In this document: positions 1-64,000 of the stretch, piece after piece
How the letters are laid out: every line of letters begins with the position of its first letter
Position numbering within the stretch: position 1 is the stretch's first letter
DNA from: Rhodoferax potami
GTDB taxonomy: Bacteria; Pseudomonadota; Gammaproteobacteria; Burkholderiales; Burkholderiaceae_C
Length of the DNA: 64,000 nucleotides
Direction: 5' to 3'
NCBI RefSeq assembly: GCF_032193765.1
Contig: NZ_JAVBIJ010000001.1
Location: 310,001-374,000, forward strand
Notes under the pieces: model-generated
What the model was told of the DNA's origin: nothing
The model's input: only the letters and a program-made list of their open reading frames with translations
The model's database searches: none
Program-made: the position numbers and the translations under genes

Positions 1-1212
1 AAGCCGATGCAGTTTGCCAACGGCATGGCAGAGCTGGCCGGCATGTTTGAGTTACAGGCTGCCGGCAAGGGGCTGCAGTTTCACTTCGAGGTCGTGGGCA
101 ATGTGCCCGAGTGGGTGCGGGCCGACGAAAAGCGCCTGCGCCAGATCTGTATCAACCTGCTGGGCAATGCCATCAAGTTCACCGCTACTGGCCGCGTGCG
201 CCTGGTGCTGCGCTATGCCCGCGAGATGGCGCACATCGAGATCCATGACACCGGCCCCGGGATGCGCGCCGAAGAGTTGGATCGGATTTTTGAGCCCTTC
301 ACGCGGGGCTCCACCGCGGCATCCGGGGTAGCGGTTGCGTCCGGCGGCTCAGGCCTGGGGCTCACGATTGCCAAGATGCTGACCGACCTGATGGGGGGCG
401 AGCTCACCGCCAACAGTGTGCCCGGTCAGGGCAGTGTGTTTAAAGTGCGCCTTTTTTTGCCGGAGCTGCACATGCCAGCTAGCGCAACCCGCCCGGCGGC
501 GCGCGCCAGCAAAACCCGGCTGGCTTATGCCGGTGCCCGGCGCAAGGTGCTGGTGGTCGACAACGAAGAGGCCGACCGCGAGCTTTTGGTGAGCCTTCTG
601 CAGCCTTTGGGTTTTGATGTGCGTACCGCTGCCAGCGGCCACGATGGGCTGGACCTCATGGCGGCCGGACTGCAGCCTGATGTGGTGTTACTCGATTTGG
701 CCATGCCCGGCATTGATGGCTGGGAGACTTTGCGCCGCATCCGCTCCAACCCGGCACTGGGGGGCAGCCAGCCGCAGGTCGCCATCGTGTCGGCCAATGC
801 GTTCGATCGCGGGCTCGACAACGGCTTGGGCTTGCCGCCCGAGGATTTCATTGTGAAGCCGGTGCGCCACAGCGAGCTGTTGGATTGGCTGGAGCGCAGG
901 CTGGAGTTGGTGTGGATCGACAAGCCCGCGCCTGCAGCCGCCCCGGAGGTGATGGATGTGCCGCTGGCAGTTGCCGCTGTGGTGTCCACGCCCGCGCTAC
1001 CGGCCGAGGCTGCCCGCGCCTTGCTGGAGGTGGCCCAGCTGGGCTACTACCGCGGCGTGATGAATTTGCTGCAGTCACTGCAGACCCGCTATCCGGCGAG
1101 CACAACCTTCCTGCAACAGCAGGAGGCCTTGGCCCGCCAGTACCAGTTTGAAACGATGTCTGACCAATTGCAAAAGGTGCTCGATGCCTGCTCCGCTGAT
1201 GAACCCCGCTGA
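1..1212 (+). CDS. Hybrid sensor histidine kinase/response regulator, C-terminal part (5' end outside window)
   Basis: The reading frame is open from the first base, so this is the 3' part of a larger gene. The visible protein has a histidine-kinase ATPase domain (N-box QICINLLGNAIKFT, G1 box HDTGPGM, G2 box GSGLGLTIAKML), then a receiver domain with the phospho-acceptor Asp in VVLLDLAMP (codon at 694-696) and a conserved Lys in FIVKP. A short helical tail follows. The dimerisation/phospho-His domain and any sensor domain lie upstream of the window. It overlaps the next gene, a response regulator, which makes a cognate two-component pair likely. The signal sensed cannot be deduced. Confidence 0.9.
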   Translation, partial: KPMQFANGMAELAGMFELQAAGKGLQFHFEVVGNVPEWVRADEKRLRQICINLLGNAIKFTATGRVRLVLRYAREMAHIEIHDTGPGMRAEELDRIFEPFTRGSTAASGVAVASGGSGLGLTIAKMLTDLMGGELTANSVPGQGSVFKVRLFLPELHMPASATRPAARASKTRLAYAGARRKVLVVDNEEADRELLVSLLQPLGFDVRTAASGHDGLDLMAAGLQPDVVLLDLAMPGIDGWETLRRIRSNPALGGSQPQVAIVSANAFDRGLDNGLGLPPEDFIVKPVRHSELLDWLERRLELVWIDKPAPAAAPEVMDVPLAVAAVVSTPALPAEAARALLEVAQLGYYRGVMNLLQSLQTRYPASTTFLQQQEALARQYQFETMSDQLQKVLDACSADEPR

Positions 1213-2194
1213 CACCCCGCCGGACACAGCCCGCCTGGACGGCACGCTGGACCGTGCCAACAGCGATGTGGTCCTCATCGTGGACGATGTGCCTGACAAC
1301 TTGGCCGTCTTACACGATGCCCTTGACGAGTCGGGCTACACCGTTTTGATTGCCACCTCCGGTGAGGCTGCCCTGATGCGCGCCATTCAGGCACTGCCCG
1401 ACGTGATTTTGCTGGACGCCATGATGCCCGGCATGGATGGTTTTGAGGTGGCACGCCGGCTCAAGGCGGCGCCGCAAACCACGCATATCCCCATCATCTT
1501 TATGACCGGCCTCACCGAGACCGAATACTTGGTGGCTGCGCTGGAGAGCGGCGGGGTGGACTATGTGACCAAGCCGATCAAGCCCAAAGAGGTGCTGGCC
1601 CGCATGGGGGTGCACCTGGCCGGCGCGCGCGAGCGCCGCCAGACCCGCAATGCGCTCGATGCCTTTGGCTACGCCACCATCACAGTGCGTGCCGCGGATG
1701 GCTGCCTGATGTGGCAAACCCCCTTGGCGCGCGAGCTGCTGGAGCGCTACTGTGGAACCCAGGCTCCAATCACACCGCCCGAAGTGTTGGGCTGGTTGCA
1801 GGCCTGCCTGCAAACTGTGGCCCGGGGTGACGAGCCGGCCAAGCTGAGCCTGGAGCGCGGCCCCAAGCGGCTGACCTTTCGTCTGCATCAGCAGATCGGC
1901 GACAGCGATGCCGGCGGCGACTGGCTCATCGTGATGCGGGAGGTGTCTGACACCGCGGTGATCGAGGCCATGAGCCTGTCATTCAAGCTCACCGCCAAAG
2001 AGGCGGAGGTCTTGTACTGGGTGGTCAAAGGCAAAACCAACAAAGACATTGGCGACATTCTGGGCAGCAGCCCGATGACCGTCAAAAAACACCTCGAGCG
2101 CGTGTTCGTGAAGCTCGGTGTGGAAACCCGCACCGCCGCTGCGGGCATGGCCATGAGCCGCATCCGGCAGCTGCATCCCCAGTTCGAGGGCTAA
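1184..2194 (+). CDS. Response regulator, REC plus LuxR-type DNA-binding domain
   Basis: About 336 residues. An N-terminal receiver domain (VVLIVDDVPDN start, phospho-acceptor Asp in VILLDAMMPGMDG, Lys in YVTKPIKP) is followed by a roughly 100-residue middle region without a recognised motif and a C-terminal LuxR/GerE helix-turn-helix (LTAKEAEVLYWVVKGKTNKD, then SPMTVKKHLERVFVKLGV). I chose the ATG at 1184 because AAAAGG ends six bases before it; ATG 1199 is an alternative. It overlaps the end of the upstream hybrid kinase, so the two are probably co-transcribed and act together. Target genes are unknown. Confidence 0.9.
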   Translation: MPAPLMNPADTPPDTARLDGTLDRANSDVVLIVDDVPDNLAVLHDALDESGYTVLIATSGEAALMRAIQALPDVILLDAMMPGMDGFEVARRLKAAPQTTHIPIIFMTGLTETEYLVAALESGGVDYVTKPIKPKEVLARMGVHLAGARERRQTRNALDAFGYATITVRAADGCLMWQTPLARELLERYCGTQAPITPPEVLGWLQACLQTVARGDEPAKLSLERGPKRLTFRLHQQIGDSDAGGDWLIVMREVSDTAVIEAMSLSFKLTAKEAEVLYWVVKGKTNKDIGDILGSSPMTVKKHLERVFVKLGVETRTAAAGMAMSRIRQLHPQFEG

Positions 2195-2312
2195 CGCACT
2201 GACGATTGTTTGACCTAGCGCAATCCTGTTTGCCTTGAGGCTATCTGTCGCTTACCTCCGCTTTACGTGGGGTTTGTAAAGTGGTCTGGTTCAGATAAGC
2301 AAGGATCAAGGG

Positions 2313-3647
2313 ATGCAAAAAATCAAGTACGTGTTGTGGGGTTTGCTGCTGGGGCTGACCGCGTGGTGGCTGTGGGCAGACCCGCTGCTGAGCACCCCGC
2401 TGGGCTTTTTCGCGGTGCGTAATTCGCTGGTCAATTACACCGGCTTGCTGGGCATGGCCATGATGAGTGTGGGCATGGTGCTGGCGGTGCGGCCGGTGTG
2501 GTTTGAGCCTTACCTGGGCGGGCTGGACAAGATGTACCGCCTGCACAAATGGCTGGGTATTGGCGGCTTGGTGGTGTCCGTCTTGCACTGGTTGTGCTCC
2601 AACGCACCGAAGTGGTTGATCGGGTCCGGGCTCATGGCGCAGCCCACCGGTGGGCGCCCACCGCGGGTGGAGCAAACCGTGGAGATTTTCAAACTCTTTC
2701 AGAGCTGGCGCGGTCTGGCCGAGGGTGTGGGCGAGTGGGCGTTTTATGTCACGGTACTGATGATTGCCTTGGCCCTCATCAAGCGCTTCCCTTACAAGTG
2801 GTTTTTCCGAACCCACCGGGTGTTGGCTGTCACCTATCTGGTGCTGGTGTTCCATGCGGTGGTGCTGATGAACTTCAGTTACTGGGCGCAAGGCCTGGCG
2901 CCGTTCATGGCCGTCCTCATGCTGGCGGGTGCGGTGTCGGCGGTGGTGGTGCTGTTCCGCAAAGTGGGTGAGCACCGCAAGGTGGCGGGGGTGATCGAGG
3001 CGGTGGAGCGCTTTGATGAGTTGCAAGTGCTCTACGTGGCGCTGCGCCTGGACGGGCGCTGGCCCGGTCACCAAGCGGGGCAGTTTGCGTTTGTGAATTT
3101 CGATACCAAAGAGGGCGCACACCCCTTCACCATCAGCTCCGCGTGGCAGGGCGATGGGCACATCACCTTCCTCATCAAAGAGCTGGGCGACTACACCCGC
3201 ACTTTGCCCGACTATCTGGCGGTGGGGCATGCGGTAGAAATCGAAGGCCCCTACGGTCAGTTCACCTTCCAGGGCCCCAAGCGGCGCCAGATTTGGGTGG
3301 GGGCGGGCATTGGCATTACCCCGTTTGTGGCCCGCATGAAAACGCTGGCCGGTGCCCCGGACAGCAAGCAGATTGACCTGTTTCACTCCACTACCGTGCT
3401 GGACCCGCGCGCCATCGACAAGATGGAAGATGACGCAGCCTCCGCCGGCGTGCGCTTGCATGTGTTGCACGACGCGCGCGATGGCCGACTCGACGCCGCA
3501 CGCCTGTGTGCAGCCGTGCCCGACTGGCGTGAGGCCGATGTCTGGTTCTGTGGCCCGCCCGCCTTTGGCCGGGCCCTGAAAGCAGCGCTGGTGGCACAGG
3601 GATTGCCGGCTGCGGACTTTCACCAGGAACTGTTCGAGATGCGGTGA
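2313..3647 (+). CDS. Ferric-reductase-like membrane flavocytochrome (FRE/NOX family)
   Basis: 444 residues. The N-terminal half has about six hydrophobic helices with membrane histidines (RLHKWLG, SVLHW, RTHRVL, VFHAVV), matching the ferric reductase-like transmembrane domain that carries haem. The C-terminal half is a ferredoxin-NADP-reductase-type module: flavin motif HPFTISS near residue 271, NAD(P) motif GAGIGITPF near 329, and the terminal CGPPAFGRAL...FHQELFEMR signature. Such proteins move electrons from NAD(P)H across the inner membrane; the acceptor (ferric chelate, oxygen or a periplasmic partner) cannot be told from sequence. No Fur-like box is evident in the 118-bp upstream gap. 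Confidence 0.85.
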   Translation: MQKIKYVLWGLLLGLTAWWLWADPLLSTPLGFFAVRNSLVNYTGLLGMAMMSVGMVLAVRPVWFEPYLGGLDKMYRLHKWLGIGGLVVSVLHWLCSNAPKWLIGSGLMAQPTGGRPPRVEQTVEIFKLFQSWRGLAEGVGEWAFYVTVLMIALALIKRFPYKWFFRTHRVLAVTYLVLVFHAVVLMNFSYWAQGLAPFMAVLMLAGAVSAVVVLFRKVGEHRKVAGVIEAVERFDELQVLYVALRLDGRWPGHQAGQFAFVNFDTKEGAHPFTISSAWQGDGHITFLIKELGDYTRTLPDYLAVGHAVEIEGPYGQFTFQGPKRRQIWVGAGIGITPFVARMKTLAGAPDSKQIDLFHSTTVLDPRAIDKMEDDAASAGVRLHVLHDARDGRLDAARLCAAVPDWREADVWFCGPPAFGRALKAALVAQGLPAADFHQELFEMR

Positions 3648-3665
3648 GGCTGCGACAATCACCGC

Positions 3666-3929
3666 ATGAGCACCGATGCATCTCCACCCGCCCCGCCCAA
3701 GCAAGCCAACAACCCCTTGCATGGCAAGACCCTGGAAGCCATCGTGACCGAACTGTCGGACTACTATGGCTGGGATGGGTTGGGTGAGCGCATCCCGGTG
3801 CGCTGCTTTACGTTTGAGCCCAGCGTGGGCTCCAGCCTCAAGTTTTTGCGTAAAACTCCTTGGGCGCGTGACAAGGTCGAAGGGCTCTACCTGTTCATGC
3901 TGCGCGAAATACGCCGTTCAGGGCGCTGA
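3666..3929 (+). CDS. VF530 family (DUF2132) small DNA-binding-like protein
   Basis: 87 residues. The core [20 protein letters not shown] ... [10 protein letters not shown] ... [17 protein letters not shown] matches the conserved VF530/DUF2132 family (COG4628), whose founder is a small helical protein from Vibrio. The function is uncharacterised in the family; a nucleic-acid role has been suggested on fold grounds only. It starts 18 bases after the flavocytochrome gene, so the two are likely co-transcribed. The first 15 residues are a Pro-rich leader not normally conserved. Confidence 0.85.
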
Positions 3930-3993
3930 GCCGCGCCGTTTGTCGCGCCCGCCGCACTTTTTTAGCGAGTGCCGGGAACCTGACTGTTCATAT

Positions 3994-4026
3994 TTTTTGA
4001 ATCAAGTCATCAATTAGATTCAAAAA
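3994..4026. promoter_or_regulatory. 10-bp perfect inverted repeat upstream of cytochrome b561 gene
   Basis: TTTTTGAATC at 3994-4003 and GATTCAAAAA at 4017-4026 are exact reverse complements separated by 13 bases. The element is AT-rich in a GC-rich genome and ends 32 bases before the cytochrome b561 start codon. It is not followed by a T-tract in the + direction, so an operator is more likely than a terminator. The cognate regulator is unknown. Confidence 0.45.
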
Positions 4027-4058
4027 TCAGCAATTCATGCCCCCCTAGACTTCGGGGC

Positions 4059-4637
4059 ATGGCATCCAACCACACTTCCTCTTTCGACGCTGGCACCAAG
4101 CGCTATAGCCTCACGGCCATCGTGTTGCATTGGGTGCTGGGCGCTGCACTTCTGGGCATTTTTGCGGTCGGTCTGTACATGACCGATTTGCCTTTCTCGC
4201 CCACCCGCTTGAAGCTCTACAACTGGCACAAATGGGCGGGTGTGACGATTCTGGTGCTGTCTGCCTTGCGTTTGCTGTGGCGCCTGACACACCGCCCGCC
4301 CGCATTGCCCGGCAAGATTTCCAAAGCCATGCCCGCATGGCAGCACTGGGCTCACCACGGCACCCACCACGCGCTGTACGCCTTGTTTTTCCTGGTCCCG
4401 CTGATCGGCTGGGCGTATAGCTCGGCATCCGGTTTCCCGATCGTGGTGTTCGGCGTGTTGCCTTTGCCTGACTTTGTGCCGGTCGACAAGGCCTTGGCAG
4501 AAATGATCAAGCCTTTCCATGAACTTACTGCGTTTGCCTTGATCGGACTGGCCGGTCTGCACATTGCCGCTGCACTCAAGCACCAGTGGATCGACCGCGA
4601 CGGCCTGATCAACCGCATGTTGCCCGGCCGCGACTGA
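4059..4637 (+). CDS. Cytochrome b561 family protein
   Basis: 192 residues with four hydrophobic segments and spaced histidines (LTAIVLHWVLG, NWHKWAGV, HHGTHHALY, FHELTAFALIGLAGLHIAAAL) that suit binding of two b haems, as in the bacterial CybB type. These inner-membrane proteins pass electrons between quinol and a periplasmic acceptor. It is followed closely by two YceI genes, an arrangement common in proteobacteria in which the YceI lipocalin is thought to bind a polyprenyl quinone-like ligand. A strong inverted repeat lies just upstream. Confidence 0.9.
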   Translation: MASNHTSSFDAGTKRYSLTAIVLHWVLGAALLGIFAVGLYMTDLPFSPTRLKLYNWHKWAGVTILVLSALRLLWRLTHRPPALPGKISKAMPAWQHWAHHGTHHALYALFFLVPLIGWAYSSASGFPIVVFGVLPLPDFVPVDKALAEMIKPFHELTAFALIGLAGLHIAAALKHQWIDRDGLINRMLPGRD

Positions 4638-4661
4638 ACCCTTTAACTGATTGGATTTGAC

Positions 4662-5234
4662 ATGATGGTTTCCCGCGTAATTCTGTCCACCGCGATTGCA
4701 GCGTCTGCACTCCTCGGCACATCTGCCTTTGCCCAGCAAAAGCTGGTGCCCGCTCAAAGCGAGATCGTGTTCGTAAGCAAGCAGATGGGTGTGCCGGTGG
4801 AAGGCCGCTTCAAGAAGTTCGATGCGCAAATCGCCTTCGATCCTGCCAAGCCTGACGCCAGCAAGATCGCATTCACCGTCGACATTGCCAGTGCCACCCT
4901 GGGTGTGCCCGAGACCGATGCCGAGTTGCCCCGCCCCAACTGGTTCAACACCGCCAAGTTCCCGCAAGCGACCTTTCAGTCCACCGCCGTCAAAGGCTTG
5001 GGTGGTGGCAAGTTTGAAGTGAGCGGCAAGCTGGCCATCAAAGGCAATAGCCGCGACGTCGTGGTGCCGGTGGCTTTGGCCCAGAGCGGCGCCACCACCA
5101 CCGTGACCGGCACCTTCCCGCTCAAGCGCCTGGCTTTCAAGATCGGCGAGAACGAGTGGGCCGACACCTCCATGGTCGCTGACGACGTGCAAGTCAAGTT
5201 CAAGCTCGCGCTGACCGGCGTGGGCAAGATGTAA
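4662..5234 (+). CDS. YceI family periplasmic protein (first copy)
   Basis: 190 residues. A cleavable signal peptide ends near ATSAFAQQ (ILSTAIAASALLGTSAFAQ), followed by the YceI lipocalin-like beta-barrel domain with LVPAQSEIVFVSKQMG, RFKKFDAQIAFDP, PRPNWFNTAKFPQATFQS and a C-terminal DDVQVKFKL strand. Members bind polyprenyl chains in a hydrophobic pocket; their physiological role is not settled. It lies 24 bases after cytochrome b561 and 45 bases before a second YceI gene, suggesting one operon. Tandem ATG codons at 4662 and 4665 leave the exact start open. Confidence 0.88.
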   Translation: MMVSRVILSTAIAASALLGTSAFAQQKLVPAQSEIVFVSKQMGVPVEGRFKKFDAQIAFDPAKPDASKIAFTVDIASATLGVPETDAELPRPNWFNTAKFPQATFQSTAVKGLGGGKFEVSGKLAIKGNSRDVVVPVALAQSGATTTVTGTFPLKRLAFKIGENEWADTSMVADDVQVKFKLALTGVGKM

Positions 5235-5279
5235 GTTTTTCCAGTTTCTTTTTAACCAACCCGTAAATCAGGAGTTTTT

Positions 5280-5852
5280 ATGCGTACTTCCCTCATCGCT
5301 GCCGCCTTGGCACTGTCCGCTTTCGCCGGTGCTGCCAGCGCCCAATCCGCGACTTACGCGATTGACTCTTCCCACACTTTCTCCAGCTTTTCTTACAACC
5401 ACTTTGGTTTGTCCAATCAGCAAAGCCGTTTCAACACCACCACCGGTACCGTGACTTTTGATAAGGCCGGCAAGACAGGCGCAGTGGATGTCGTGATCGA
5501 CATGAAGACAGTGGAAACCGGTTCGTCCGCTTTCAACGGCCACATCCAGGGCGAAGACTTCCTGGACACCACCAAGTTCCCAACCGCGACTTTCAAGTCC
5601 ACCAAAGTGGTGTTTGAAGGCGACAAGCCAGCTGCAGTCGAAGGCAACCTGACCATCAAGGGCATCACCAAGCCTGTGACCCTGAAATTGACCAACTTCG
5701 TGTCTACTGCTCACCCGATGAACAAGAAAGACGTTATCGGCGCCAACGCCACTACTACCGTCAAGCGCAGCGAATTCGGCGCTGGCAAGTTCGCGCCTGC
5801 AGTGGGCGACGACGTGACCATCACCATCGCTATCGAAGCGATCAAGCAGTAA
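5280..5852 (+). CDS. YceI family periplasmic protein (second copy)
   Basis: 190 residues with a signal peptide (SLIAAALALSAFAGAASAQS) and a full YceI domain (ATYAIDSSHTFSSFSYNHFG, FDKAGKTGAVDVVIDMKTV, DTTKFPTATFKSTKVVFEG, FAPAVGDDVTITIAIEAIK). It is only distantly similar to the preceding YceI protein, so this is an old paralogue pair rather than a recent duplication. GGAG sits about nine bases before the ATG. A rho-independent terminator follows at 5888-5916, closing the cytochrome b561-YceI-YceI unit. Confidence 0.9.
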   Translation: MRTSLIAAALALSAFAGAASAQSATYAIDSSHTFSSFSYNHFGLSNQQSRFNTTTGTVTFDKAGKTGAVDVVIDMKTVETGSSAFNGHIQGEDFLDTTKFPTATFKSTKVVFEGDKPAAVEGNLTIKGITKPVTLKLTNFVSTAHPMNKKDVIGANATTTVKRSEFGAGKFAPAVGDDVTITIAIEAIKQ

Positions 5853-5887
5853 TCTGCCACCAGACCGCGTTCCCGCGGATTGATCTG

Positions 5888-5916
5888 AAGGCCCGCCGCA
5901 AGGCTGGCCTTTTTTT
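5888..5916 (+). terminator. Rho-independent terminator after the second YceI gene
   Basis: AAGGCC (5888-5893) pairs with GGCCTT (5906-5911) across a 12-base loop and the stem runs into a run of seven T. It lies 35 bases past the stop codon of the second YceI gene. Confidence 0.75.
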
Positions 5917-5926
5917 ATGCAAAATC

Positions 5927-5975
5927 AGGCTCTAGCGCAGGATTCATCTGCGCAGTCAGCTATATTTTTCATAGC
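5927..5975 (+). repeat. 49-bp dispersed repeat, intergenic copy
   Basis: This copy keeps the family landmarks: CTAGCGC at the left, CTGCGCA in the middle, and the terminal GCTAT(7)ATAGC hairpin at 5959-5975. It sits between the YceI terminator and the ABC ATPase gene. Other copies are at 10411, 27737, 41052, 43519, 60420 and 62672, plus a partial at 41109. Confidence 0.65.
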
Positions 5976-5999
5976 AACCAGTCATCCGCTTGTACCTCT

Positions 6000-6644
6000 A
6001 TGTCCGCTTCTGAATCGCCCGCCTCTTCTGCCGTGTTGATCGCCCGTGCCTTGCGCTGCAGCGCAGGCCCCCACCGTTTGTGGGGCCCGCTGGATGTGCA
6101 GCTGTCAGCCGGAGTGACCTGGGTGACCGGCGGGGAAGGGCGGGGCAAATCGAGTTTGCTGCGCATGCTGGCTGGCGACCTCGTGGTGCCGGGGAGCAAC
6201 CTGCAGCTGGCCGGCACCGGCCTGCAGACCGACCCTGCCCAGTACCGCAGAAAAGCCTTTTGGATGGACCCACGCACCAGTGCCTGGGACCAGTCTTCTC
6301 CCTTGCAGTTTTGGGAGCAAGGCAAGCGCCTCTGGCCCCTGTGGCGTGCGGAAATCTGCCGCGAGCTGGCGTCCGCCTTGGGGCTGGACGAGCACCTTGC
6401 GAAACCGATGTACATGCTGTCTACCGGCTCCAAGCGCAAGGTTTGGATTACGGCGGCCTGCGCCAGTGGTGCGGAGCTCACCTGCTTGGATGAGCCCTTC
6501 GCCGCCTTGGACCGTGCCTCCATACGCACCATCACCGAGCTGCTGCAGGATGCGGCGGCGCACAGTCCGCGCGCCTGGGTGTTGGCAGACTATGAAGCGC
6601 CTGCCGGGGTGCCACTCGCCGCCACCATCAATTTGGGCGCTTGA
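6000..6644 (+). CDS. Stand-alone ABC-type ATP-binding protein
   Basis: 214 residues, the size of a single nucleotide-binding domain. Walker A is GGEGRGKSS (residue ~44), the signature loop is LSTGSKRK (~140) and Walker B is LTCLDEPFAALD (~160). The switch-loop His expected about 30 residues after Walker B is not seen; the region reads AWVLADYEAP. No permease gene is adjacent, and the next gene downstream is a dioxygenase. The size and compactness recall CcmA-type exporters, but the substrate and the membrane partner are unknown. Confidence 0.75.
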   Translation: MSASESPASSAVLIARALRCSAGPHRLWGPLDVQLSAGVTWVTGGEGRGKSSLLRMLAGDLVVPGSNLQLAGTGLQTDPAQYRRKAFWMDPRTSAWDQSSPLQFWEQGKRLWPLWRAEICRELASALGLDEHLAKPMYMLSTGSKRKVWITAACASGAELTCLDEPFAALDRASIRTITELLQDAAAHSPRAWVLADYEAPAGVPLAATINLGA

Positions 6645-6681
6645 GCCCCGTGAATTTCGTCCTTTTGACCAGGAGAACCCT

Positions 6682-7488
6682 ATGACTTCCCGACTGCCCA
6701 CCTACTTTGTGTCCCACGGCGGTGGCCCTTGGCCTTGGATGGCGGATATGCGCGAGATGCTGGCCAGCTTGGACACGGCTCTGGCCGATATGCCGCGCCA
6801 GATCGGCCGCACGCCCAAGGCTGTTCTGATCATTACTGCGCACTGGGAAGAGCGTGCGTTTACCCTGGGCTCCAGTCCGGCGCCCGGCATGGTCTACGAC
6901 TACGGCGGTTTCCCGGCACACACCTACTCGGTGGTGTACCCCGCACCGGGTGCCCCTGAACTGGCCACGCGGGTACAGGGTCTGCTGCAAGAGGCGGGTC
7001 TGCCCGTGGCGCTGGACTCCGAGCGTGGCTACGACCACGGCACTTTTGTGCCCTTGGCCGTGATGTACCCGGATGCACAAGTGCCGGTGTTGCAAATGTC
7101 CCTGCGCGCGGGGCTGGACCCGGCTGAGCACATTGCGTTGGGTCGTGCGCTGGCGCCGTTGCGGGATGAAGATGTGTTGATCGTGGGCAGTGGCCTGAGC
7201 TATCACAACCTGCGCAATTTTGGTGCGGGCGGGCGGGCTCCGTCCAAGGCCTTTGACGTCTGGTTGCAAGACGTCATGGCCGCTACGCCTGCGGTGCGGG
7301 CAGAAGCGCTGGTGAACTGGGAGTCAGCGCCGGCCGCCCGCATCTGCCATCCGCGTGAAGAACATTTGTTGCCGCTGATGGTGGCCGTGGGCGCCGCCTA
7401 CGACGACGCTGCAGAGTGCGTGTACCACGACGAAGCGGTGTTTGGCGGCGTGACAGCGTCCAGCTTCCGCTTCGGCACAGCCAGCTAA
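6682..7488 (+). CDS. LigB/DODA-type extradiol dioxygenase family protein (YgiD-like)
   Basis: 268 residues from the ATG at 6682, which has AGGAG eight bases upstream; the frame is open much further upstream but that part overlaps the ABC gene. Motifs typical of the class III extradiol dioxygenase family are present: YFVSHGGGPWPW at the N-terminus, IITAHWEE, YDYGGFP, the active-site-like ERGYDHGTFVPL and the C-terminal HPREEHLLPLMVA. In bacteria these are usually annotated as 4,5-DOPA dioxygenase and use a mononuclear metal bound by His residues. The natural substrate here is not indicated by the neighbours. Confidence 0.88.
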   Translation: MTSRLPTYFVSHGGGPWPWMADMREMLASLDTALADMPRQIGRTPKAVLIITAHWEERAFTLGSSPAPGMVYDYGGFPAHTYSVVYPAPGAPELATRVQGLLQEAGLPVALDSERGYDHGTFVPLAVMYPDAQVPVLQMSLRAGLDPAEHIALGRALAPLRDEDVLIVGSGLSYHNLRNFGAGGRAPSKAFDVWLQDVMAATPAVRAEALVNWESAPAARICHPREEHLLPLMVAVGAAYDDAAECVYHDEAVFGGVTASSFRFGTAS

Positions 7489-7517
7489 ACGTAGGGGGCC
7501 AGAGGCCCGGGCGCGGT

Positions 7518-7925
7518 TCAGGGGCTTGCAGCCGTTTCTCGGAATGCAGGCTGCGCTGTGCGTGCGGGCAGCGCCCGGTGCTGCGGGGACACGGGTGCAG
7601 CCGGTGTCTGGGCTGAGACCATCTCGTCCAGAATATCGAGGGCATATTCGCAGACCAGAGCTGCGTGCTCCAGTTGGCGGTTTTTGTCTTCCAGTGCCGG
7701 AATCTCGTCGGTCCTTCCCAGTAGCATCAGGCCGATTTTTCGCTGGTTGTTAAACACCATGTGTTTGGCATCTGACATGCGGTCTTTGATGCGCTTGCGG
7801 CAAGCGCCCAGCCAGTCTTCTTCCTCGAGCACCCATTCAGCCAAAGTGGCTGCAATCAACGTTCTCGCGGCGCGGCGAAAAGTAAGCTGGTGGGGTGATG
7901 CGGCGGTTTTGAGTGGGGCTGACAT
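7518..7925 (-). CDS. Uncharacterised helical protein
   Basis: 135 residues from the ATG at 7925, preceded by GAGGG at a plausible distance; a longer frame starts at 7973. I do not recognise the family. The middle is rich in charged helix (AEWVLEEEDWLGACRKRIKDRMSDAKHMVF, then EIPALEDKNRQLEHAALVCEYALDILDEMV), suggesting a small soluble coiled or bundled protein, with a low-complexity Pro/Ala-rich tail after residue ~105. There is no signal peptide or membrane segment. It is convergent with the dioxygenase gene, so the two are not co-transcribed. Confidence 0.6.
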   Translation of the reverse strand: MSAPLKTAASPHQLTFRRAARTLIAATLAEWVLEEEDWLGACRKRIKDRMSDAKHMVFNNQRKIGLMLLGRTDEIPALEDKNRQLEHAALVCEYALDILDEMVSAQTPAAPVSPQHRALPARTAQPAFRETAASP

Positions 7926-8103
7926 GGTTTTGTGCCCTCTGGCGGGGCTCCCTGCTTTGGATTGAGCCAACAATAAGGTTTTTCCCGGTCGTCAGGGGCC
8001 GCCAATTGTTGTCCTCTGGACAATCTGACGCAAAAAACCGCCGATATGTGAACTTTTACGGGCATTTGCCGCCAGTCCGAGGCGGCCTGCGGCGACGCGC
8101 CAA

Positions 8104-8760
8104 TCAGTAGCTGCTGGGTTCCTGGGCCGGCTTTTGCACGAACGGGGGCTGCCGGCCTACGGTTTCTTCCAGTAAGACCAACTCCGAGTCACGGTGATTG
8201 ATAACGGGTGCTGGCCGCAACACCGGTTGGCTGCTGTCGTAACTGATGTACATCGGCATGTCGTGGTAGGTCGTGGTCAAGCTCCGCGCGAGGCCGGGGT
8301 TTGCGAGCGGCTTGATATCTGCAGTCCCGTAGCACAGGCAGAAATAGAGTTGAGTCTCCTGCGCTTCCATGTAGCAGGCGGTACCCCGGATACCGACGGT
8401 TGCGGCCCGAGTCTCGATGCGTTTCGGACTGGGGCCAAACACCGCAAGTGCTTTGCCGCTGATCAGCCGCAGCACACTCACCACCTCGTCCTGGGCGAAT
8501 TGCAGGCTGCTCTTTTCACGGAGCAGGTAAGCGTTGTCGCCCATCACAAACACCGTTTCGCTCAGGGCACCGGTGCTGATGGTGTCCCCGGGCAAGATCG
8601 CTTGTTCGATACGGGCCACGCCTCCGTTGAGAAACACCTCGCCCTTGATGCGGCGTATGCCGCTTTGCAAGGGGCGTTGGCCCATGGCCAGCGCATCCAC
8701 CAAGCCGCCCAAGCTACTGATCGCCACACTGTTTGCGATGAATTGACGCCGATTGCTCAT
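8104..8760 (-). CDS. FecR-domain protein with twin-arginine-like signal
   Basis: 218 residues from the ATG at 8760. The start MSNRRQFIANSVAISSLGG looks like a twin-arginine export signal. A FecR-type domain follows (VFLNGGVARIEQAILPGDTISTGALSETVFVMGDNAYLLREKSSLQF, then VLRLISGKALAVFG). The later TRAATVGIRGTACYMEAQ segment is typical of FecR-domain proteins that are not sigma regulators. No fecI-type sigma gene or TonB receptor is nearby, so iron signalling is unlikely. It diverges from urtA across a 259-bp gap; a link with urea uptake is only positional. Confidence 0.7.
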   Translation of the reverse strand: MSNRRQFIANSVAISSLGGLVDALAMGQRPLQSGIRRIKGEVFLNGGVARIEQAILPGDTISTGALSETVFVMGDNAYLLREKSSLQFAQDEVVSVLRLISGKALAVFGPSPKRIETRAATVGIRGTACYMEAQETQLYFCLCYGTADIKPLANPGLARSLTTTYHDMPMYISYDSSQPVLRPAPVINHRDSELVLLEETVGRQPPFVQKPAQEPSSY

Positions 8761-9019
8761 AAGCTGAATGTTGAAAAGTGGAAGAAGAGCGCCCCGTGGA
8801 TATCCGGTTGATGGCCCAGGGACGACAAAAGATAGCGCCATTCGGCAGGGGCGTCTAGTGCCCTCTCGGGCTGACTGCAGTGCGCGGGCTGTACGCCACT
8901 AGGCGTATTTCCGGTTCGGACGGGCAAACCTACAGTCACTCCATCGCATCACACAACCTCTTCTGAGTTTGTTCCGCGAGAAGTGAGATGGATTTGTTTA
9001 ACCCCCCGGAGAAGCCCAC

Positions 9020-10282
9020 ATGCAACGTCGTTTTACTTTGAAGGCACTCACCGCTGCCGTCGCCCTTACCACCTTGTCGGCAGTGCCCGCCATGGCTGCA
9101 GACACGATAAAGGTCGGTATCCTGCACAGCCTGTCCGGCACCATGGCCATCTCGGAAACCGTGTTGAAAGACACCGTGCTGATGGCGATTGACGAGATCA
9201 ACGCCAAGGGCGGCGTGCTCGGAAAAAAGCTGGAGCCTGTCATCGTCGACCCCGCGTCCAACTGGCCCCTGTTTGCTGAAAAGACCAAGCAGCTGCTTAC
9301 CCAAGACAAAGTCTCGGTCATCTTTGGTTGCTGGACTTCCGTGTCACGCAAGTCGGTGCTGCCTGTGGTGGAAGAGTTGAACGGCCTGTTGTTCTACCCT
9401 GTTCAATACGAAGGTGAAGAGCTGTCCAAAAACGTGTTCTACACCGGTGCTGCGCCTAACCAGCAAGCCATTCCCGCAGTCGACTACCTGATGAGCAAAG
9501 AAGGTGGCGGCGCCAAGCGCTGGGTGCTGTTGGGTACCGACTATGTGTACCCCCGCACGACCAACAAGATCCTGCGCGCCTACCTGAAGTCCAAGGGCGT
9601 GAAAGAGTCTGACATCGACGAAAAATACACCCCGTTTGGCCACAGCGATTACCAGACCATCGTGGCTGACATTAAGAAATTCAGCGCTGGTGGCAAGACC
9701 GCGGTGGTGTCCACCATCAACGGCGACTCCAACGTGCCTTTCTACAAAGAACTGGGCAACGCCGGCCTGAAAGCCAAAGACGTGCCCGTGGTGGCCTTCT
9801 CGGTGGGCGAAGAAGAGTTGCGCGGTGTAGACACCAAGCCTTTGGTCGGTCACTTGGCGGCATGGAATTACTTCCAATCCATCAAGAACCCTGCCAACAC
9901 CGAGTTCATCAAAAAGTGGTCTGACTACGCCAAGGCCAAGGGTATTGCCGGTCACAAGGACAAGCCTTTGACCAACGACCCGATGGAAGCCACTTACATC
10001 GGTATCAACATGTGGAAACAAGCCGTCGAGAAGGCCAAGTCCACCGACACCGACAAAGTGATCGCCGCCATGGCCGGCCAGACCTTCAAGGCACCCAGCG
10101 GCATCGTGTCCAAGATGGATGAGAAAAACCACCACTTGCACAAGAGCGTGTTCATCGGCGAGATCAAGGCCGACGGCCAGTTCAACGTGGTCTGGAAAAC
10201 TCCGGGCCCTGTGAAAGCCAAGCCATGGTCTCCGTACATCGAAGGCAACGACAAGAAGCCTGATGAGCCCGCAAAGAAATAA
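9020..10282 (+). CDS. urtA: Urea ABC transporter, substrate-binding protein UrtA
   Basis: 420 residues with a signal peptide ending near AMAADTIK. The body matches the UrtA/FmdD branch of periplasmic leucine-type binding proteins: VGILHSLSGTMAISE, NAKGGVLGKKLEPVIVDPASNWP, VIFGCWTSVSRKSVLPVVEE, LLFYPVQYEGEE and LLGTDYVYPRTTN. It captures urea (or short amides in relatives) and hands it to UrtBC. GGAG lies about eight bases before the ATG. A hairpin with a T-rich tail separates it from urtB, which would favour excess binding protein. It is the first gene of urtABCDE. Confidence 0.95.
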   Translation: MQRRFTLKALTAAVALTTLSAVPAMAADTIKVGILHSLSGTMAISETVLKDTVLMAIDEINAKGGVLGKKLEPVIVDPASNWPLFAEKTKQLLTQDKVSVIFGCWTSVSRKSVLPVVEELNGLLFYPVQYEGEELSKNVFYTGAAPNQQAIPAVDYLMSKEGGGAKRWVLLGTDYVYPRTTNKILRAYLKSKGVKESDIDEKYTPFGHSDYQTIVADIKKFSAGGKTAVVSTINGDSNVPFYKELGNAGLKAKDVPVVAFSVGEEELRGVDTKPLVGHLAAWNYFQSIKNPANTEFIKKWSDYAKAKGIAGHKDKPLTNDPMEATYIGINMWKQAVEKAKSTDTDKVIAAMAGQTFKAPSGIVSKMDEKNHHLHKSVFIGEIKADGQFNVVWKTPGPVKAKPWSPYIEGNDKKPDEPAKK

Positions 10283-10315
10283 GGCGTCGGCAGGGAGAGG
10301 CTAGCGTTTAGCCAG

Positions 10316-10357
10316 AGCCGCCACAGCCTTGAAAAGGGCGTGGCGGCTTGTTGTTTT
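10316..10357 (+). terminator. Intercistronic hairpin with T-rich tail between urtA and urtB
   Basis: AGCCGCCAC (10316-10324) and GTGGCGGCT (10340-10348) form a perfect nine-base stem followed by TGTTGTTTTT. It looks like a partial terminator that lets urtA be made in excess over urtBCDE while still allowing read-through. Confidence 0.65.
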
Positions 10358-10377
10358 TACCCCGGAGAGATTGGCGT

Positions 10378-11958
10378 ATGCCAAAAAAATTACTTCAGTT
10401 GCTCACAATTGCTATGCTTTTGATAGCTACTCGCGCAAGCGCTCTGAGCGCTGACGAGGCAAAAGCTATTGCAATTGGTGAGAGCGATGCGCGTGTGGCG
10501 GCATTGCAGAAGGCGGTGGAGAGCGCTGATGCGCGCACCGTGCGCTTTATCCAGGCGCTGTCCGATGATGCCGTCAAGCTCGTGGGCGAGGTTCCGGTGA
10601 TGGTGATCGATGGCAAAGGCCTCGACCCGGTCACGCTGGCCGAGGTCACCGTGCCGGACACGGCGGAAGACGTGATGAACAACAACCGCATGCGCGGCGA
10701 GCTCGACACCGCGCTGGCCGCGGTCAAGCTCTTGTCGCCAGAGGTGGCGATACGTCGTGCCGCCATTCAAACACTGGGTGGCCAGGTCGATACCGGCAAG
10801 CTGCCTTTGCTGGAGAAGGCGCTCGCCACCGAGACAGAACCCGCTTTGAAAGAGGCCCTGCAGCAACTGCGCGCTGCCGCGCTGCTGGGCAGTGACAACC
10901 CTACCGAGCGTTTGGCCGCTGCCACTGAACTCGGCACCAGCGCCCAAGCCGCTACCAAAACACTGCTCGTAGAGCGCCTGCAGGCGGAGACAGATGGTGC
11001 CGTCAAAGCCGCACTGCAAAAAGGCTTGGGTGCCGTGGAGGCGCGTCTGGCTTGGGGCGACCGCCTGGGCGCCATTTTTAGCGGCGTGAGCTTGGGCTCC
11101 ATCTTGCTGCTGGTGGCTCTGGGGCTGGCGATTACCTACGGCTTGATGGGCGTGATCAACATGGCCCACGGCGAGCTGATGATGATTGGCGCCTACGCCA
11201 CTTATGTGGTGCAGGTGCTGTTCCAAAAATACCTGCCCGGCGCATTCGACTGGTACTTGCTGGCGGCGGTACCGGTGGCGTTCATGGCATCGGCGCTGGT
11301 GGGCGCGGCCCTGGAGCGCAGCGTGATCCGTTTTCTCTATGGCCGCCCGCTCGAAACCTTGCTCGCTACCTGGGGTATCAGCCTGATGCTGATGCAGCTG
11401 GTGCGCACCCTCTTTGGTGCGCAAAACGTGGGTGTGGAAAACCCGAGCTGGATGAGCGGCGGTGTGCAACTGCTGGGCAACCTCTCGCTGCCCTACAACC
11501 GCTTGGTGATTGTGGGCTTCGCAGTGGCTGTACTGGCTGGCGTGTGGTTTTTGATTGAAAAAACACGACTCGGCCTGTTTGTCCGCGGTGTGACTCAGAA
11601 CCGCCCGATTGCCAGTTGCATGGGCGTGAACACGGCCCGCATTGACACCTATGCCTTTGCACTGGGCTCCGGTATTGCCGGGCTGGCAGGCTGCGCGCTC
11701 AGCCAGGTGGGCAACGTCGGGCCGGACTTGGGCCAAGGCTACATCGTGGACTCGTTCATGGTGGTGGTGCTCGGTGGCGTGGGCCAACTGGCGGGCACGG
11801 TTTACGCCGCCATGGGCCTGGGTGTTTTGAACAAATTCCTGGAAGGCTGGACGGGCGCCGTGCTGGCCAAGATTGCGGTACTGGTCTTCATCATCATCTT
11901 TATCCAGAAGCGTCCGCAAGGCATTTTTGCCATGAAGGGCCGGAGCGCAGAAGCATGA
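10378..11958 (+). CDS. urtB: Urea ABC transporter permease UrtB
   Basis: 526 residues from the ATG at 10378, preceded by GGAGAG. The N-terminal ~220 residues form a secreted helical extension behind a signal peptide (LLTIAMLLIATRASALS), a feature common to proteobacterial UrtB, followed by a LivH-type permease of about eight helices (SLGSILLLVALGLAITYGLMGVINMAHGELMM; VVLGGVGQLAGTVYAAMGLG). It forms the membrane channel with UrtC. The signal peptide region is encoded by a copy of the dispersed 49-bp repeat (10411-10460). Confidence 0.95.
   Translation: MPKKLLQLLTIAMLLIATRASALSADEAKAIAIGESDARVAALQKAVESADARTVRFIQALSDDAVKLVGEVPVMVIDGKGLDPVTLAEVTVPDTAEDVMNNNRMRGELDTALAAVKLLSPEVAIRRAAIQTLGGQVDTGKLPLLEKALATETEPALKEALQQLRAAALLGSDNPTERLAAATELGTSAQAATKTLLVERLQAETDGAVKAALQKGLGAVEARLAWGDRLGAIFSGVSLGSILLLVALGLAITYGLMGVINMAHGELMMIGAYATYVVQVLFQKYLPGAFDWYLLAAVPVAFMASALVGAALERSVIRFLYGRPLETLLATWGISLMLMQLVRTLFGAQNVGVENPSWMSGGVQLLGNLSLPYNRLVIVGFAVAVLAGVWFLIEKTRLGLFVRGVTQNRPIASCMGVNTARIDTYAFALGSGIAGLAGCALSQVGNVGPDLGQGYIVDSFMVVVLGGVGQLAGTVYAAMGLGVLNKFLEGWTGAVLAKIAVLVFIIIFIQKRPQGIFAMKGRSAEA
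10411..10460 (-). repeat. Dispersed repeat copy inside urtB signal peptide region
   Basis: A 50-base variant of the family, read in the urtB direction as GCTAT..TTTTGATAGCT, CTCGCGCA, GCGCT and terminal GAGGC. Relative to the + strand it is inverted compared with the copies at 5927, 41052, 60420 and 62672. It encodes about residues 12-27 of UrtB, including the signal-peptide hydrophobic core. This copy is more diverged than most and contains a one-base length difference. Confidence 0.5.
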
Positions 11959-13058
11959 GCAACATCACCTTACCTACTCCCCAACCCCTGTTGTCCCGCA
12001 CCGGCTGGGTCGCGTGGCTGGCCGCGCTGATCGTGTTGTGCGCCTTGGTGCCGGTTTTGAACCTGATGGTGCCGGAGGGCAGTGTGCTACACCTGAGCGA
12101 CTTTGCGGTGGCACTCACGGCCAAGATCATGTGCTACTCGATTTGTGCCCTCGCGATGGGCTTGATCTGGGGTTACACAGGGATCTTGAGCCTCGGCCAC
12201 GGCCTGTTCTTTGCACTCGGTGGCTATGCCATGGGCATGTACCTGATGCGCCAGATCGGGCTGGACGGCAACTACAAAAGCAACCTGCCGGACTTCATGG
12301 TGTTCCTGGACTGGAAAGAGCTGCCATGGCACTGGGCACTGTCCGGCAGCTTCGGTGCCACGCTGTTTTTGGTGGTTGCCGTGCCGGGGCTGGTGGCCTT
12401 TGTGTTTGGTTACTTTGCTTTCCGCTCGCGCATCAAGGGGGTGTATTTCTCCATCATCACCCAGGCTATGACGTTTGCGGCCATGTTGCTGTTCTTTCGC
12501 AATGAAACCGGCTTCGGTGGCAACAACGGCTTCACCGATTTCAAGCGGATTCTGGACATTCCGATTGCGACCTCCAGCATGCGCATGACCCTGTTTGTGA
12601 TGACGGCTGTCACCTTGCTGCTGTTTTTCTTGATGGCCCGCTGGCTGGTGGGCAGCAAGTTCGGGCGGGTGCTGCAGGCGGTGCGGGATGCGGAGAGCCG
12701 TGTCATGTTCAGCGGCTACTCCACCTTGGGCTACAAGCTCACCATCTGGACCATCTCGGCCATGATGTGCGGCGTGGCCGGCGCGCTCTATGTGCCGCAG
12801 GTCGGCATCATCAACCCGAGTGAGATGAGCCCGGCCAACTCAATTGAGATTGCTATCTGGGCCGCGGTGGGTGGGCGGGCGACGCTGATCGGGCCGATTG
12901 TCGGCGCCTTTATCGTCAACGGCGCCAAGAGCTGGCTCACTGTGACCTACCCCGAGTTTTGGCTGTACTTTCTGGGGGCGCTATTCATCGGTGTCACCCT
13001 GTTCCTGCCCGATGGCGTGGTGGGCTTGATCAAGAAACTGAAGGGAGGGAAGGCATGA
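11955..13058 (+). CDS. urtC: Urea ABC transporter permease UrtC
   Basis: 367 residues. A LivM-type permease with about nine hydrophobic helices, including SICALAMGLIWGYTGILSLGHGLFFALGGYAMGMYLM, and the EAA-like cytoplasmic loop LQAVRDAESRVMFSGYSTLGYKL. The segment IEIAIWAAVGGRATLIGPIVGAF is typical of UrtC. The start overlaps the urtB stop by four bases (ATGA) and its own stop overlaps urtD the same way, so translation of the three is coupled. It pairs with UrtB as the inner-membrane heterodimer for urea uptake. Confidence 0.95.
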   Translation: MSNITLPTPQPLLSRTGWVAWLAALIVLCALVPVLNLMVPEGSVLHLSDFAVALTAKIMCYSICALAMGLIWGYTGILSLGHGLFFALGGYAMGMYLMRQIGLDGNYKSNLPDFMVFLDWKELPWHWALSGSFGATLFLVVAVPGLVAFVFGYFAFRSRIKGVYFSIITQAMTFAAMLLFFRNETGFGGNNGFTDFKRILDIPIATSSMRMTLFVMTAVTLLLFFLMARWLVGSKFGRVLQAVRDAESRVMFSGYSTLGYKLTIWTISAMMCGVAGALYVPQVGIINPSEMSPANSIEIAIWAAVGGRATLIGPIVGAFIVNGAKSWLTVTYPEFWLYFLGALFIGVTLFLPDGVVGLIKKLKGGKA

Positions 13059-13936
13059 CTCCCGATCTGTTGGAACAAGGCGCACGCCGGGTCGAAGCGC
13101 GCCTGGCCGCACTGGCCGGGCAAACTGCCCAGACAGAGTCCGGCGGCCGTACCGCTGGTTTCGGCCGCCTCGCCAGCCAAGGCGAGGTAGATGTGACCCA
13201 CGGGCGCATCCTCTATCTGGAGGATGTGAACGTGAGTTTTGATGGCTTCAAGGCGATCAACGGCTTGAGTTTGGACATTGCGCCCGGAGAGCTGCGTTGC
13301 ATCATCGGCCCCAACGGCGCGGGCAAGACCACGATGATGGACATCATCACCGGCAAAACCCGGCCCGACAGCGGCACTGTGTTTTTTGGCAGCACCATCG
13401 ATTTGTTGCGCTACAAAGAATCAGAGATCGCACAGTTGGGCATTGGGCGCAAGTTCCAGAAGCCGACGGTGTTTGAGCAACTCACGGTGTTCGAGAACCT
13501 GGAGCTGGCCTTGAAGACGGATAAGGGCGTCAAAGCCTCCATGTTTTTCAAGCTGGACTCTGCCCAGCGGGACCGGCTGGCAGAGATCCTGCACACCATC
13601 CACTTGGCTGACAGTGTGGGGCGGCAGGCCGGCAATCTGAGCCACGGCCAGAAGCAATGGCTGGAGATCGGCATGTTGCTGATGCAAGATCCCAAGTTGC
13701 TGCTGCTGGATGAACCAGTGGCCGGCATGACCGACGAGGAAACCGAGCGCACCGCCGAGCTGTTTTTGACCCTCAAGGGCAAGCACTCGTTGATGGTGGT
13801 GGAGCACGACATGAGCTTTATCCGCACCATCAGCGACATCGTCACTGTGCTGTGTGACGGCTCGGTGTTGGCCCAGGGCACGCTGGATCAGGTGCAGGCC
13901 GATGAGCGTGTGATTGAAGTTTATTTGGGCAGATGA
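13055..13936 (+). CDS. urtD: Urea ABC transporter ATP-binding protein UrtD
   Basis: 293 residues from the ATG at 13055, which overlaps the urtC stop and follows the strong ribosome site AAGGGAGGGAAGG. After a ~45-residue leader comes a LivG-type ATPase: Walker A GPNGAGKTT, signature LSHGQKQWLEIG (the LSHG form is characteristic of UrtD), Walker B LLLLDEPVAGMTDEE and switch His in VVEHDMSF. It energises urea import with UrtE. A 132-base spacer with strong hairpins separates it from urtE. Confidence 0.95.
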   Translation: MTPDLLEQGARRVEARLAALAGQTAQTESGGRTAGFGRLASQGEVDVTHGRILYLEDVNVSFDGFKAINGLSLDIAPGELRCIIGPNGAGKTTMMDIITGKTRPDSGTVFFGSTIDLLRYKESEIAQLGIGRKFQKPTVFEQLTVFENLELALKTDKGVKASMFFKLDSAQRDRLAEILHTIHLADSVGRQAGNLSHGQKQWLEIGMLLMQDPKLLLLDEPVAGMTDEETERTAELFLTLKGKHSLMVVEHDMSFIRTISDIVTVLCDGSVLAQGTLDQVQADERVIEVYLGR

Positions 13937-14060
13937 AAGCCCCCACGCTCCACCGTTGCACGGGTCGCTGCCCCCCAAGGGGGCTAATTTTTCCCTTCGG
14001 GGCTGACCGCCAAGCGGCTCAGAGCATTGGGGCGGCCCTGCGAAAAATTGCACAGGTAAG
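13937..14060. repeat. Hairpin-rich spacer between urtD and urtE, candidate dispersed intergenic element
   Basis: The spacer contains GCCCCC/GGGGGC (13970-13984) with a three-base loop followed by TAATTTTT, then CCC-TTCG-GGG. A spacer this long is unusual inside an otherwise overlapping operon. I recall GC-rich elements of this look between genes in Comamonadaceae, but there is no second copy in this window to prove it is a repeat. In effect it could act as an intercistronic attenuator. Confidence 0.4.
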
Positions 14061-14068
14061 AGAACACT

Positions 14069-14761
14069 ATGCTTGAAGTAAAAAACATCAACCAGTACTA
14101 CGGCGGCTCCCACATCCTGCGGGACGTCAGTCTGGAGGCCGAGGTGGGCAAGGTCAAGGTCATTTTGGGCCGCAACGGTGTGGGCAAAACGACGCTGCTC
14201 AAATCGTTGATGGGGCTGGTGCCCATCAAGTCCGGCAGCATCTCGATGGATGGCAAAGAAATCCATAAGCTCACGCCTTACGAGCGCGCCCGCTTGGGAC
14301 TGGGGTTTGTGCCTCAGGGCCGCGAGATTTTTGCGCGCCTTACCGTCGAAGAAAACTTGCGTATGGGCTTGGCCTACAAGCCTGCGGGCACACCGATTCC
14401 GGCGGAGCTGTTTGAGTTGTTTCCGGTGTTGCAGCAGATGTTGCACCGCCGGGGGGGCGACTTGTCGGGCGGGCAGCAGCAGCAATTGGCGATTGCGCGC
14501 GCGTTGGCCGCCGGCCCCAAGGTGCTGATTCTGGATGAGCCCACCGAAGGCATTCAGCCCAGCATCATCAAAGACATCGGCCGGGTCATCCGTATGCTGG
14601 CTGACCGGGGCGACATGGCCATTCTGTTGGTGGAGCAGTACTACGACTTTGCCCAGGAGCTGGCGGATAACTACATCGTGATGGAGCGCGGCGCGGTGCT
14701 GGCACGAGGCATGGGCCAGAACATGGAAGTTGACGGCGTGCGCGGCCTCGTGGCGATTTAA
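14069..14761 (+). CDS. urtE: Urea ABC transporter ATP-binding protein UrtE
   Basis: 230 residues, a LivF-type ATPase: MLEVKNINQYYGGSHILRDVSL, Walker A GRNGVGKTT, the conserved GLGFVPQGREIFARLTVEENL stretch, signature LSGGQQQQLAIARAL and Walker B VLILDEPTEGIQPSII, with switch loop LLVEQYYDFA. The last element has Gln where many ABC ATPases have His, which is normal for UrtE/LivF proteins. Last gene of the urea importer operon; its stop codon overlaps the convergent receiver-TPR gene by four bases. Confidence 0.95.
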   Translation: MLEVKNINQYYGGSHILRDVSLEAEVGKVKVILGRNGVGKTTLLKSLMGLVPIKSGSISMDGKEIHKLTPYERARLGLGFVPQGREIFARLTVEENLRMGLAYKPAGTPIPAELFELFPVLQQMLHRRGGDLSGGQQQQLAIARALAAGPKVLILDEPTEGIQPSIIKDIGRVIRMLADRGDMAILLVEQYYDFAQELADNYIVMERGAVLARGMGQNMEVDGVRGLVAI

Positions 14762-16473
14762 ATGCCGGGTACCAACAGGTCCGGTGCCGCCGCTTCGGCG
14801 GGGGGCATGGGCTCTGCGGATTTCATGTAGGCCGGCGCCACACGTTTGCCAGTGCGCAACACCAAGCCACCCGCTTGGCGCTTTTGCTCGCCGGGGGAGC
14901 CCCGGTTCACAATCGAGCCGCACCGGGCCTTGAGCTGTTGCACCATGTCCATCAGCTCGGTTGCCGAGTTAACTTTGGCGCTGTGTTTTTGCAGTAGCTG
15001 ATAGGCGTTGTCGATCAGGCGGGGGTTCAAGGTATCCCGGCCATGCAAGATCAGGTTTTTGACAGCATGGGTCGGGTCCCCCTTCAGGCTCAGGGCCATA
15101 GCCGTCTCGGCGTATTCGAGGACCTGGGCTTGTGCCGCACGCAAGCGGTCGGCGTAAGGCGGGTAGGCTGACGCGCTGGCGGCCAGCAATTCGGTGAGCG
15201 AGCGGTTGCTGCAAAACCGCCGCCCAATCACATCAATTGTCTCTTCCAGCTCGTTGAGCTGAACCGCCTTGTGCGAGAGCTGGGCCATCAGGGCAATCAG
15301 GTTCCCTGCCGACTCGAAATCGAAAGAGGTTTCCCGCACGGTGCCCGTCATTGCGCGCACGGTGTCGACCGCCTTGGCGAACTGGTGCTGCTGGATCAGA
15401 TTCAGTGCGGCCACCACATCGGCCAAACGTTGCAAACGCGGGTTGCCATCATCGCGGTCGAGCAAGCGCAGCAGGTCGTCATGGCAGCGTTGCAAACCTT
15501 TGCGGTCACCCGTCGTAAGCCGGGTGAAGGCCAGCATGACCAAGGTTTGCGCATCGAACATTTTGGAGTCCAGCCCGAGGCGAACCGTCTTGTCCAGCAA
15601 ACCCTCTGCAGCCACGGTGTCGCCGCTGTAGTAGGTCATCATGGCCAGGTTTTGTACTCGGCTGATCGAGGCCGGCGTCAAGGAGGCCGCCATCTTGTAG
15701 GTCTCCAGCGCTTTGTCGAACCGCCCCAGCTCAAACTGGGCGCGGCCCATCACGTCGTAGGCATCTGCGTAGTTCGCATCTTCGCCCAGCAACTTTTCCA
15801 AGGCGGTGGTGGCCTGGTTGATTTGACCAGCGTCCAGCTGGGCACGGGCAACCCCCAGCTTGGCCCAAGGCAAGGTCTTGGCGGTGACCACGGCCTTGTA
15901 GAGGGTTTGCGCTTCTTGCGGGCGGGACAAGCGCAGCAGCAATTCGGCGCCCACCCGGGCGGCATAGAGCCAGAAAGGTGCGCGTGTTTCAAATCGCTCT
16001 AGGCACAGGGCGGCGGCTTCTTCAAAGCGCTCTTCTTCTACTGCGGTGAAGATCTCTTGCAAGGCCGCCTTGCGCGTTCGGGCCGCAGCCAGCCTTTCAC
16101 TCAGGTGGGTGGCTTTGTGCGGCTTCAGCATGTAGCCATCCAGGGCGGACTCTGCCGCTTCCGCCACTTTGGAGTACGTGGCCTCTGCGGTGATCATGAT
16201 GAACACCGTGGAAAAAGGCAGCAGCTGGTTGCGCCGCAAGTCGTCCAGCAGGTCCTGGCCTGACATGGCATCGGTCGGGAAGTGCTGCTCGCACAGCACG
16301 AAATCAAAGGTCCGGAACTCCAGCTGCCGCCGCGCATCGACCGCGCGCGCAGCCTGGGACACGGATGCGACCCCAAAGTCGCGCAGCTGTGAAACCAGTA
16401 TGGAGCGTGAAGTGGGGTTCCCGTCAACGACTAGTGCGTTGCAGGTGGAGAGGTCATAGTCAATCGCGGCCAT
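14758..16473 (-). CDS. Receiver-TPR protein with Glu at the phospho-acceptor position
   Basis: 571 residues from the ATG at 16473 (an in-frame upstream start at 16482 is possible). Residues ~11-130 are a CheY-like receiver: acidic D17 in LVVDGNP, T95 in MITAEA and K117 in MLKPHK are kept, but the acceptor site reads VLCEQHFP with Glu62 where Asp is expected. Residues ~200-380 are TPR-like helical repeats (ANYADAYDVMGRAQFELGRF; LETYKMAASLTPASISRVQN). There is no output DNA-binding or enzymatic domain, so a protein-protein scaffold is the likely role. It follows ureD by 42 bases and converges with urtE. Confidence 0.8.
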   Translation of the reverse strand: MAAIDYDLSTCNALVVDGNPTSRSILVSQLRDFGVASVSQAARAVDARRQLEFRTFDFVLCEQHFPTDAMSGQDLLDDLRRNQLLPFSTVFIMITAEATYSKVAEAAESALDGYMLKPHKATHLSERLAAARTRKAALQEIFTAVEEERFEEAAALCLERFETRAPFWLYAARVGAELLLRLSRPQEAQTLYKAVVTAKTLPWAKLGVARAQLDAGQINQATTALEKLLGEDANYADAYDVMGRAQFELGRFDKALETYKMAASLTPASISRVQNLAMMTYYSGDTVAAEGLLDKTVRLGLDSKMFDAQTLVMLAFTRLTTGDRKGLQRCHDDLLRLLDRDDGNPRLQRLADVVAALNLIQQHQFAKAVDTVRAMTGTVRETSFDFESAGNLIALMAQLSHKAVQLNELEETIDVIGRRFCSNRSLTELLAASASAYPPYADRLRAAQAQVLEYAETAMALSLKGDPTHAVKNLILHGRDTLNPRLIDNAYQLLQKHSAKVNSATELMDMVQQLKARCGSIVNRGSPGEQKRQAGGLVLRTGKRVAPAYMKSAEPMPPAEAAAPDLLVPGI

Positions 16474-16515
16474 TGCACACATTATGGTGGGGCTAACCGC
16501 GATTGACCAGAAAAC

Positions 16516-17346
16516 CTACATGGCCCAGATGCGCGGATCTTGCCCTGCCATCTGCCACGCCTGCGCGCGCCACTGCTGGCGCACCGTGCGCAAGAGCTGC
16601 ATGGCCGGCTCTACCGTGGGTGCCAACACCCGTACCACCAGTGTGCGGGTGTTGGGGCTGGTTACGCCGCCGGTGGGTGCGAGCGGGTGCTCCCGCAAGG
16701 TGTCGCGGGCGAGGTCGATCAGGGCTTCTTTGTCCGAACGCTTCCAGGGGGTGCCACTTGCAAAAAACAAAGTTGCGAGGCAGCGGTGGCCTGCGAGGCC
16801 AGTGGGCCCGTCCATCAAGCGTTGGTCGTCGGCACGCAGGCGACCACGCTCCAGCCAAACGCCGGGTATCTCGAGGTGCTGGTCGAGCCAACCGCTCACA
16901 AAAGGCAGCTTGGCATGGGGCAGGCCGAGTGCCGTGATGTCCCAGCCTATGCACTGTGCACCAGGTGCGAGGTTCAGTTGCAGTTTGTTGATCGCGTTGC
17001 ACGCGTCGTAGCAAATGGCCTCCAGGGGGAGCCATTCCAGGCGCGCGTCTTCTTGCAGGTGCAGGCGGGTAGTTTGGGTGGCGACCGGGCCGTCCGAGCG
17101 GTAAAACCGGGTCGCACCCGGGGTGGTAACCAGCCCGTGTGCTCCGGGGCCGACCGACACATTCAGCTCCAAGGTGTCACCACCGACCAAGCCGCCGGGC
17201 GGATGCACTAGTACGTTGTGGCAGATGGTGTCGCCCTCGGGGTAGAGGCTTTGCAAAATCCGGAGTGGGCCGCTATGGTCATAGCGGGCCACACAGCGCT
17301 GGTTCTCGACCTGGTAGTTGAGGCTTAAACGGGCATGCCAAACCAT
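16516..17346 (-). CDS. ureD: Urease accessory protein UreD
   Basis: 276 residues. UreD features: RCVARYDHSGPLRILQSLYPEG, CHNVLVHPPGGLVGGDTLELNV, HGLVTTPGATRFYRSDG and LEWLPLEAICYDAC. UreD works with UreF and UreG to deliver nickel to apo-urease. The gene begins three bases after an ABC permease gene of the NitT/TauT type, so it looks like the last transport-operon gene. No ureA, ureB, ureC, ureE, ureF or ureG is present in the window on either side, although the urea importer is adjacent. Length is normal for the family. Confidence 0.93.
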   Translation of the reverse strand: MVWHARLSLNYQVENQRCVARYDHSGPLRILQSLYPEGDTICHNVLVHPPGGLVGGDTLELNVSVGPGAHGLVTTPGATRFYRSDGPVATQTTRLHLQEDARLEWLPLEAICYDACNAINKLQLNLAPGAQCIGWDITALGLPHAKLPFVSGWLDQHLEIPGVWLERGRLRADDQRLMDGPTGLAGHRCLATLFFASGTPWKRSDKEALIDLARDTLREHPLAPTGGVTSPNTRTLVVRVLAPTVEPAMQLLRTVRQQWRAQAWQMAGQDPRIWAM

Positions 17347-17349
17347 ACA

Positions 17350-18117
17350 TCAATGGTTCTGCGAGCCACGGTGCGCCCAGCCGGTGGTGCGCTTTTCAAT
17401 GGCGCTGAACAGCTCGTACATCACCATGGCCATCGCCCCCACCACCACCAAACCGGCAAAGGCCAAGCCCATTTGCATCGCGGAGCCCGCGCTGATGAGC
17501 AAGTAACCAATGCCTTCATTAGCCGCTGTCATCTCGGACACCGTAGTGCCCACAAATGCCAGGGTAATGGCGACTTTGAGCGAGCCATAAAAGTAAGGCA
17601 TGGAGCGGGGCAGGCCCACTTTCATGAGCACGTCCCAGCGCTTGGCGCCTAGCACCCGCAGCACATCTTCGAGCTCAGGCTCCAAGGTGGCCAGACCGGT
17701 GGCAATGTTCACCATGATCGGGAAAAAGCTGATCAGGAAGGCTGTGAGGATGGCAGGGCCCACGCCAATGCCGAACCACACCACCAAAATCGGCACAAAT
17801 GCCGCCTTAGGCAGCGCGTTAAACGCTGTCATCAGCGGGTACACCGCAGCGTAAGCTAGGCGCGAACTGCCGATTACAAAGCCCAGCAACACACCCACCA
17901 CAATAGCAATGCCAAAGCCCGCCATGGTCACCCAGAAGGTGCGCCATGCGTGGCCGGCGATGATGCCTTTGAACTCCCAGAACTGCGTCCAGATCCGCCA
18001 AGGGCTCGGGAACACAAACTCCGACACATCCAGCGCGCTACAAAGCACTTGCCACAGGGCAATGAAAAACACCAGCAACACCCAGGGTGCCCACGCTTCA
18101 ACTCGTTTGTTTGTCAT
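17350..18117 (-). CDS. ABC transporter permease, NitT/TauT (SsuC-like) family
   Basis: 255 residues from the ATG at 18117; the longer frame upstream runs into the ATPase gene and looks like shadow. About six hydrophobic helices (PWVLLVFFIALWQVLCSALDV; TFWVTMAGFGIAIVVGVLLGFVIG) and the EAA motif region (LRVLGAKRWDVLMKVGLPRSMPYFYGSLKVA) identify a BPD_transp_1 permease. It lies between the ATPase gene (eight-base gap) and ureD (three-base gap), so the three are one transcript. The substrate is not deducible from the permease. Confidence 0.92.
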   Translation of the reverse strand: MTNKRVEAWAPWVLLVFFIALWQVLCSALDVSEFVFPSPWRIWTQFWEFKGIIAGHAWRTFWVTMAGFGIAIVVGVLLGFVIGSSRLAYAAVYPLMTAFNALPKAAFVPILVVWFGIGVGPAILTAFLISFFPIMVNIATGLATLEPELEDVLRVLGAKRWDVLMKVGLPRSMPYFYGSLKVAITLAFVGTTVSEMTAANEGIGYLLISAGSAMQMGLAFAGLVVVGAMAMVMYELFSAIEKRTTGWAHRGSQNH

Positions 18118-18125
18118 GGGCCGCC

Positions 18126-18965
18126 TTATTGGGTAATGGCACCGGATGCCGCAGGCGCAGTCGAGCGCATGGCGCCGATGTGCCCGCGCAGCTCGTGCAC
18201 GATGTCGGTGAACTCTTTGGTGTAGGTGATCTCGAGGTCGCGCGGGCGCGGCAGGTCGATCTCGCGTTTCACCACAAAGCGGCCGGGGCTCTTGCTCATC
18301 ACGTAGACCGTGTTGGCCAGAAACACCGATTCGCGCAGGTCGTGCGTCACCAGAATCACGTTGAACTGCTGCTCGGTCCACAGGTCGCGCAAGATGCACC
18401 ACAGTTCTTCGCGGGTGAACGCGTCCAGTGCGCCAAAGGGCTCGTCGAGCAAGAGCATCTTGGGTTCATGGATCAGTGCGCGGCAAATACTCGCCCGCTG
18501 CTGCATGCCGCCCGAGAGCTGCCAAGGGAACTTGTCCTCATAGCCGCCCAAGCCCACTTTTTGTAGCAGCTTGCGCGCGCGCTCTTCGTATTCCTTGCGT
18601 TTGGCTTTGAAGTTGCTGCGGTAGGGCTCTACGATTTCCAACGGCAACAGCACGTTGTCCACGGTGGTGCGCCACGGCAGCAACGACGGCGCCTGAAAGG
18701 CCATGCCGGAAATCTTCAGGGGCCCGGTGACAGGCTCGTTGTCGATCAGGATCTTGCCCTTGGAGGGCATTTTCAAGCCGGTGGTCAGCTTCATGAAGGT
18801 GGACTTGCCGCAGCCCGATGGGCCGACGATGGCGATGAACTCGCCTTTACGCACCTTGAGGTCGATGGCTTCGACCGCAAAGTGGTTCTGCTTCAGCAGC
18901 TCATCGTTATAGGCAAGCCAGACATCCTGAAAATCAACAAACCAGGGGGATGCTGGTGTTGTCAT
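18126..18965 (-). CDS. ABC transporter ATP-binding protein, NitT/TauT family
   Basis: 279 residues. Walker A GPSGCGKST, signature LSGGMQQRASICRAL, Walker B MLLLDEPFGALDAFTRE and switch His in VILVTHDLRES are all intact. The C-terminal PRPRDLEITYTKEFTDIVHELRGHIG matches the SsuB/TauB/NrtD group. It starts two bases after the stop of the substrate-binding protein gene, confirming a three-component importer. Candidate substrates given the neighbours are purine or ureide compounds, but this is inference. Confidence 0.92.
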   Translation of the reverse strand: MTTPASPWFVDFQDVWLAYNDELLKQNHFAVEAIDLKVRKGEFIAIVGPSGCGKSTFMKLTTGLKMPSKGKILIDNEPVTGPLKISGMAFQAPSLLPWRTTVDNVLLPLEIVEPYRSNFKAKRKEYEERARKLLQKVGLGGYEDKFPWQLSGGMQQRASICRALIHEPKMLLLDEPFGALDAFTREELWCILRDLWTEQQFNVILVTHDLRESVFLANTVYVMSKSPGRFVVKREIDLPRPRDLEITYTKEFTDIVHELRGHIGAMRSTAPAASGAITQ

Positions 18966-18967
18966 GC

Positions 18968-19996
18968 TTATTTCTTGGGCAGGATGTTGAGCTCAGCCTT
19001 GGAGGGCAAGTAGCTGGCATTCCACACCACATCGGGGTTGATGCGGGTTTTGGTGTTGAACGCGTCTGACACCTGGGACGCCATCAGCGACAGGCGCGGT
19101 CCGTTGACCTGGCCAAAGCCTTCCGCGCGGGCATTGGCGCTGTTGATGACGGTATCGATGGCCAGCTTGAGGCGGCGTGTTTCCAGGTCCGCGTTGATGA
19201 TGCCGTCGCGCGCCTTCACATCAGCAATCGCCGCAGAGGGGTTGGCGATCACGTCTTTGGCGCCCTTGGCAAACGCGGCCAGGAAGGCCTTCACTGCAGC
19301 CGGGTTGTCTTTGAGAATCTTGGGCGAAGCGATGATCGCGTTGCCATACAGCTTCACGCCGAATTCGGGGTAAGGCAGGATCACCACGTCTTCTGACTTG
19401 ACGCCACGCGCTTCCAAGTTCAACAGCGAGGTGAAGGTGAAGCCGGTAATCGCGTCCACATCACCACGGGCGAGCATGGTTTCGCGCAGGGGTGGGTCCA
19501 TCGCGGTCCACTGCACGCCGCTCACATTGTTGGCCTTGGCAAAAATGGGGAAGGCGCGGCGGCCAGCGTCAAACACGGGTGCGCCGAGCTTTTTGCCGTT
19601 CAAATCGGCTGGCGTCTTGATGCCGGACTTTTTGAGCGCCATCACCGAAGCGGGCGTGTCGTTGTAGACCATCATCACGGCGATGGGCTTGTTGGGTGCA
19701 TCCGGGTTGTTGGCGTGGAATTCCATCAGCGCAGCCAGATCGGCAAAGCCCATGTCATAAGCGCCAGACGCCACGCGGGTCACCGCACCGCCCGAGCCGT
19801 TGCCGGCGTCGATGGTCACATCCAACCTGGCATCCTTGAAGTAGCCCTTGGCCGCAGGTGTCAAAAACAAGGCGGAGGGACCCTCAAAGCGCCAGTCCAA
19901 CTGGAACTTGATCGGCGTGCTTTGGGCCATGGCAGAACCGGCGGCCACTGTGGCGGCGGCAAATGCGATCGCGTGGAGAAACTGGCGTTTTTTCAT
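18968..19996 (-). CDS. ABC transporter substrate-binding protein, NMT1/THI5-like
   Basis: 342 residues from the ATG at 19996. A signal peptide (LHAIAFAAATVAAGSAMAQS) precedes an NMT1-type fold: IKFQLDWRFEGPSALFLTPAAKGYFKDARLDVTID, GNGSGGAVTRVASGAYDMGFADLAALM and LPYPEFGVKLYGNAII. Family members bind pyrimidines, nitrogen-rich aromatics, sulfonates or nitrate. Next to urea and urate genes, a nitrogen heterocycle is a reasonable guess. First gene of the ABC-ureD operon. Confidence 0.88.
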   Translation of the reverse strand: MKKRQFLHAIAFAAATVAAGSAMAQSTPIKFQLDWRFEGPSALFLTPAAKGYFKDARLDVTIDAGNGSGGAVTRVASGAYDMGFADLAALMEFHANNPDAPNKPIAVMMVYNDTPASVMALKKSGIKTPADLNGKKLGAPVFDAGRRAFPIFAKANNVSGVQWTAMDPPLRETMLARGDVDAITGFTFTSLLNLEARGVKSEDVVILPYPEFGVKLYGNAIIASPKILKDNPAAVKAFLAAFAKGAKDVIANPSAAIADVKARDGIINADLETRRLKLAIDTVINSANARAEGFGQVNGPRLSLMASQVSDAFNTKTRINPDVVWNASYLPSKAELNILPKK

Positions 19997-20041
19997 GGAA
20001 ATTCCTTCATGGTTTTCGGATGCCAACGGTCAAGCAAGAAG

Positions 20042-20062
20042 AATGCCCAACTTTGGGGCATT
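20042..20062. promoter_or_regulatory. Perfect 7-bp stem hairpin upstream of the NMT1-type ABC operon
   Basis: AATGCCC (20042-20048) and GGGCATT (20056-20062) form a perfect stem with a seven-base loop inside the 211-bp gap between the M20 gene and the binding-protein gene. In the minus direction it is followed by CTTCTTG, a poor T-tract, so it could be a weak terminator for the M20 gene or a leader structure. Nothing else distinctive was seen in this gap. Confidence 0.4.
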
Positions 20063-20207
20063 GCTCTTTCCAAGTTCATTCTGCGCGCTGGGGGTGGGTT
20101 CTAATGTTGGGGTTTATCTGGGTGTGACTCGCCCCATAACACTTCGATACCTGCGAACCTCCTAATGGGTGTTGGTGGGGGTGCTGCGAGTGGACGCAGT
20201 CAGGCCC

Positions 20208-21440
20208 TCAGCCTTTCAACAAATCTAATAGCGTTCGCGCGACTACCTTTGTCGCTTTGCGCAGGTCGTCCAAACTCACCCGCTCGTCAGCCCGTTTGGC
20301 GTGAGATTCCAGCACCGTGCGGGGGCCAGCACCGTAGATGACACCGGGAATGCCGCGCTCAGAGAATAAGCGCACATCGGTATAGAGCGGGGTGCCCATG
20401 GCGGGGATGGGTTCGCCAAACAAGGCTTCGCCATGTTTTTGCAGCGCATCCACCAATGGCTTGTTACCTGCCAAGGGACGCATGGAATTGGCCAGCAGCA
20501 GGCGCTTGATGTCTACCGAGATGCCGGGCACTTGGGCTGCTGCGTCGGCAATCACTTTTCGGATGGAGGCTTCCACTTCAGTGGGGTTTTCCTCAGGGAT
20601 CATGCGGCGGTCTAGTTTGAAGACCACTTTGCCGGGCACCACATTGGTGTTGGTGCCACCTTCGATGCGGCCCACGTTCAGGTAAGGGTGGTTGATACCG
20701 TCCACATCCGACGTGACCTGTTTGTAGAGCGTGTTCTGGGCGTACAGCGCGTTCAAGATGTGCACCGCGCCTTGCAGGGCGTCCACACCACTTTCAGGAA
20801 TGGCTGCGTGCGCCATCTTGCCGTGTACGGTCACTTCCATTTGAAGGCAGCCGTTGTGTGCGGTGATCACCTCGTACGAAAACCCGGCCGCCAGCAGCAG
20901 ATCTGGCTTGGTGAGCCCTTTTTCCAGTAACCAGCCCGGGCCGAGTTCGCCGCCGAATTCTTCGTCGTAGGTGAATAGCAACTCCACACCGCCCTTGAGC
21001 GGCAGACCCAAAGATTCGAGGGCTCGCACCGCAAAGGTGTAGCTGGAGAAATCACTCTTACTGACCGCAGTGGCGCGGCCGTACATGTTGCCGTCGGCAA
21101 TCTCGCCGCCGTAGGGGTCATGCGTCCAGCCTTCGCCGGGTGGCACCACGTCGCCGTGGGCATTCAAGCCGATGGTGATGCCGCCGGCCGAGTAAGGGCG
21201 GCGCACCACCAGATTGGTGATGCTTTGCACGCCGGCAGCCTGCACTTCACTGGCGGGCACGCTGTGTTTCTCGGCCTGCAGACCCATGGCGGCCAGCAGC
21301 TCGGCGGTGCGGTCTGCGTGCGGTGCGTTGTTGCCGGGCGGGGTGTCGGTGGGCACGCGCACCAGTTCTTGCAGAAAGCGCACTTGCTCGTCAAAGTGCG
21401 CGTCAATCCAGGTGTCGAGTTGTTCGTAGGGGGTGGTCAT
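20208..21440 (-). CDS. M20 family metallopeptidase (ArgE/DapE-like)
   Basis: 410 residues from the ATG at 21440, overlapping the stop of the preceding fusion gene by four bases. M20 signatures: LNAHGDVVPPGEGWTHDPYGG with metal-binding His and Asp, FTYDEEFGGELGP with the Glu-Glu pair, a dimerisation domain (MAHAAIPESGVDALQGAVHIL) and the late RADERVSLDDL. These zinc enzymes cleave amide bonds of small substrates. Location in the ureide operon suggests a ureido or carbamoyl amide substrate, but ArgE/DapE-like activity on N-acyl amino acids cannot be excluded. Confidence 0.87.
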   Translation of the reverse strand: MTTPYEQLDTWIDAHFDEQVRFLQELVRVPTDTPPGNNAPHADRTAELLAAMGLQAEKHSVPASEVQAAGVQSITNLVVRRPYSAGGITIGLNAHGDVVPPGEGWTHDPYGGEIADGNMYGRATAVSKSDFSSYTFAVRALESLGLPLKGGVELLFTYDEEFGGELGPGWLLEKGLTKPDLLLAAGFSYEVITAHNGCLQMEVTVHGKMAHAAIPESGVDALQGAVHILNALYAQNTLYKQVTSDVDGINHPYLNVGRIEGGTNTNVVPGKVVFKLDRRMIPEENPTEVEASIRKVIADAAAQVPGISVDIKRLLLANSMRPLAGNKPLVDALQKHGEALFGEPIPAMGTPLYTDVRLFSERGIPGVIYGAGPRTVLESHAKRADERVSLDDLRKATKVVARTLLDLLKG

Positions 21441-23255
21441 GGGTGTGTATGTTCTTGGGCCAGTTGATGCAGCAGGTGGCTGAGCGCATCTACTGCGAGT
21501 TGCATGTCGTCGCTGGTGGTCGATTCCAGCGGGTTGTGGCTGATGCCGGAATTCTGGCCGCGTACAAACAGCATGGCCTGCGGCAGGATGGTGTGCAGCT
21601 TCATGGCATCGTGGCCGGCGCCGCTGGGCATGCGGTGCAGGGGTACACCCAGTGCGGTTACTGCGGCTTCCCAGCGCTGCTGCCATTCGGGCGCGCTGGG
21701 CGCGGCGCTGGCTTGCATGGTGCGGGTGAGGCTGTGGTGCAGGCCGCGGCGCTCGCAAATCAGGCGCAGGCCGGTGAGCACTTTGGCCTCCAGTGCATCG
21801 CGCTGCACATCGGATGGTGCGCGCAAATCCAGGGAAAAGGTGCAGCGCCCGGGCACCACATTGATGGAGCCATTGGGCACTTGCAGCTGCCCCACGGTGC
21901 CTACCGAGTCACCATCTTGGGTGGCGCAGTGTTCGACCAGCAAAATCAGCTCGGCCACCGCAGCGGCGGCGTCACGGCGCTGGCCCATGGGCGTCGTGCC
22001 TGCGTGGCTGGCCATGCCGGTGATCTCGCCCACATAACGCACGCTGGCGTTGATGGAGGTGACCACGCCCAACGGAATGTCCAGCGCGTTGAGCACCGGG
22101 CCTTGTTCGATATGGACCTCCACAAAGCCTTGGTAGTCGGCAGGGTTGCGGCGGATGGCGCCAATAGCGTTCACATCCAACCCCGCTTTCGCCATGGCGT
22201 CGCGCATGGCAATGCCGTCTGCGTCCGTTTGGTCCAGCCAGGCGGGGTCAAAGTCGCCGGTGAGTGCGCCAGAGCCCAGAAAGGTGGCTTTGTAGCGCTG
22301 GCCTTCTTCTTCGGCAAAGGCCACTACTTCCAGCGCATAGGGCAGGCGCTGGCCCCGGGCCTTGAGCGCTTGCACACAGGCGAGTGGCACGTAAATTCCC
22401 AAGCGACCGTCGTACTTGCCACCGTTGCGCACGGTGTCATAGTGGCTGCCGGTCAGCAGGGTTTTGGATGAAATAGGGCCTTGGCGCTCGTCGGATGTGC
22501 GCGGGTAGCTATCACTTTCATAGCGCCCCACCACATTACCCACCGCATCGATGGTGGCGCTGTCGCAGCCAGCAGCCAGCATATCTGCTTGGATCTGGCG
22601 GGCGCAGGCTAGGTGCGCATCGGTCAGGTAGGTCACGGTGAGTTGGCCGGTCCCCACATAGGCTGCGTCAGTGTGTTGGGCCAGCGCCTCCTGCCAGTCC
22701 CACACCTGCTGGCCTTGGGTGGGTGTGTAGCCAAACTTGTCGTTGAGACGGATTTCGGCAATGCGGTGCACATTGCGCAGGCATTCGGCTAACTCAAAGT
22801 CCGGGTGACCTTGCACGCGGCGCTCCAGCGTGGCGATGATCTCCGCTTTGGAGAGGCCTGTACCGCGCGGGCCGCGTACTGCAAGGATGAAGGGGAAACC
22901 GAAACGCGCGTTGTACTCTGCATTCAGGCGCTGAATTTTGTCGAACTCGGCGGGCGTGCAATGCGTGAGGCCGGCCTTGCTTTGCTCATTGGTGCTCTCG
23001 GCAGTGAGGCTTTGGTCCACCATCGCCTTGCCGGCCAATTCGGGGTGGGCCCGCAAGAGGGCGAGCTGGGGTTCGCGCCCTGCCGCGGCCACCACTTGCA
23101 CCATGCCATGTTTGAAGGCCGCGAGTGACACAAAGGGCCGTTGTTGCAAGGCCGTTTCCACAATCCACGGAGAGTGCTCGTACAAGCCGTTCGAGGCGTT
23201 GTGCAGCTTCGGCCAATGGCAGGGTGTTGAGTTGTTCCAGTGTCAGTGTGTTCAT
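21437..23255 (-). CDS. UraD (OHCU decarboxylase)-allantoate amidohydrolase fusion, frameshifted near the N-terminus
   Basis: The ATG at 23255, five bases past the puuE stop, begins a UraD-like N-terminus (MNTLTLEQLNTLPLAEAAQ, RLERL). The next UraD motif, YEHSPWIVE, is read in a different frame that opens from a TTG at 23185 and runs to 21437. Removing one base near 23183-23186 would join them as RLERL-YEHSPW. The downstream frame carries the rest of UraD (catalytic-type His in AHPELAG, LTAESTNEQSKAGL, FGFPFILAVRG), then an M20 allantoate amidohydrolase (TGSHYDTVRNGGKYDG, AEEEGQRY, HIEQGPVL, SGAGHDAM). If TTG is used, about 24 N-terminal residues are lost. Together the domains decarboxylate OHCU to allantoin and hydrolyse allantoate. 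Confidence 0.8.
22508..22524. repeat. Possible degenerate fragment of the dispersed repeat hairpin
   Basis: GCTAT-CACTTTC-ATAGC has the same GCTAT(7)ATAGC form as the hairpin end of the 49-bp repeat at 5927-5975. It lies inside the UraD-allantoate amidohydrolase gene at its domain junction. The remaining landmarks (GCGCA, GCGCT) are missing, so it may be chance. Confidence 0.25.
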
Positions 23256-23258
23256 CAC

Positions 23259-24212
23259 TCAGCCTTGGTAGGGGTGCGTAGCTTTCCAGTGCCGCGCAAT
23301 GTCGATGCGTCGTGCCACCCACACGTTTTCATGTTGGGTGATGTGGTCCAGAAAGCGCTGCAAGGCGGTGATGCGACCCGGGCGCCCCAGCAGGCGGCAG
23401 TGCATGCCTATGCTCATCATCTTGGGCGCATTCAGGCCATCAGGGTCGCCTTCGGCGTAGAGCGCGTTGAAGGTGTCCTTCATGTACTGGAAGAACGGGT
23501 CTGCGTACGAGTAGCCCTGGGGGAGGGCAAAGCGCATGTCGTTGCAATCCAGGGTGTAGGGCACGATAAGTTGGGGCACCACGCTGCCGTCGGTCTTTTG
23601 CACCTTCATCCAGAAGGGCAGGTCGTCGCCGTAGTAGTCGCTGTCGTATTCAAAGCCGCCGTAGTCGGCCACCAGGCGGCGGGTGCGCGGGCTGTCTCGG
23701 CCGGTGTACCAGCCCAACGGTCTTTCACCGGTGAGCTTTTCGATGGCGGCCATGCCCAGCTGCATGTGTTCGCGTTCTTGCGCCTCGTCCATGTTCTGGT
23801 AGTGGATCCAGCGATGGCCATGGCAGGCAATCTCGTGGCCCAGCTCTACCAGTCGTCGGGTCAACTCCGGGTAGCGCTCCAGCGCCATCCCCACGCCGAA
23901 CACCGTCAGCGGCAGGCCGCGTTGTTCGAACTCGCGCAGGATGCGCCACACACCGGCGCGTGAGCCGTATTCGTAAATGCCTTCCATGCTGATGTGGCGG
24001 TCTGGATAGCTGGCCGGGTTGAACATTTCGGAGAGGAATTGTTCAGAGCCTGCGTCTCCGTGCAGCACGCTGTTCTCGCCGCCTTCTTCGTAGTTGAGGA
24101 CAAATTGCACGGCTACGCGGGCCTGGCCGGGCCATTGGGCGTGGGGCACGTGTTCGCCGTACCCCACCAGGTCGCGGGGGTAGGCTTGGGTGGTGTCGTA
24201 GGTGTGATTCAT
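23259..24212 (-). CDS. puuE: Allantoinase PuuE (polysaccharide-deacetylase-like)
   Basis: 317 residues. PuuE family hallmarks: YPRDLVGYGEHVPHAQWPGQARVAVQFVLNYEEGGE, LHGDAGSEQFLSE, DRHISMEGIYEYGSRAGVWRIL, EIACHGHRWIHYQ and GWYTGRDSPRTRRLVADYGGF. Unlike amidohydrolase-type allantoinases this family does not need a carboxylated Lys-bound metal centre. It opens the hydantoin ring of (S)-allantoin to allantoate. Its start overlaps the GntR regulator stop (ATGA), and the UraD gene follows three bases after its stop, so regulator, puuE, uraD-fusion and the M20 gene form one operon. Confidence 0.93.
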   Translation of the reverse strand: MNHTYDTTQAYPRDLVGYGEHVPHAQWPGQARVAVQFVLNYEEGGENSVLHGDAGSEQFLSEMFNPASYPDRHISMEGIYEYGSRAGVWRILREFEQRGLPLTVFGVGMALERYPELTRRLVELGHEIACHGHRWIHYQNMDEAQEREHMQLGMAAIEKLTGERPLGWYTGRDSPRTRRLVADYGGFEYDSDYYGDDLPFWMKVQKTDGSVVPQLIVPYTLDCNDMRFALPQGYSYADPFFQYMKDTFNALYAEGDPDGLNAPKMMSIGMHCRLLGRPGRITALQRFLDHITQHENVWVARRIDIARHWKATHPYQG

Positions 24213-24850
24213 GTCGATTCGTCTGGGGGCAAAGTCAGGCCGGCTTCTACGTGTTGAAGGTGCTCGTCCATCAAGCGCAGGGCCAATGTTTCATCGCGGG
24301 CTTCGAGGGCATCCACCAGTGCAGCATGCTCCTCGTGCGAATGGGCTGCCGAGTCGCTGGACTGGTACATCAGTGTGATCAGGGAGCATCTCGAGAGCAG
24401 ATCCATCAGCATCAATGCCAACACTTCATTGCCCAGCAACTGGGCCATGCGCACATGGAAGTCGCCCAGCACCTCGGTGCGGTTACTGATGGTGCCGCCA
24501 TGGACGGCATTTTGTTCTTCGGCAATGTGTTGGCGCAGGGCATCGATGTGTTCCGGGTTGGCCGCCGCGATGAATGCACGGACCATGCCGGCCTCCAGCA
24601 TCCGGCGCACCGCAAACACCTGCCTCGCCTCGGTCACAGATGGCGCTGCCACAAAGGCGCCGCGTGCCGGCTCCATGTGGATCAGGCGATTGCGCGAAAG
24701 CTGGAACAAGGCCTGCCGGATCAGCGTGCGGGACACGCCGAACTGGTCCGCAAGCTTTTGCTCGGCCAGTTTGGCCCCGGGGGTGAGCTGGTGGTCCACG
24801 ATGGCGGCGGTAATCGCCTCCACGATGAAACCGGTGGTGGTGGTCTCCAT
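24209..24850 (-). CDS. GntR/FCD family transcriptional regulator of the ureide cluster
   Basis: 213 residues from the ATG at 24850. The N-terminal winged helix (VEAITAAIVDHQLTPGAKLAEQKLADQFGVSRTLIRQALFQLSRNRLI) is of the GntR type and the remainder is an all-helical FCD ligand domain with conserved metal/ligand residues (DFHVRMAQLLGNEVL, HEEHAALVDALEARD). It is the first gene of the puuE operon and is transcribed away from uraH; a perfect 14-bp palindrome lies in the 67-bp gap between them. It probably senses a purine breakdown product, though the ligand is inference. Confidence 0.88.
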   Translation of the reverse strand: METTTTGFIVEAITAAIVDHQLTPGAKLAEQKLADQFGVSRTLIRQALFQLSRNRLIHMEPARGAFVAAPSVTEARQVFAVRRMLEAGMVRAFIAAANPEHIDALRQHIAEEQNAVHGGTISNRTEVLGDFHVRMAQLLGNEVLALMLMDLLSRCSLITLMYQSSDSAAHSHEEHAALVDALEARDETLALRLMDEHLQHVEAGLTLPPDEST

Positions 24851-24876
24851 GAAGTCATGATACCGAGAATGACCAA

Positions 24877-24890
24877 AAGTGTATACACTT
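24877..24890. promoter_or_regulatory. Probable GntR operator, perfect 14-bp palindrome
   Basis: AAGTGTATACACTT is an exact palindrome centred in the divergent gap between the GntR gene (start 24850) and uraH (start 24918). FCD-type GntR proteins commonly bind short AT-cored palindromes of this kind, so autoregulation and control of uraH are likely. No second copy was found in the window. Confidence 0.6.
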
Positions 24891-24917
24891 TGCTTTTTCA
24901 ACAGAAAGGCAGGCGCC

Positions 24918-25283
24918 ATGGGCTTGAGCACGCACGTACTGGACACCATGCACGGCACCCCCGCAGCGGGCATGTCAGTCGCGCTGTACACCACACAAAC
25001 CACCACGCAGGGCGAGGCAGCAACGCTGGTGAAAAGTTTTGTGCTGAATGCCGACGGCCGCAACCCGGACGGCCCGCTGTATGACAACGCAAACCTGCAA
25101 AAAGGCACCTACAGGCTGGTGTTTGATGTGGCCGGCTATTTCAAAGCCCGCGGTGTGGCCCTGCCCGAGCCCAACTTTTTGAACCGCGTGGCGCTGGACT
25201 TCGGCGTAGCCCATACCGACCAGCATTACCACGTGCCTTTGCTGGTCAGTCCGTGGAGTTACTCCACGTACCGCGGTTCTTGA
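24918..25283 (+). CDS. uraH: 5-hydroxyisourate hydrolase UraH (transthyretin-like)
   Basis: 121 residues from the ATG at 24918, with AGAAAGGCAGG upstream. Family motifs are complete: LSTHVLDTMHGTPAAGM at the start, YRLVFDVAGYF, FGVAHTDQHYHVPLLVSPWSYSTYRGS at the C-terminus (the YRGS end is diagnostic). His8-type, Arg and His residues of the active site are in place. It converts 5-hydroxyisourate, the product of PuuD, to OHCU, the UraD substrate. It is divergent from the GntR gene and shares its palindromic operator region. Confidence 0.95.
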   Translation: MGLSTHVLDTMHGTPAAGMSVALYTTQTTTQGEAATLVKSFVLNADGRNPDGPLYDNANLQKGTYRLVFDVAGYFKARGVALPEPNFLNRVALDFGVAHTDQHYHVPLLVSPWSYSTYRGS

Positions 25284-25287
25284 CCGG

Positions 25288-25824
25288 CTACATCTGGCCT
25301 TCGGTCAAGGTATCCAATTGAAAACGTCCGCTCTTATGCCAGAGCCAGGTGTCCGTGTAGGTAACCCGGCCCATGCGCACCGGTGCGGGGTAGGGGGCGG
25401 CTGCACGCACCGAGCGCTCGATATCGGCGATGACCTCAGGGGCATGGCTGGGCGCGCGCATCCAGCGGATGTCAGTGACGTGACCTTTGCGGTCGATATC
25501 AACCTGCAATACGCCCACGGCGTAGAGCAGCGGAGGCATTTTTCCGCTGTAGATGCGCTTGGAGTTCTTGGCGTAAAGGTGGCCGGCCGCGTCCCTGCGG
25601 TAATCGCGCGGCGTGGCCGCTTGGGATTGCAGTGCGGGTGGCGCTTCAGGAATCACCACCGGGGGAGCAGCTTGGGGGGTTACCACTGCAACCGGGGGCT
25701 TCTCGGGTTGCGGGGCAGGTGGAGCCACCGTGCAGGCGCTGAGAATCGCCAACACAGTCACGCTAAGCGCGAGGCGGGTGCTGCTCCAACGGGGTGCAGG
25801 CACGAAATGAGTCATTGGGGGCAT
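25288..25824 (-). CDS. TonB C-terminal-like lipoprotein
   Basis: 178 residues from the ATG at 25824 with a good ribosome site (AAGGAGA, six-base spacing). The N-terminus is a lipoprotein signal with lipobox ILSAC near residue 29, then a Pro/Ala/Val-rich linker (PPAPQPEKPPVAVVTPQAAPP) and a domain resembling the TonB C-terminal fold (YAVGVLQVDIDRKGHVTDIRWMRAPSHAPEVIADIERSVRAAAPYP). Being a lipoprotein instead of an inner-membrane anchored protein, it is unlikely to be a classical TonB. It converges with uraH and diverges from xdhC. Confidence 0.7.
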   Translation of the reverse strand: MPPMTHFVPAPRWSSTRLALSVTVLAILSACTVAPPAPQPEKPPVAVVTPQAAPPVVIPEAPPALQSQAATPRDYRRDAAGHLYAKNSKRIYSGKMPPLLYAVGVLQVDIDRKGHVTDIRWMRAPSHAPEVIADIERSVRAAAPYPAPVRMGRVTYTDTWLWHKSGRFQLDTLTEGQM

Positions 25825-25912
25825 GGCGGATCTCCTTGTTTTTTGCGCCGTCGTACTGTGCAGCAAATTATGGAGTTGCGGAATATCGGAAGCCCTCAAA
25901 AGGTATCTGTTT

Positions 25913-26776
25913 GTGAGTAATTTGTCCGATTTATTGCGTGAGTTACAGCAGCACCCGGTGGTGCTTGTCTCGGTGGTGGCGACACGGGGCTCTGTGCCGC
26001 GGGATGCCGGCGCCTGGATGGCGGTGTTGCCGACCGGGCTGTTGGGCACCATCGGCGGCGGCCGACTCGAGCTCGACGCCGAGGCCGCAGCGCGTGCGCT
26101 GCTGGAGGCCCACCATTTGGGGCAAATAGTGGCGCCTGTAGAGAAGCGCATGGGGTTGGGCCCCAGTTTGGGCCAGTGCTGTGGCGGCGAGGTGCAGCTG
26201 CGCTACGAGTTGGTGCAAGCAGCGGATGCGCCTGCATTGCGCGATCGATTGGCCCCTGCCTTGTGGCCGGTGGGGCTGTTTGGCGGCGGTCATGTGGGGC
26301 AGGCGCTGGTACAGGTGTTGGCCCATCTGCCCTTTGAGGTGACCTGGGTGGACAGCCGTGATGGCGTGTTTCCTGAACAGGTGCCTTCTAACTTGCGCTG
26401 CGAGCATTCGGAGCCAGTGCAGTCTGCAGTCGCAGACCTGCAGCCGGGCAGCCGTGTGCTCATCATGAGTTTCAGCCACGCAGAAGATCTGGACATCGTG
26501 GCAGCCTGCCTGTTGCGCCAACGGACCCGGGGCGATTTGCCTTACATCGGTCTCATTGGCAGCCGGACCAAATGGGCGGTGTTCAGCCATCGGCTGGCCG
26601 AGCGCGGCTTTAGCGCGGCTGAACTGGCGCATGTTACTTGCCCCATTGGCGTGCCGGTGGTCAGGGACAAGCGGCCTGAAATTATTGCGGTCGCTGTAGC
26701 GGCCCAACTCTTGCAAGTGGTAGACCCGGCAGAGCTTGATGCGGCTGCGGGCGCTGCCGGACGATTGGAAACCTGA
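25913..26776 (+). CDS. xdhC: Xanthine dehydrogenase accessory protein XdhC
   Basis: 287 residues from the GTG at 25913 (AAAGG upstream). The frame is open further upstream but lacks similarity. XdhC features: VVLVSVVATRGSVPRDAGAWMAV, TIGGGRLELDAEAAARALL, LGPSLGQCCGGEVQLRYE with the conserved cysteines, GLFGGGHVGQALVQVLA Rossmann start, SFSHAEDLDIVAACL and YIGLIGSRTKWAVF. XdhC inserts sulfurated molybdenum cofactor into XdhB. It is 33 kb from xdhAB and sits directly before puuD, with a 12-base gap. Confidence 0.93.
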   Translation: MSNLSDLLRELQQHPVVLVSVVATRGSVPRDAGAWMAVLPTGLLGTIGGGRLELDAEAAARALLEAHHLGQIVAPVEKRMGLGPSLGQCCGGEVQLRYELVQAADAPALRDRLAPALWPVGLFGGGHVGQALVQVLAHLPFEVTWVDSRDGVFPEQVPSNLRCEHSEPVQSAVADLQPGSRVLIMSFSHAEDLDIVAACLLRQRTRGDLPYIGLIGSRTKWAVFSHRLAERGFSAAELAHVTCPIGVPVVRDKRPEIIAVAVAAQLLQVVDPAELDAAAGAAGRLET

Positions 26777-26788
26777 GGAGAACACCGG

Positions 26789-28027
26789 ATGGAAAGCTAT
26801 TTACTCGATTGGGCCAACTTGCTGTTGCGCTGGGTGCACGTCATTACCGCGATTGCGTGGATCGGCTCCTCCTTTTATTTTGTGTTTCTCGACAGCAGCC
26901 TGACGCCGCCGGAAGACGACGACCTCAAGAAACAAGGGGTGAGCGGCGAGCTATGGGCGGTGCACGGTGGCGGTTTTTATCACCCGGTCAAATTCGCCGG
27001 GGCGCCACCCAAGTTGCCGGGCAACTTGCATTGGTTTTATTGGGAGAGCTATAGCACTTGGCTCACGGGCTTTGCATTGTTCACGGTGTCCTACCTGTGG
27101 AGTGCGGGCACTTATTTGATCGACAAATCAGTCATGGCCTGGCACCCGCATGCTGCGATTGCAGTGGCACTGTCATTTCTGGTGGTGTTCTGGTTGGCCT
27201 ATGACGGAATTTGCCGGGTTTTCGGCAAGCGCAAACATGGCGATGCCATCGTGGGTGCGCTGGTCGCGGTGCTGGTGTGTGTGGCCTCGTACTTGGCCTG
27301 CCACTGGTTTGCCGGGCGCGCTGCCTTTTTGCTGGTGGGCGCCATGATGGCCACGGCCATGAGTGCCAACGTGTTCTTCTGGATCATTCCCGGCCAGCGC
27401 ACCATGGTGAAAGACATGGCTGCCGGTCGTGCGGTAGACCCGATCCACGGCAAGCGCGGCAAGCAGCGCAGCGTGCACAACACCTATTTCACCTTGCCGG
27501 TGTTGTTCGCCATGCTGAGCAACCACTACAGCTTTACCTACAGCCATCCGCAAAACTGGCTGGTGCTGATTGTGATGATGGGGGCCGGTGCCGCTATCCG
27601 CCAGTTTTTTGTGCTGCGCCATGGGTACAAGTTGGCCCGTAATCCGCACCCCTGGCCCTATGCGGCAGCCGGTGTAGTGGCGATTTTGGGTTTGCTGGTG
27701 TGGCTCAAGCCAACGCCACCCGCTAGCGCCCCTGTTGCTACGAATTCTGTAGCGACTGGCGCAGTTGCTGCGGGCGCTAGCGGCACTATTGGCTATCAAG
27801 ATATCCAGCCTGTGTTGGAGCAGCGTTGCTACATGTGTCACGGGGCAGCGGTGCAAATGAAAAACGTGCGCGTCGATAGCCCTCAAGCCCTGAGCAGCCA
27901 TGCCCAGGCGGTGTACCAGCAGGTGGTGGTAAGCAAAATCATGCCGATGAACAACTCCACCAACATCACCGATGCCGAGCGCGACATCGTGAAGCGCTGG
28001 TTCGAGGGCGGGGCGAAGACGGAGTAG
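26789..28027 (+). CDS. puuD: Membrane urate hydroxylase PuuD with C-terminal cytochrome c domain
   Basis: 412 residues. About eight membrane helices with several conserved His residues (LRWVHVITAIAWIGSSFYFVFLD; GELWAVHGGGFY; ANVFFWIIPGQRTMV; TYFTLPVLFAMLSNHY) match the DUF989 urate hydroxylase family. A Pro/Ala linker (~308-333) leads to a cytochrome c domain with CYMCH at 347-351 and a Met ligand candidate in KIMPMNN. It oxidises urate to 5-hydroxyisourate using the respiratory chain instead of making hydrogen peroxide. AGGAG precedes the ATG. Part of the linker is encoded by a dispersed repeat copy. Confidence 0.95.
   Translation: MESYLLDWANLLLRWVHVITAIAWIGSSFYFVFLDSSLTPPEDDDLKKQGVSGELWAVHGGGFYHPVKFAGAPPKLPGNLHWFYWESYSTWLTGFALFTVSYLWSAGTYLIDKSVMAWHPHAAIAVALSFLVVFWLAYDGICRVFGKRKHGDAIVGALVAVLVCVASYLACHWFAGRAAFLLVGAMMATAMSANVFFWIIPGQRTMVKDMAAGRAVDPIHGKRGKQRSVHNTYFTLPVLFAMLSNHYSFTYSHPQNWLVLIVMMGAGAAIRQFFVLRHGYKLARNPHPWPYAAAGVVAILGLLVWLKPTPPASAPVATNSVATGAVAAGASGTIGYQDIQPVLEQRCYMCHGAAVQMKNVRVDSPQALSSHAQAVYQQVVVSKIMPMNNSTNITDAERDIVKRWFEGGAKTE
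27737..27785 (-). repeat. 49-bp dispersed repeat copy inside puuD linker
   Basis: Read in the puuD direction: GCTA at the left, GTAGCGACT, GGCGCAG and GGGCGCTAGCGGC at the right, aligned over 49 bases with the copies in xdhA and ttuD. It encodes roughly residues 317-333 of PuuD, in the linker between the membrane and cytochrome c parts, and keeps the frame open. Confidence 0.55.
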
Positions 28028-28054
28028 CCCGGGCCCTTGTGGGCGGGCCTGCTG

Positions 28055-28681
28055 TTAGCGCTGTGCGGTTGCCAGACGCAAGGCCAGGCCCACAAACACG
28101 ATGCTGGCCACCCGGTTCAGGATTTGCTGGGCCCGCAGGGAGCGCTTGAAAACCTGCCCGAAACCGGCCGCGAACCACGCGACTGCACTAAAGGTCAGCA
28201 GTGCCGCCAGCATGAAGACGCCACCCAACTGCACAATTTGCAGTGCCATCGAGCCTTGGGCCGGGTCGGCAAACTGCGGCAAAAATGCCAGAAAGAAAAT
28301 GGCCACTTTGGGGTTGGTGATGTTCATCATCACACCGCGCAGGTAGGTCTTGAGGGGCGACATCGCGCTCTCGGTGGCCGTGTCGGCAATGCCGACCGGT
28401 GCATGCCAAGCACCCCAGGCAAGGTACAGCAGATAGCCCGCCCCCAGCAGCTTGAGTGCGGTAAACGCGGCCGCTGATGCTGCGAACACCGCGGCCAAAC
28501 CCAATGCCACCGCAGCGGTGTGAAAAAGCAAGCCACTGCATAGGCCTAGCACCACCAGGAGCCCGGCTTTGCGCCCATGCACCGCCGAGTGGAGCAAAAC
28601 AAACACGTTGTCAGGCCCGGGCGACAGGGCGAGCAGCACCGAAGCTGCGAAAAAAGTCAGTGTGGTGTCGAGTGGGAGCAT
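28055..28681 (-). CDS. LysE/RhtB family exporter
   Basis: 208 residues with about six hydrophobic helices and the family start LALSPGPDNVFVLLHSAVHGRKAGLLVVLGLCSGL, plus LKLLGAGYLLYLAWGAW and MNITNPKVAIFFLAFLPQF. RhtB/LysE proteins export amino acids or related metabolites by proton exchange; the substrate cannot be assigned. It is convergent with puuD (27-base gap) and is separated by about 60 bases from the TRAP binding-protein gene upstream, so it may have its own promoter. Confidence 0.88.
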   Translation of the reverse strand: MLPLDTTLTFFAASVLLALSPGPDNVFVLLHSAVHGRKAGLLVVLGLCSGLLFHTAAVALGLAAVFAASAAAFTALKLLGAGYLLYLAWGAWHAPVGIADTATESAMSPLKTYLRGVMMNITNPKVAIFFLAFLPQFADPAQGSMALQIVQLGGVFMLAALLTFSAVAWFAAGFGQVFKRSLRAQQILNRVASIVFVGLALRLATAQR

Positions 28682-28743
28682 GGCGTCGTGCCGCTAATGC
28701 GGCGTACAGGTGGAGCACCTGCCATCCTAACGCGCGGCCGTGC

Positions 28744-29721
28744 TCAATTCCCGATGATGGTGAGCAGCTCTTCGCGGGTACTGGGGTCTGCCATGTACTT
28801 GCTGTACAGCGGTGACATGCGCCGCACCATGGGGGCCGGGTCTTTCACCCGCACAAACTGCACGCCTTGCTTGGAGGCCGTCTCCACCGCAGAGGCCACC
28901 CGCTTGTTCCACAACTCGCGCATGATGGCGGCCGACTCGGTGCCGGCCTTGCTGAATGCTGCCTTGTCGGCAGGGCTGAGGCTGGCCCACAGCTTGGTAG
29001 AGACGACCAGTGCCTCGGGCGAGATGACGTGGTTGGTCACGTACACCGACTTGGCCACCTTGTAGTGCCCGGTGGACTCAAAAGAGGGCATGTTGTTTTC
29101 GGCGCAGTCGACTTCGTTTTTCTCCAGCGCTGCCATCACTTCTTTGAAGGGCAGAGCCACCGGGGTCGCGTCCAGCAGCTTCACCATTTCCAGATACACC
29201 TCGGATTGCTGCACCCGGATGCGGGCACCCGCTAGGTCCTTGAAGCTGTTGAGCGGCCGGTTCACACAGTAGAACGAGCGGCCACCGCCGTCGTACCAGC
29301 CCAGCACCACAAAGCCCGCTGCCTGCAGCTTGGCGGCAAAGCGTTCTCCCAACTTGCCGTCCAGATGCTTGAACATGTGGGCGGAATCGGTGAACAAGAA
29401 AGGCAGGTTGAGTGCCTTGAGTCCGGGCACCGCGTCCGACAAAGGGCCGGAGCTGAATTCGGCGAGATCGATCTCGCCGGACTTGAGCATCTGCACTGCC
29501 TTGGGCTGGTCGCCCAAGGTGGCGTTCGAAAAAATCTCTATTTGGTACCGCCCTTGGGTCTCTTGGGCCACCAGGCTGGCAAAGCGCTTGAGCGCCTCAG
29601 TGACCGGGTAGCCGTCAGGGTGGATATTCCACGCACGCAGTTTGGTTTGCGCATGGCTGCTGGTGCTCACCAGCAACAAGCAGGCGAGGGCAAAACATCG
29701 CCATGGCGTGCGTGGCTTCAT
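28744..29721 (-). CDS. TRAP transporter substrate-binding protein (DctP family), lone copy
   Basis: 325 residues from the ATG at 29721; the longer frame overlaps garR. A signal peptide (CFALACLLLVSTSSHAQ) is followed by a DctP fold: KLRAWNIHPDGYPVTEALKRFASLVAQETQGRYQIEIFSNATLGDQ, IRVQQSEVYLEMVKLLDATPVALPFKEVMAALEKNEVDCAENNMPSFESTGHY and Arg in the R.Q motif that binds a carboxylate. It is the last gene of the gar operon and overlaps no permease; the DctQM pair lies about 6 kb upstream in the same operon. It may be a second receptor for that permease. Confidence 0.88.
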   Translation of the reverse strand: MKPRTPWRCFALACLLLVSTSSHAQTKLRAWNIHPDGYPVTEALKRFASLVAQETQGRYQIEIFSNATLGDQPKAVQMLKSGEIDLAEFSSGPLSDAVPGLKALNLPFLFTDSAHMFKHLDGKLGERFAAKLQAAGFVVLGWYDGGGRSFYCVNRPLNSFKDLAGARIRVQQSEVYLEMVKLLDATPVALPFKEVMAALEKNEVDCAENNMPSFESTGHYKVAKSVYVTNHVISPEALVVSTKLWASLSPADKAAFSKAGTESAAIMRELWNKRVASAVETASKQGVQFVRVKDPAPMVRRMSPLYSKYMADPSTREELLTIIGN

Positions 29722-29725
29722 CGCA

Positions 29726-30613
29726 TCAGCCTTTGGCGACTTCGTGGGCGCCCATGATTTCCAGGGCGCGCACCAAGGCAGAATGGTCCAGGCCGGCCAT
29801 GTCGTTGGCGGCACACACCTGCATCAGTTGTGCGGCACCTGCGGTCTGGGGCAATGCCAGGCCCATGGCTTTGGCACCACTGAGGGCCAGGTTCAAATCT
29901 TTCTGGTGCAGGCTGATGCGGAAGCCCGGGTTGAAGGTGCGCTTGACCATGCGCTCGCCATGCACTTCCAGAATACGCGAGGCGGCAAATCCGCCCATCA
30001 GCGCCTGGCGTACTTTGGCAGGGTCTGCACCGGCTTTGCTGGCAAACAGCAGGGCTTCGCCCACAGCAGCGATGTTGAGCGCCACGATGATCTGGTTGGC
30101 CACCTTGGTGGTCTGTCCGTCGCCGTTGCCGCCCACCAAGGTGATGTTTTTGCCCATGAGCTGCAGCAGTGGCAACACGGTGTTAAAGGTGGCTTCTTCG
30201 GCTCCCACCATGATGGTCAAGCTGGCCGCCTTGGCGCCGACTTCACCGCCGGAGACCGGGGCATCCATGTACTGGCAGCCCAGTGCATTGATCTTTTGCG
30301 CAAACACCTTGGTATCGATGGGCGAGATAGAGCTCATGTCCACCACCGTCTTGCCGGCGCTCAGGCCCTCGGCTACGCCGTCAGCGCCGAACAGCACCAG
30401 CTCCACATCGGGGGTGTCCGGCAGCATCAAAAAGATGATGTCGGCTTTTTGTGCCACTTCTTTGGCGCTGGCGCAGGGCTTGCCGCCGGCTTGCACCAGG
30501 GCTTCGGGCACATCGCCCTTGGTGTTCAAGTAAACGGTGTGGCCCGCAGCCAGCAGGTGGCCTGCCATAGGGTTGCCCATGATGCCGAGGCCGATAAATC
30601 CGAGAGTAGTCAT
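29726..30613 (-). CDS. garR: 2-hydroxy-3-oxopropionate (tartronate semialdehyde) reductase
   Basis: 295 residues of the beta-hydroxyacid dehydrogenase family: dinucleotide site LGFIGLGIMGNPMAGHL, substrate-binding MDAPVSGGEVGAKAASL near 118 and catalytic Lys in TTKVANQIIVALN near 171. GarR reduces tartronate semialdehyde, formed by GarL, to D-glycerate, which the glycerate kinase at 42797 can phosphorylate. It follows garL after a 146-bp gap that contains a long imperfect inverted repeat. Closely related GlxR-type enzymes have the same chemistry; context favours GarR. Confidence 0.92.
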   Translation of the reverse strand: MTTLGFIGLGIMGNPMAGHLLAAGHTVYLNTKGDVPEALVQAGGKPCASAKEVAQKADIIFLMLPDTPDVELVLFGADGVAEGLSAGKTVVDMSSISPIDTKVFAQKINALGCQYMDAPVSGGEVGAKAASLTIMVGAEEATFNTVLPLLQLMGKNITLVGGNGDGQTTKVANQIIVALNIAAVGEALLFASKAGADPAKVRQALMGGFAASRILEVHGERMVKRTFNPGFRISLHQKDLNLALSGAKAMGLALPQTAGAAQLMQVCAANDMAGLDHSALVRALEIMGAHEVAKG

Positions 30614-30655
30614 AGTGAGATTGCGATGGAGTGGAAAAGATTTCGTTGAGCCAAG

Positions 30656-30743
30656 GAGGTTGGGTGGGAGTGCGTTCTGCGAAGGTCAAGGAGGAGCCCG
30701 CAGGGCGGGGGACACGCAGCAGAACGCGCTCCGACCCAGCCTC
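30656..30743. repeat. Imperfect inverted repeat with 25-base arms between garL and garR
   Basis: The left arm (30656-30680) and the right arm (30719-30743) match as reverse complements at 22 of 25 positions, with a 38-base GC-rich centre. A structure this large is unexpected in a within-operon gap. It resembles non-autonomous palindromic elements, although no second copy is present in this window. Transcribed, it would form a stable hairpin between garL and garR. Confidence 0.55.
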
Positions 30744-30759
30744 GGTGTCCGGAGAAGAA

Positions 30760-31542
30760 TTAGCCGAGGTACCGGTCCCGCAAAGCCTGCGTAGCGTTGC
30801 GGAACAGCCCCAAGTCGCTGCCAACCGCCACAAAGGTTGCACCCATTTCCATGTAACGGCGCGCATCAGCTTCGACCGGCGCCAGGATGCCGCTGGGCTT
30901 GCCCTGGGCCTTGGCTTGGGCGAATACGCTGGCAATGGCATCCTGCACCTCGGGGTGGTTGGCATTACCCAGGTGACCATAGCCGGCGGCCAGGTCTGAG
31001 GGACCCACAAAAATGCAGTCCACACCGGGCACCGCGGCAATCTCGGCAGTCGCTGTCACCGCTTGGCGGCTTTCAATCTGCACCGCCACGCACATGTGCT
31101 GGTTGGCTTCCTGAAAGTAGTTGGCAATCGAGTTGTAGCGGTTGCTGCGCTGCGCGACTGACACGCCACGCATGCCCTCAGGGGGGTAGCGGGTGGCGGC
31201 CACGGCCTGGCGGGCTTCCTCGGCAGTCTCGACAAAAGGCACCAGGAAGTTATAAAAGCCGGCGTCCAGCAGGCGCTTCATCTCAATCGCGTTGTTGCTG
31301 GTCGGGCGCACAAATGGAGCGCTGACGCTGTCTTTGAGTGCCATGAGTTGCGGCACAAAAGTGATCACATCGTTGGGCGAATGTTCGCCATCGAGCAGCA
31401 CCCAGTCAAAGCCGGCGACGCCCAGCACTTCGGTGCTGATCGGGCTGGCCAACGAGGCCCAGCAGCCGATCAGGCGCTTGCCGGCGAGCAGGTCTTTTTT
31501 GAACTGGTTAGGAAAAGGGCGATAAGGGGTGGGGTAGCTCAT
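30760..31542 (-). CDS. garL: 2-dehydro-3-deoxy-glucarate aldolase
   Basis: 260 residues of the HpcH/HpaI class II aldolase family: [36 protein letters not shown] with the catalytic His, [52 protein letters not shown], metal-binding Glu in [11 protein letters not shown] and [20 protein letters not shown]. It cleaves 5-dehydro-4-deoxy- or 2-dehydro-3-deoxy-D-glucarate to pyruvate and tartronate semialdehyde. Position between garD and garR supports this over the homoprotocatechuate aldolase of the same family. Confidence 0.93.
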
Positions 31543-31586
31543 GGCAGGCCTCGGTGAAGTCGGGTGAATCCGGGGAGTCCGGTGGA

Positions 31587-33152
31587 TCAGGTAATGGGGG
31601 CCGGGTTGAACAGCACCAGGGAGTTGTGCAGCTTCCAGTGTTCAGCCCAGGTCTTTTTGCGGCCGCTGGCGACCTCGAGCATCAGGTGGAACAGTTCCCA
31701 CCCTGTGTCTTCGATCGTGGCGTCGCCATCGGCAATACGGCCGGCGTTCACGTCCATCAGGTCGTGCCAGCGCCGGGCCAGGTCGGTGCGGGTGGCGACC
31801 TTGATGACAGGCACTTCGGCCAGTCCGTAAGGTGTGCCGCGACCGGTGGTGAATACATGCAAGTTCATGCCGGCTGCCAGTTGCAGCGTGCCGCAAATGA
31901 AGTCGCTGGCCGGTGTGGCCGCGTAATGCAGGCCCTTGTGCTGCAGCTTTTCGCCGGGCGACAACACACCGCTGATGGGTGCGGTGCCCGATTTGATGAT
32001 CGAGCCCATGGCCTTTTCCACAATGTTGGAGAGGCCGCCAGCCTTGTTGCCCGGCGTCGTGTTGGCACTGCGGTCGGCCTGGCCGCGGCCTAAATAGGCG
32101 TCGTACCAAGCCATTTCACGGGCCATGGCGTCGGCAACCTCAGGGGTGGTGGCGCGAGCCGTCATTTGCTCGATGGCGTCACGCACTTCGGTGGTTTCCG
32201 AGAACATGACAGTGGCACCGGCGCGTATCAGCAAGTCGGTGCAATAGCCCACGGCGGGGTTGGCAGTCACACCCGAGAAGGCGTCGCTGCCACCGCACTG
32301 CACGCCTACCACCAGCTCGCTGGCTGGGATGGTTTCGCGGCGACGCGCGTTCAGCCGCTCTAGGTGCGGCACTGCAGAGGCCAGGACCGAATCAATCATG
32401 CTCATGAAGCCCACATGCTTGTCGGCTTGCAGGCACACCACGTCCAACGCTTCGTTCGCTTGCAGGGGGATGCTGCCCGGGGGCAGCAGGCGCTCAGGCT
32501 GCAGCTTTTCGCAGCCCAGGCTGACCACCATCACTTCGCCGCCGAAGTTCGGGTTTTTGGAGATGTTGCGCAGGGTGCGGATGGGGATGATGGCATCCGG
32601 TGCATCAATGGCCACACCGCATCCATAGCTGTGCTCCAGGCCGATCACGTCATCCACATTGGGGTAGCGCGGCAGCAACTGCTCTTTGATGCGCTGGACC
32701 GCAAAGTCCACCACTCCTGCCACGCACTGCACGGTGGTGGTGATCGCCAGAATATTGCGGGTGCCGACCGAGCCATCGGCATTGCGGTAACCCTCGAAGG
32801 TGTAGCCCGTGAGCGGCTCGGCATTCCAGGCAGGTGCAGTCGCCTTGGGCAGGTTGTCCAAGGTGCGCGCATCCGGCATATGCAGCAAACGTTCATGCAC
32901 CCACGCACCCGCAGGTATGTCTTTGAGCGCATAGCCTATGGGCACGTTGTAGCGCAGTACCGCCGCGTCTTTGGCAATCGACGTTAAGGCCACTTTGTGG
33001 CCCTGGGGCACGCGGTCCACCAGCGTCAGGCCATCAGGCATCACGGTGCCCGCTGACAGACCACCGTCGTTGACCACGATGGCCACGTTGTCCGCCGCGT
33101 GCATGCGGATGCTGCGCGGCGAATCCGGTGGGGATGAAGGGTTCAAGCTCAT
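31587..33152 (-). CDS. garD: Galactarate dehydratase
   Basis: 521 residues, the UxaA/GarD family. The N-terminal SAF-like domain ([37 protein letters not shown]) is followed by the catalytic region with [69 protein letters not shown] and [22 protein letters not shown]. It dehydrates meso-galactarate to 5-dehydro-4-deoxy-D-glucarate, the substrate for GarL. Length matches E. coli GarD (523). It lies seven bases after the Bug-type binding-protein gene. Confidence 0.93.
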
Positions 33153-33159
33153 GAAAGCG

Positions 33160-34134
33160 TCAGTCGGCTTTGATGTTGCGGGCGCTGATCAGCTTTTGCC
33201 AGCGGACGTACTCGGCAGCCTGGTAGCTGGCAAACTGCTCGGGGGTGTTAAGCACCAGCTCAAAGCCCAGTTCCAGCAGCTTGGGGGCCACTGCAGGGTC
33301 TTTGATCGAAGCGGTGATGGCATCCAGCATCCGCTTCTTGATGTCCGCGGGTAGGCCTTTGGGCGCTGCCACCGCTTGCCAGGAATTGACGTTGGCTTCC
33401 TTGACGCCGCTCTCTTCCAGGGTAGGAACGTCGGGCAACAAGGGGGAGCGTTTGGCACTCGTGATGGCCAGTGCGCGCAACTTGCCGGCTTTGATCTGGG
33501 GCAGGGCGGTGTTGATGTTCATGAACGAACACTCCACCTGATTGCCCAGCAGGTCGGTCATCACCGGGCCGCCGCCTTTGTAGGGGACATGCACCCCAGT
33601 GGTACCGGTCTGTTGCCAGAACAATTCAGCGGTCAGGTGGTCACTGCTGCCGTTGCCTGACGATGCAAAGCTCATCTTGTCCGGGTTGGCCTTCAGGTAG
33701 CTGATGACTTCGGGCACCGACTTGCGTGCAGACGCCGCGGGCACCACCAGCACATTGGGCGCTTGCGCCACGATGGTGATGGGGTCCAGGTCTTTGAGGG
33801 CGTCGTAGTTCGCCTTGATCAGGTGCGGCGCAATTACAAACGGCCCGAGGGACGACACCAGAAAGGTATAGCCGTCAGGCTGAGCGCGTGCGACTTGCGC
33901 GGCACCGATGGTACCGGTAGCGCCTGCCTTGTTGTCCACAATGAAAGTGAAGCCGGGGCCCAGCTTCTCGGCCATCTTGGTCGAGAGCGCCCGCGCGATC
34001 AGGTCGGTAGACCCGCCCGGCGGGAAGGGCACGACCAGAGTGATCGGCTTGGCAGGCCAGGTGTCGGCCCGGCTCCAGGTAGGGGTGGTGGCGGCCACGG
34101 CCAGTCCGGCTTGCAGCAGTTGTCGGCGTTGCAT
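33160..34134 (-). CDS. Bug family (tripartite tricarboxylate transporter) substrate-binding protein
   Basis: 324 residues with a signal peptide ([18 protein letters not shown]) and the Bug fold: [85 protein letters not shown] and [27 protein letters not shown]. These bind carboxylates in two-component tctAB systems, but no tctA/tctB is nearby, which is common for Bug proteins in Burkholderiales. It is sandwiched between dctM and garD, so an aldarate ligand is plausible. Confidence 0.9.
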
Positions 34135-34155
34135 GGTGTGCTTTCGGTGGAGTGT

Positions 34156-35451
34156 TTAGTTTCCCAACACGAAGTTGGGCAGCCACAAGGAGAACGCCGG
34201 CACGTAAGTGACCAGCATCATGCAAGCCAGCAGTGCGCCGTAAAACGGCAAGATGGAGCGCATGACCTGTCCGATCGAAATGCCGCCAATCGCGCAGCCC
34301 ACCGCTTGGGTGGTGCCCACCGGTGGTGTGTTCAGGCCTAACGCGCAGTTGAGCAAAATCACCACGCCGAACTGGGTCGGGTCCATGCCAAATTTCTGGG
34401 CAATCGGCAAGAAGATGGGCGTGCAGATCAGCAGCGTGGGCGCCATGTCCAGAAAGGTACCCAGCACGAACAAGGCGAGGTTGATCATCAGGAAGATCAT
34501 CCATGGGCTCTGGGTGATGGTCCCCATCAGCTCGCCGGTGCGCTCGGGCACGTCATACATCGCCAAGAAGTAGCCGAAGGCGCTGGAGATACCGATCAGG
34601 AACAACACCACACCGGTCGTCTTGCTCGCTTTTGCGCAGGACTTGATGAAGTCATTCCAAGACAGCGAGCGGTAGGCCACAGCGGTAATCAGCAGTGCCC
34701 AAAGTACGGCAGTGGCAGCTGACTCGGTGGCGGTGAACACACCCGACAAGATGCCCACCAGAATGATGACCACGATCAGCAAGCCCGGCAGTGCGGCGAC
34801 AAAGCTGTTGAACACCTCACCCCAGCCGGCGAAGGCGCCGCGTGTGGGGTAACCGCGTTTGATAGCCACACCGTAGGCAGCCAGCAGGTTCAGCACGGTG
34901 AGTAACAAGGCCGGAATCACACAAGCCAGCATCATGTTCAGCACGCTCACCGATGCGATGCCTGCAGTGGCCAAGGTGTACAAAATCAAGTTGTGGCTGG
35001 TGGGCATCAAAGCACCCACAAGGGACGCGTGGGTGGTTACGTTCACCGCGTAGTCGGTGTTGTAGCCTTCCTTCTTCATCAAAGGAATCATCACCGAACC
35101 CATGGCGGATACGTCGGCCACAGGAGAGCCGGCCACGCCGCCGAACAGCGTGCAACCCATTACGTTGGACATGCCCAAGCCGCCCCGCACATGACCCACC
35201 ATGCTGTTGGCAAAGCGCACGATGCGGTGCGCGATGCCGCCGTGCAGCATCAGCTCACCGGCAAAGATGAAAAACGGAATCGCCAAAAAGGAGAACACCT
35301 GCATGCCACCCACCATCTTCTGGAACACCACGGCTACCGGCAAACCGGCAGTGATGATGGTGGCGACTGAAGATAGACCCACGGCGAAGCCCACAGGCAC
35401 GCCGATGATCAACAGCAAGCCGAAGCTCACACCCAAAACAATCAGTTCCAT
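34156..35451 (-). CDS. TRAP transporter large permease (DctM family)
   Basis: 431 residues with about 12 hydrophobic segments and DctM landmarks: LIIGVPVGFAVGLSSVATI, SFLAIPFFIFAGELMLHGGIAHRIVRFANSMVGHVRGGLGMSNVMGCTLFGGVAGSPVADVSAMGSVMIPLM, and LNCALGLNTPPVGTTQAVGCAIGGISIGQVMRSILPF. It carries out sodium-coupled uptake of a carboxylate delivered by the periplasmic receptor. It overlaps the small permease gene by ten bases. Context points to hexuronate or aldarate. Confidence 0.93.
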   Translation of the reverse strand: MELIVLGVSFGLLLIIGVPVGFAVGLSSVATIITAGLPVAVVFQKMVGGMQVFSFLAIPFFIFAGELMLHGGIAHRIVRFANSMVGHVRGGLGMSNVMGCTLFGGVAGSPVADVSAMGSVMIPLMKKEGYNTDYAVNVTTHASLVGALMPTSHNLILYTLATAGIASVSVLNMMLACVIPALLLTVLNLLAAYGVAIKRGYPTRGAFAGWGEVFNSFVAALPGLLIVVIILVGILSGVFTATESAATAVLWALLITAVAYRSLSWNDFIKSCAKASKTTGVVLFLIGISSAFGYFLAMYDVPERTGELMGTITQSPWMIFLMINLALFVLGTFLDMAPTLLICTPIFLPIAQKFGMDPTQFGVVILLNCALGLNTPPVGTTQAVGCAIGGISIGQVMRSILPFYGALLACMMLVTYVPAFSLWLPNFVLGN

Positions 35452-35930
35452 GCCGGCACCACTTCCTTGCCCTGCAGCAGGGCGATCACATGTTCAATCG
35501 TAAAAAGCACCACCAGCACGCCGGCGATGATGAGCGGGACGTAGTCCATGCTGGAGGGGATGGGCAGCATGGGCTTCTGGTCGTTCCATTTGAGGGCGGC
35601 CCAGATGTAGCCGTTGTAGGCCATCAGTGCGCCAAAAATGCCCACCAGGATGTGGATCACGATCTCCAGCTTCAGGCGCAGGCGGTCAGGCAATAGGCTG
35701 ATGATGGAGTCCATGCCGATGTGGCCGGCGTCACGTACGCCGACAGCCACGCCCAGCGCGGTGATATACAGCACCAGCAGCAAGGCCAAAGCCTCTGCCC
35801 AAGTGGGGGTGTCGTTGAATACATAGCGCCCGATGACCTGGTATTGCACGCAGGCGATGAGCACGATGAGGCCCGCTACCGCAAGCATCAAACTGAGCTT
35901 GGATAACGTGGCACAGAAGCGGGTGTACAT
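35442..35930 (-). CDS. TRAP transporter small permease (DctQ family)
   Basis: 162 residues with four hydrophobic helices (LMLAVAGLIVLIACVQYQVIGRYVFN; LALLLVLYITALGVAVGVRDAGHIGMDSIISLLPDRLRLKLEIVIHILVGIFGALMAYNG; VPLIIAGVLVVLFTIEHVIALL). The motif GRYVFNDTPTWAEALALLLVLYITALG is the usual DctQ signature. It pairs with the large permease, overlapping it, and follows the receptor gene after a hairpin-bearing gap. Confidence 0.92.
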   Translation of the reverse strand: MYTRFCATLSKLSLMLAVAGLIVLIACVQYQVIGRYVFNDTPTWAEALALLLVLYITALGVAVGVRDAGHIGMDSIISLLPDRLRLKLEIVIHILVGIFGALMAYNGYIWAALKWNDQKPMLPIPSSMDYVPLIIAGVLVVLFTIEHVIALLQGKEVVPAWN

Positions 35931-35950
35931 GGGGAGCTCCGGTGAAGAAA

Positions 35951-35979
35951 GAAAACCTCCCGGCCCTCAGGCCGAGAGG
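35951..35979 (-). terminator. Intercistronic hairpin between the TRAP receptor and dctQ
   Basis: CCTC-C-CGGCC (35956-35965) pairs with GGCCG-A-GAGG (35970-35979) around a CTCA loop, nine pairs with one mismatch. On the minus strand the stem is followed by TTTTCTTTC. It has the form of a leaky terminator placed just after the binding-protein gene, favouring excess receptor. Confidence 0.65.
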
Positions 35980-35994
35980 TGGCACAGACGCGAA

Positions 35995-36963
35995 TTACTT
36001 CGTGTCTTGCACGGCCTTCACCAGGCGCTTCATGTCAGGGGTGCTGGCGAACTTGTCATACACAGGGCCCATGACGTCCTGGAAGGACTTTTTGTCCACT
36101 TCCACGATCTCGACGCCGGCAGCCTTCACCATGTCGAATTCTTTCTTCTCATAGGCCGCCCAGGCGGTGCGGTTGAAAGCGACCGATGCCTTGGCTGCTG
36201 CGCGGACCTGGTCTTGCTCGGCTTTGGGCAGCTTGTCCCAGGCAATCTTGGAGAACAAGAGCACTTCGGGAGCCATCGAGTGTTCGGTCTTGTTGTAGAA
36301 CTTGGCCGCTTCAAAGTGGCGGCTGCCGGAGCCGTAAGAGGGGTAGTTGTTTTCTGCCGCGTCAATAATGCCGGTCTTCAGGGCGGTCATGACCTCACCG
36401 AAAGGCATGGGGGTGGGGTTGGCGCCCATCGCGGCTGTCAGTGCGACCCACAGGTCAGACTGCTGCACGCGGATCTTCAGACCCTTGGTGTCGGCCACCG
36501 ACTTGATGGGCTTCTTGCTGTAGATCGAGCGCGCGCCGGAGTCGTAGTAGGCCAGCAGCACAAAGCCTTGCGCTTCGCAGTCCTTGGCGATTTCTTCACC
36601 GATCGGGCCGTCCAGCACTTTGTGCAGGTGATCCACCGAGCGGAACAGGAAAGGCAGCACCGGGATATTGGTCTTGGCACATACCGAGTTCATCGGGCTG
36701 ATATTCACGCGCACCATGTCCAGCGCGCCGATCTTCACCTGGTCAATGGTTTCTTTTTCGGTGCCCAGAGCACCTTTGTTGAACACCTTGATGCTGTGCT
36801 TGCCGCCGGTGGCTTTTTTGAGTTCTTCACTCATGAACTTGACTGCGGTAACGGTGGGGTAGTCGTCCGAGTTATGGATGTCGGCGGACTTGAACTCTGT
36901 GGCGTGTGCTGTCAGGCTCAAAACAGCCACTGCAGCGGCCAGGACGGTAGGTACCAGTTTCAT
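35995..36963 (-). CDS. TRAP transporter substrate-binding protein (DctP family)
   Basis: 322 residues with a signal peptide ([16 protein letters not shown]). DctP features include [64 protein letters not shown], the carboxylate-binding Arg in [35 protein letters not shown] and [14 protein letters not shown]. It is the receptor for the DctQM pair that follows. Placement directly after udh and the lactonase makes a hexuronate or aldarate the probable ligand. Confidence 0.92.
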
Positions 36964-36993
36964 GTTGTCTCCTCTATGGGGATTGGTTTGGGG

Positions 36994-37914
36994 TTAACGG
37001 ACGGGAAAACGGGAAAACAAGGGTTCGGGCAGGCCCTGCACGCCAGGCTCCAAGACCAGCAAGGCGCCGTCCAGCGTGGCATCGAAGCCGGGAGCGGGGC
37101 TGGCAGGGCGGATGGATGTAACAAACAGGTGGCGCAGCTCAGGCCCGCCAAAGGCGCACATGGCCGGCTTGCTCACCGGCACGGCGACCGACTGCAACAA
37201 CGTGCCCTCTGGGCTGAAGCGGTGGATCTGGCCTGCGTCGTTGCCGCAGATCCAGTAGCAGCCTTCTGCATCTACCGCTGCGCCATCGGGCCGGCCGGGC
37301 AGGGCTTGCATGTCGACCCAAGCGGCTTGCGGGCCCCAGTTGCCGGTGGCGGTGTCGAAAGAGTGTTTCCAGATCTGTTGGCGGCTGGGGTGCGAATCTG
37401 ACAAATACGCGGTCGTGCCATCCGGGCTGAAGGCCATGCCGTTGGGGGTGATGTAACCCTCCAGCACCGGGCCACGCAGTCCGCTCTCGTCCAGGCCGTA
37501 GATGCCGCCGGCGGGGCTGGCAAGCCCCATGTCGCGGACCATGGTGCCCGCCCAGAAGCGGCCGTGGTGGTCGCAGCGACCGTCATTGAAGCGCATGCTC
37601 GGGTGCGGATGGGTCACGCTGGCCAACAGGCTGAGGTGCGCGACGGGTGGGTCACTCAAGGTGACTTCAAAAATGCCCGTCTCCATGGCGGCAATCAGAG
37701 TGCCGCGCTCCGTCATGGCGATGCAGCCCACGCGCTCCGGCAGTGTCCAGGTGCTTTGGTGGCGGTTGCCCCAGTTCAACCGGTGAATGAACGGGCCTTC
37801 AATGTCGACCCAATAAATGCACTGGTTAGCCACGGACCAGACGGGGCTCTCGCCCACTTTGTCGCGGCTGATGCTGATGGCCTCTACGGCAGGGGTGTGA
37901 ACAGACACAGACAC
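36994..37914 (-). CDS. SMP-30/gluconolactonase family protein, probable aldarolactonase
   Basis: 306 residues from a GTG start one base after the udh stop. The six-bladed propeller family motifs are present: KVGESPVWSVANQCIYWVDIEGPFIHRL, MRFNDGRCDHHGRFWAGTM, YITPNGMAFSPDGTTAYLSDSHPSRQQIW and GRPDGAAVDAEGCYWICGNDAGQIHRFSPEG, supplying the Glu, Asn and Asp metal ligands. Next to uronate dehydrogenase it most likely opens the galactaro- or glucaro-lactone made by Udh before the dehydratases act. Confidence 0.87.
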   Translation of the reverse strand: MSVSVHTPAVEAISISRDKVGESPVWSVANQCIYWVDIEGPFIHRLNWGNRHQSTWTLPERVGCIAMTERGTLIAAMETGIFEVTLSDPPVAHLSLLASVTHPHPSMRFNDGRCDHHGRFWAGTMVRDMGLASPAGGIYGLDESGLRGPVLEGYITPNGMAFSPDGTTAYLSDSHPSRQQIWKHSFDTATGNWGPQAAWVDMQALPGRPDGAAVDAEGCYWICGNDAGQIHRFSPEGTLLQSVAVPVSKPAMCAFGGPELRHLFVTSIRPASPAPGFDATLDGALLVLEPGVQGLPEPLFSRFPVR

Positions 37915-37915
37915 C

Positions 37916-38752
37916 TCAAGCGGTTTTCTTGGGTGGCAGGTGCGCCGTCATCGGCTCGCCCTGGAACAAGAAGCCGCCGCCTTGGTAAATCACGGCAGGA
38001 TCGGTCACATCAGGTTCGAGCGTGCGGGCGTAGACCGCCTCGCGGAACGGGTCGGAACTGTCCTGCGGCACATAGCCCACATGGCGGGCGGCGCTGTTGT
38101 CGTACCAAGTGACCGCGTTATCCGACATGCCGAAGATCGCGGTGTGCCCCAGCACCGGCGTGGTCAGGCAAGCAGTCACCAAACGGTGCAGGTCGTCAAA
38201 ACTCAGCCAGCTGGCCAACATGCGGCGGTCGCGCGGCTCGGCAAACGAAGATCCGATGCGCACGCAGGCCGTCTCGATACCGTAGCGGTCGAAATACATG
38301 CGGGACAGGTCTTCGCCAAAAGCCTTGCTCACGCCGTACAGGCTGTCGGGGCGGGCAGGGTGGTTCAGGGTGATGGTTTCGCTCTGCTTGTAAAAGCCGG
38401 TCACATGGTTGGAGCTGGCAAACACCACCCGCTTCACGCCATGCTTACGGGCTGCTTCGTACAGGTTGTAGACGCCCAAAATGTTGGCTTGCAGAATGGG
38501 CTCGAACGGGCCCTCCAGCGAGATGCCGCCGAAATGGACGATGGCGTTCACGCCTTTGACCATCGCATCAACCGCTGCTGCATCGGCCAGGTCAGCCAGC
38601 ACCACCTCTTCGCCGGCACGGGCAGCGCCGAAATCGCTGCGGTCAGAGAGGCGCAAGACCTCGCAATTGGCCTTCAAACGGTCGCGCATGGCAGTGCCCA
38701 AGCCGCCTGCAGCGCCGGTCATCAGCAAAGTGTGGTGTACTTTAATGGTCAT
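37916..38752 (-). CDS. udh: Uronate dehydrogenase
   Basis: 278 residues, a short NAD-dependent epimerase/dehydratase-fold enzyme: nucleotide motif LLMTGAAGGLGTAMRDRL, ADLADAAAVDAMVKGVNAIVHFGGISLEGPFEPILQANILGVYNLYEAA, catalytic Tyr-Lys in DSLYGVSKAFGEDL and CVRIGSSFAEPRDRRMLASWLS. These fit bacterial Udh, which oxidises D-galacturonate or D-glucuronate to the aldaric acid lactone. First gene of the operon on the minus strand, facing the FadR-type regulator across an 85-bp gap with a candidate operator. Confidence 0.9.
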   Translation of the reverse strand: MTIKVHHTLLMTGAAGGLGTAMRDRLKANCEVLRLSDRSDFGAARAGEEVVLADLADAAAVDAMVKGVNAIVHFGGISLEGPFEPILQANILGVYNLYEAARKHGVKRVVFASSNHVTGFYKQSETITLNHPARPDSLYGVSKAFGEDLSRMYFDRYGIETACVRIGSSFAEPRDRRMLASWLSFDDLHRLVTACLTTPVLGHTAIFGMSDNAVTWYDNSAARHVGYVPQDSSDPFREAVYARTLEPDVTDPAVIYQGGGFLFQGEPMTAHLPPKKTA

Positions 38753-38773
38753 GAAATAGAGAGCTGAATTGTC

Positions 38774-38795
38774 AGTTGTATGTTGTCTGATGTGT
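38774..38795. promoter_or_regulatory. Candidate operator of the uronate/aldarate regulator, site 1
   Basis: AGTTGTATG followed by TTGTC lies between the divergent udh and FadR-type regulator genes. The 22-base segment matches the one at 39616-39637 at 18 positions. Two such sites flanking the regulator gene, one before udh/regulator and one before gudD, suggest shared control. Confidence 0.5.
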
Positions 38796-38837
38796 TAAAT
38801 TGTGGTCATCGTCTCAGACCGCGTCAAGGACTTTTCC

Positions 38838-39617
38838 ATGGACCTAGTGCAAACCCCTAGAACAATTGCAGCGTCTGGTGCAACACCGGAGGCGACCGAC
38901 GTTTTGCGCCCGCGCCGCGCCAAAGGCTTGGTAAATGAAGTGGTCGAAAGTCTGGCCGCCAGCATCCGCGAAGGCGCGATCCAACCCGGCGACAAACTGC
39001 CCACCGAGTCAGAAATCATGGGCCGTTTTGATGTCAGCCGCACCGTGGTGCGCGAAGCCATTTCGCGCCTGCAAGCCAACCGCTTGGTAGAGACCCGCCA
39101 CGGTGTGGGCACCTTCGCACTGGCACCGCAGAGCAGTGGCAACTTTCAGATCGCTGATGTGGATTTCGCCACTGTCGCAGATGTGATTGCCCTGCTAGAG
39201 CTAAGGATTTCGCTGGAAACCGAGGCGGCGGGCCTGGCGGCACAGCGCCGCACGGAGGCCAATTTGCAGGCCATGCAAGCTATGCTGGATGCGTTCCAAA
39301 AGTCGATCGAAGAGGACTCGGATGCGGTGCCTTCTGACTTCAGTTTCCATATGGAAGTCGCCAAGTCCACTGGTAACCGTCATTTTGCCGACCTGATGAC
39401 GTACCTGGGCACCATGATCATTCCGCGCACCCGCATCAACACCGCGAGCAGTGCGCCGGAAGGGCGCTTGGCGTACCTGCGGCGGGTGCATGGTGAGCAT
39501 GAATACATCTTCAACGCCATCCGCAATCAGGACGCGGATGCGGCCCGCGCCGCCATGCGCACCCACTTGGCGAACAGCAAGGACCGTTTGAGAAAATCGC
39601 AGGTCGACGCGGTTTAG
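38838..39617 (+). CDS. FadR/GntR family regulator of uronate/aldarate catabolism
   Basis: 259 residues from the ATG at 38838 (AAGGA seven bases upstream). The winged helix is at residues ~30-100 (AKGLVNEVVESLAASIREGAIQPGDKLPTESEIMGRFDVSRTVVREAISRLQANRLVETRHGVGTF), followed by an FCD domain with metal-binding residues (DFSFHMEVAKSTGNRHF; RVHGEHEYIFNAIRNQD). It is divergent from udh and directly upstream of gudD. Repression relieved by a uronate or aldarate intermediate is the likely mode, by analogy with UxuR, ExuR and related FCD proteins. Confidence 0.9.
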   Translation: MDLVQTPRTIAASGATPEATDVLRPRRAKGLVNEVVESLAASIREGAIQPGDKLPTESEIMGRFDVSRTVVREAISRLQANRLVETRHGVGTFALAPQSSGNFQIADVDFATVADVIALLELRISLETEAAGLAAQRRTEANLQAMQAMLDAFQKSIEEDSDAVPSDFSFHMEVAKSTGNRHFADLMTYLGTMIIPRTRINTASSAPEGRLAYLRRVHGEHEYIFNAIRNQDADAARAAMRTHLANSKDRLRKSQVDAV

Positions 39618-39637
39618 TTGTATGATGTCCTATATGT
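39616..39637. promoter_or_regulatory. Candidate operator upstream of gudD, site 2
   Basis: AGTTGTATG followed by ATGTC, 18 of 22 bases identical to the site at 38774-38795. It lies immediately after the regulator stop codon and 52 bases before the gudD start. Confidence 0.5.
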
Positions 39638-39688
39638 AGGGGCGCCACCCATCCTTTCATATCGAGCGCCCCGCTAAGGAGATTGACC

Positions 39689-41041
39689 ATGACCCCGTCT
39701 GAAAAACCCTCTGTGCGCGGCACCCCTGTGGTGACTGCGCTGCGCGTCATCCCGGTTGCCGGCCATGACGGAATGTTGATGAACCTGAGTGGTGCCCACG
39801 CGCCTTTCTTTACCCGCAACATCGTCATCCTGACCGACAGCAGCGGTAACACCGGTGTGGGCGAAGTGCCCGGCGGCGAGAAGATCCGCCAGACCCTCGA
39901 AGACGCTGCCTCTTTGGTAGTAGGCCAATCCATTGGCAACTACAACGCCATCCTGAACCGCATGCGCGAAGCCTTTGCCGCCCGCGACAGCGAGGGCCGT
40001 GGCCTGCAGACCTTTGACCTCCGCGTGGCGATTCACGCAGTCACCGCCGTGGAAAGTGCCTTGCTCGATTTGCTGGGCAAATTCTTGGGTGTGCCGGTGG
40101 CGGCCTTGCTGGGCGATGGCCAACAACGCAGCAGCGTCGCGGTGCTGGGCTACCTGTTCTATGTGGGCGACCGCCAGAAGACTGACTTGCCCTACATCAG
40201 CGAGCCGGATCAGGCAGATGACTGGAAGCGCCTGCGCCACGAGAAAGCCATGGACGCGGACGGCGTAGTGCGCTTGGCAGAAGCCGCCTATGCGCGCTAT
40301 GGCTTTCTGGATTTCAAGCTCAAGGGCGGTGTGCTGCGCGGCGAGGAAGAAGTGGAGGCCATACGCGCCCTGCATGCCCGCTTCCCGCAAGCCCGCATCA
40401 CCTTGGACCCGAACGGTGGATGGCTGTTGAATGACGCGGTGCGCCTGTGCCGCGACTTGCATGGCGTGATGGCCTACGCCGAAGACCCCTGCGGTGCAGA
40501 AGGCGTGTTCTCCGGTCGCGAAGTCGTGGCCGAGTTCCGCCGCGCCACCGGCCTGCCCACTGCCACCAACATGATTGCCACCGACTGGCGCGAGCTGGCG
40601 CATTCGCTGGCCTTGCAGTCGGTGGACATTCCCTTGGCCGACCCGCATTTCTGGACCATGCAAGGTTCGGTGCGGGTGGCGCAGGTCTGCCAAACCTGGG
40701 GTCTGACCTGGGGTTCGCATTCCAACAACCACTTTGACGTGTCGCTGGCCATGTTCACCCATGTGGCGGCCGCTGCACCGGGCAAGGTGACGGCCATTGA
40801 TACGCACTGGATCTGGCAGGACGGCCAGCGCCTGACCCAAGACCCGCTGCAGATTGTGGGCGGACAGATTGCGGTGCCCACCACGCCTGGTTTGGGTGTG
40901 GAGCTGGACATGGTCGAAGTGGAAAAAGCCCATCAGCTCTACTTGCAGCACGGCTTGGGCGCACGTAATGATGCGATGGCCATGCAGTACCTGATCCCCG
41001 GCTGGAAGTTCGACCCCAAGCGTCCCTGCCTCGTACGTTGA
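39689..41041 (+). CDS. gudD: Glucarate dehydratase
   Basis: 450 residues from the ATG at 39689, with AAGGAG seven bases upstream. Enolase-superfamily GudD motifs: [56 protein letters not shown], base Lys pair in [13 protein letters not shown], metal ligands in [11 protein letters not shown] and [20 protein letters not shown] and general-base His in [15 protein letters not shown]. It dehydrates D-glucarate to 5-dehydro-4-deoxy-D-glucarate, feeding GarL. With garD it lets the cell use both glucuronate- and galacturonate-derived aldarates. Confidence 0.95.
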
Positions 41042-41051
41042 GGCTTGAATT

Positions 41052-41100
41052 GGCCTCTAGCGCCCGTCGATATTGCGCGAGCAGCTCCTATTTCAGGAGC
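41052..41100 (+). repeat. 49-bp dispersed repeat, intergenic copy after gudD
   Basis: Starts GGCCTCTAGCGCCCGTC and ends with the hairpin GCTCCT-ATTTC-AGGAGC (41084-41100). It is close in sequence to the xdhA copy at 62672 in its left 40 bases. It occupies most of the 98-bp gap between the gudD stop and the amidohydrolase stop. Confidence 0.7.
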
Positions 41101-41108
41101 AAATCCGC

Positions 41109-41135
41109 GCTAATGCCTTTAGCTACTGCGCAGGT
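41109..41135 (-). repeat. Partial dispersed repeat copy in inverted orientation
   Basis: GCTAATGCCTTTAGCT then ACTGCGCAG matches the GCTAT...AGCTGCTTGCGCAG half of the family read in the opposite sense to the copy at 41052. It ends at the 3' end of the amidohydrolase gene, so the convergent gene ends here are joined by a head-to-head repeat pair. Confidence 0.4.
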
Positions 41136-41139
41136 GAGG

Positions 41140-42618
41140 TCAGTGGACTGCAGCCGCAGCCAGCTGCAGCGCCAGCCGGTTGTGGCGCTCCATCAGCGGG
41201 CCGAGATCTACCGTATCCAAGTGGCCCTCGCGCACCACCACTTTGCCGTTGACGACCGTGTAGTCCGCCTGCGGACTGGCACACAGCAGCAGGCTGCCGA
41301 CCGGGTCATGAACTGCGCCACCGGCAAAGCCCAGCGTGTCCAGGTCAAACAGCACCAGGTCCGCACACATGCCCACTGCAAGGTGGCCGATGTCTTTGCG
41401 GCCCAGTACTTGCGCGCCGCCCCGGGTGGCTACGCTCAGGGCATCCCGCGCGGTCATCTCGGCCGGGCCCAGATCGCAACCGAAGAAGGTGCGGCGTTCG
41501 CCAGTGGGCAGCACACGCTCCTCGGGTGGCTGCATGGCGCGGCCTACGCGGGCCAGCAGCAGGGCCTGGCGGGCCTCGTTCACCATGTGGGCAGCGTCAT
41601 TGCTGGCACTGCCGTCCACACCCAGGCCTACCGGCACGCCGGCGTTCAGCATTTTGCGGATGGGGGCGATGCCGCTGGCCAGGCGCATATTGCTGCACGG
41701 GCAGTGGGCCACGCCGGTGCGGCTGGCGGCAAACAGGCTGATGCCCTCGTCATCCAGCTTCACGCAGTGGGCGTGCCACACGTCCTCACCCAGCCAGCCC
41801 AGGTCTTGGGCATATTGGGTGGGGGTGCAGCCGAACTTTTCGCGGCTGTAGGCGAGGTCGTGGTCGTTCTCCGCCAGGTGGGTGTGCAGGCGTACGCCCT
41901 GACCCTTGAAGCTGCGGGCCAGCAGGGCGGCTTCGCGCATCAGGTCGCGGCTCACGCTGAACGGGGAGCAGGGCGCCAGTGCCACATTCAGCATGGAGCC
42001 CCAGCTCGCATCGTGGTGCTGCTCGATCAGCCGTTGGCTCTCTTTGAGAATGAAGTCTTCTTGTTCTACCACCCGGTCCGGAGGCAGGCCGCCTTGGCTC
42101 TGGCCTACGCTCATGCTGCCCCGCGTGGCCACAAAGCGCATGCCGATTTCGGCAGCCGCGCTAATGCTGTCGTCCAGCCGCACACCGTTGGGGTAGATGT
42201 AGAGGTGGTCGCTGCTGGTGGTGCAGCCGCTCATCAGCAGTTCCGCCATGGCGATCTGGGTGCTCACCTGCACCATCTCGGGGGTCAGGCCGGCCCAGAT
42301 GGGGTACAGCCCGCGCAGCCAGCCGAACAGCTCTGCGTTTTGCACACCGGGTATGGCCCGCGTGAGGCTCTGGTACATGTGGTGGTGGGTGTTCACCAGA
42401 CCGGGGGTGACCAGATGGCGCTGCGCGTGGATCACCTCGTCAGCTTCCAGCGCGTGTGGCGGCAGGTCGGCCGTGGCGCCCATAAAAGCGATACGGTTAC
42501 CCTCGATATAAATCGAAGCGTTGCGCAGCTCGGTGGATTGCGCCGGGTCAGCGTGGTCGAAAGTGGCCGAATCGAATGTGGCGATGGCGCGCGCGTTGTG
42601 GATCAGCAAAGTGCCCAT
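41140..42618 (-). CDS. 8-oxoguanine deaminase-type amidohydrolase (AtzB-like)
   Basis: 492 residues of the metal-dependent amidohydrolase superfamily: metal-binding HxH in TPGLVNTHHHMYQSLTRA, GCTTSSDHLYIYPNG, His in VRLHTHLAENDHDLAYS, VWHAHCVKLDDEG and Asp in GLGVDGSASNDAAHMVNEAR. The subgroup covers 8-oxoguanine deaminase and hydroxydechloroatrazine ethylaminohydrolase; the YIYPNG(V) and GRAM(Q) stretches and the purine genes elsewhere in the window favour 8-oxoguanine deaminase, which makes urate. It sits within the aldarate block, so this is not certain. Confidence 0.8.
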   Translation of the reverse strand: MGTLLIHNARAIATFDSATFDHADPAQSTELRNASIYIEGNRIAFMGATADLPPHALEADEVIHAQRHLVTPGLVNTHHHMYQSLTRAIPGVQNAELFGWLRGLYPIWAGLTPEMVQVSTQIAMAELLMSGCTTSSDHLYIYPNGVRLDDSISAAAEIGMRFVATRGSMSVGQSQGGLPPDRVVEQEDFILKESQRLIEQHHDASWGSMLNVALAPCSPFSVSRDLMREAALLARSFKGQGVRLHTHLAENDHDLAYSREKFGCTPTQYAQDLGWLGEDVWHAHCVKLDDEGISLFAASRTGVAHCPCSNMRLASGIAPIRKMLNAGVPVGLGVDGSASNDAAHMVNEARQALLLARVGRAMQPPEERVLPTGERRTFFGCDLGPAEMTARDALSVATRGGAQVLGRKDIGHLAVGMCADLVLFDLDTLGFAGGAVHDPVGSLLLCASPQADYTVVNGKVVVREGHLDTVDLGPLMERHNRLALQLAAAAVH

Positions 42619-42796
42619 GAATGTGTTTCTCCGTCAAACAAGTGTCCCACCGGTCAAGGTGGCTCCTGTCGAGGCCGAATCCCGCTGGCCGGCTGCACGA
42701 GCCACCAGAGGCGAGCACCACGTTGCCGAGCATCCCGGGCTGTGCTGACGCGCTATGCGCCCCTGAATTTTGCCCCATTTACTTTTGCATCAAGCG

Positions 42797-44197
42797 ATGA
42801 ATATGCCAAGTACTGAAACCCATCTCCAAGCCCCTGCGCATTTCTCTGACATGGCCCCGCGCGAGTTGCTGAGCCAGCTGTACTGGGCTGCGGTGCGCCA
42901 GGCGCTGCCCTCCCACACACTAGGTGCGTACTTGCCTGAGCCGCCCAAGGGGCGCACGCTGGTGCTGGGTGCCGGCAAAGCCGGTGGCGCCATGGCCCAT
43001 GCGCTGGACGCGTTGTGGCCCCAAGACCTGCCGATGTCGGGTCTCGTCGTTACGCGCTATGGCCACACGCCACCCCTGCCTGCAGACGCCGCACCGGCCC
43101 GCATTGAAGTAGTGGAAGCCGCTCACCCTGTGCCTGACGCAGCCGGCTTGGCAGCGGCCCAACGCATCCTCGCCTTGACCGAAGGGCTCACCGAGGACGA
43201 CTTGGTGATTTGCCTGATCTCCGGTGGCGGATCTTCCTTGCTGACGCTGCCTGCGCAGTGGGAGGTGGACGGCGTGCAGTGCGGCATCAGTCTGGAGCTC
43301 AAGCAGCGCATCAACAAGCTCTTGCTGGAGAGCGGCGCCAGCATTCAGGAGATGAACTGCGTGCGCAAGCACCTGTCCGCCATTAAGGGCGGGCGCTTGG
43401 CCGCAGCCTGCTATCCCGCCAAGGTGGTGACGCTGCTGATCAGCGATGTGCCGGGCGACGACCCCAGCGTGATCGCCAGTGGCCCCACGGTACCGGATCC
43501 CACCACCTGCGCGGACGCGCTATCAATTTTGAAGCGCCTTGCGCAGAATGCATCAGCGCTGGAGGCCGATTTAGTTCTCAAAGCGCTGGAGTCCGGCGTG
43601 CTGGAAACCCCCAAGCCCGGCGATGCCGTGTTTGCCAACAACACGGTCTACCTGATCGCCGCGCCCCAGCAGTCGCTCGAAGCTGCCGCCGATCTGGCCC
43701 GCAGCATGGGCCTGAATGCCTACATCCTCAGCGATGAGCTGGAGGGTGAATCCCGCGAGGTGGGCAAGGTACATGCAGCCTTGGCCCGCACGGCGGCGCA
43801 AAAGCCGGCCTCTGCAGTGCAACCCTTTGCCAAGCCCTGTGTGATTCTGAGCGGCGGCGAGACCACCGTGACCGTGCGCCCGCGTCGAGAAGGCTCAGCA
43901 AAGGGCCGCGGCGGACGTGCCGGTGAGTTCTGCATGGGGCTCGCCCTTGGCCTGCAAGCACAGACCAATGTCTGGGCGCTGGCCGCCGACACCGATGGCA
44001 TTGACGGGGTAGAAGACAACGCCGGTGCGCTGGTCGCCCCGGACACCTTGGAGCGTGCAGCAGCGGTTGGCGTGTCCTTGAGCGATTGCCTGGACCGCAA
44101 CGACGCGGTGGGTTTCTTTCAGCCGCTGGGCGACTTGTTCACCACCGGCCCGACCCACACCAATGTGAACGACTTCCGGGCCCTGCTGGTGTTGTGA
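42797..44197 (+). CDS. ttuD: Glycerate 2-kinase (MOFRL/TtuD family)
   Basis: 466 residues from the ATG at 42797; an ATG six bases later and an earlier frame start leave the N-terminus open. DUF4147/MOFRL motifs: LVLGAGKAGGAMAHALDAL, VICLISGGGSSLLTLPA, NCVRKHLSAIKGGRLA, LISDVPGDDPSVIASGPTVPDPTTC and the C-terminal SGGETTVTVR with GRAGEFCMGLALGL. It phosphorylates D-glycerate to 2-phosphoglycerate, finishing the pathway begun by Udh, GarD/GudD, GarL and GarR. A dispersed repeat copy encodes residues ~241-257 without breaking the frame. The 178-bp gap before it shows no clear promoter motif. Confidence 0.9.
   Translation: MNMPSTETHLQAPAHFSDMAPRELLSQLYWAAVRQALPSHTLGAYLPEPPKGRTLVLGAGKAGGAMAHALDALWPQDLPMSGLVVTRYGHTPPLPADAAPARIEVVEAAHPVPDAAGLAAAQRILALTEGLTEDDLVICLISGGGSSLLTLPAQWEVDGVQCGISLELKQRINKLLLESGASIQEMNCVRKHLSAIKGGRLAAACYPAKVVTLLISDVPGDDPSVIASGPTVPDPTTCADALSILKRLAQNASALEADLVLKALESGVLETPKPGDAVFANNTVYLIAAPQQSLEAAADLARSMGLNAYILSDELEGESREVGKVHAALARTAAQKPASAVQPFAKPCVILSGGETTVTVRPRREGSAKGRGGRAGEFCMGLALGLQAQTNVWALAADTDGIDGVEDNAGALVAPDTLERAAAVGVSLSDCLDRNDAVGFFQPLGDLFTTGPTHTNVNDFRALLVL
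43519..43567 (-). repeat. 49-bp dispersed repeat copy inside ttuD
   Basis: Read in the gene direction: GCTATCAATTTTGAAGC, CTTGCGCAG, GCGCTGGAGGCC. It encodes LSILKRLAQNASALEA, related to LSKLELLAQDGRALKV in XdhA and LSKLELSAQYRRRVEA in XdhB, and is read in the same frame as those two. Confidence 0.6.
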
Positions 44198-44285
44198 GCG
44201 CCGCTGGTGTCAGTGGCAGCGTCATCAAAGGCAAGTAAAGTTCGGGTGTTACCGACACACGCGACTTTTGAGGGAGCTTAAAAAA

Positions 44286-45314
44286 ATGACATCACCAACG
44301 ACTATTTTGCTGACTGGCGGGGCCGGCTACATCGGCAGCCACACCTATGTGGCCTTGGTGGAGGCCGGTTACCAGCCGCTGATTCTGGATGACTTCTCTA
44401 ACAGCGACCCGGAGGTTTTGCAGCGCCTGCAGCAAATCACCGGGCGCGAAGTGCTGTTCCAGCGCGGCAATGCCCGCGACCGTGCGACCCTGGAAGCCTT
44501 GCTGACGCAGCACCAGGTCCAGGCGGTGATCCATTTCGCAGGCTTCAAAGCAGTCGGCGAAAGCGTGGCCCAGCCGCTTAAGTATTTTGAAAACAACCTT
44601 GGCAGCACGATTGCGCTGTTGCAGGCCATGGCCACTACCGGCTGCCACAAGTTGGTGTTTTCCAGCAGCGCCACGGTCTACGGCGACCCCGCATCGGTGC
44701 CGATCACCGAGTCGTTTCCGCGCAGCCACACCAATCCCTATGGCCACACCAAGCTGGTGTGTGAGGACATGATCGCGGCCCAGTGCGCCGCGCTGCCTGC
44801 CTTGCGTGCGGGTGTGCTGCGTTATTTCAACCCGGTGGGTGCCCACCCGAGCGGCTTGATTGGAGAAGACCCGTCCGGTATCCCGAATAACCTGATGCCT
44901 TTTGTGACCCAGGTTGCGGTGGGCAAGCGCCCCCGCCTGCAAGTCTTTGGCGGCGACTACGCCACACCCGACGGTACCGGCGTGCGCGACTACATCCACG
45001 TGCAAGACTTGGCCCAGGCCCATGTGGCGGCGGTGCGCAAACTCCTGGCAGGGGCTGACACCTTCACCGTGAATGTGGGCACCGGCCAGGGCTACAGCGT
45101 TCTGGATGTAGTGCGCGCTTTTGAGCAAGCCAGTGGCAAGCCTGTGCCCTACGACGTGGTGGCGCGCCGCCCCGGCGATGTGGCCCAGTGTTATGCCGAT
45201 GCCACCATGGCCAAAGCCGTGCTGGACTGGCAGGCCGCGCAAAACCTGCAGTCGATGTGCGAAGACTCCTGGCGCTGGCAGAGCCGCAACCCCGACGGCT
45301 ATCGCAAGGCCTGA
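44286..45314 (+). CDS. galE: UDP-glucose/UDP-GlcNAc 4-epimerase
   Basis: 342 residues from the ATG at 44286, with GAGGGAG upstream. GalE features: TILLTGGAGYIGSHTYVAL, VIHFAGFKAVGESVAQPLKYFENNLGST, catalytic Ser region FSSSATVYG, Tyr152-x3-Lys156 in NPYGHTKLVCEDM, GTGVRDYIHVQDLA and ARRPGDVAQCYADAT. At the position of E. coli GalE Tyr299, the gate for N-acetyl sugars, this protein has Cys302, as human GALE has Cys. It therefore probably also interconverts UDP-GlcNAc and UDP-GalNAc. It is convergent with the pel operon (30-base gap). Confidence 0.92.
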   Translation: MTSPTTILLTGGAGYIGSHTYVALVEAGYQPLILDDFSNSDPEVLQRLQQITGREVLFQRGNARDRATLEALLTQHQVQAVIHFAGFKAVGESVAQPLKYFENNLGSTIALLQAMATTGCHKLVFSSSATVYGDPASVPITESFPRSHTNPYGHTKLVCEDMIAAQCAALPALRAGVLRYFNPVGAHPSGLIGEDPSGIPNNLMPFVTQVAVGKRPRLQVFGGDYATPDGTGVRDYIHVQDLAQAHVAAVRKLLAGADTFTVNVGTGQGYSVLDVVRAFEQASGKPVPYDVVARRPGDVAQCYADATMAKAVLDWQAAQNLQSMCEDSWRWQSRNPDGYRKA

Positions 45315-45344
45315 AACCCTAGGGCGGCAGGCGGACGGCGGCCC

Positions 45345-46724
45345 TTACTGGAGCATGAAGGTCTCGTACTCCAGAACCTCGAGCTTGCGGCTGAGAATCC
45401 AGATGCCGGTCAGCACGGTGACCAGCATCGCCAGCGCAAAGCCATAGCCAAACCATGCCGCGCCCAGGTGCAAGGTGATGCCGGTAAACACCGCATTGCA
45501 CAGGGGCAGCATGGCGGTCAGCAAAACCACCGCACGGCGCTGGTCGAGGTAAAACAGAATATTCAATATCCCCAGCAGCACCACTTGCAGCGCGGCACCG
45601 ACCACATCCACATACAGCAGCGGCAGGTACAAGGTGGAGATGCCCAGCGCTTGGAGCACCACGCCGCCGGCCGCAAAGGTAGAGAGGACGGCGATACCCT
45701 GGATTTTGGCGATGTCAAACAAGCCACGGCGCACGTGGTAGACCATGTGGTTGCGCATGCGCTCGATGTAGTCCAGCGTGGCGCCCTCGCGGACAGCGTT
45801 GTAGAACTTGACGTAGTACTCCACAAAGTCGGTTTCGATCCGCACCAGAAAAATGGCCATTCCGGGGATGACAGACAGGTACGACAAGAAGATCGGGAAG
45901 TCGTAAATCACCGAAGCATGCAGGGGCCCGATGACTTGCTGCCCGGTGCTGGGGAAATACCAGAACATCAGCTTGTCGATCCACGCGCCCAGGTTGAATA
46001 GGAAGCCGGTGGCCATCAGGCTGGTGTACATGGCGCCGCGCTTCCAGATGTCAAATGCGACAAAGCGGTCCGACTGGTAGTGCCGGTAAACCAGATAGAC
46101 CATGCCCATCAGGAGCAGGTAGTGCCCCAGAACAAAGCCGAGCAACAAGCCCTCCAGACCTAGCGGCCCCCGCAGCAACAAGGCCAGGCCTAGGGTGGCG
46201 CTGTAGCCCAGAAAAAACATGAGCACAATCGCGCGGTAGTGCTTCATGCCGGTAAGGAACACAGTCGCAATCCAGATCGCGGACATGACCCCCAAACCCA
46301 TCACAAACAGCAAGCGGTAGAGCACCGATTGCTCGGGGAAAAAGATCGCCACGCAGGGCAGGGCCACGAGCATGCTGACGCCCATCACCACCAGAATCAG
46401 CCCGTTGAAGTTGGGCAGGATGGAGGCCTCGTCTTTGGCAAACGTGCGGTCCGCCACAAAGCGGGTGAACGACAGTTGAACCAGGCCGGTGCTGATCAGT
46501 GAGATCAGAAACAGGTAGGTCACCGTGACCTGAAACTGCGACACACTGACCCGGGGCGACGCCACCCCCGCCCCCGCGCTCAGCAGGCCAATCAGCATGA
46601 TGCCCACGATGGAAAGCACCCAGGGCCCGGAGCTGATGATGCCGGCGAAAGCGTAGGCCTGCAGCAAACCTGCATAGGTCTGCTTTCGCAGGAGTTTGCG
46701 GAGTTCGAAGCCTATGCCTGCCAT
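45345..46724 (-). CDS. pelG: Pel exopolysaccharide protein PelG (Wzx-like membrane protein)
   Basis: 459 residues with about 12 membrane helices. The start GIGFELRKLLRKQTYAGLLQAYAFAGIISSGPWVLSI is the recognisable PelG N-terminus, followed by VTYLFLISLISTGLVQLSFTRFVADRTFAKDEASILPNF and a later VIYDFPIFLSYLSVIPGMAIFLVRIETDFVEYYVKFY. PelG belongs to the polysaccharide flippase superfamily and forms the inner-membrane synthase/transport complex with PelD, PelE and PelF. It overlaps the pelF stop by 13 bases. Last gene of the operon. Confidence 0.95.
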   Translation of the reverse strand: MAGIGFELRKLLRKQTYAGLLQAYAFAGIISSGPWVLSIVGIMLIGLLSAGAGVASPRVSVSQFQVTVTYLFLISLISTGLVQLSFTRFVADRTFAKDEASILPNFNGLILVVMGVSMLVALPCVAIFFPEQSVLYRLLFVMGLGVMSAIWIATVFLTGMKHYRAIVLMFFLGYSATLGLALLLRGPLGLEGLLLGFVLGHYLLLMGMVYLVYRHYQSDRFVAFDIWKRGAMYTSLMATGFLFNLGAWIDKLMFWYFPSTGQQVIGPLHASVIYDFPIFLSYLSVIPGMAIFLVRIETDFVEYYVKFYNAVREGATLDYIERMRNHMVYHVRRGLFDIAKIQGIAVLSTFAAGGVVLQALGISTLYLPLLYVDVVGAALQVVLLGILNILFYLDQRRAVVLLTAMLPLCNAVFTGITLHLGAAWFGYGFALAMLVTVLTGIWILSRKLEVLEYETFMLQ

Positions 46725-48262
46725 GCGAAGTTCTTGTCGTAAAGCGACCGGTAGCGGTCAAACATGATGTGCTGTGCGTAGTATTTTTTGACGCGCCGGA
46801 TACCCGACTCGCGGGCCCGCTGCCATTCGGCCGGATCGCCCAGTAGCTCGAGCGTGGCTTCTGCCATGGCCTGGGGGTCTGCAATCCGCACCACCCGCCC
46901 GGATGCGCCCAAGGCCTCATCCTCGCCCGGCAAGCCATACACCAGTTGGCGGCAAGAGCCCACATCGGTACTGACGGTGGGCACGCCCGCGGCATAGCCC
47001 TCCAGAATGACCAAGGGAAGGGCTTCGCTGATGGAAGTGAGAACCACCAGCCCGACTTGGGGCAGCAGCTCAGTGAGCTTTTGGAATCCCAGGAATTTGA
47101 CGGTGTTTTCGAGCCCGAGTTGGGCCACCAGATCGCGGCACTCTTGCGCGTATTCCGGCGACTCGTCTTCGGGGCCGGCGATCCAGGCCTCCACCCCGGG
47201 CATGCGGTTGGCGATGATGCGCGCAGCGCGGATGTAGGTCTTGATGTCTTTGATCGGCACCACACGGCCAATCAGGCACAACACCTGGGGCGGGCCATCC
47301 GGCCAGTCTTGGCGCAAGGCACCGAACTTCACCACGTCGATCCCGTTGGCGATGTTGGAGGTGCGCTCCTCGGGCGCGCCGTCGAGCAACTGCCGTTGCC
47401 GGTTCGCTTCGTACAGCGCCACGATGTCGTTCGCCGCGTGGTACGTCACGTAGCCGAGATGCTCAAAAAAACGGATCCACAACTGCCGGAAGTAGCTGAC
47501 ACGCGAGGGGTCGTGCTCAAACACGCTGCGGTTGTCCTTGATCCACTGGGCCTGGTAGAGGTCGATCTTGCGCTCTTTGACGTAGATGCCATGTTCACTG
47601 AGCATGAAGGGGCGCTTGTTCCGGTGCTTGAGCAGGACGCCCAGAATGCCGGCATATCCGGTAGACACCGCATGGTAGATACGCGCTTTGGGCGCGCGGA
47701 CCGCGACCTCCCGCAGTCCCCAGAACGGCCGGTGGATGGTGCGCACGGTCCAGAAGTAATCGACAAACGAGGGGTCTGTGCTGCGGCTGCGGTAGATTTT
47801 TTTGATGTAGTCCCACGACCCCTCGCTGTAGAGAAACATATCTTGGCTGAGCATGCCGCCGGGGCCCGCCTCGTCCATCATGCTGGCGAAGAGGTGCGGG
47901 CATTCGGGGTGGCGCAGATCGTTTTCAAACATGTCGTGCATCCGCTCGACCAGCTCCATGCTTTTGGCCGGTGCCTTGACACGTGCGATCGGTGGGGGCG
48001 CCTCGTCTTCATACAGATAGGCCGTTTCCAGATGGACGAGGTTGGGCGGCAAGGCGTAGCGCATGTGCCCGTAGTCCTGTTTGCGGCTACCCAGAAAAAT
48101 GGCGCCGAAGCGGATGTCCGGAAAGCCCAGAATGATTTGCTGGACCCAGCTGGACACTCCCCCGGACACAAACGGGAAGGTGCCCTCCAGGAGAAGCATG
48201 ACGTCGACCTGCTCTGCCTTGGGCAGTACAGGTTCAGATGTGGGGGAGGTAGTTGCGGTCAC
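46712..48262 (-). CDS. pelF: Pel polysaccharide glycosyltransferase PelF
   Basis: 516 residues from a GTG start overlapping pelE by 29 bases; an internal ATG at 48202 is less likely because it cuts VDVMLLLEGTFPFV. GT4 fold: LLLEGTFPFVSGGVSSWVQQIILGFPDIRFG, HAVSTGYAGILGVLLKHRNKRPFMLSEHGIYVKERKIDL, NIANGIDVVKFG, CLIGRVVPIKDIKTYIRAARII and donor-site SEALPLVILEGYAAGVPTVSTDVGSCRQLVYG. PelF is the cytosolic polymerase that uses UDP-hexosamines, and works with PelDEG under c-di-GMP control. Confidence 0.95.
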   Translation of the reverse strand: MTATTSPTSEPVLPKAEQVDVMLLLEGTFPFVSGGVSSWVQQIILGFPDIRFGAIFLGSRKQDYGHMRYALPPNLVHLETAYLYEDEAPPPIARVKAPAKSMELVERMHDMFENDLRHPECPHLFASMMDEAGPGGMLSQDMFLYSEGSWDYIKKIYRSRSTDPSFVDYFWTVRTIHRPFWGLREVAVRAPKARIYHAVSTGYAGILGVLLKHRNKRPFMLSEHGIYVKERKIDLYQAQWIKDNRSVFEHDPSRVSYFRQLWIRFFEHLGYVTYHAANDIVALYEANRQRQLLDGAPEERTSNIANGIDVVKFGALRQDWPDGPPQVLCLIGRVVPIKDIKTYIRAARIIANRMPGVEAWIAGPEDESPEYAQECRDLVAQLGLENTVKFLGFQKLTELLPQVGLVVLTSISEALPLVILEGYAAGVPTVSTDVGSCRQLVYGLPGEDEALGASGRVVRIADPQAMAEATLELLGDPAEWQRARESGIRRVKKYYAQHIMFDRYRSLYDKNFAWQA

Positions 48263-49274
48263 TGCGGTGTGGGAAGTTGTCTCGTCCGGTCCAGATGTCT
48301 ACAACGGCCCGGGTACGGGAGGCGACGTTGAGTTTCTCCAGGCGGAGCATGGATTGTTTGACTTGCGCGAAGTCGCGGCGCTGGTAGGCCAGCTCGGCCA
48401 CGTAAGGGACGGCAGACACCAAAGGGTGGCCGAGCTTAATCGCGTGTTCAATGGCGGCTTGGGCTGGCGTGTATTCGCCGATGGCCAGCAAGATCCGCCC
48501 TTTGAGGAACAGCATCGCGGCGTCTGGCTCGGGCTCCAGGGCCAGGGTGGCGTCGACATATTGCAGCGTTTGGCTGAGGATGTGCTTTTTAAGTTCCCCT
48601 TGGGCCAGCGAGGCGTAAATCAGTTCCCAGTGCAGTTCTGCCAGATGTCGCAAGCAGGTGTGGCGTTGCGCGTCGCTCTCCGCCTGGTCGAGTTGGCGAC
48701 GTTCACGCTGGATGTCTGCGTTGATTTTCTTTTCCTCGGCATCGAGCATGCCAAACGCCACGAGGCGCACATCGTCAGAGTTGTCACTCAGTAGTTCGTC
48801 CAGGATGGGATTGGCAACCCGGGTAGGGATCGCCTGCAGTGTCATCAGGGATTGAAGCCGGATGGCGCTGGGCACATGCGAGTTCAGGCGTGAGCGAATG
48901 GAGCCTTGCCCGCTGCGGCTGACGTCCTTGGCTTGCATGTCAAATTCGGGCAGGGGCACCGTCACCGGCTCGGGACGGTCTCCATCCAGCGACTCTTTCC
49001 GGAAGGTCGTCCAGATGATGGCCAGCATCCCGACCGCACCGATCAGGGGGGCGACAAATGCAAAAAGAAACAACAGCAACCACACGGTCACACGGGGCCG
49101 CATGTACTTGTGGGGCAGCAGCACATAACTGCCCGATGCCACGATCGCGCTCGCCAAGGCGTGCAGCGCCAGCATGGCCAGCAACGCCCCCAGCGTGGAC
49201 TGGTGCAACAGCGGGCTCAAGAAGACCCCCACTTCAATGGCGATGGCCGCCCAGGCCCACTTCAATGTGAACAT
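48234..49274 (-). CDS. pelE: Pel synthase complex protein PelE
   Basis: 346 residues. The first ~90 residues contain hydrophobic helices (WAWAAIAIEVGVFLSPLL; LGALLAMLALHALASAIVASGSYVLLP; VTVWLLLFLFAFVAPLIGAVGMLAII), and the remainder is cytosolic and helical with TPR-like repeats (ATLALEPEPDAAMLFLKGRILLAIGEYTPAQAAIEHAIKLGHP). This matches PelE, which links PelD and PelG in the inner-membrane complex. Gene order pelD-pelE-pelF is standard; it starts 10 bases after the pelD stop. Confidence 0.92.
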   Translation of the reverse strand: MFTLKWAWAAIAIEVGVFLSPLLHQSTLGALLAMLALHALASAIVASGSYVLLPHKYMRPRVTVWLLLFLFAFVAPLIGAVGMLAIIWTTFRKESLDGDRPEPVTVPLPEFDMQAKDVSRSGQGSIRSRLNSHVPSAIRLQSLMTLQAIPTRVANPILDELLSDNSDDVRLVAFGMLDAEEKKINADIQRERRQLDQAESDAQRHTCLRHLAELHWELIYASLAQGELKKHILSQTLQYVDATLALEPEPDAAMLFLKGRILLAIGEYTPAQAAIEHAIKLGHPLVSAVPYVAELAYQRRDFAQVKQSMLRLEKLNVASRTRAVVDIWTGRDNFPHRSDRNYLPHI

Positions 49275-49284
49275 GCGGGCTTTC

Positions 49285-50640
49285 TCACGGAGCGAACTGG
49301 GTGGTCAGGGCTTGCACCGGGTCTTCCAGGGCGAAGTCGATGGTGTGCAGGCGGACTTGCAGGCTTTGGATGTCGCCATGAAAGCGCAGTTGCAGCCAGT
49401 CATCAATCCGCTGGATAAAACCTTCCTTGGCAGAGTCTGATGCAAACGGCATCAGCACCACGACTGCAGGCTGCCCACGGATATGCGTTTGCCAGTACAA
49501 GTCCAGTCCGCGTTTCACGCGCACAAACTCGGCCGTGATTTCGGCCCCCAATGCACCTTCAAAGGTCATGATCACCAAATGGCTGGACAGGCCCACCGAG
49601 TGATTCAGCCGGCTCATGCGCACCAGCTCTTCTGCGAACAATGCCGGGATGCCCGGAAGCGCCTGCTGGACTTTGTAGGTATCGGGGCCGATCCGGATGT
49701 TGTCTGCGTAATAGGCCAGGATCACTGACATCATTTGCAGGTTCTCTACCGTCAGTGAGAAAAACGGAATACGGGTCACGACCAGCACGCCCAATATGGT
49801 GTCGTTGCCAGCCACCAGCGGGGCGACCACCAGGGGGCTGTCGGGGTCAGAGCTGCTGATGTCTTCGCCGGCGATGTGCACCAGCGCCCGTGTTTCCAGT
49901 GCTTTCTGGAACAGCACATTTCCCGGCAAGAGCGGTAGCGGGTCCCCGATCACCGCCAGAGCCGGGCCCAATTGCGGGTCGGTGTCCGGGTTCTTGATGG
50001 CATACAGCGTGGCGGATTCCAGATTGACATACTGCGACAGCAGTTGCAGCAAGCTATTGGCCGCCGGCATGGGGTCATCCTGCGGGGTGGGTTGCATGGC
50101 CATTCCCCGCAGGCGGGCCAGGGCATCGCGCAGGGAGCCCGGGCGGATCAGCATCTCTTGTTCAAGCCGATCGTGGGACAGGTTGAGTAGCAGGTGCCTC
50201 TTGGTGAGCCGCGAAAGACGCTCGGTCACATACAGGTAGGTCTCTTCCATGCGCGCATTACGATCACGCCACACATCGCTGAACTCGCCGCAGACCATGA
50301 CCAGCACACCCGCACCGAAGAAAAAGCGGAAGGCGAAGGCATCTTCAACCCGACCCATGGCATTGGCGATCAACCAATTGATGATCAGCGGAATGCTACT
50401 CAGCAAGCCCGGCGAAACGCCGTAGCGCAACGCAATCAAGATCGGTGCAAACCAGAGCCAGGGAAAGTGGCTTTGCGCGAGCATCGGGTCGTCGGCGCTG
50501 ATCCACCAGCCCACGGCAATGCCGATCAGGGGGATCAAAAATATTTCGAGCCACTGGTCACGGGCCAGCACCGGATCGGGTGCCAGCCGATGCGGGCTGA
50601 TGAGCTTTTTGAGCCAACTGGTCGAGGAGGGTGCTCCCAT
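49285..50640 (-). CDS. pelD: c-di-GMP receptor PelD
   Basis: 451 residues, close to the 455 of P. aeruginosa PelD. About four N-terminal helices (LEIFLIPLIGIAVGWWIS; FPWLWFAPILIALRYGV; FRFFFGAGVLVMVCGEF), then a GAF domain (~190-320) and a degenerate GGDEF domain (~330-445). An RxxD inhibitory-type site is visible as R377-G-L-D380, and R411 lies about where the additional c-di-GMP-contacting Arg of PelD is found, so binding of the second messenger is likely retained. It activates Pel synthesis when c-di-GMP is high. Confidence 0.94.
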   Translation of the reverse strand: MGAPSSTSWLKKLISPHRLAPDPVLARDQWLEIFLIPLIGIAVGWWISADDPMLAQSHFPWLWFAPILIALRYGVSPGLLSSIPLIINWLIANAMGRVEDAFAFRFFFGAGVLVMVCGEFSDVWRDRNARMEETYLYVTERLSRLTKRHLLLNLSHDRLEQEMLIRPGSLRDALARLRGMAMQPTPQDDPMPAANSLLQLLSQYVNLESATLYAIKNPDTDPQLGPALAVIGDPLPLLPGNVLFQKALETRALVHIAGEDISSSDPDSPLVVAPLVAGNDTILGVLVVTRIPFFSLTVENLQMMSVILAYYADNIRIGPDTYKVQQALPGIPALFAEELVRMSRLNHSVGLSSHLVIMTFEGALGAEITAEFVRVKRGLDLYWQTHIRGQPAVVVLMPFASDSAKEGFIQRIDDWLQLRFHGDIQSLQVRLHTIDFALEDPVQALTTQFAP

Positions 50641-50647
50641 AAGCGAC

Positions 50648-51190
50648 TTACTTTGCAGGTGCCACGGCGGGCAGTGGCAAGCTGGTCAGGGCGTCGCGCA
50701 TGACGGCCTGCGCCACGCCGGACAGGGCTTGCCGGCTCCACCCGCTGCTGGCTGCGGTGGTGCTCCAGACGATTTGCCCTGAGCTCAGGTCTGTTACTTT
50801 GACGGTAATGCCGACAGCGGGCTCGCCGTCGAGGCCGACTTTGTAGCGCCACTCTTCAACGCTGCCGCTCACCGCGTACCGAACGCCCTGGTCGCGTGCC
50901 CACTTCTGGGCTTCTTCGCTGACTTTCCGCTCAGAGGGCTCAAACAAGCTGTCCCGTGACAGGGCTGCGGGGTAGATCTTGAGTTCCGGCACACCACGGC
51001 GACGCAACAGGTGCTCCAGCATGGACTCTGCACTCAGCGCCGCTTGCGGCGTGTCGGTATTGTTGGACAAGGGGAGCAAGGCCCAAGAGGCGCCTGCTTC
51101 CAGCGTGCCGCGGCCGGTATTGGATTCGATGGAGGTGGCGCAACCGGTCAAGGCCAGCGCAGCGGTGCACAAGAGAGTGTGGAGTTTCAT
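50648..51190 (-). CDS. pelC: Pel outer-membrane lipoprotein PelC
   Basis: 180 residues with a lipoprotein signal whose lipobox is LTGC (Cys17). The fold-bearing part includes GASWALLPLSNNTDTPQAALSAESMLEHLLRRRGV, RKVSEEAQKWARDQGVRYAVSGSVEEWRYKVGLDGEPAVGITVKVTDLSSGQIVWSTTAASSGW. PelC assembles as a ring at the periplasmic face of the outer membrane and guides the polymer into PelB. It follows pelB by 14 bases and precedes pelD by seven. Confidence 0.94.
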   Translation of the reverse strand: MKLHTLLCTAALALTGCATSIESNTGRGTLEAGASWALLPLSNNTDTPQAALSAESMLEHLLRRRGVPELKIYPAALSRDSLFEPSERKVSEEAQKWARDQGVRYAVSGSVEEWRYKVGLDGEPAVGITVKVTDLSSGQIVWSTTAASSGWSRQALSGVAQAVMRDALTSLPLPAVAPAK

Positions 51191-51204
51191 CAGGGTGCTC
51201 GTGG

Positions 51205-54200
51205 TTAAAAGTAATTGCGGTAACGCAGGGTCAAGGTTCTGCCCGGGCCGTTGCTGCTGGCAAGGCCATCGATGTGTTGGAGTTCGATACGTATCAAGTC
51301 CCGCCCGAACACCGAGCCCGCCAGGCCGACTTGCGAGGAGTAGCCCTCGCCGGCTTGGGAGTCATGGCGCAAACAGGCATCGACAAAAGGGCGCCAGCCT
51401 CGGCTGAATCCGTTTTGCAAGCTCTGCCCGCCCAAGTTTTCGCCCATGCCAAGGCACAGGCCCCAGCTGGTGCTGCTTTCCGGCAAGAAATAGTTGGTGG
51501 TGCTGAGCGTGCCTGCACTCACGGCTTGCTGAAACGCTTCCGGGTAGCGTTGCAGCGAATCGGCACTCGGCCCGTCGTCGCGGTCGAAGACTTGTCTGCG
51601 CAAGTTGACGCGGAGTCGCCAGTCCGGATAGTCCACCCGCAGGCGGTATCCGGCTTCGAGTTCGAGAGACTGACCACGTCCGAGACCGTCACCGAGTTGG
51701 CTGTAATAGCGCTTTACTGCCGGGGTGGCTTGCAGGTTGAGGCGTTTGTCCAGCTGGGCACCGAGGGTGGTGCTCAGGCTGTCTTCTGCGCCTGCAATTT
51801 GCATGGCGGGGCTGGCCTGGCTGGCATTGCCGATGTCCAGGCGGGTGCTCCACTGAAGCCCATACGGCAGACGGAGTGACTGGCTGAGTTGCGCCCCATT
51901 CATGGTGCCCAGCTCCCGGCGCTGGAACAGGGTGAGCGCCCCGTTTTGCCCGGGGCTGGCCCATTGGAGGCCCAGGTTGTTGAGTTGCTCGGTATCGGTG
52001 AGCAGCGTTTGCAGTCCTGCATCGCCTGAGGTTTGCCGGGCTCCGGTCCAGCCCAGGGTTGCAACCAGCCCTTGTTTCACCGGCCACTGGGCATGCTGCC
52101 CGACCGAAAAGTTGCTGAAGCTGCCTGCGTTTTCGCTCTTCAGCGTGCTCTCCAGATAGGCCGCCTGGGCGGGCGCGTGCTGGCGCCAACGGTCGTACAA
52201 GGCCTCGTCATCCGGGCTGCGCGTGAGTCCATTGAATGCTGTGGTCAGTGCCTCAGCGTGCAGACCCATGGCGCGTTCGATGTCATAGCGGTTGTAGATC
52301 GGCAGTGCCTCGCGTTGGGTCTGCAGCAGGTCGTCCATGTCCCGGGTGTCTCCGGTTTGCAGGGCTACTTGGGCCCGACCCCATACGGGCGCTTGGGCCT
52401 GCTCACGGAAGCGGCGGGTCATCCACGTCCGCGCATTGACAAATTGTTCGGTGCTGATGGCCCAGGCCAATATCAGTTCGGTCGTCTCCGGGGCGGAAGC
52501 GTCGGCGGGTAGTGCCTTGAGGCTGCGGGCCCAGTCGCGGGCTTGTTGCAGTGCAGGATCACCGGGCCGGTTCAAGAGCGAAAGCCTCAAGAGCGTGCGC
52601 CATTCGGCGCTGGACATCTCGGCCTCTGTGCGCGCTGTGTCTGCTGGAAACTGCGCCCGCAAGATCAGCCAGGCATGGCGGCGCACGCGTGCGGCCATGC
52701 CTGCTTGTTGGTTGCGTTCCAGTGCGTCGGCATAGTTCAGGAGGGTGAATGCATCCTGCGGCGCCTTTGCCACGATGCGTTGGTACCAGCTGAGTGCCTG
52801 CCGTGGTTGGTTAAGCACCTGGTGGCCTGCAGCAAAGGCAGGCCAATAGTCCGCATCCCCGCCATTACTCTGGTAGTGCTTGAGGGCCACGGCTAGCTCC
52901 GCGGTGCGTTGCTGGTCTATCAAAAACCACAAGCTGCTGAGCCCCACGGTTTTGGACACCGGCTCCATCACCATGGCCCGGCGCAGATCGGCCCACGCGT
53001 TATCTGCTTGTTTCAGGCCTTGCGCATACCGGGCGCGTAGCAGCAAAAACTGGCTCGACGACTCGGCATCACTGAGTGCCGCCCCTTGCAAAAGCGCCAG
53101 CGCCTCGCCCATGCGGGTCCATTGGGCTTGGTTGGCAAACATCTCCAGCGCCTGTGTCAGCAGGGCAAAGGTACCAAAGCGGCGGTACCCTTCCAACGCG
53201 AGGTTCGCGGCCTGGTCTGTTTGTTGTACGCCGGCTAATGCCACGAGGCGGCCCCAATCGTCACTGGTAGCCGATTCACTTTTGACGTAATTGGCATAGG
53301 CCCCGCGTGCAATGTCCACGCGCTGCAGGTCCCAAGCCACTTCACCCAACAGGCGCCAGAATTCCGAGGCCTCGGGGGGCACGCGTGCTTCGTGGCTCTG
53401 CATAAATGCAAGGGCTTCCGGCAGCCGGTTGCTGCGGACGTAGACCATCACCACATCGAGCACCGCGCCCAGCGAAAAGGGGTTTGCCTGGCTGCGCAAA
53501 ATTTGCAGCTGCAGCGTGCGTGCGTCATTTCCGTAGTTGCCTGCAAGGCGCGCGGCGTATTCCAGCAGTTGCAGATCACCCCGCTGCAGGTACTGGGCTT
53601 CGAAGAACAGGGAGCCTTCTGCAGGCTGTGCGGACTCTTCAAAGAGCTTCAGCACTTCCACCATTTCCGCAGCGCTGAGCGGGCGACGTTTGGCCAGCGT
53701 TTGCCATGCGCTCAAGGGGACTTGGAGGTCTTCCATCTGCCATGCGAGTCGGGCCACATTGGCCAGAGTCTCTGCGTCCCGGGCGCCTTGTTGGAAGATA
53801 TAGGCCCACTGCTGCGCGGCAATCAGCGGCTGTTGGGTCCACTCCGCAACTTTCGCCAAGCGAAGGCGCCATTCCCGGTTCGCGGGAGCCATCTGCACCG
53901 CTGCACGGGCAATCTGCAGAGCCGGTTGCAAGTCCCCGGTGCTGAGCAGCACACCATAAGACAGGGCCATGTCTTCGAGGTTCAGGTTGCGCAGGGTCAG
54001 GCCCGTCGCTTTGCCGTCGTCAGGTCTATAGGACTTGGGTGTGATGATCTCTGGCGCCCTGACAGGAGCCGGCTGGGCAGGCTGGACAGGCGAGGGAGAT
54101 GGCGACGAAGGGGGCGCGGGTGTCGCGGGTTTAGGCTGCAGGGGTTCTGCGGCCTGGGGGCGCGCATCTTGCGCGAGCGGGGCATTCGAGGTCCAGTTGG

Positions 54201-54516
54201 TCTGCAGCAGCAACTCGGGGCGCAGCACCGCGATGCGAAGCTGGGCACCCGGGATGGCGCGGCCCGAGAGGGCGCGCCGCGCCTCTTCGGTGCTACGCCA
54301 AAAGCCAGCCCGCAAGGTGAATTGATTTCCGCGCTTCTCCAAGCGGAGAAAGGGCAAATTCCGGTGCTGCTCGTAGAGGCTTTGCAAACCTTTCAGCTCC
54401 GTGCTACTGGCGATTTGCAGGGATTGGTAATCTTGGCCCGGTGTCGGGTTTTCTTGGGCCCACGCAGCGCCCCAAGCAGGGTAAAGCGCAAGGATCCAGG
54501 CATGGCGCAGGCTCAA
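51205..54516 (-). CDS. pelB: PelB outer-membrane porin part with TPR region (second half of a split PelB)
   Basis: 1103 residues. It begins with its own cleavable signal peptide (HAWILALYPAWGAAWAQ), then a SPOR-like segment (~30-100), a Pro-rich linker (~130-160), a long TPR superhelix (~170-720) and a C-terminal beta-barrel (~790-1103) ending in an aromatic residue (LTLRYRNYF) as barrel proteins do. PelB exports the polymer and its TPRs contact PelA. P. aeruginosa PelB is a single ~1193-residue protein anchored by an N-terminal helix; here that anchor is encoded by the preceding gene. The start overlaps that gene by four bases (ATGA). Confidence 0.92.
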   Translation of the reverse strand: MSLRHAWILALYPAWGAAWAQENPTPGQDYQSLQIASSTELKGLQSLYEQHRNLPFLRLEKRGNQFTLRAGFWRSTEEARRALSGRAIPGAQLRIAVLRPELLLQTNWTSNAPLAQDARPQAAEPLQPKPATPAPPSSPSPSPVQPAQPAPVRAPEIITPKSYRPDDGKATGLTLRNLNLEDMALSYGVLLSTGDLQPALQIARAAVQMAPANREWRLRLAKVAEWTQQPLIAAQQWAYIFQQGARDAETLANVARLAWQMEDLQVPLSAWQTLAKRRPLSAAEMVEVLKLFEESAQPAEGSLFFEAQYLQRGDLQLLEYAARLAGNYGNDARTLQLQILRSQANPFSLGAVLDVVMVYVRSNRLPEALAFMQSHEARVPPEASEFWRLLGEVAWDLQRVDIARGAYANYVKSESATSDDWGRLVALAGVQQTDQAANLALEGYRRFGTFALLTQALEMFANQAQWTRMGEALALLQGAALSDAESSSQFLLLRARYAQGLKQADNAWADLRRAMVMEPVSKTVGLSSLWFLIDQQRTAELAVALKHYQSNGGDADYWPAFAAGHQVLNQPRQALSWYQRIVAKAPQDAFTLLNYADALERNQQAGMAARVRRHAWLILRAQFPADTARTEAEMSSAEWRTLLRLSLLNRPGDPALQQARDWARSLKALPADASAPETTELILAWAISTEQFVNARTWMTRRFREQAQAPVWGRAQVALQTGDTRDMDDLLQTQREALPIYNRYDIERAMGLHAEALTTAFNGLTRSPDDEALYDRWRQHAPAQAAYLESTLKSENAGSFSNFSVGQHAQWPVKQGLVATLGWTGARQTSGDAGLQTLLTDTEQLNNLGLQWASPGQNGALTLFQRRELGTMNGAQLSQSLRLPYGLQWSTRLDIGNASQASPAMQIAGAEDSLSTTLGAQLDKRLNLQATPAVKRYYSQLGDGLGRGQSLELEAGYRLRVDYPDWRLRVNLRRQVFDRDDGPSADSLQRYPEAFQQAVSAGTLSTTNYFLPESSTSWGLCLGMGENLGGQSLQNGFSRGWRPFVDACLRHDSQAGEGYSSQVGLAGSVFGRDLIRIELQHIDGLASSNGPGRTLTLRYRNYF

Positions 54517-55397
54517 GGTTGCGCTCCTTGCGGCTGAAAAATCAGGGCTTTGGCATAGGCGTTGGCCTCGTTCGGATAACCCGCCGCCAGGGCAACATGT
54601 GCCAGGTAGCGCAGCGTGACCCTGTCTTGCGCCAGTGCGCCCAGGTGTGTGTTCGCAGCGCTCATGGTGCGGGCGTACAAGCCGCCTGCCATCAGGGTGT
54701 CTACCCCGGCCATGAACAGCCGCCGCTTGTCGGTGTACGGTTCTGTTTGCTGCTGTGCCATGAAGTAATACCTTGCCGCTTGCTCATAGTTGCCACGTGC
54801 CAAGCCGCGCACGGCATAACGTTCCAAGGCATCAGGGCCACTGGATTTCTGGGTTTTTGCGATGAACTGCAAACCCGCATCTGGGTTGTCGAGCGTGAAG
54901 GCCAGATCTGCAAACTTCTGGGCCATGCTCTCTGTCATTGGGTCTGCGAGCGCCGGATCCAGAAACGCGGGCAGTCCTTGGCGGAGTTCAGCCAGTTGCT
55001 CGGCGTTGGTGCTTTTTTGCAAGCGGCGGTCATAAGCGCTCAGCAAAATTGTGCGGGCAGCGGTGCGTTGACGCAGGTCGCCCTCTGCTGCGGCTGAGAG
55101 CAGCATCAGTCTCAGGGTCGGCAGGTCCAGTTTCTGTTGCTGCACGCGTGCGAGCAGCAAGGCAACATCGAGGTTGCCGGCACTGGCCCGGTACAGGTTT
55201 TGAATGTAGGACAGTGTGAGCTCATCGAGCGTTTCTTGCTCGTAAAGCTTGGCTACCAGTTCCTTGCGCGGAAACACGACAGCCAGAAGAGTCAGCACCA
55301 TGAAGCCGATGAGTAGCAGTTGCCAACCCGTCGCCAGCTTCAGGCGTGGAATCTCTCCATCAATTCCTGCATAGCGCTTCGAGCGATGGGGCAACAT
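54513..55397 (-). CDS. PelB N-terminal-like, membrane-anchored TPR protein
   Basis: 294 residues from the ATG at 55397; a TTG at 55412 would add five. A single transmembrane helix (WQLLLIGFMVLTLLAVVFP) follows a short basic cytosolic stretch, and the rest is periplasmic TPR-like helix (LSYIQNLYRASAGNLDVALLLARVQQQKLDLPTLRLMLLSAAAEG; YEQAARYYFMAQQQTEPYTDKRRLFMAGVDTLMAGGLYART). This is what the N-terminus of one-piece PelB looks like. It overlaps pelA upstream and the PelB barrel gene downstream, so a separate inner-membrane TPR subunit is probable. Confidence 0.8.
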   Translation of the reverse strand: MLPHRSKRYAGIDGEIPRLKLATGWQLLLIGFMVLTLLAVVFPRKELVAKLYEQETLDELTLSYIQNLYRASAGNLDVALLLARVQQQKLDLPTLRLMLLSAAAEGDLRQRTAARTILLSAYDRRLQKSTNAEQLAELRQGLPAFLDPALADPMTESMAQKFADLAFTLDNPDAGLQFIAKTQKSSGPDALERYAVRGLARGNYEQAARYYFMAQQQTEPYTDKRRLFMAGVDTLMAGGLYARTMSAANTHLGALAQDRVTLRYLAHVALAAGYPNEANAYAKALIFQPQGAQP

Positions 55398-58113
55398 GTT
55401 CAGTGAGTTCAAAGTGAGAGAAGGAGCCTTCCTGGCGGAGGGGCGTTAACTTGCGGTTGCCCAGGCGCACATCGCAGTCCTGAACATTCTTCAGGGTGAA
55501 TTGCAGTGGCACATGGCCGCTCAAACTCCAGCGCACGCCGGTGGAGGCGTGTTGCACGTCGGTCACCCGGGCATTGGCAGACACTAACAGCGGCCGGTTG
55601 GTTGGTGCGCCGGGCGACGCTACCCAGGACACCGAATCTGTATGCAAGTGGACATACCGGTCGCCACTATCCGCGGTGTAGCCGGCAATTCCCCGGCTGG
55701 ACTCGAGGTCCGGCAATGGCACCGCGGCAGGGAGCCGGAGGCTGCGCAGTGCACTCGCACCCCGGATTTGCCATCCTTGAGGGGTTCTGGCGATCGACAA
55801 GTCCTGAAAATCCATCACCTTGCGCGCATAGTCGGCAATGTGCACCGGCGTGACTGGCTGGCTCAGCGCGTACTGGAAAATTTTGTCCAGGGTTTGTACG
55901 CCGGCACGCTTGGTCGCCAGATACGTGTGAAAGTAAATATTGATGGGCTTGAGTCTGCGCGGGGACTCGGTGAGTTGGAAGGTTTCAATCACCCGCTCAA
56001 ACTCGTAATACGGACCCAGCCAGTTGTTGGTGTAAACGTTTTCGTTCTGGTTGGGTGCAAAAACCTGAAAACCACCGGCCCGCTGCAGGCCCAGACCCTC
56101 GACGTAAGTGAGGCTCGGGTTCGAGCGTGTGGCTACTGTGTCGCCGCCATTCATGTTGACAATGCCCGCGGCCGCTACTGCGCGCAGCGCTTCGCTGGTC
56201 GGGATGCAGTCGCCGGTCCAGAGGAATACTTCCACCTTTTTCCCGCGCGGGGCCAAGCGGCGCTCAATGTAGGCGATGGACCCATCGACCTCGCGTTTCA
56301 CATCGAAGCGGTAACCGGGGATGCGCAGGTTGTAGCTGTCCGAGCCTTCACCCGCGCTGGCCTTGTACCAGAAGAAGGGGTGGGAGTAGCTGTGGGATGC
56401 GATGGCCACATGGGGCGCTGCAAAGATCTCTTTGGCCACTTTTTCGGCAAGCGGCGAGAGACCGGGGTACAGGCCGTCCGGTGCAATTTCAGCTTCAATG
56501 ACCGAGATAGTCATCGGCAGCGCGTATTTGCGCACCACACGGTCACGGACCATTTCACCGGCGATGGGGTTGCCCGGCGTTTCGGAGCGGCTGATAAAGC
56601 CATCGCCGTCCATGTGGATCATGAGCATGCGTTTGCCGGATTCGGTGGTGGTGTCCGGGATGGGCATCTCTGGCAGGCGCAGCGCCTGGCTCAAGAAGTC
56701 AAACGGGTTCACCACCCAGCGGCTGCCCAGTTCGCCGGGCAGAACCGAGGTCACAAACGGCGAGCTCACAAAGCCACCCCATGGGGTGATGGCCGCTGCT
56801 TGCTGGGTGCGATCGGCCTGCATCAGCACCAGCAGAGGCTGTGCGCCCTCGACAGTCATCCCCGCAAAGCTGTCAAGCGCAGGCGTTGGCGCCCGCTCAA
56901 ACCCCATGATCCCGCTTTGTTGCACCACGGTGATCGGGGCAATTGCACCGGAGGTGGGCGTGAGGGTGATGCCCAAAGTGCTGCGCAAATTGCTGTCGAG
57001 CAGGGTGCCCGGCATGTTGAGCCATGCCACGGGTACCGTGTCTTGCACTTGTTTGCGCAGCCAGCCCGACAAGCGCTGCTGCTCTGCGGTGGTGGCTGGG
57101 ACCGTTTGCCAAATCACTATGCCCGCATACCGCCCTTTCAAGGGGTGGTCGGGTAGCTGGCTGGCGTCGACAAACTCCGGCACATAGCCCAGATAGTTCA
57201 GTGGCAGCGACAGCATGCGCACGGGATCGAGGTAGCGCAGCGAAGCCTCATTGACCGGTGTGCTGTGTACGACCAGTACCTTTCGCGGCATGGCTTCGAC
57301 GCTGCCAACCCCAATGCTGGTGAGGTCGGGCGTAGTCACCCAAGGGGTAAAGCCGAGAGCCCGGATCTGCTCCGCGGTGGTGCGGGCCAATGCCCTGTCG
57401 TTTGCGGGCACGTAGTCGATCGCGAGGACCGGCAAACCATAGGTGTTTTTGACGGTCGAGAGTTGCCCCATTAACCATTCGCGGTCTGCCCCGGGCACCG
57501 GCCGGAAGCGGTTTTTTCCGGCATCAAACCCTTGAAACAGGGACTCTGCCGCCACCATGTCCACGAGTGAATGGGTCTTGCCGAGGATTTCGAAGCCGCG
57601 GTTGAAAATCAGCTTGGCTTGGGGATACCGTCGTTTGACCTCGCGCACCAGTTCAACCATGCCCGCTTCTTGTAAAGAGCGGCTTTCGGGCGTTTTGGAA
57701 AACAGGTGGTAAGAGTCCAGCGTGTCGAAAAAGAAACTCCGGTAGCCGGCGGCCCACAAAGGCTGGATCACGCGTTCTGCAAAGAAAACAGGCCACCCGG
57801 GCTGGGCTTGGTCAATCAGCCGGCTGCCCCAGTCTTTGTTTTCACCTTTGATCCAGGCCGCAGGAATGGCGGCGGCATAGGGTCGGCTGGGCTGTACTTC
57901 GCCCACCGCCACATAAGCTGCCAATTCGGGCGGACCATTTTTTATGGAGCGAGGCTCCGGCACATGGCCGGGATCCACCACCACCCGGTCAAACGCGCGC
58001 AGGAGTTCCCACGGTGGAGAGGCACCGTAATAAAGAGCCACGGAAGGACTGGCAGCGCTGGCTTGAGCCGCACAGGCGAAAGCAGCCAGCAAGCGGAAGA
58101 AGAGCTTTTTCAT
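55360..58113 (-). CDS. pelA: Pel deacetylase/hydrolase PelA
   Basis: 917 residues with a signal peptide (FRLLAAFACAAQASA). The N-terminal ~30-270 region is the glycoside-hydrolase-like domain (VALYYGASPPWELLRAFDRVVVDPGH; FFDTLDSYHLF; Glu190 in MVAAESLFQGFD is the likely acid). The middle is a bridging domain. The CE4 deacetylase domain begins near 495 with HMDGDG (Asp502, Asp504) and SHSYSHPF (His574, His578). PelA deacetylates GalNAc in Pel and can also cleave the polymer. First gene of the operon. Confidence 0.95.
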   Translation of the reverse strand: MKKLFFRLLAAFACAAQASAASPSVALYYGASPPWELLRAFDRVVVDPGHVPEPRSIKNGPPELAAYVAVGEVQPSRPYAAAIPAAWIKGENKDWGSRLIDQAQPGWPVFFAERVIQPLWAAGYRSFFFDTLDSYHLFSKTPESRSLQEAGMVELVREVKRRYPQAKLIFNRGFEILGKTHSLVDMVAAESLFQGFDAGKNRFRPVPGADREWLMGQLSTVKNTYGLPVLAIDYVPANDRALARTTAEQIRALGFTPWVTTPDLTSIGVGSVEAMPRKVLVVHSTPVNEASLRYLDPVRMLSLPLNYLGYVPEFVDASQLPDHPLKGRYAGIVIWQTVPATTAEQQRLSGWLRKQVQDTVPVAWLNMPGTLLDSNLRSTLGITLTPTSGAIAPITVVQQSGIMGFERAPTPALDSFAGMTVEGAQPLLVLMQADRTQQAAAITPWGGFVSSPFVTSVLPGELGSRWVVNPFDFLSQALRLPEMPIPDTTTESGKRMLMIHMDGDGFISRSETPGNPIAGEMVRDRVVRKYALPMTISVIEAEIAPDGLYPGLSPLAEKVAKEIFAAPHVAIASHSYSHPFFWYKASAGEGSDSYNLRIPGYRFDVKREVDGSIAYIERRLAPRGKKVEVFLWTGDCIPTSEALRAVAAAGIVNMNGGDTVATRSNPSLTYVEGLGLQRAGGFQVFAPNQNENVYTNNWLGPYYEFERVIETFQLTESPRRLKPINIYFHTYLATKRAGVQTLDKIFQYALSQPVTPVHIADYARKVMDFQDLSIARTPQGWQIRGASALRSLRLPAAVPLPDLESSRGIAGYTADSGDRYVHLHTDSVSWVASPGAPTNRPLLVSANARVTDVQHASTGVRWSLSGHVPLQFTLKNVQDCDVRLGNRKLTPLRQEGSFSHFELTEHVAPSLEALCRN

Positions 58114-58320
58114 TTTTTAGTGTGGCCTTATCGAAAACGTAGGCCATCAGGCTGAGGTAACGCACAGACCGCTTGAGCGAATCTGTAGTCGTAAACCCCT
58201 AGATGTGTGACGCGCGCAATCTTACGTGTCGTTACAGATTGTTTCTAGTTTTTTTAGGGTCGCAGAGTGCGGTTTTTCACAAAGTTGCGGTTTTTTTGCG
58301 AGGCGGCGTGCGCCAAACCA

Positions 58321-58334
58321 TTGATCTGTCTCAA
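58321..58334. promoter_or_regulatory. Candidate FNR/ANR/DNR-type box
   Basis: TTGATCTGTCTCAA matches the TTGAT-N4-ATCAA consensus with one mismatch. It lies 35 bases upstream of the Crp/Fnr regulator start and about 210 bases from pelA on the other side of the divergent gap. It could mediate autoregulation or oxygen control. Confidence 0.5.
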
Positions 58335-58368
58335 AGCGCAGCCCGGCGTCGGCGGGCATAGTGGTGCC

Positions 58369-59022
58369 ATGCTGTCACCCTCATCTACTCCTCCCCCTTC
58401 GTTTCTGGCCAGTGCACGCCTTGAACGCTGTGCGGCGGGCACCGTCCTGTTAAGTCGCGGTGACCCGACGGTGGCGGCTTGGTATCTGGAAAGTGGTCTG
58501 GTGCTCACGGGAATCAGCGGTGAGCCGGGTAGCCGCGACGAGCTGCTGGAGCATCAGCTCGGTCAGATGCAGGGCCCCTGTTGGCTCAACCCGACAGCTG
58601 CAGTGCTATCGCTGCCCGCCGTTGTGGACGTGGTTGCCCAGACGGAGGTGGTATTGCGCAAGATGCCGATGGCTGAATTCCAGGCAGCCCTGGCCGCCAA
58701 CCGCCAACTCAGCACCACCATGCTGACCGGCTTGGCCCAGGCGCACCGCGAACAAACCGAACTGGCGGTGAGTCGCCTGGCCAAGGGCGCCGAGGCGCGT
58801 TGCGCCGAATGGCTGCTGCAACATGCCGAATCGAATGACAAGGGTGGTTGCGCCGTGCAGCTGCAACAGCGCAAACGCCTGATTGCTGCACAGCTGGGCA
58901 TTGCACCCGAGACGCTCTCCCGCGTGCTGCGCCACCTGCGGGAACGCAGCCTCATCAGCGGCTCAGGCCGCACGGTGAATCTGGTAGACCCCAGCGGTTT
59001 GCGAACGCTTGCCGGGGTGTAA
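58369..59022 (+). CDS. Crp/Fnr family transcriptional regulator
   Basis: 217 residues from the ATG at 58369; the frame extends upstream to 58267 but the sequence there covers the FNR-like box. A cyclic-nucleotide-binding-like beta-roll (ASARLERCAAGTVLLSRGDPTVAAWYLESGLVLTG) leads to a dimerisation helix and a Crp-type helix-turn-helix (QQRKRLIAAQLGIAPETLSRVLRHLRERSLISG). No Fe-S cysteine cluster is visible at the N-terminus, so it is not a classic oxygen-sensing FNR. It is divergent from pelA and could control it; Crp/Fnr proteins responding to c-di-GMP control exopolysaccharides in Burkholderia. Confidence 0.88.
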   Translation: MLSPSSTPPPSFLASARLERCAAGTVLLSRGDPTVAAWYLESGLVLTGISGEPGSRDELLEHQLGQMQGPCWLNPTAAVLSLPAVVDVVAQTEVVLRKMPMAEFQAALAANRQLSTTMLTGLAQAHREQTELAVSRLAKGAEARCAEWLLQHAESNDKGGCAVQLQQRKRLIAAQLGIAPETLSRVLRHLRERSLISGSGRTVNLVDPSGLRTLAGV

Positions 59023-59108
59023 TCGCCACTTACATTTCGCAGCCTTTGCTCGCAGGCGCGACTGCGAATAGTTGCTACATTGCAGCGGTCTTTTCTACCG
59101 ATGCACTT

Positions 59109-59369
59109 ATGCGCAACTTGCTCAAGCTCTGGATCTTCCTTTTGACGTTGGGTATCTGGCCTGTTGCCACGGTGGTGTTCGTGGTCACCGTGGCATGGTC
59201 TTCCCCGGGCAACGCGGGCTGGCAACTCTGGCTACTGCCAGTCGGCATGGGCATCGCCATGTGGGGCGGAGCCCGGGCATTGAGCGAGGGCGGGGTCCGC
59301 TGGCCGGCATTCTTGGTCGCCCACTTGCCGTTCGCTGCGTGGTTGGTCTGGGCCCGCTACGGCGGGTGA
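59109..59369 (+). CDS. Small two-helix membrane protein
   Basis: 86 residues from the ATG at 59109. Two hydrophobic segments (LLKLWIFLLTLGIWPVATVVFVVTVAW; LWLLPVGMGIAMWGGARAL) are followed by a third moderately hydrophobic tail (WPAFLVAHLPFAAWLVWARY). No signal-type charge pattern or known domain is seen. It lies between the Crp/Fnr gene and the end of xdhB, with which it is convergent. I do not recognise a function. Confidence 0.55.
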   Translation: MRNLLKLWIFLLTLGIWPVATVVFVVTVAWSSPGNAGWQLWLLPVGMGIAMWGGARALSEGGVRWPAFLVAHLPFAAWLVWARYGG

Positions 59370-59393
59370 GGGGCAGGCCCCAAACCTTCGTGC

Positions 59394-61766
59394 TCAGTCC
59401 TTGAGCGCTTTCAACACATTCTCAGCCGTGGCCGGCGCCGTGAGTTGCACGGTGGCACCCGGGCCTTTGGCTTGGGCTACCGCATCGCGCAAGGCTTCAA
59501 ACACGCTGATGCCCAGCATGAAAGGTGGCTCGCCCACGGCTTTGCTGCCGAACACGTTGTCTTCCCGGTTGGGTTCGTGCCAAAGGTCCACCTTGAAGTG
59601 CTCGGGCACATCCGCCGCGGTGGGAATTTTGTAGGTGCTGGGCGCGTGGGTGCTGAGGTAACCCTTGTCGTTCCAGACCAGTTGCTCCGTGGTGAGCCAG
59701 CCCATGCCTTGCACAAAGGCGCCTTCAATTTGCCCCACGTCGATGGCGGGGTTGATGCTGCGGCCCACGTCGTGGAGGATGTCCACTTTGAGCACCTTGC
59801 TTTCGCCGGTGAGGGTGTCGATCACCACTTCGGTGCACGCTGCACCATAAGCGAAATAGTAAAAGGGCCGGCCGGTCAGCGTCGTCTTGTCGTAGTGGAT
59901 TTTGGGGGTGCGGTAAAAGCCGTCGCTCCAGAGTTGGATGCGGTTGGCATAAGCCATTTTCACCACGTCGTCGAAGCTGCGGGTGGTGGTGGGCGAGAAC
60001 ACTTCGCCATGCTTGAAGCGCACGGCCCCTGCACCGCAGCCATCGAGCCCGGCCACAAAGGCGGCCAGGTTGTCGCGCACATTGCGGGCGGCAAACTGGG
60101 CCGCGCGGCCGTTGAGGTCGGTACCCGCACTGGCTGCAGTGGCCGAAGCATTAGGCACTTTGCTGGTGTCGCTGGCGGTGCTGAGCACCCGGGTGAAGGG
60201 AATGCCCAATTCGTCCGCCACGATCTGGGCGACCTTGGTATTCAGGCCCTGACCCATCTCGGCGCCGCCATGGTTCACCTGCACGCTTCCGTCGGTGTAC
60301 ACATGCACCAGCGCGCCAGCTTGGTTAAACAGCGTCGCCGTAAAGCTGATGCCGAACTTGACCGGCGTAATGGCGATGCCGCGCTTGAGCACCGGGCTGG
60401 TCTGGTTCCATGCCGAAATAGCCTCTACCCGCCGTCGATACTGCGCAGATAGCTCCAATTTTGATAGCAAGGGATGGAGGATGTTGTCCTCCACTTTCAT
60501 CTGGTAGTGGGTGGTGTCGCGCCTCTGGTCGGTGCCTGCAATGGCCTCATCGCTGTAGAGGTTGCGCATGCGCACATCCAGCGGGTCGAGGTTGAGCGCA
60601 CGTGCGATGTCGCCCATCACCGCCTCAATCAGCACCACGCCCTGCGGGCCGCCGAAGCCGCGGAAGGCGGTGTGGCTCTGGGTGTTGGTTTTGCAGCGGT
60701 AGGAGGTGATGTCCACATCCTGCAGGTAGTAGGCGTTGTCGGTGTGGAAGATGGCGCGGTCCGCCACCGGGCCGGACAGGTCTGCGCTGAAGCCGCAGTT
60801 AACAGCCATTTGCAGTTTGAGGGCGGTCAGGCGGCCGGTATCGTCAAAGCCCACGCTGTATTCATACGCAAAGGGGTGACGTTTGCCGGTGACCATGAAG
60901 TCGTCGTCCCGGTCCAGCCGCAGCTTCACGGCGCAGCGGTTTTTGGCCGCCGCAATGGCAGCCCACACGGCCAGATGGCCGGCCTGCGTTTCCTTGCCGC
61001 CGAAGCCGCCGCCCATGCGCCTGCATTCCACCTTGACGGCGTGGTTGTCGATGCCCAATGCGTGGCTCACCCAGTGCTGCACTTCACCGGGGTGCTGGGT
61101 GCTGCTGTAGACCACCCACTGGTTCTGCTCCTGCGGCAGCATATAGGCAATCTGGCCCTCCAGGTAAAAGTGTTCCTGCCCACCAACTTCCAGCGTGCCG
61201 TGCAAGGTGTGGGGCGCGCTTTTCAGGGCCGCATCCGCATCACCGCGCCGCACGTTGACCGGCGGCAGCACAAAGCTTTGGGCGCGGATGGATTCCTGCA
61301 CCGACAGGATGGCCGGCAAGGGCTCGATCTTGAGTTGCACTTTCCGGGCGGCATGGCGGGCCTGCATCACCGTTTTGGCAAGCACCACGCCCACCACTTG
61401 GCCGACGAACTGCACGGTGTCCAAGGCAAACACCGGCTCGTCGCCGGCAAAGGCGGCCAGCATGGGGTCGCCGGGAATGTCCTCCGCCAGCACCACGTCC
61501 ACCACGCCGGGCATGGCGCGCGCTGCCGTGCTGTCCACGCCCAGCAGCTTGCCGTGCGCGTGGGTGGAAAGGATGGGCGCGGCATACAAGGTGCCGCGTA
61601 CCTCGGGCAGGTCGTCGATGTAATGCACCGCACCGGCCACCTGGGCCACGGCGCTTTCATGGAACTGGTTGACGCCGGCGGCCGGGCCGCGGGGGGCGGG
61701 CACGGCGGCGGCGACCTCGGGCGAGAGCGTAGGCATGAGCGTTGAAATCATAGGGGGGGCAGTCAT
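59394..61766 (-). CDS. xdhB: Xanthine dehydrogenase molybdopterin-binding subunit XdhB
   Basis: 790 residues. Aldehyde oxidase/xanthine dehydrogenase motifs: AVHYIDDLPEVRGTLYAAPILSTHAHGKL, EGQIAYMLPQ, substrate/cofactor loop CRRMGGGFGGKETQAG (~248-262), TAFRGFGGPQGV, HGGAEMGQGLNTKVAQI and the catalytic Glu in SKAVGEPPFMLG near the C-terminus. It forms the active site that hydroxylates hypoxanthine and xanthine to urate. It overlaps xdhA by four bases (ATGA). Residues ~435-449 are encoded by a dispersed repeat copy in a region between conserved blocks. Confidence 0.95.
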   Translation of the reverse strand: MTAPPMISTLMPTLSPEVAAAVPAPRGPAAGVNQFHESAVAQVAGAVHYIDDLPEVRGTLYAAPILSTHAHGKLLGVDSTAARAMPGVVDVVLAEDIPGDPMLAAFAGDEPVFALDTVQFVGQVVGVVLAKTVMQARHAARKVQLKIEPLPAILSVQESIRAQSFVLPPVNVRRGDADAALKSAPHTLHGTLEVGGQEHFYLEGQIAYMLPQEQNQWVVYSSTQHPGEVQHWVSHALGIDNHAVKVECRRMGGGFGGKETQAGHLAVWAAIAAAKNRCAVKLRLDRDDDFMVTGKRHPFAYEYSVGFDDTGRLTALKLQMAVNCGFSADLSGPVADRAIFHTDNAYYLQDVDITSYRCKTNTQSHTAFRGFGGPQGVVLIEAVMGDIARALNLDPLDVRMRNLYSDEAIAGTDQRRDTTHYQMKVEDNILHPLLSKLELSAQYRRRVEAISAWNQTSPVLKRGIAITPVKFGISFTATLFNQAGALVHVYTDGSVQVNHGGAEMGQGLNTKVAQIVADELGIPFTRVLSTASDTSKVPNASATAASAGTDLNGRAAQFAARNVRDNLAAFVAGLDGCGAGAVRFKHGEVFSPTTTRSFDDVVKMAYANRIQLWSDGFYRTPKIHYDKTTLTGRPFYYFAYGAACTEVVIDTLTGESKVLKVDILHDVGRSINPAIDVGQIEGAFVQGMGWLTTEQLVWNDKGYLSTHAPSTYKIPTAADVPEHFKVDLWHEPNREDNVFGSKAVGEPPFMLGISVFEALRDAVAQAKGPGATVQLTAPATAENVLKALKD
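60420..60468 (+). repeat. 49-bp dispersed repeat copy inside xdhB
   Basis: 38 of 49 positions match the xdhA copy at 62672, including 17 consecutive identical bases at the right end (AGCTCCAATTTTGATAGC region). On the coding strand it encodes LSKLELSAQYRRRVEA in the same frame as the xdhA copy. Confidence 0.75.
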
Positions 61767-63253
61767 GCGGCTTCTCCTGTCAGCACGTAGCTATCTAGAT
61801 TGATGGCCGTGAGGCCCTGGCTTTCCAGCCAGTAGCGCTGTAGCAGGTTGCCCAGCACCTCCACCCGGTAGGCGCTGCTGGCGCGCATGTCGGAAATCGG
61901 GCTGAACTCGGACCGCAGGGTGGCCTGGGCGGCTTTCACCGTGGCGGGGTTCCAGGGTTTGCCCAGCAAGGCAGCTTGTGTCTTGAGCGCACGCACTGGC
62001 GTGGCCGCCACACCACCGACCCCGATGCTGGCGTGGGTGACAATGTCGCCTTCGATATGCAGGTTCAGCGCGAGGCAGACGGCAGAAATATCGTCTTCAA
62101 AGCGTTTGGAAATCTTGTAAACGCGTGACCGCTCGTGGGGCACGGCCTTTGGCACTTTGATCCAGGCCAGCACTTCGTCCGGCGCCATGACGTTCTGGCG
62201 GTAGCCGGTGTAGAGGTCTTCCAGGCGCAGTTCGCGGTGCACCGCTTTGGCCTTGTTGCCTTTGCCGCGCCAAGCCATCAGCACCACGCTGGCGCCCAAG
62301 GCAATTAGCAGCGGCATGGAGTCCCCGATGGGCGAGCCATTGGCCACATTGCCGCCTAGCGTACCTGCATTGCGCACCGGAAGGCCGGCAAAGCGGCTGG
62401 CAAAAGTGGCCAGCTGCGGCCGGTCAGCCACCAGGGCGGCAAACGCATCCGTCAGGGTGACGGCGGCGCCTATGGCGATGTGGTGCGGATACTGCTCCAC
62501 GCGTCGCAGTTCAGCCACTTGGGTCACATCCAACACGCGCGGAAAGTCCTTGTGCATTTTGGTGACCCACAGGCCTACATCGGTGCAGCCAGCGACTATT
62601 TGCGCTTGCGGATACTGGGCCCGCGCCGCCAGCAAGGCGGGCAGGGTGGTGGGGGATATATAAGAAGAATCGACCTTTAGCGCCCGTCCATCCTGCGCAA
62701 GCAGCTCCAATTTTGATAGCGTTTCGGCTTCGCGCAGGTCTACGGCGGGTTGGCCCAGCATGGTCTGGGCAGCATCCAGGATAGGGCGGTAGCCGGTGCA
62801 GCGGCACAAATTCCCGCTCAGTGCGTGCAGCGCGTCGTCCCGGGTGATGGGGGCGCCGGCATGGGCATGGTGGCGGTACAGGTCAAACAGGCTCATCACA
62901 AAGCCGGGGGTGCAAAAGCCGCATTGCGAGCCGTGGCATTGCACCATGGCTTCTTGCGCAGGGTGCAAGCGGCCGTCGTCGGCGGCAATGTCTTCCACCG
63001 TCCACAGTGCCTTGCCGTTCAGGCTGTGGGCCATCTTGATGCAACTGTTTACTGCCTTGGTCTGCAGTTCGCCGTTGACCGATTCGCCCACGACGACGGT
63101 GCAGGCACCACAGTCCCCTTCGTTACAGCCCTCTTTGGTGCCCGTGCAGTGCAGGTCTTCGCGCAGCACCTCGAGCAGGGTGCGGGTGGGGGGAACGCCA
63201 TGCAGCGTGACGATTTCGCCGCGGCGTACAAACTTCAATGGGGTGGTGGTCAT
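61763..63253 (-). CDS. xdhA: Xanthine dehydrogenase small subunit XdhA ([2Fe-2S] and FAD)
   Basis: 496 residues. The N-terminal part binds two [2Fe-2S] clusters: Cys43, Cys48, Cys51 and Cys71 in TGTKEGCNEGDCGACTVV...NSCIK, and Cys111, Cys114, Cys150 and Cys152 in CGFCTPGFVM...GNLCRCTGYRPI. The FAD domain begins near 200 (AQIVAGCTDVGLWVTK; LPVRNAGTLGGNVANGSPIGDSMPLLIALGASVVL). It passes electrons from XdhB to NAD. The linker at residues ~179-193 is encoded by a copy of the dispersed repeat. First gene of xdhAB, divergent from a LysR gene. Confidence 0.95.
   Translation of the reverse strand: MTTTPLKFVRRGEIVTLHGVPPTRTLLEVLREDLHCTGTKEGCNEGDCGACTVVVGESVNGELQTKAVNSCIKMAHSLNGKALWTVEDIAADDGRLHPAQEAMVQCHGSQCGFCTPGFVMSLFDLYRHHAHAGAPITRDDALHALSGNLCRCTGYRPILDAAQTMLGQPAVDLREAETLSKLELLAQDGRALKVDSSYISPTTLPALLAARAQYPQAQIVAGCTDVGLWVTKMHKDFPRVLDVTQVAELRRVEQYPHHIAIGAAVTLTDAFAALVADRPQLATFASRFAGLPVRNAGTLGGNVANGSPIGDSMPLLIALGASVVLMAWRGKGNKAKAVHRELRLEDLYTGYRQNVMAPDEVLAWIKVPKAVPHERSRVYKISKRFEDDISAVCLALNLHIEGDIVTHASIGVGGVAATPVRALKTQAALLGKPWNPATVKAAQATLRSEFSPISDMRASSAYRVEVLGNLLQRYWLESQGLTAINLDSYVLTGEAA
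62672..62720 (+). repeat. 49-bp dispersed repeat copy inside xdhA linker
   Basis: It has CTTTAGCGCCCGTCC at the left, CTGCGCAAGCAGCTCC in the middle and AATTTTGATAGC at the right. On the coding strand it encodes LSKLELLAQDGRALKV. Strongest matches are the xdhB copy (60420) and the intergenic copy at 41052. Confidence 0.75.
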
Positions 63254-63299
63254 GCGTGTTTCCTCGTGCGGGAGGGTAATCCGGGTGTTGTTCCGTTTC

Positions 63300-63317
63300 C
63301 ATACGCATTAGCATATG
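63300..63317. promoter_or_regulatory. Candidate LysR operator between xdhA and the LysR gene
   Basis: CATACGCATTAGCATATG is an imperfect palindrome (seven of nine positions in each half) containing an ATAC-N8-ATAT-like arrangement. It lies in the 84-bp divergent gap, 21 bases before the LysR start codon, the usual place for a LysR-type autoregulatory site. Confidence 0.45.
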
Positions 63318-63337
63318 GGTCCAATTGAACGCTGTGT

Positions 63338-64000
63338 ATGAGAGACCAATCCCTTTTCGACAAGATAGACCTTCATTTGATCAGGGTCCTTCATACCGTG
63401 TTAACCGAGCGCAGCGTTTCGAAAGCCGCCATCCGTCTGGGCATGCACCAGCCGGCGGTCAGCGCATCGCTCAAGCGGCTGCGAGACTTTGCCGGTGACC
63501 CCTTGTTGGTGCGCTCCGGCTCCGGCATGGTACCCACCGATACGGCGCTGCGCATGCTCGAGCCCAGTGCCAGCATTTTGCGTGCCGCCGAGATGTTGTT
63601 CTCCGATGCGCGAGGGTTCGAGCCCGATGCCGCTCGCAATACCTTCCGCTTGGCCGCCAGCGATTATTTGGACCCCCTGTTTCTTCCGCGCCTGGTCGCA
63701 CAAATCAAGGAGCAGGCGCCTTTTGCGGAAATAGAAATCCACCCGCTGAGCGGTGCCTCTGACTACCGCACCCAGTTGGCGCAGGGTGATATTGATGTGG
63801 TCATCGGCAACTGGCCCCAACCGCCGGACGACCTTCATTTGGGCCGCCTTTTCGGGGACGAAGTGGTGTGCCTGGTGTCTAACAAGCACCCCGCCGTGCG
63901 CCGTGGCTGGGACCAGACCCAATGGCTGGAGGCCGAGCACATTGCGCCCGGCGCCACCCACCCGGGTGCCAAAGGAGTGATTGACGAGCACCTGAGCGGC
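63338..64000 (+). CDS. LysR family transcriptional regulator (3' end outside window)
   Basis: 221 residues are visible from the ATG at 63338 and the frame is still open at the window end. The N-terminal helix-turn-helix (FDKIDLHLIRVLHTVLTERSVSKAAIRLGMHQPAVSASLKRLRDFAGDPLLVRSGSGMVPT) is of the NodD/SyrM-like LysR group, followed by a substrate-binding domain start (FRLAASDYLDPLFLPRLVAQIKEQAPFAEIEIHPL). Divergent from xdhAB, it most likely regulates xanthine dehydrogenase, with a purine as the likely ligand. Confidence 0.9.
   Translation, partial: MRDQSLFDKIDLHLIRVLHTVLTERSVSKAAIRLGMHQPAVSASLKRLRDFAGDPLLVRSGSGMVPTDTALRMLEPSASILRAAEMLFSDARGFEPDAARNTFRLAASDYLDPLFLPRLVAQIKEQAPFAEIEIHPLSGASDYRTQLAQGDIDVVIGNWPQPPDDLHLGRLFGDEVVCLVSNKHPAVRRGWDQTQWLEAEHIAPGATHPGAKGVIDEHLSG

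Follow-up and report, generated by a model that had tools for sequence, protein, structure and literature searches.

The neisserial DUS and the Pasteurellaceae USS, as characterised in PMC2397512, PMC2346458, and PMC3630211, are uptake sequences that occur in hundreds of copies or more, combine a tight core with permissive surroundings, are bound to the core genome, use preferred frames in genic copies, and form dialect-like variants between genera. The motif described here, which occurs in a window of 64,000 nucleotides of Rhodoferax potami and in other Comamonadaceae, resembles DUS and USS in all of these respects, and similar behaviour is reported for those of Neisseria (PMC2397512). It differs from both in length (55-66 bp in three blocks compared to 9-12 bp), in its lower number of copies, and in that competence genes do not separate genomes with the motif (carriers) from those without (non-carriers).

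Rickettsia palindromic elements are inserts that lengthen their host protein. Like the motif, they are dispersed and occur in frame inside genes, a likeness noted by the original prediction, which had been made from the letters of the window. The likeness fails in two respects: several genic copies of the motif are length-neutral, with lengthening of the protein at some loops only, and the palindrome is not kept, a conserved hairpin being absent. REP/REPIN sequences with their RAYT transposase are similar to the motif in size and biased to gene ends, and a RAYT-like gene is present in most genomes of our survey. Unlike REP/REPIN, the motif is common inside genes, RAYT does not track it, and one RAYT gene is flanked by a different repeat.

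For dispersed repeats of Comamonadaceae, only BRE and the sequence pairs of PMC5217627 were relevant among the matches listed in a literature search that lay mostly in papers outside subscription; within the same scope, no paper on uptake sequences in Comamonadaceae or Burkholderiales was retrieved. BRE are dispersed in Comamonadaceae and Bordetella, mostly intergenic with few genic copies, 75-91 bp long with 69% G+C in Bordetella, often in tandem, and present in at most 29 copies, according to the description in PMC3110155. On this description, the motif (55-66 bp, single copies) is set apart from BRE by size and make-up. Table 7 of PMC5217627 (2017) gives the pairs GCTTAT(N)5AAGCG of Acidovorax ebreus TPSY (114 copies) and ATAGCT(N)22CAAAAG of Polaromonas naphthalenivorans CJ2 (125 copies), both left unexplained there. 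By eye, their letters and spacing fit columns 29-44 (Acidovorax form) and 17-50 of the motif, respectively, and the gene context of GCTTAT(N)5AAGCG (44 convergent, 4 divergent, and 59 co-oriented) resembles that of the motif. The section with Table 7 treats the pairs separately, one for each species, and describes neither the motif as a whole nor its spread through the family nor its maintenance.

The reading to which we tentatively lean, short of calling it probable, is a maintained recognition motif of Comamonadaceae chromosomes with a few hundred copies, for which an uptake-sequence-like role is the best fit. Maintenance is the well supported part of this reading; the uptake part is drawn by analogy and faces real counter-evidence. 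An uptake or self-recognition role ranks as likeliest, a role in chromosome structure second, and a mobile element third. It is doubtful that the motif is a new self-recognition sequence of the uptake type, with an unusual length and dialects by genus; such a sequence would rewrite codons of housekeeping proteins in place, and the Comamonadaceae would become the third bacterial family in which a system of this kind exists. Should a protein read the motif, the chromosomes and some proteins of a large bacterial family would be shaped by one unrecognised DNA-handling system. One genus contains carrier and non-carrier species that are close relatives, which makes the function of the motif directly testable.

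Definition and Abundance of the Motif

The motif is a dispersed DNA sequence of ~60 letters (about 55-66 bp) with three conserved blocks, GCTAT..ATAGCT, CT.GCGCA, and GCGCTAGAGGCC plus ATTT. The blocks span about 50 columns, and a contiguous core of 9-12 bp of the DUS/USS type is not present. A gap-free alignment of 51 copies over 70 columns gives the consensus nnTTGCTATnAATTTnATAGCTGCTnGCGCAnATTCnACGnGCGCTAGAGGCCnATTTnnnnnnnAA. The profile was iterated on the window (C1:310001-374000) together with 20 stretches of 20 kb, taken at even intervals from the source genome G000 (4.0 Mb, two contigs), 464 kb in total. Genes were called with a custom hexamer caller and no standard program.

These 464 kb contain 59 matches at E<0.01, which correspond to 57 separate places, and 63 matches at E<0.5. 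One dinucleotide shuffle, searched in four rounds of the profile, gave 1, 0, 0, and 0 matches at E<=0.5. A simple pattern matched 217 times in the source genome and its reversed form 0 times. The shuffle and reversed-pattern controls rule out chance or base composition as origin of the repeat, and the dispersed family postulated in the original prediction is real. In 724 kb of source DNA, 88 copies were found at E<1e-3, from which roughly 470 copies per chromosome are extrapolated.

Copies in the Window

All seven places named in the original prediction contain the motif (nhmmer E 4.1e-11 to 2.8e-8, Table 1); an eighth copy, located in the uraD-allC fusion gene, had been missed. The assignment of five copies to urtB, puuD, ttuD, xdhB, and xdhA was correct, with the number of genic copies rising to six, and two copies are intergenic as proposed. 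An inverted partial copy at 41109 is absent among the profile matches at E<0.5. The copies of ttuD, xdhB, and xdhA share a common codon phase, and the frames used are free of stops and lie at soft places, both in line with the earlier description.

Table 1. Copies of the motif in the 64,000-nucleotide window
Location of the copy	Position	Strand	nhmmer E
Intergenic, tandem genes	5922..5976	-	1.7e-10
Over urtB signal peptide	10410..10453	+	2.8e-8
uraD-allC fusion gene	22471..22524	-	3.5e-10
puuD (urate oxidase), between urate oxidase domain and CYMCH sequence	27736..27787	+	8e-11
Gap between two convergent genes	41048..41095	-	4.7e-11
ttuD/glycerate kinase, over ancestral DALSILKR codons	43519..43572	+	5.1e-11
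xdhB, length-neutral	60416..60469	-	1.1e-8
Fe-S/FAD linker of xdhA	62668..62720	-	4.1e-11

The intergenic copy between tandem genes has orthologously placed counterparts in G007 and G034, and the genes around the other intergenic copy are located at 39689-41041 (+) and 41140-42618 (-). In case of urtB, the start is situated inside the motif by the hexamer gene call and upstream of it by the ORF list. Urate_ox_N covers residues 3-305 of PuuD.

A second dispersed, G+C-rich repeat, CCCCCACGCTCCGCCGC..GCGGGTCGCTGCCCCCC, is present at 13938-14009 of the window. It has 8 copies in stretches of the source genome, G001, G007, and G034, and short matches to it are numerous in congeners, among them genomes without the motif. 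This repeat is perhaps BRE, whose description it likely fits better than the motif does.

Codon Rewriting and Added DNA at Individual Sites

The original prediction had regarded the copies as small mobile inserts tolerated in proteins. A small mobile element resembling MITEs, REPINs, or the Rickettsia palindromes would insert in gaps and genes, most copies being old and degraded and some of them tolerated in proteins. This reading was examined by comparison with orthologues.

At the XdhB site, scores were obtained for 71 of 80 named loci, and the alignments shown are gap-free; the orthologue scores form a graded series from 37 to -116 (source copy 41), and the Y and following R residues are retained in most orthologues. 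UrtB equals four non-carriers in length at the motif; one of them, G004, has a gap of 2 residues immediately ahead of it. Similarly, the RlmI-like gene (L015:12598-13779) equals three non-carriers in length and has the motif at the same place in the carriers G026 and G015. Of six genic copies tested, five are likewise present at their place in these two carriers. For TtuD, 55 of 120 rows (the window protein included) are gapless, 60 are four residues shorter, and 5 have small gaps, while the residues under the first block read DALSILKR, DALAILKR, or similar in most rows shown. DapF (L015:15742-16611) exceeds its counterparts in six non-carriers by 2-3 residues. From these alignments, we conclude that the motif grew over existing codons in XdhB, UrtB, the RlmI-like protein, DapF, and TtuD. 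The motif-free orthologues of XdhB, UrtB, and the RlmI-like protein have homologous residues at the site and are of equal length, an outcome that the original prediction itself had named as its refutation; it contradicts an insertion at these sites and argues against a mobile element as their source.

Other copies differ in length from their orthologues. The uraD-allC loop has 11 residues more than in three non-carriers, and PuuD at the motif is one residue shorter in the non-carrier G018 and 12 shorter in G035. A gene of L008 with a copy exceeds two of four non-carriers by 18 residues and the other two by 13, a second site of L008 is longer by 8-19 residues, and for the gene at L015:16649 the difference ranges from 8 residues more to 2 fewer. 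A copy restricted to G034, in a galactarate dehydratase gene, adds exactly 54 nt (97 compared to 43 between shared ends). Gaps that contain a copy exceed those without one by roughly a motif length, with medians of 89 (19 gaps) compared to 23 without a copy (77) for convergent genes and 122 (30) compared to 38.5 (414) for tandem genes, a comparison biased by the fact that short gaps cannot accommodate a copy. A tandem gap of L020 measures 142 bp in the source, 144 in the carrier G026, 36 in the carrier G015, which has no copy there, and 14-32 in five non-carriers; it also contains a different repeat.

That different repeat (L020:12633-12704) follows straight after the motif copy, has long inverted arms, and is matched widely in carriers and non-carriers.

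Judged by these alignments, both routes appear to be realised, i.e., length-neutral rewriting of codons as well as the addition of DNA in gaps and loops. The original prediction is supported in that copies such as those of G034, L008, and the gaps add DNA, and its mobile-insert reading fails for XdhB, UrtB, and the RlmI-like gene. Insertion would also account for the lengths of the gaps and for the +54 nt copy, and the xdhB copy exceeds the profile cut-off in only 5 of 74 loci, both of which count against the recognition motif that we favour. The xdhA copy exceeds it in 20 of 80 named loci, which include Rhodoferax, Polaromonas, and Acidovorax, with genus variants.

For 46 source copies in 344 kb, the close relative G001 (about 94% identical) offered no clean empty site, which counts against a mobile element: 36 copies are shared, 2 are source-only and differ by one or two letters, and 1 lacks a homologue. 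From the opposite side, 36 of 55 G001 copies are shared, 9 are broken, and 10 have no homologue in the source stretch.

In case of the remaining 7 of the 46 source copies, the homology to G001 stops at or near the motif, as if recombination junctions were situated there (L101-L114 and window compared to L115-L133).

Maintenance of the Core Letters

Between the genomes of six pairs, changes in 17 core columns are 4-12 times rarer than in the spacer columns of the same copies, and the core is also less diverged than the flanks in all six. Between source and G001, 18/578 core, 46/340 spacer, and 733/13257 flank positions differ; between source and G034, these values are 4/176, 28/105, and 479/4271. 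The profile was built from source-genome copies, a bias that is answered in part by comparing other genomes with each other. For this test, copies were picked in the source and a 19-column core was defined from other copies. The differences in core, spacer, and flank amount to 8/190, 23/100, and 428/3878 for G007-G034, 10/209, 26/110, and 548/4277 for G001-G007, and 5/209, 31/110, and 557/4275 for G001-G034. In case of G015-G026, the core (16/104) is clearly distinct from the spacer (24/52), whereas the difference to the flank (461/2203) is not significant (p 0.1). At four-fold degenerate sites of genic copies, 19/158 core, 27/72 spacer, and 664/2505 flank positions differ, where the core value may be lowered, at most by roughly half, because the copies were selected in the source genome.

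Continuing constraint of the core letters at the DNA level, also inside genes, is therefore well supported. It argues against a decaying insert, which would not show a constrained core between free spacers.

Distribution among Genomes and Replicons

Among 36 congeners, at least 82 matches were obtained in 16, 22 in G023, 1-4 in five, and none in 14. Matches at E<=1e-5 occur in 106 of 299 genomes of the family, which represent 59 of 141 genera. In a set of 24 genomes from other families, a lone weak match turned up in one. The congener and family surveys used stricter filters, and their match counts per genome are to be read as at least 82 and at least 16, respectively. The second contig (C2) of the source has 0 copies in 135,133 bases and that of G001 2 copies in 140,000 bases. 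A blastn search with one consensus, which detects close copies only, matched none of the 50,697 phage records and four of the 72,556 plasmid records. The motif is chromosome-bound and patchily distributed; scarce as it is on plasmids, phages, and second contigs, the 10 G001 copies mentioned above yet occur in DNA without source homologue.

Candidate Trans-Acting Factors

RAYT-type Y1_Tnp genes occur in 35 of 37 genomes, carriers as well as non-carriers, and are absent from the carrier G031. Motif copies adjoin Y1_Tnp genes in G034, G015, and G023, and weak ones do so in G000 and G007, as a mobile element would predict; no copy is situated beside a Y1_Tnp gene in the carrier G026. The RAYT gene of the non-carrier L157 is flanked by a different inverted repeat, ATTGGGGTCAGATTCCAATT. 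Since its presence does not track the motif, RAYT was rejected as the mover, and no other tested gene tracks the motif, so that the helper or transposase gene considered in the original prediction was not found among them. Taking these observations together with the length comparisons and the constrained core, we consider a small mobile element unlikely.

The source genome encodes ComEC and a pilin of the ComP_DUS family. ComEC (PF03772) is present in 32 of 37 genomes, and four of the five genomes without it are carriers (G012, G020, G026, and G030); G026, which is 99% complete, also lacks TIGR00361, and G020 has a partial match. The ComP_DUS family pilin is found in 30 of 37 genomes; the remaining seven comprise five carriers, and several of them are incomplete. 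Non-carriers possess both ComEC and the ComP_DUS family. Competence genes were consequently rejected as the switch that turns the motif on or off, and their absence mostly from carriers counts against an uptake role, as do a length far beyond that of uptake sequences, a density of about one copy per 8 kb, and uneven spacing.

In the reading we favour, the recognition motif arises in two ways, by length-neutral rewriting of codons in conserved parts of proteins and by the gain of DNA in gaps and loops. Selection or molecular drive then holds the core letters in place, and the spacer letters are free to vary. A sequence-specific protein would have to read the motif; by analogy with uptake sequences, self-DNA may be recognised during transformation, and copies may spread by recombination, confined to the old chromosome.

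Placement and Orientation on the Chromosome

The 88 source copies are located in genes (34), between genes (42), and over gene ends (12). The common orientation claimed for genic copies applies to all six in the window; as 19 of the 34 genic copies in 724 kb are in the same sense as the gene and 15 are antisense, it is local and does not hold in general. The phase that puts a TAG of the consensus in frame is avoided by same-sense genic copies (1 of 19). For 52 placeable copies out of 54 non-genic ones, 19 convergent, 31 tandem, and 2 divergent gaps were counted, compared to 29, 177, and 84 among all gaps >70 bp, a set to which some copy-bearing gaps <70 bp do not belong. The motif avoids promoters.

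REP/BIME sites bind gyrase or nucleoid proteins. In the same manner, the motif could be a site of chromosome structure or supercoiling, bound by a host protein at gene ends and permissive coding places and kept by selection. The gap counts, the core held at DNA level, the chromosome-bound and patchy occurrence, and the missing link to competence genes agree with such a site. On the other hand, any promoter-avoiding motif would show an equal bias to gene ends, and presence and absence within one genus would be odd for a basic function. Leading-strand bias was also not observed, 80 of the best 150 copies lying on the leading strand with the origin guessed from sampled GC skew. In sum, a role in chromosome structure appears somewhat unlikely, and the uptake-like recognition motif is retained as the better fit.

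The spacing of copies is no more even than random (CV 0.94 in the source and 0.82 in G001, compared to 0.97). The strands of the best 150 C1 copies cluster (58 runs compared to 76 expected, P 0.0025), and the guessed replication direction is not followed. A strand bias suggested among the first pattern matches listed is not supported by the later profile and gene-context counts.

RNA and Terminator Properties

The original prediction had called the element palindromic. Palindromes are present without compensatory change: the two obvious helices have 84.5% paired cells compared to 84.6% in shuffles, and double changes are not in excess. RNAalifold on the motif copies yielded two pairs and no covariation, and Rfam gave no match at the copies. 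An RNA element or conserved hairpin was rejected on these grounds.

A transcription terminator or 3'-end RNA element would explain the bias to gene ends, and extended palindromes occur in 4 of 54 non-genic copies compared to 0 of 34 genic ones. It is nevertheless highly improbable, given the 34 of 88 copies inside genes on both strands, the missing covariation and Rfam match, and the equal occurrence of TTTT after the motif in non-genic (14 of 54) and genic copies (9 of 34).

The intergenic copies with extended palindromes are L017:9417, L018:13199, L018:6096, and L009:9126, of which the first three run into TTTTT and are terminator-like.
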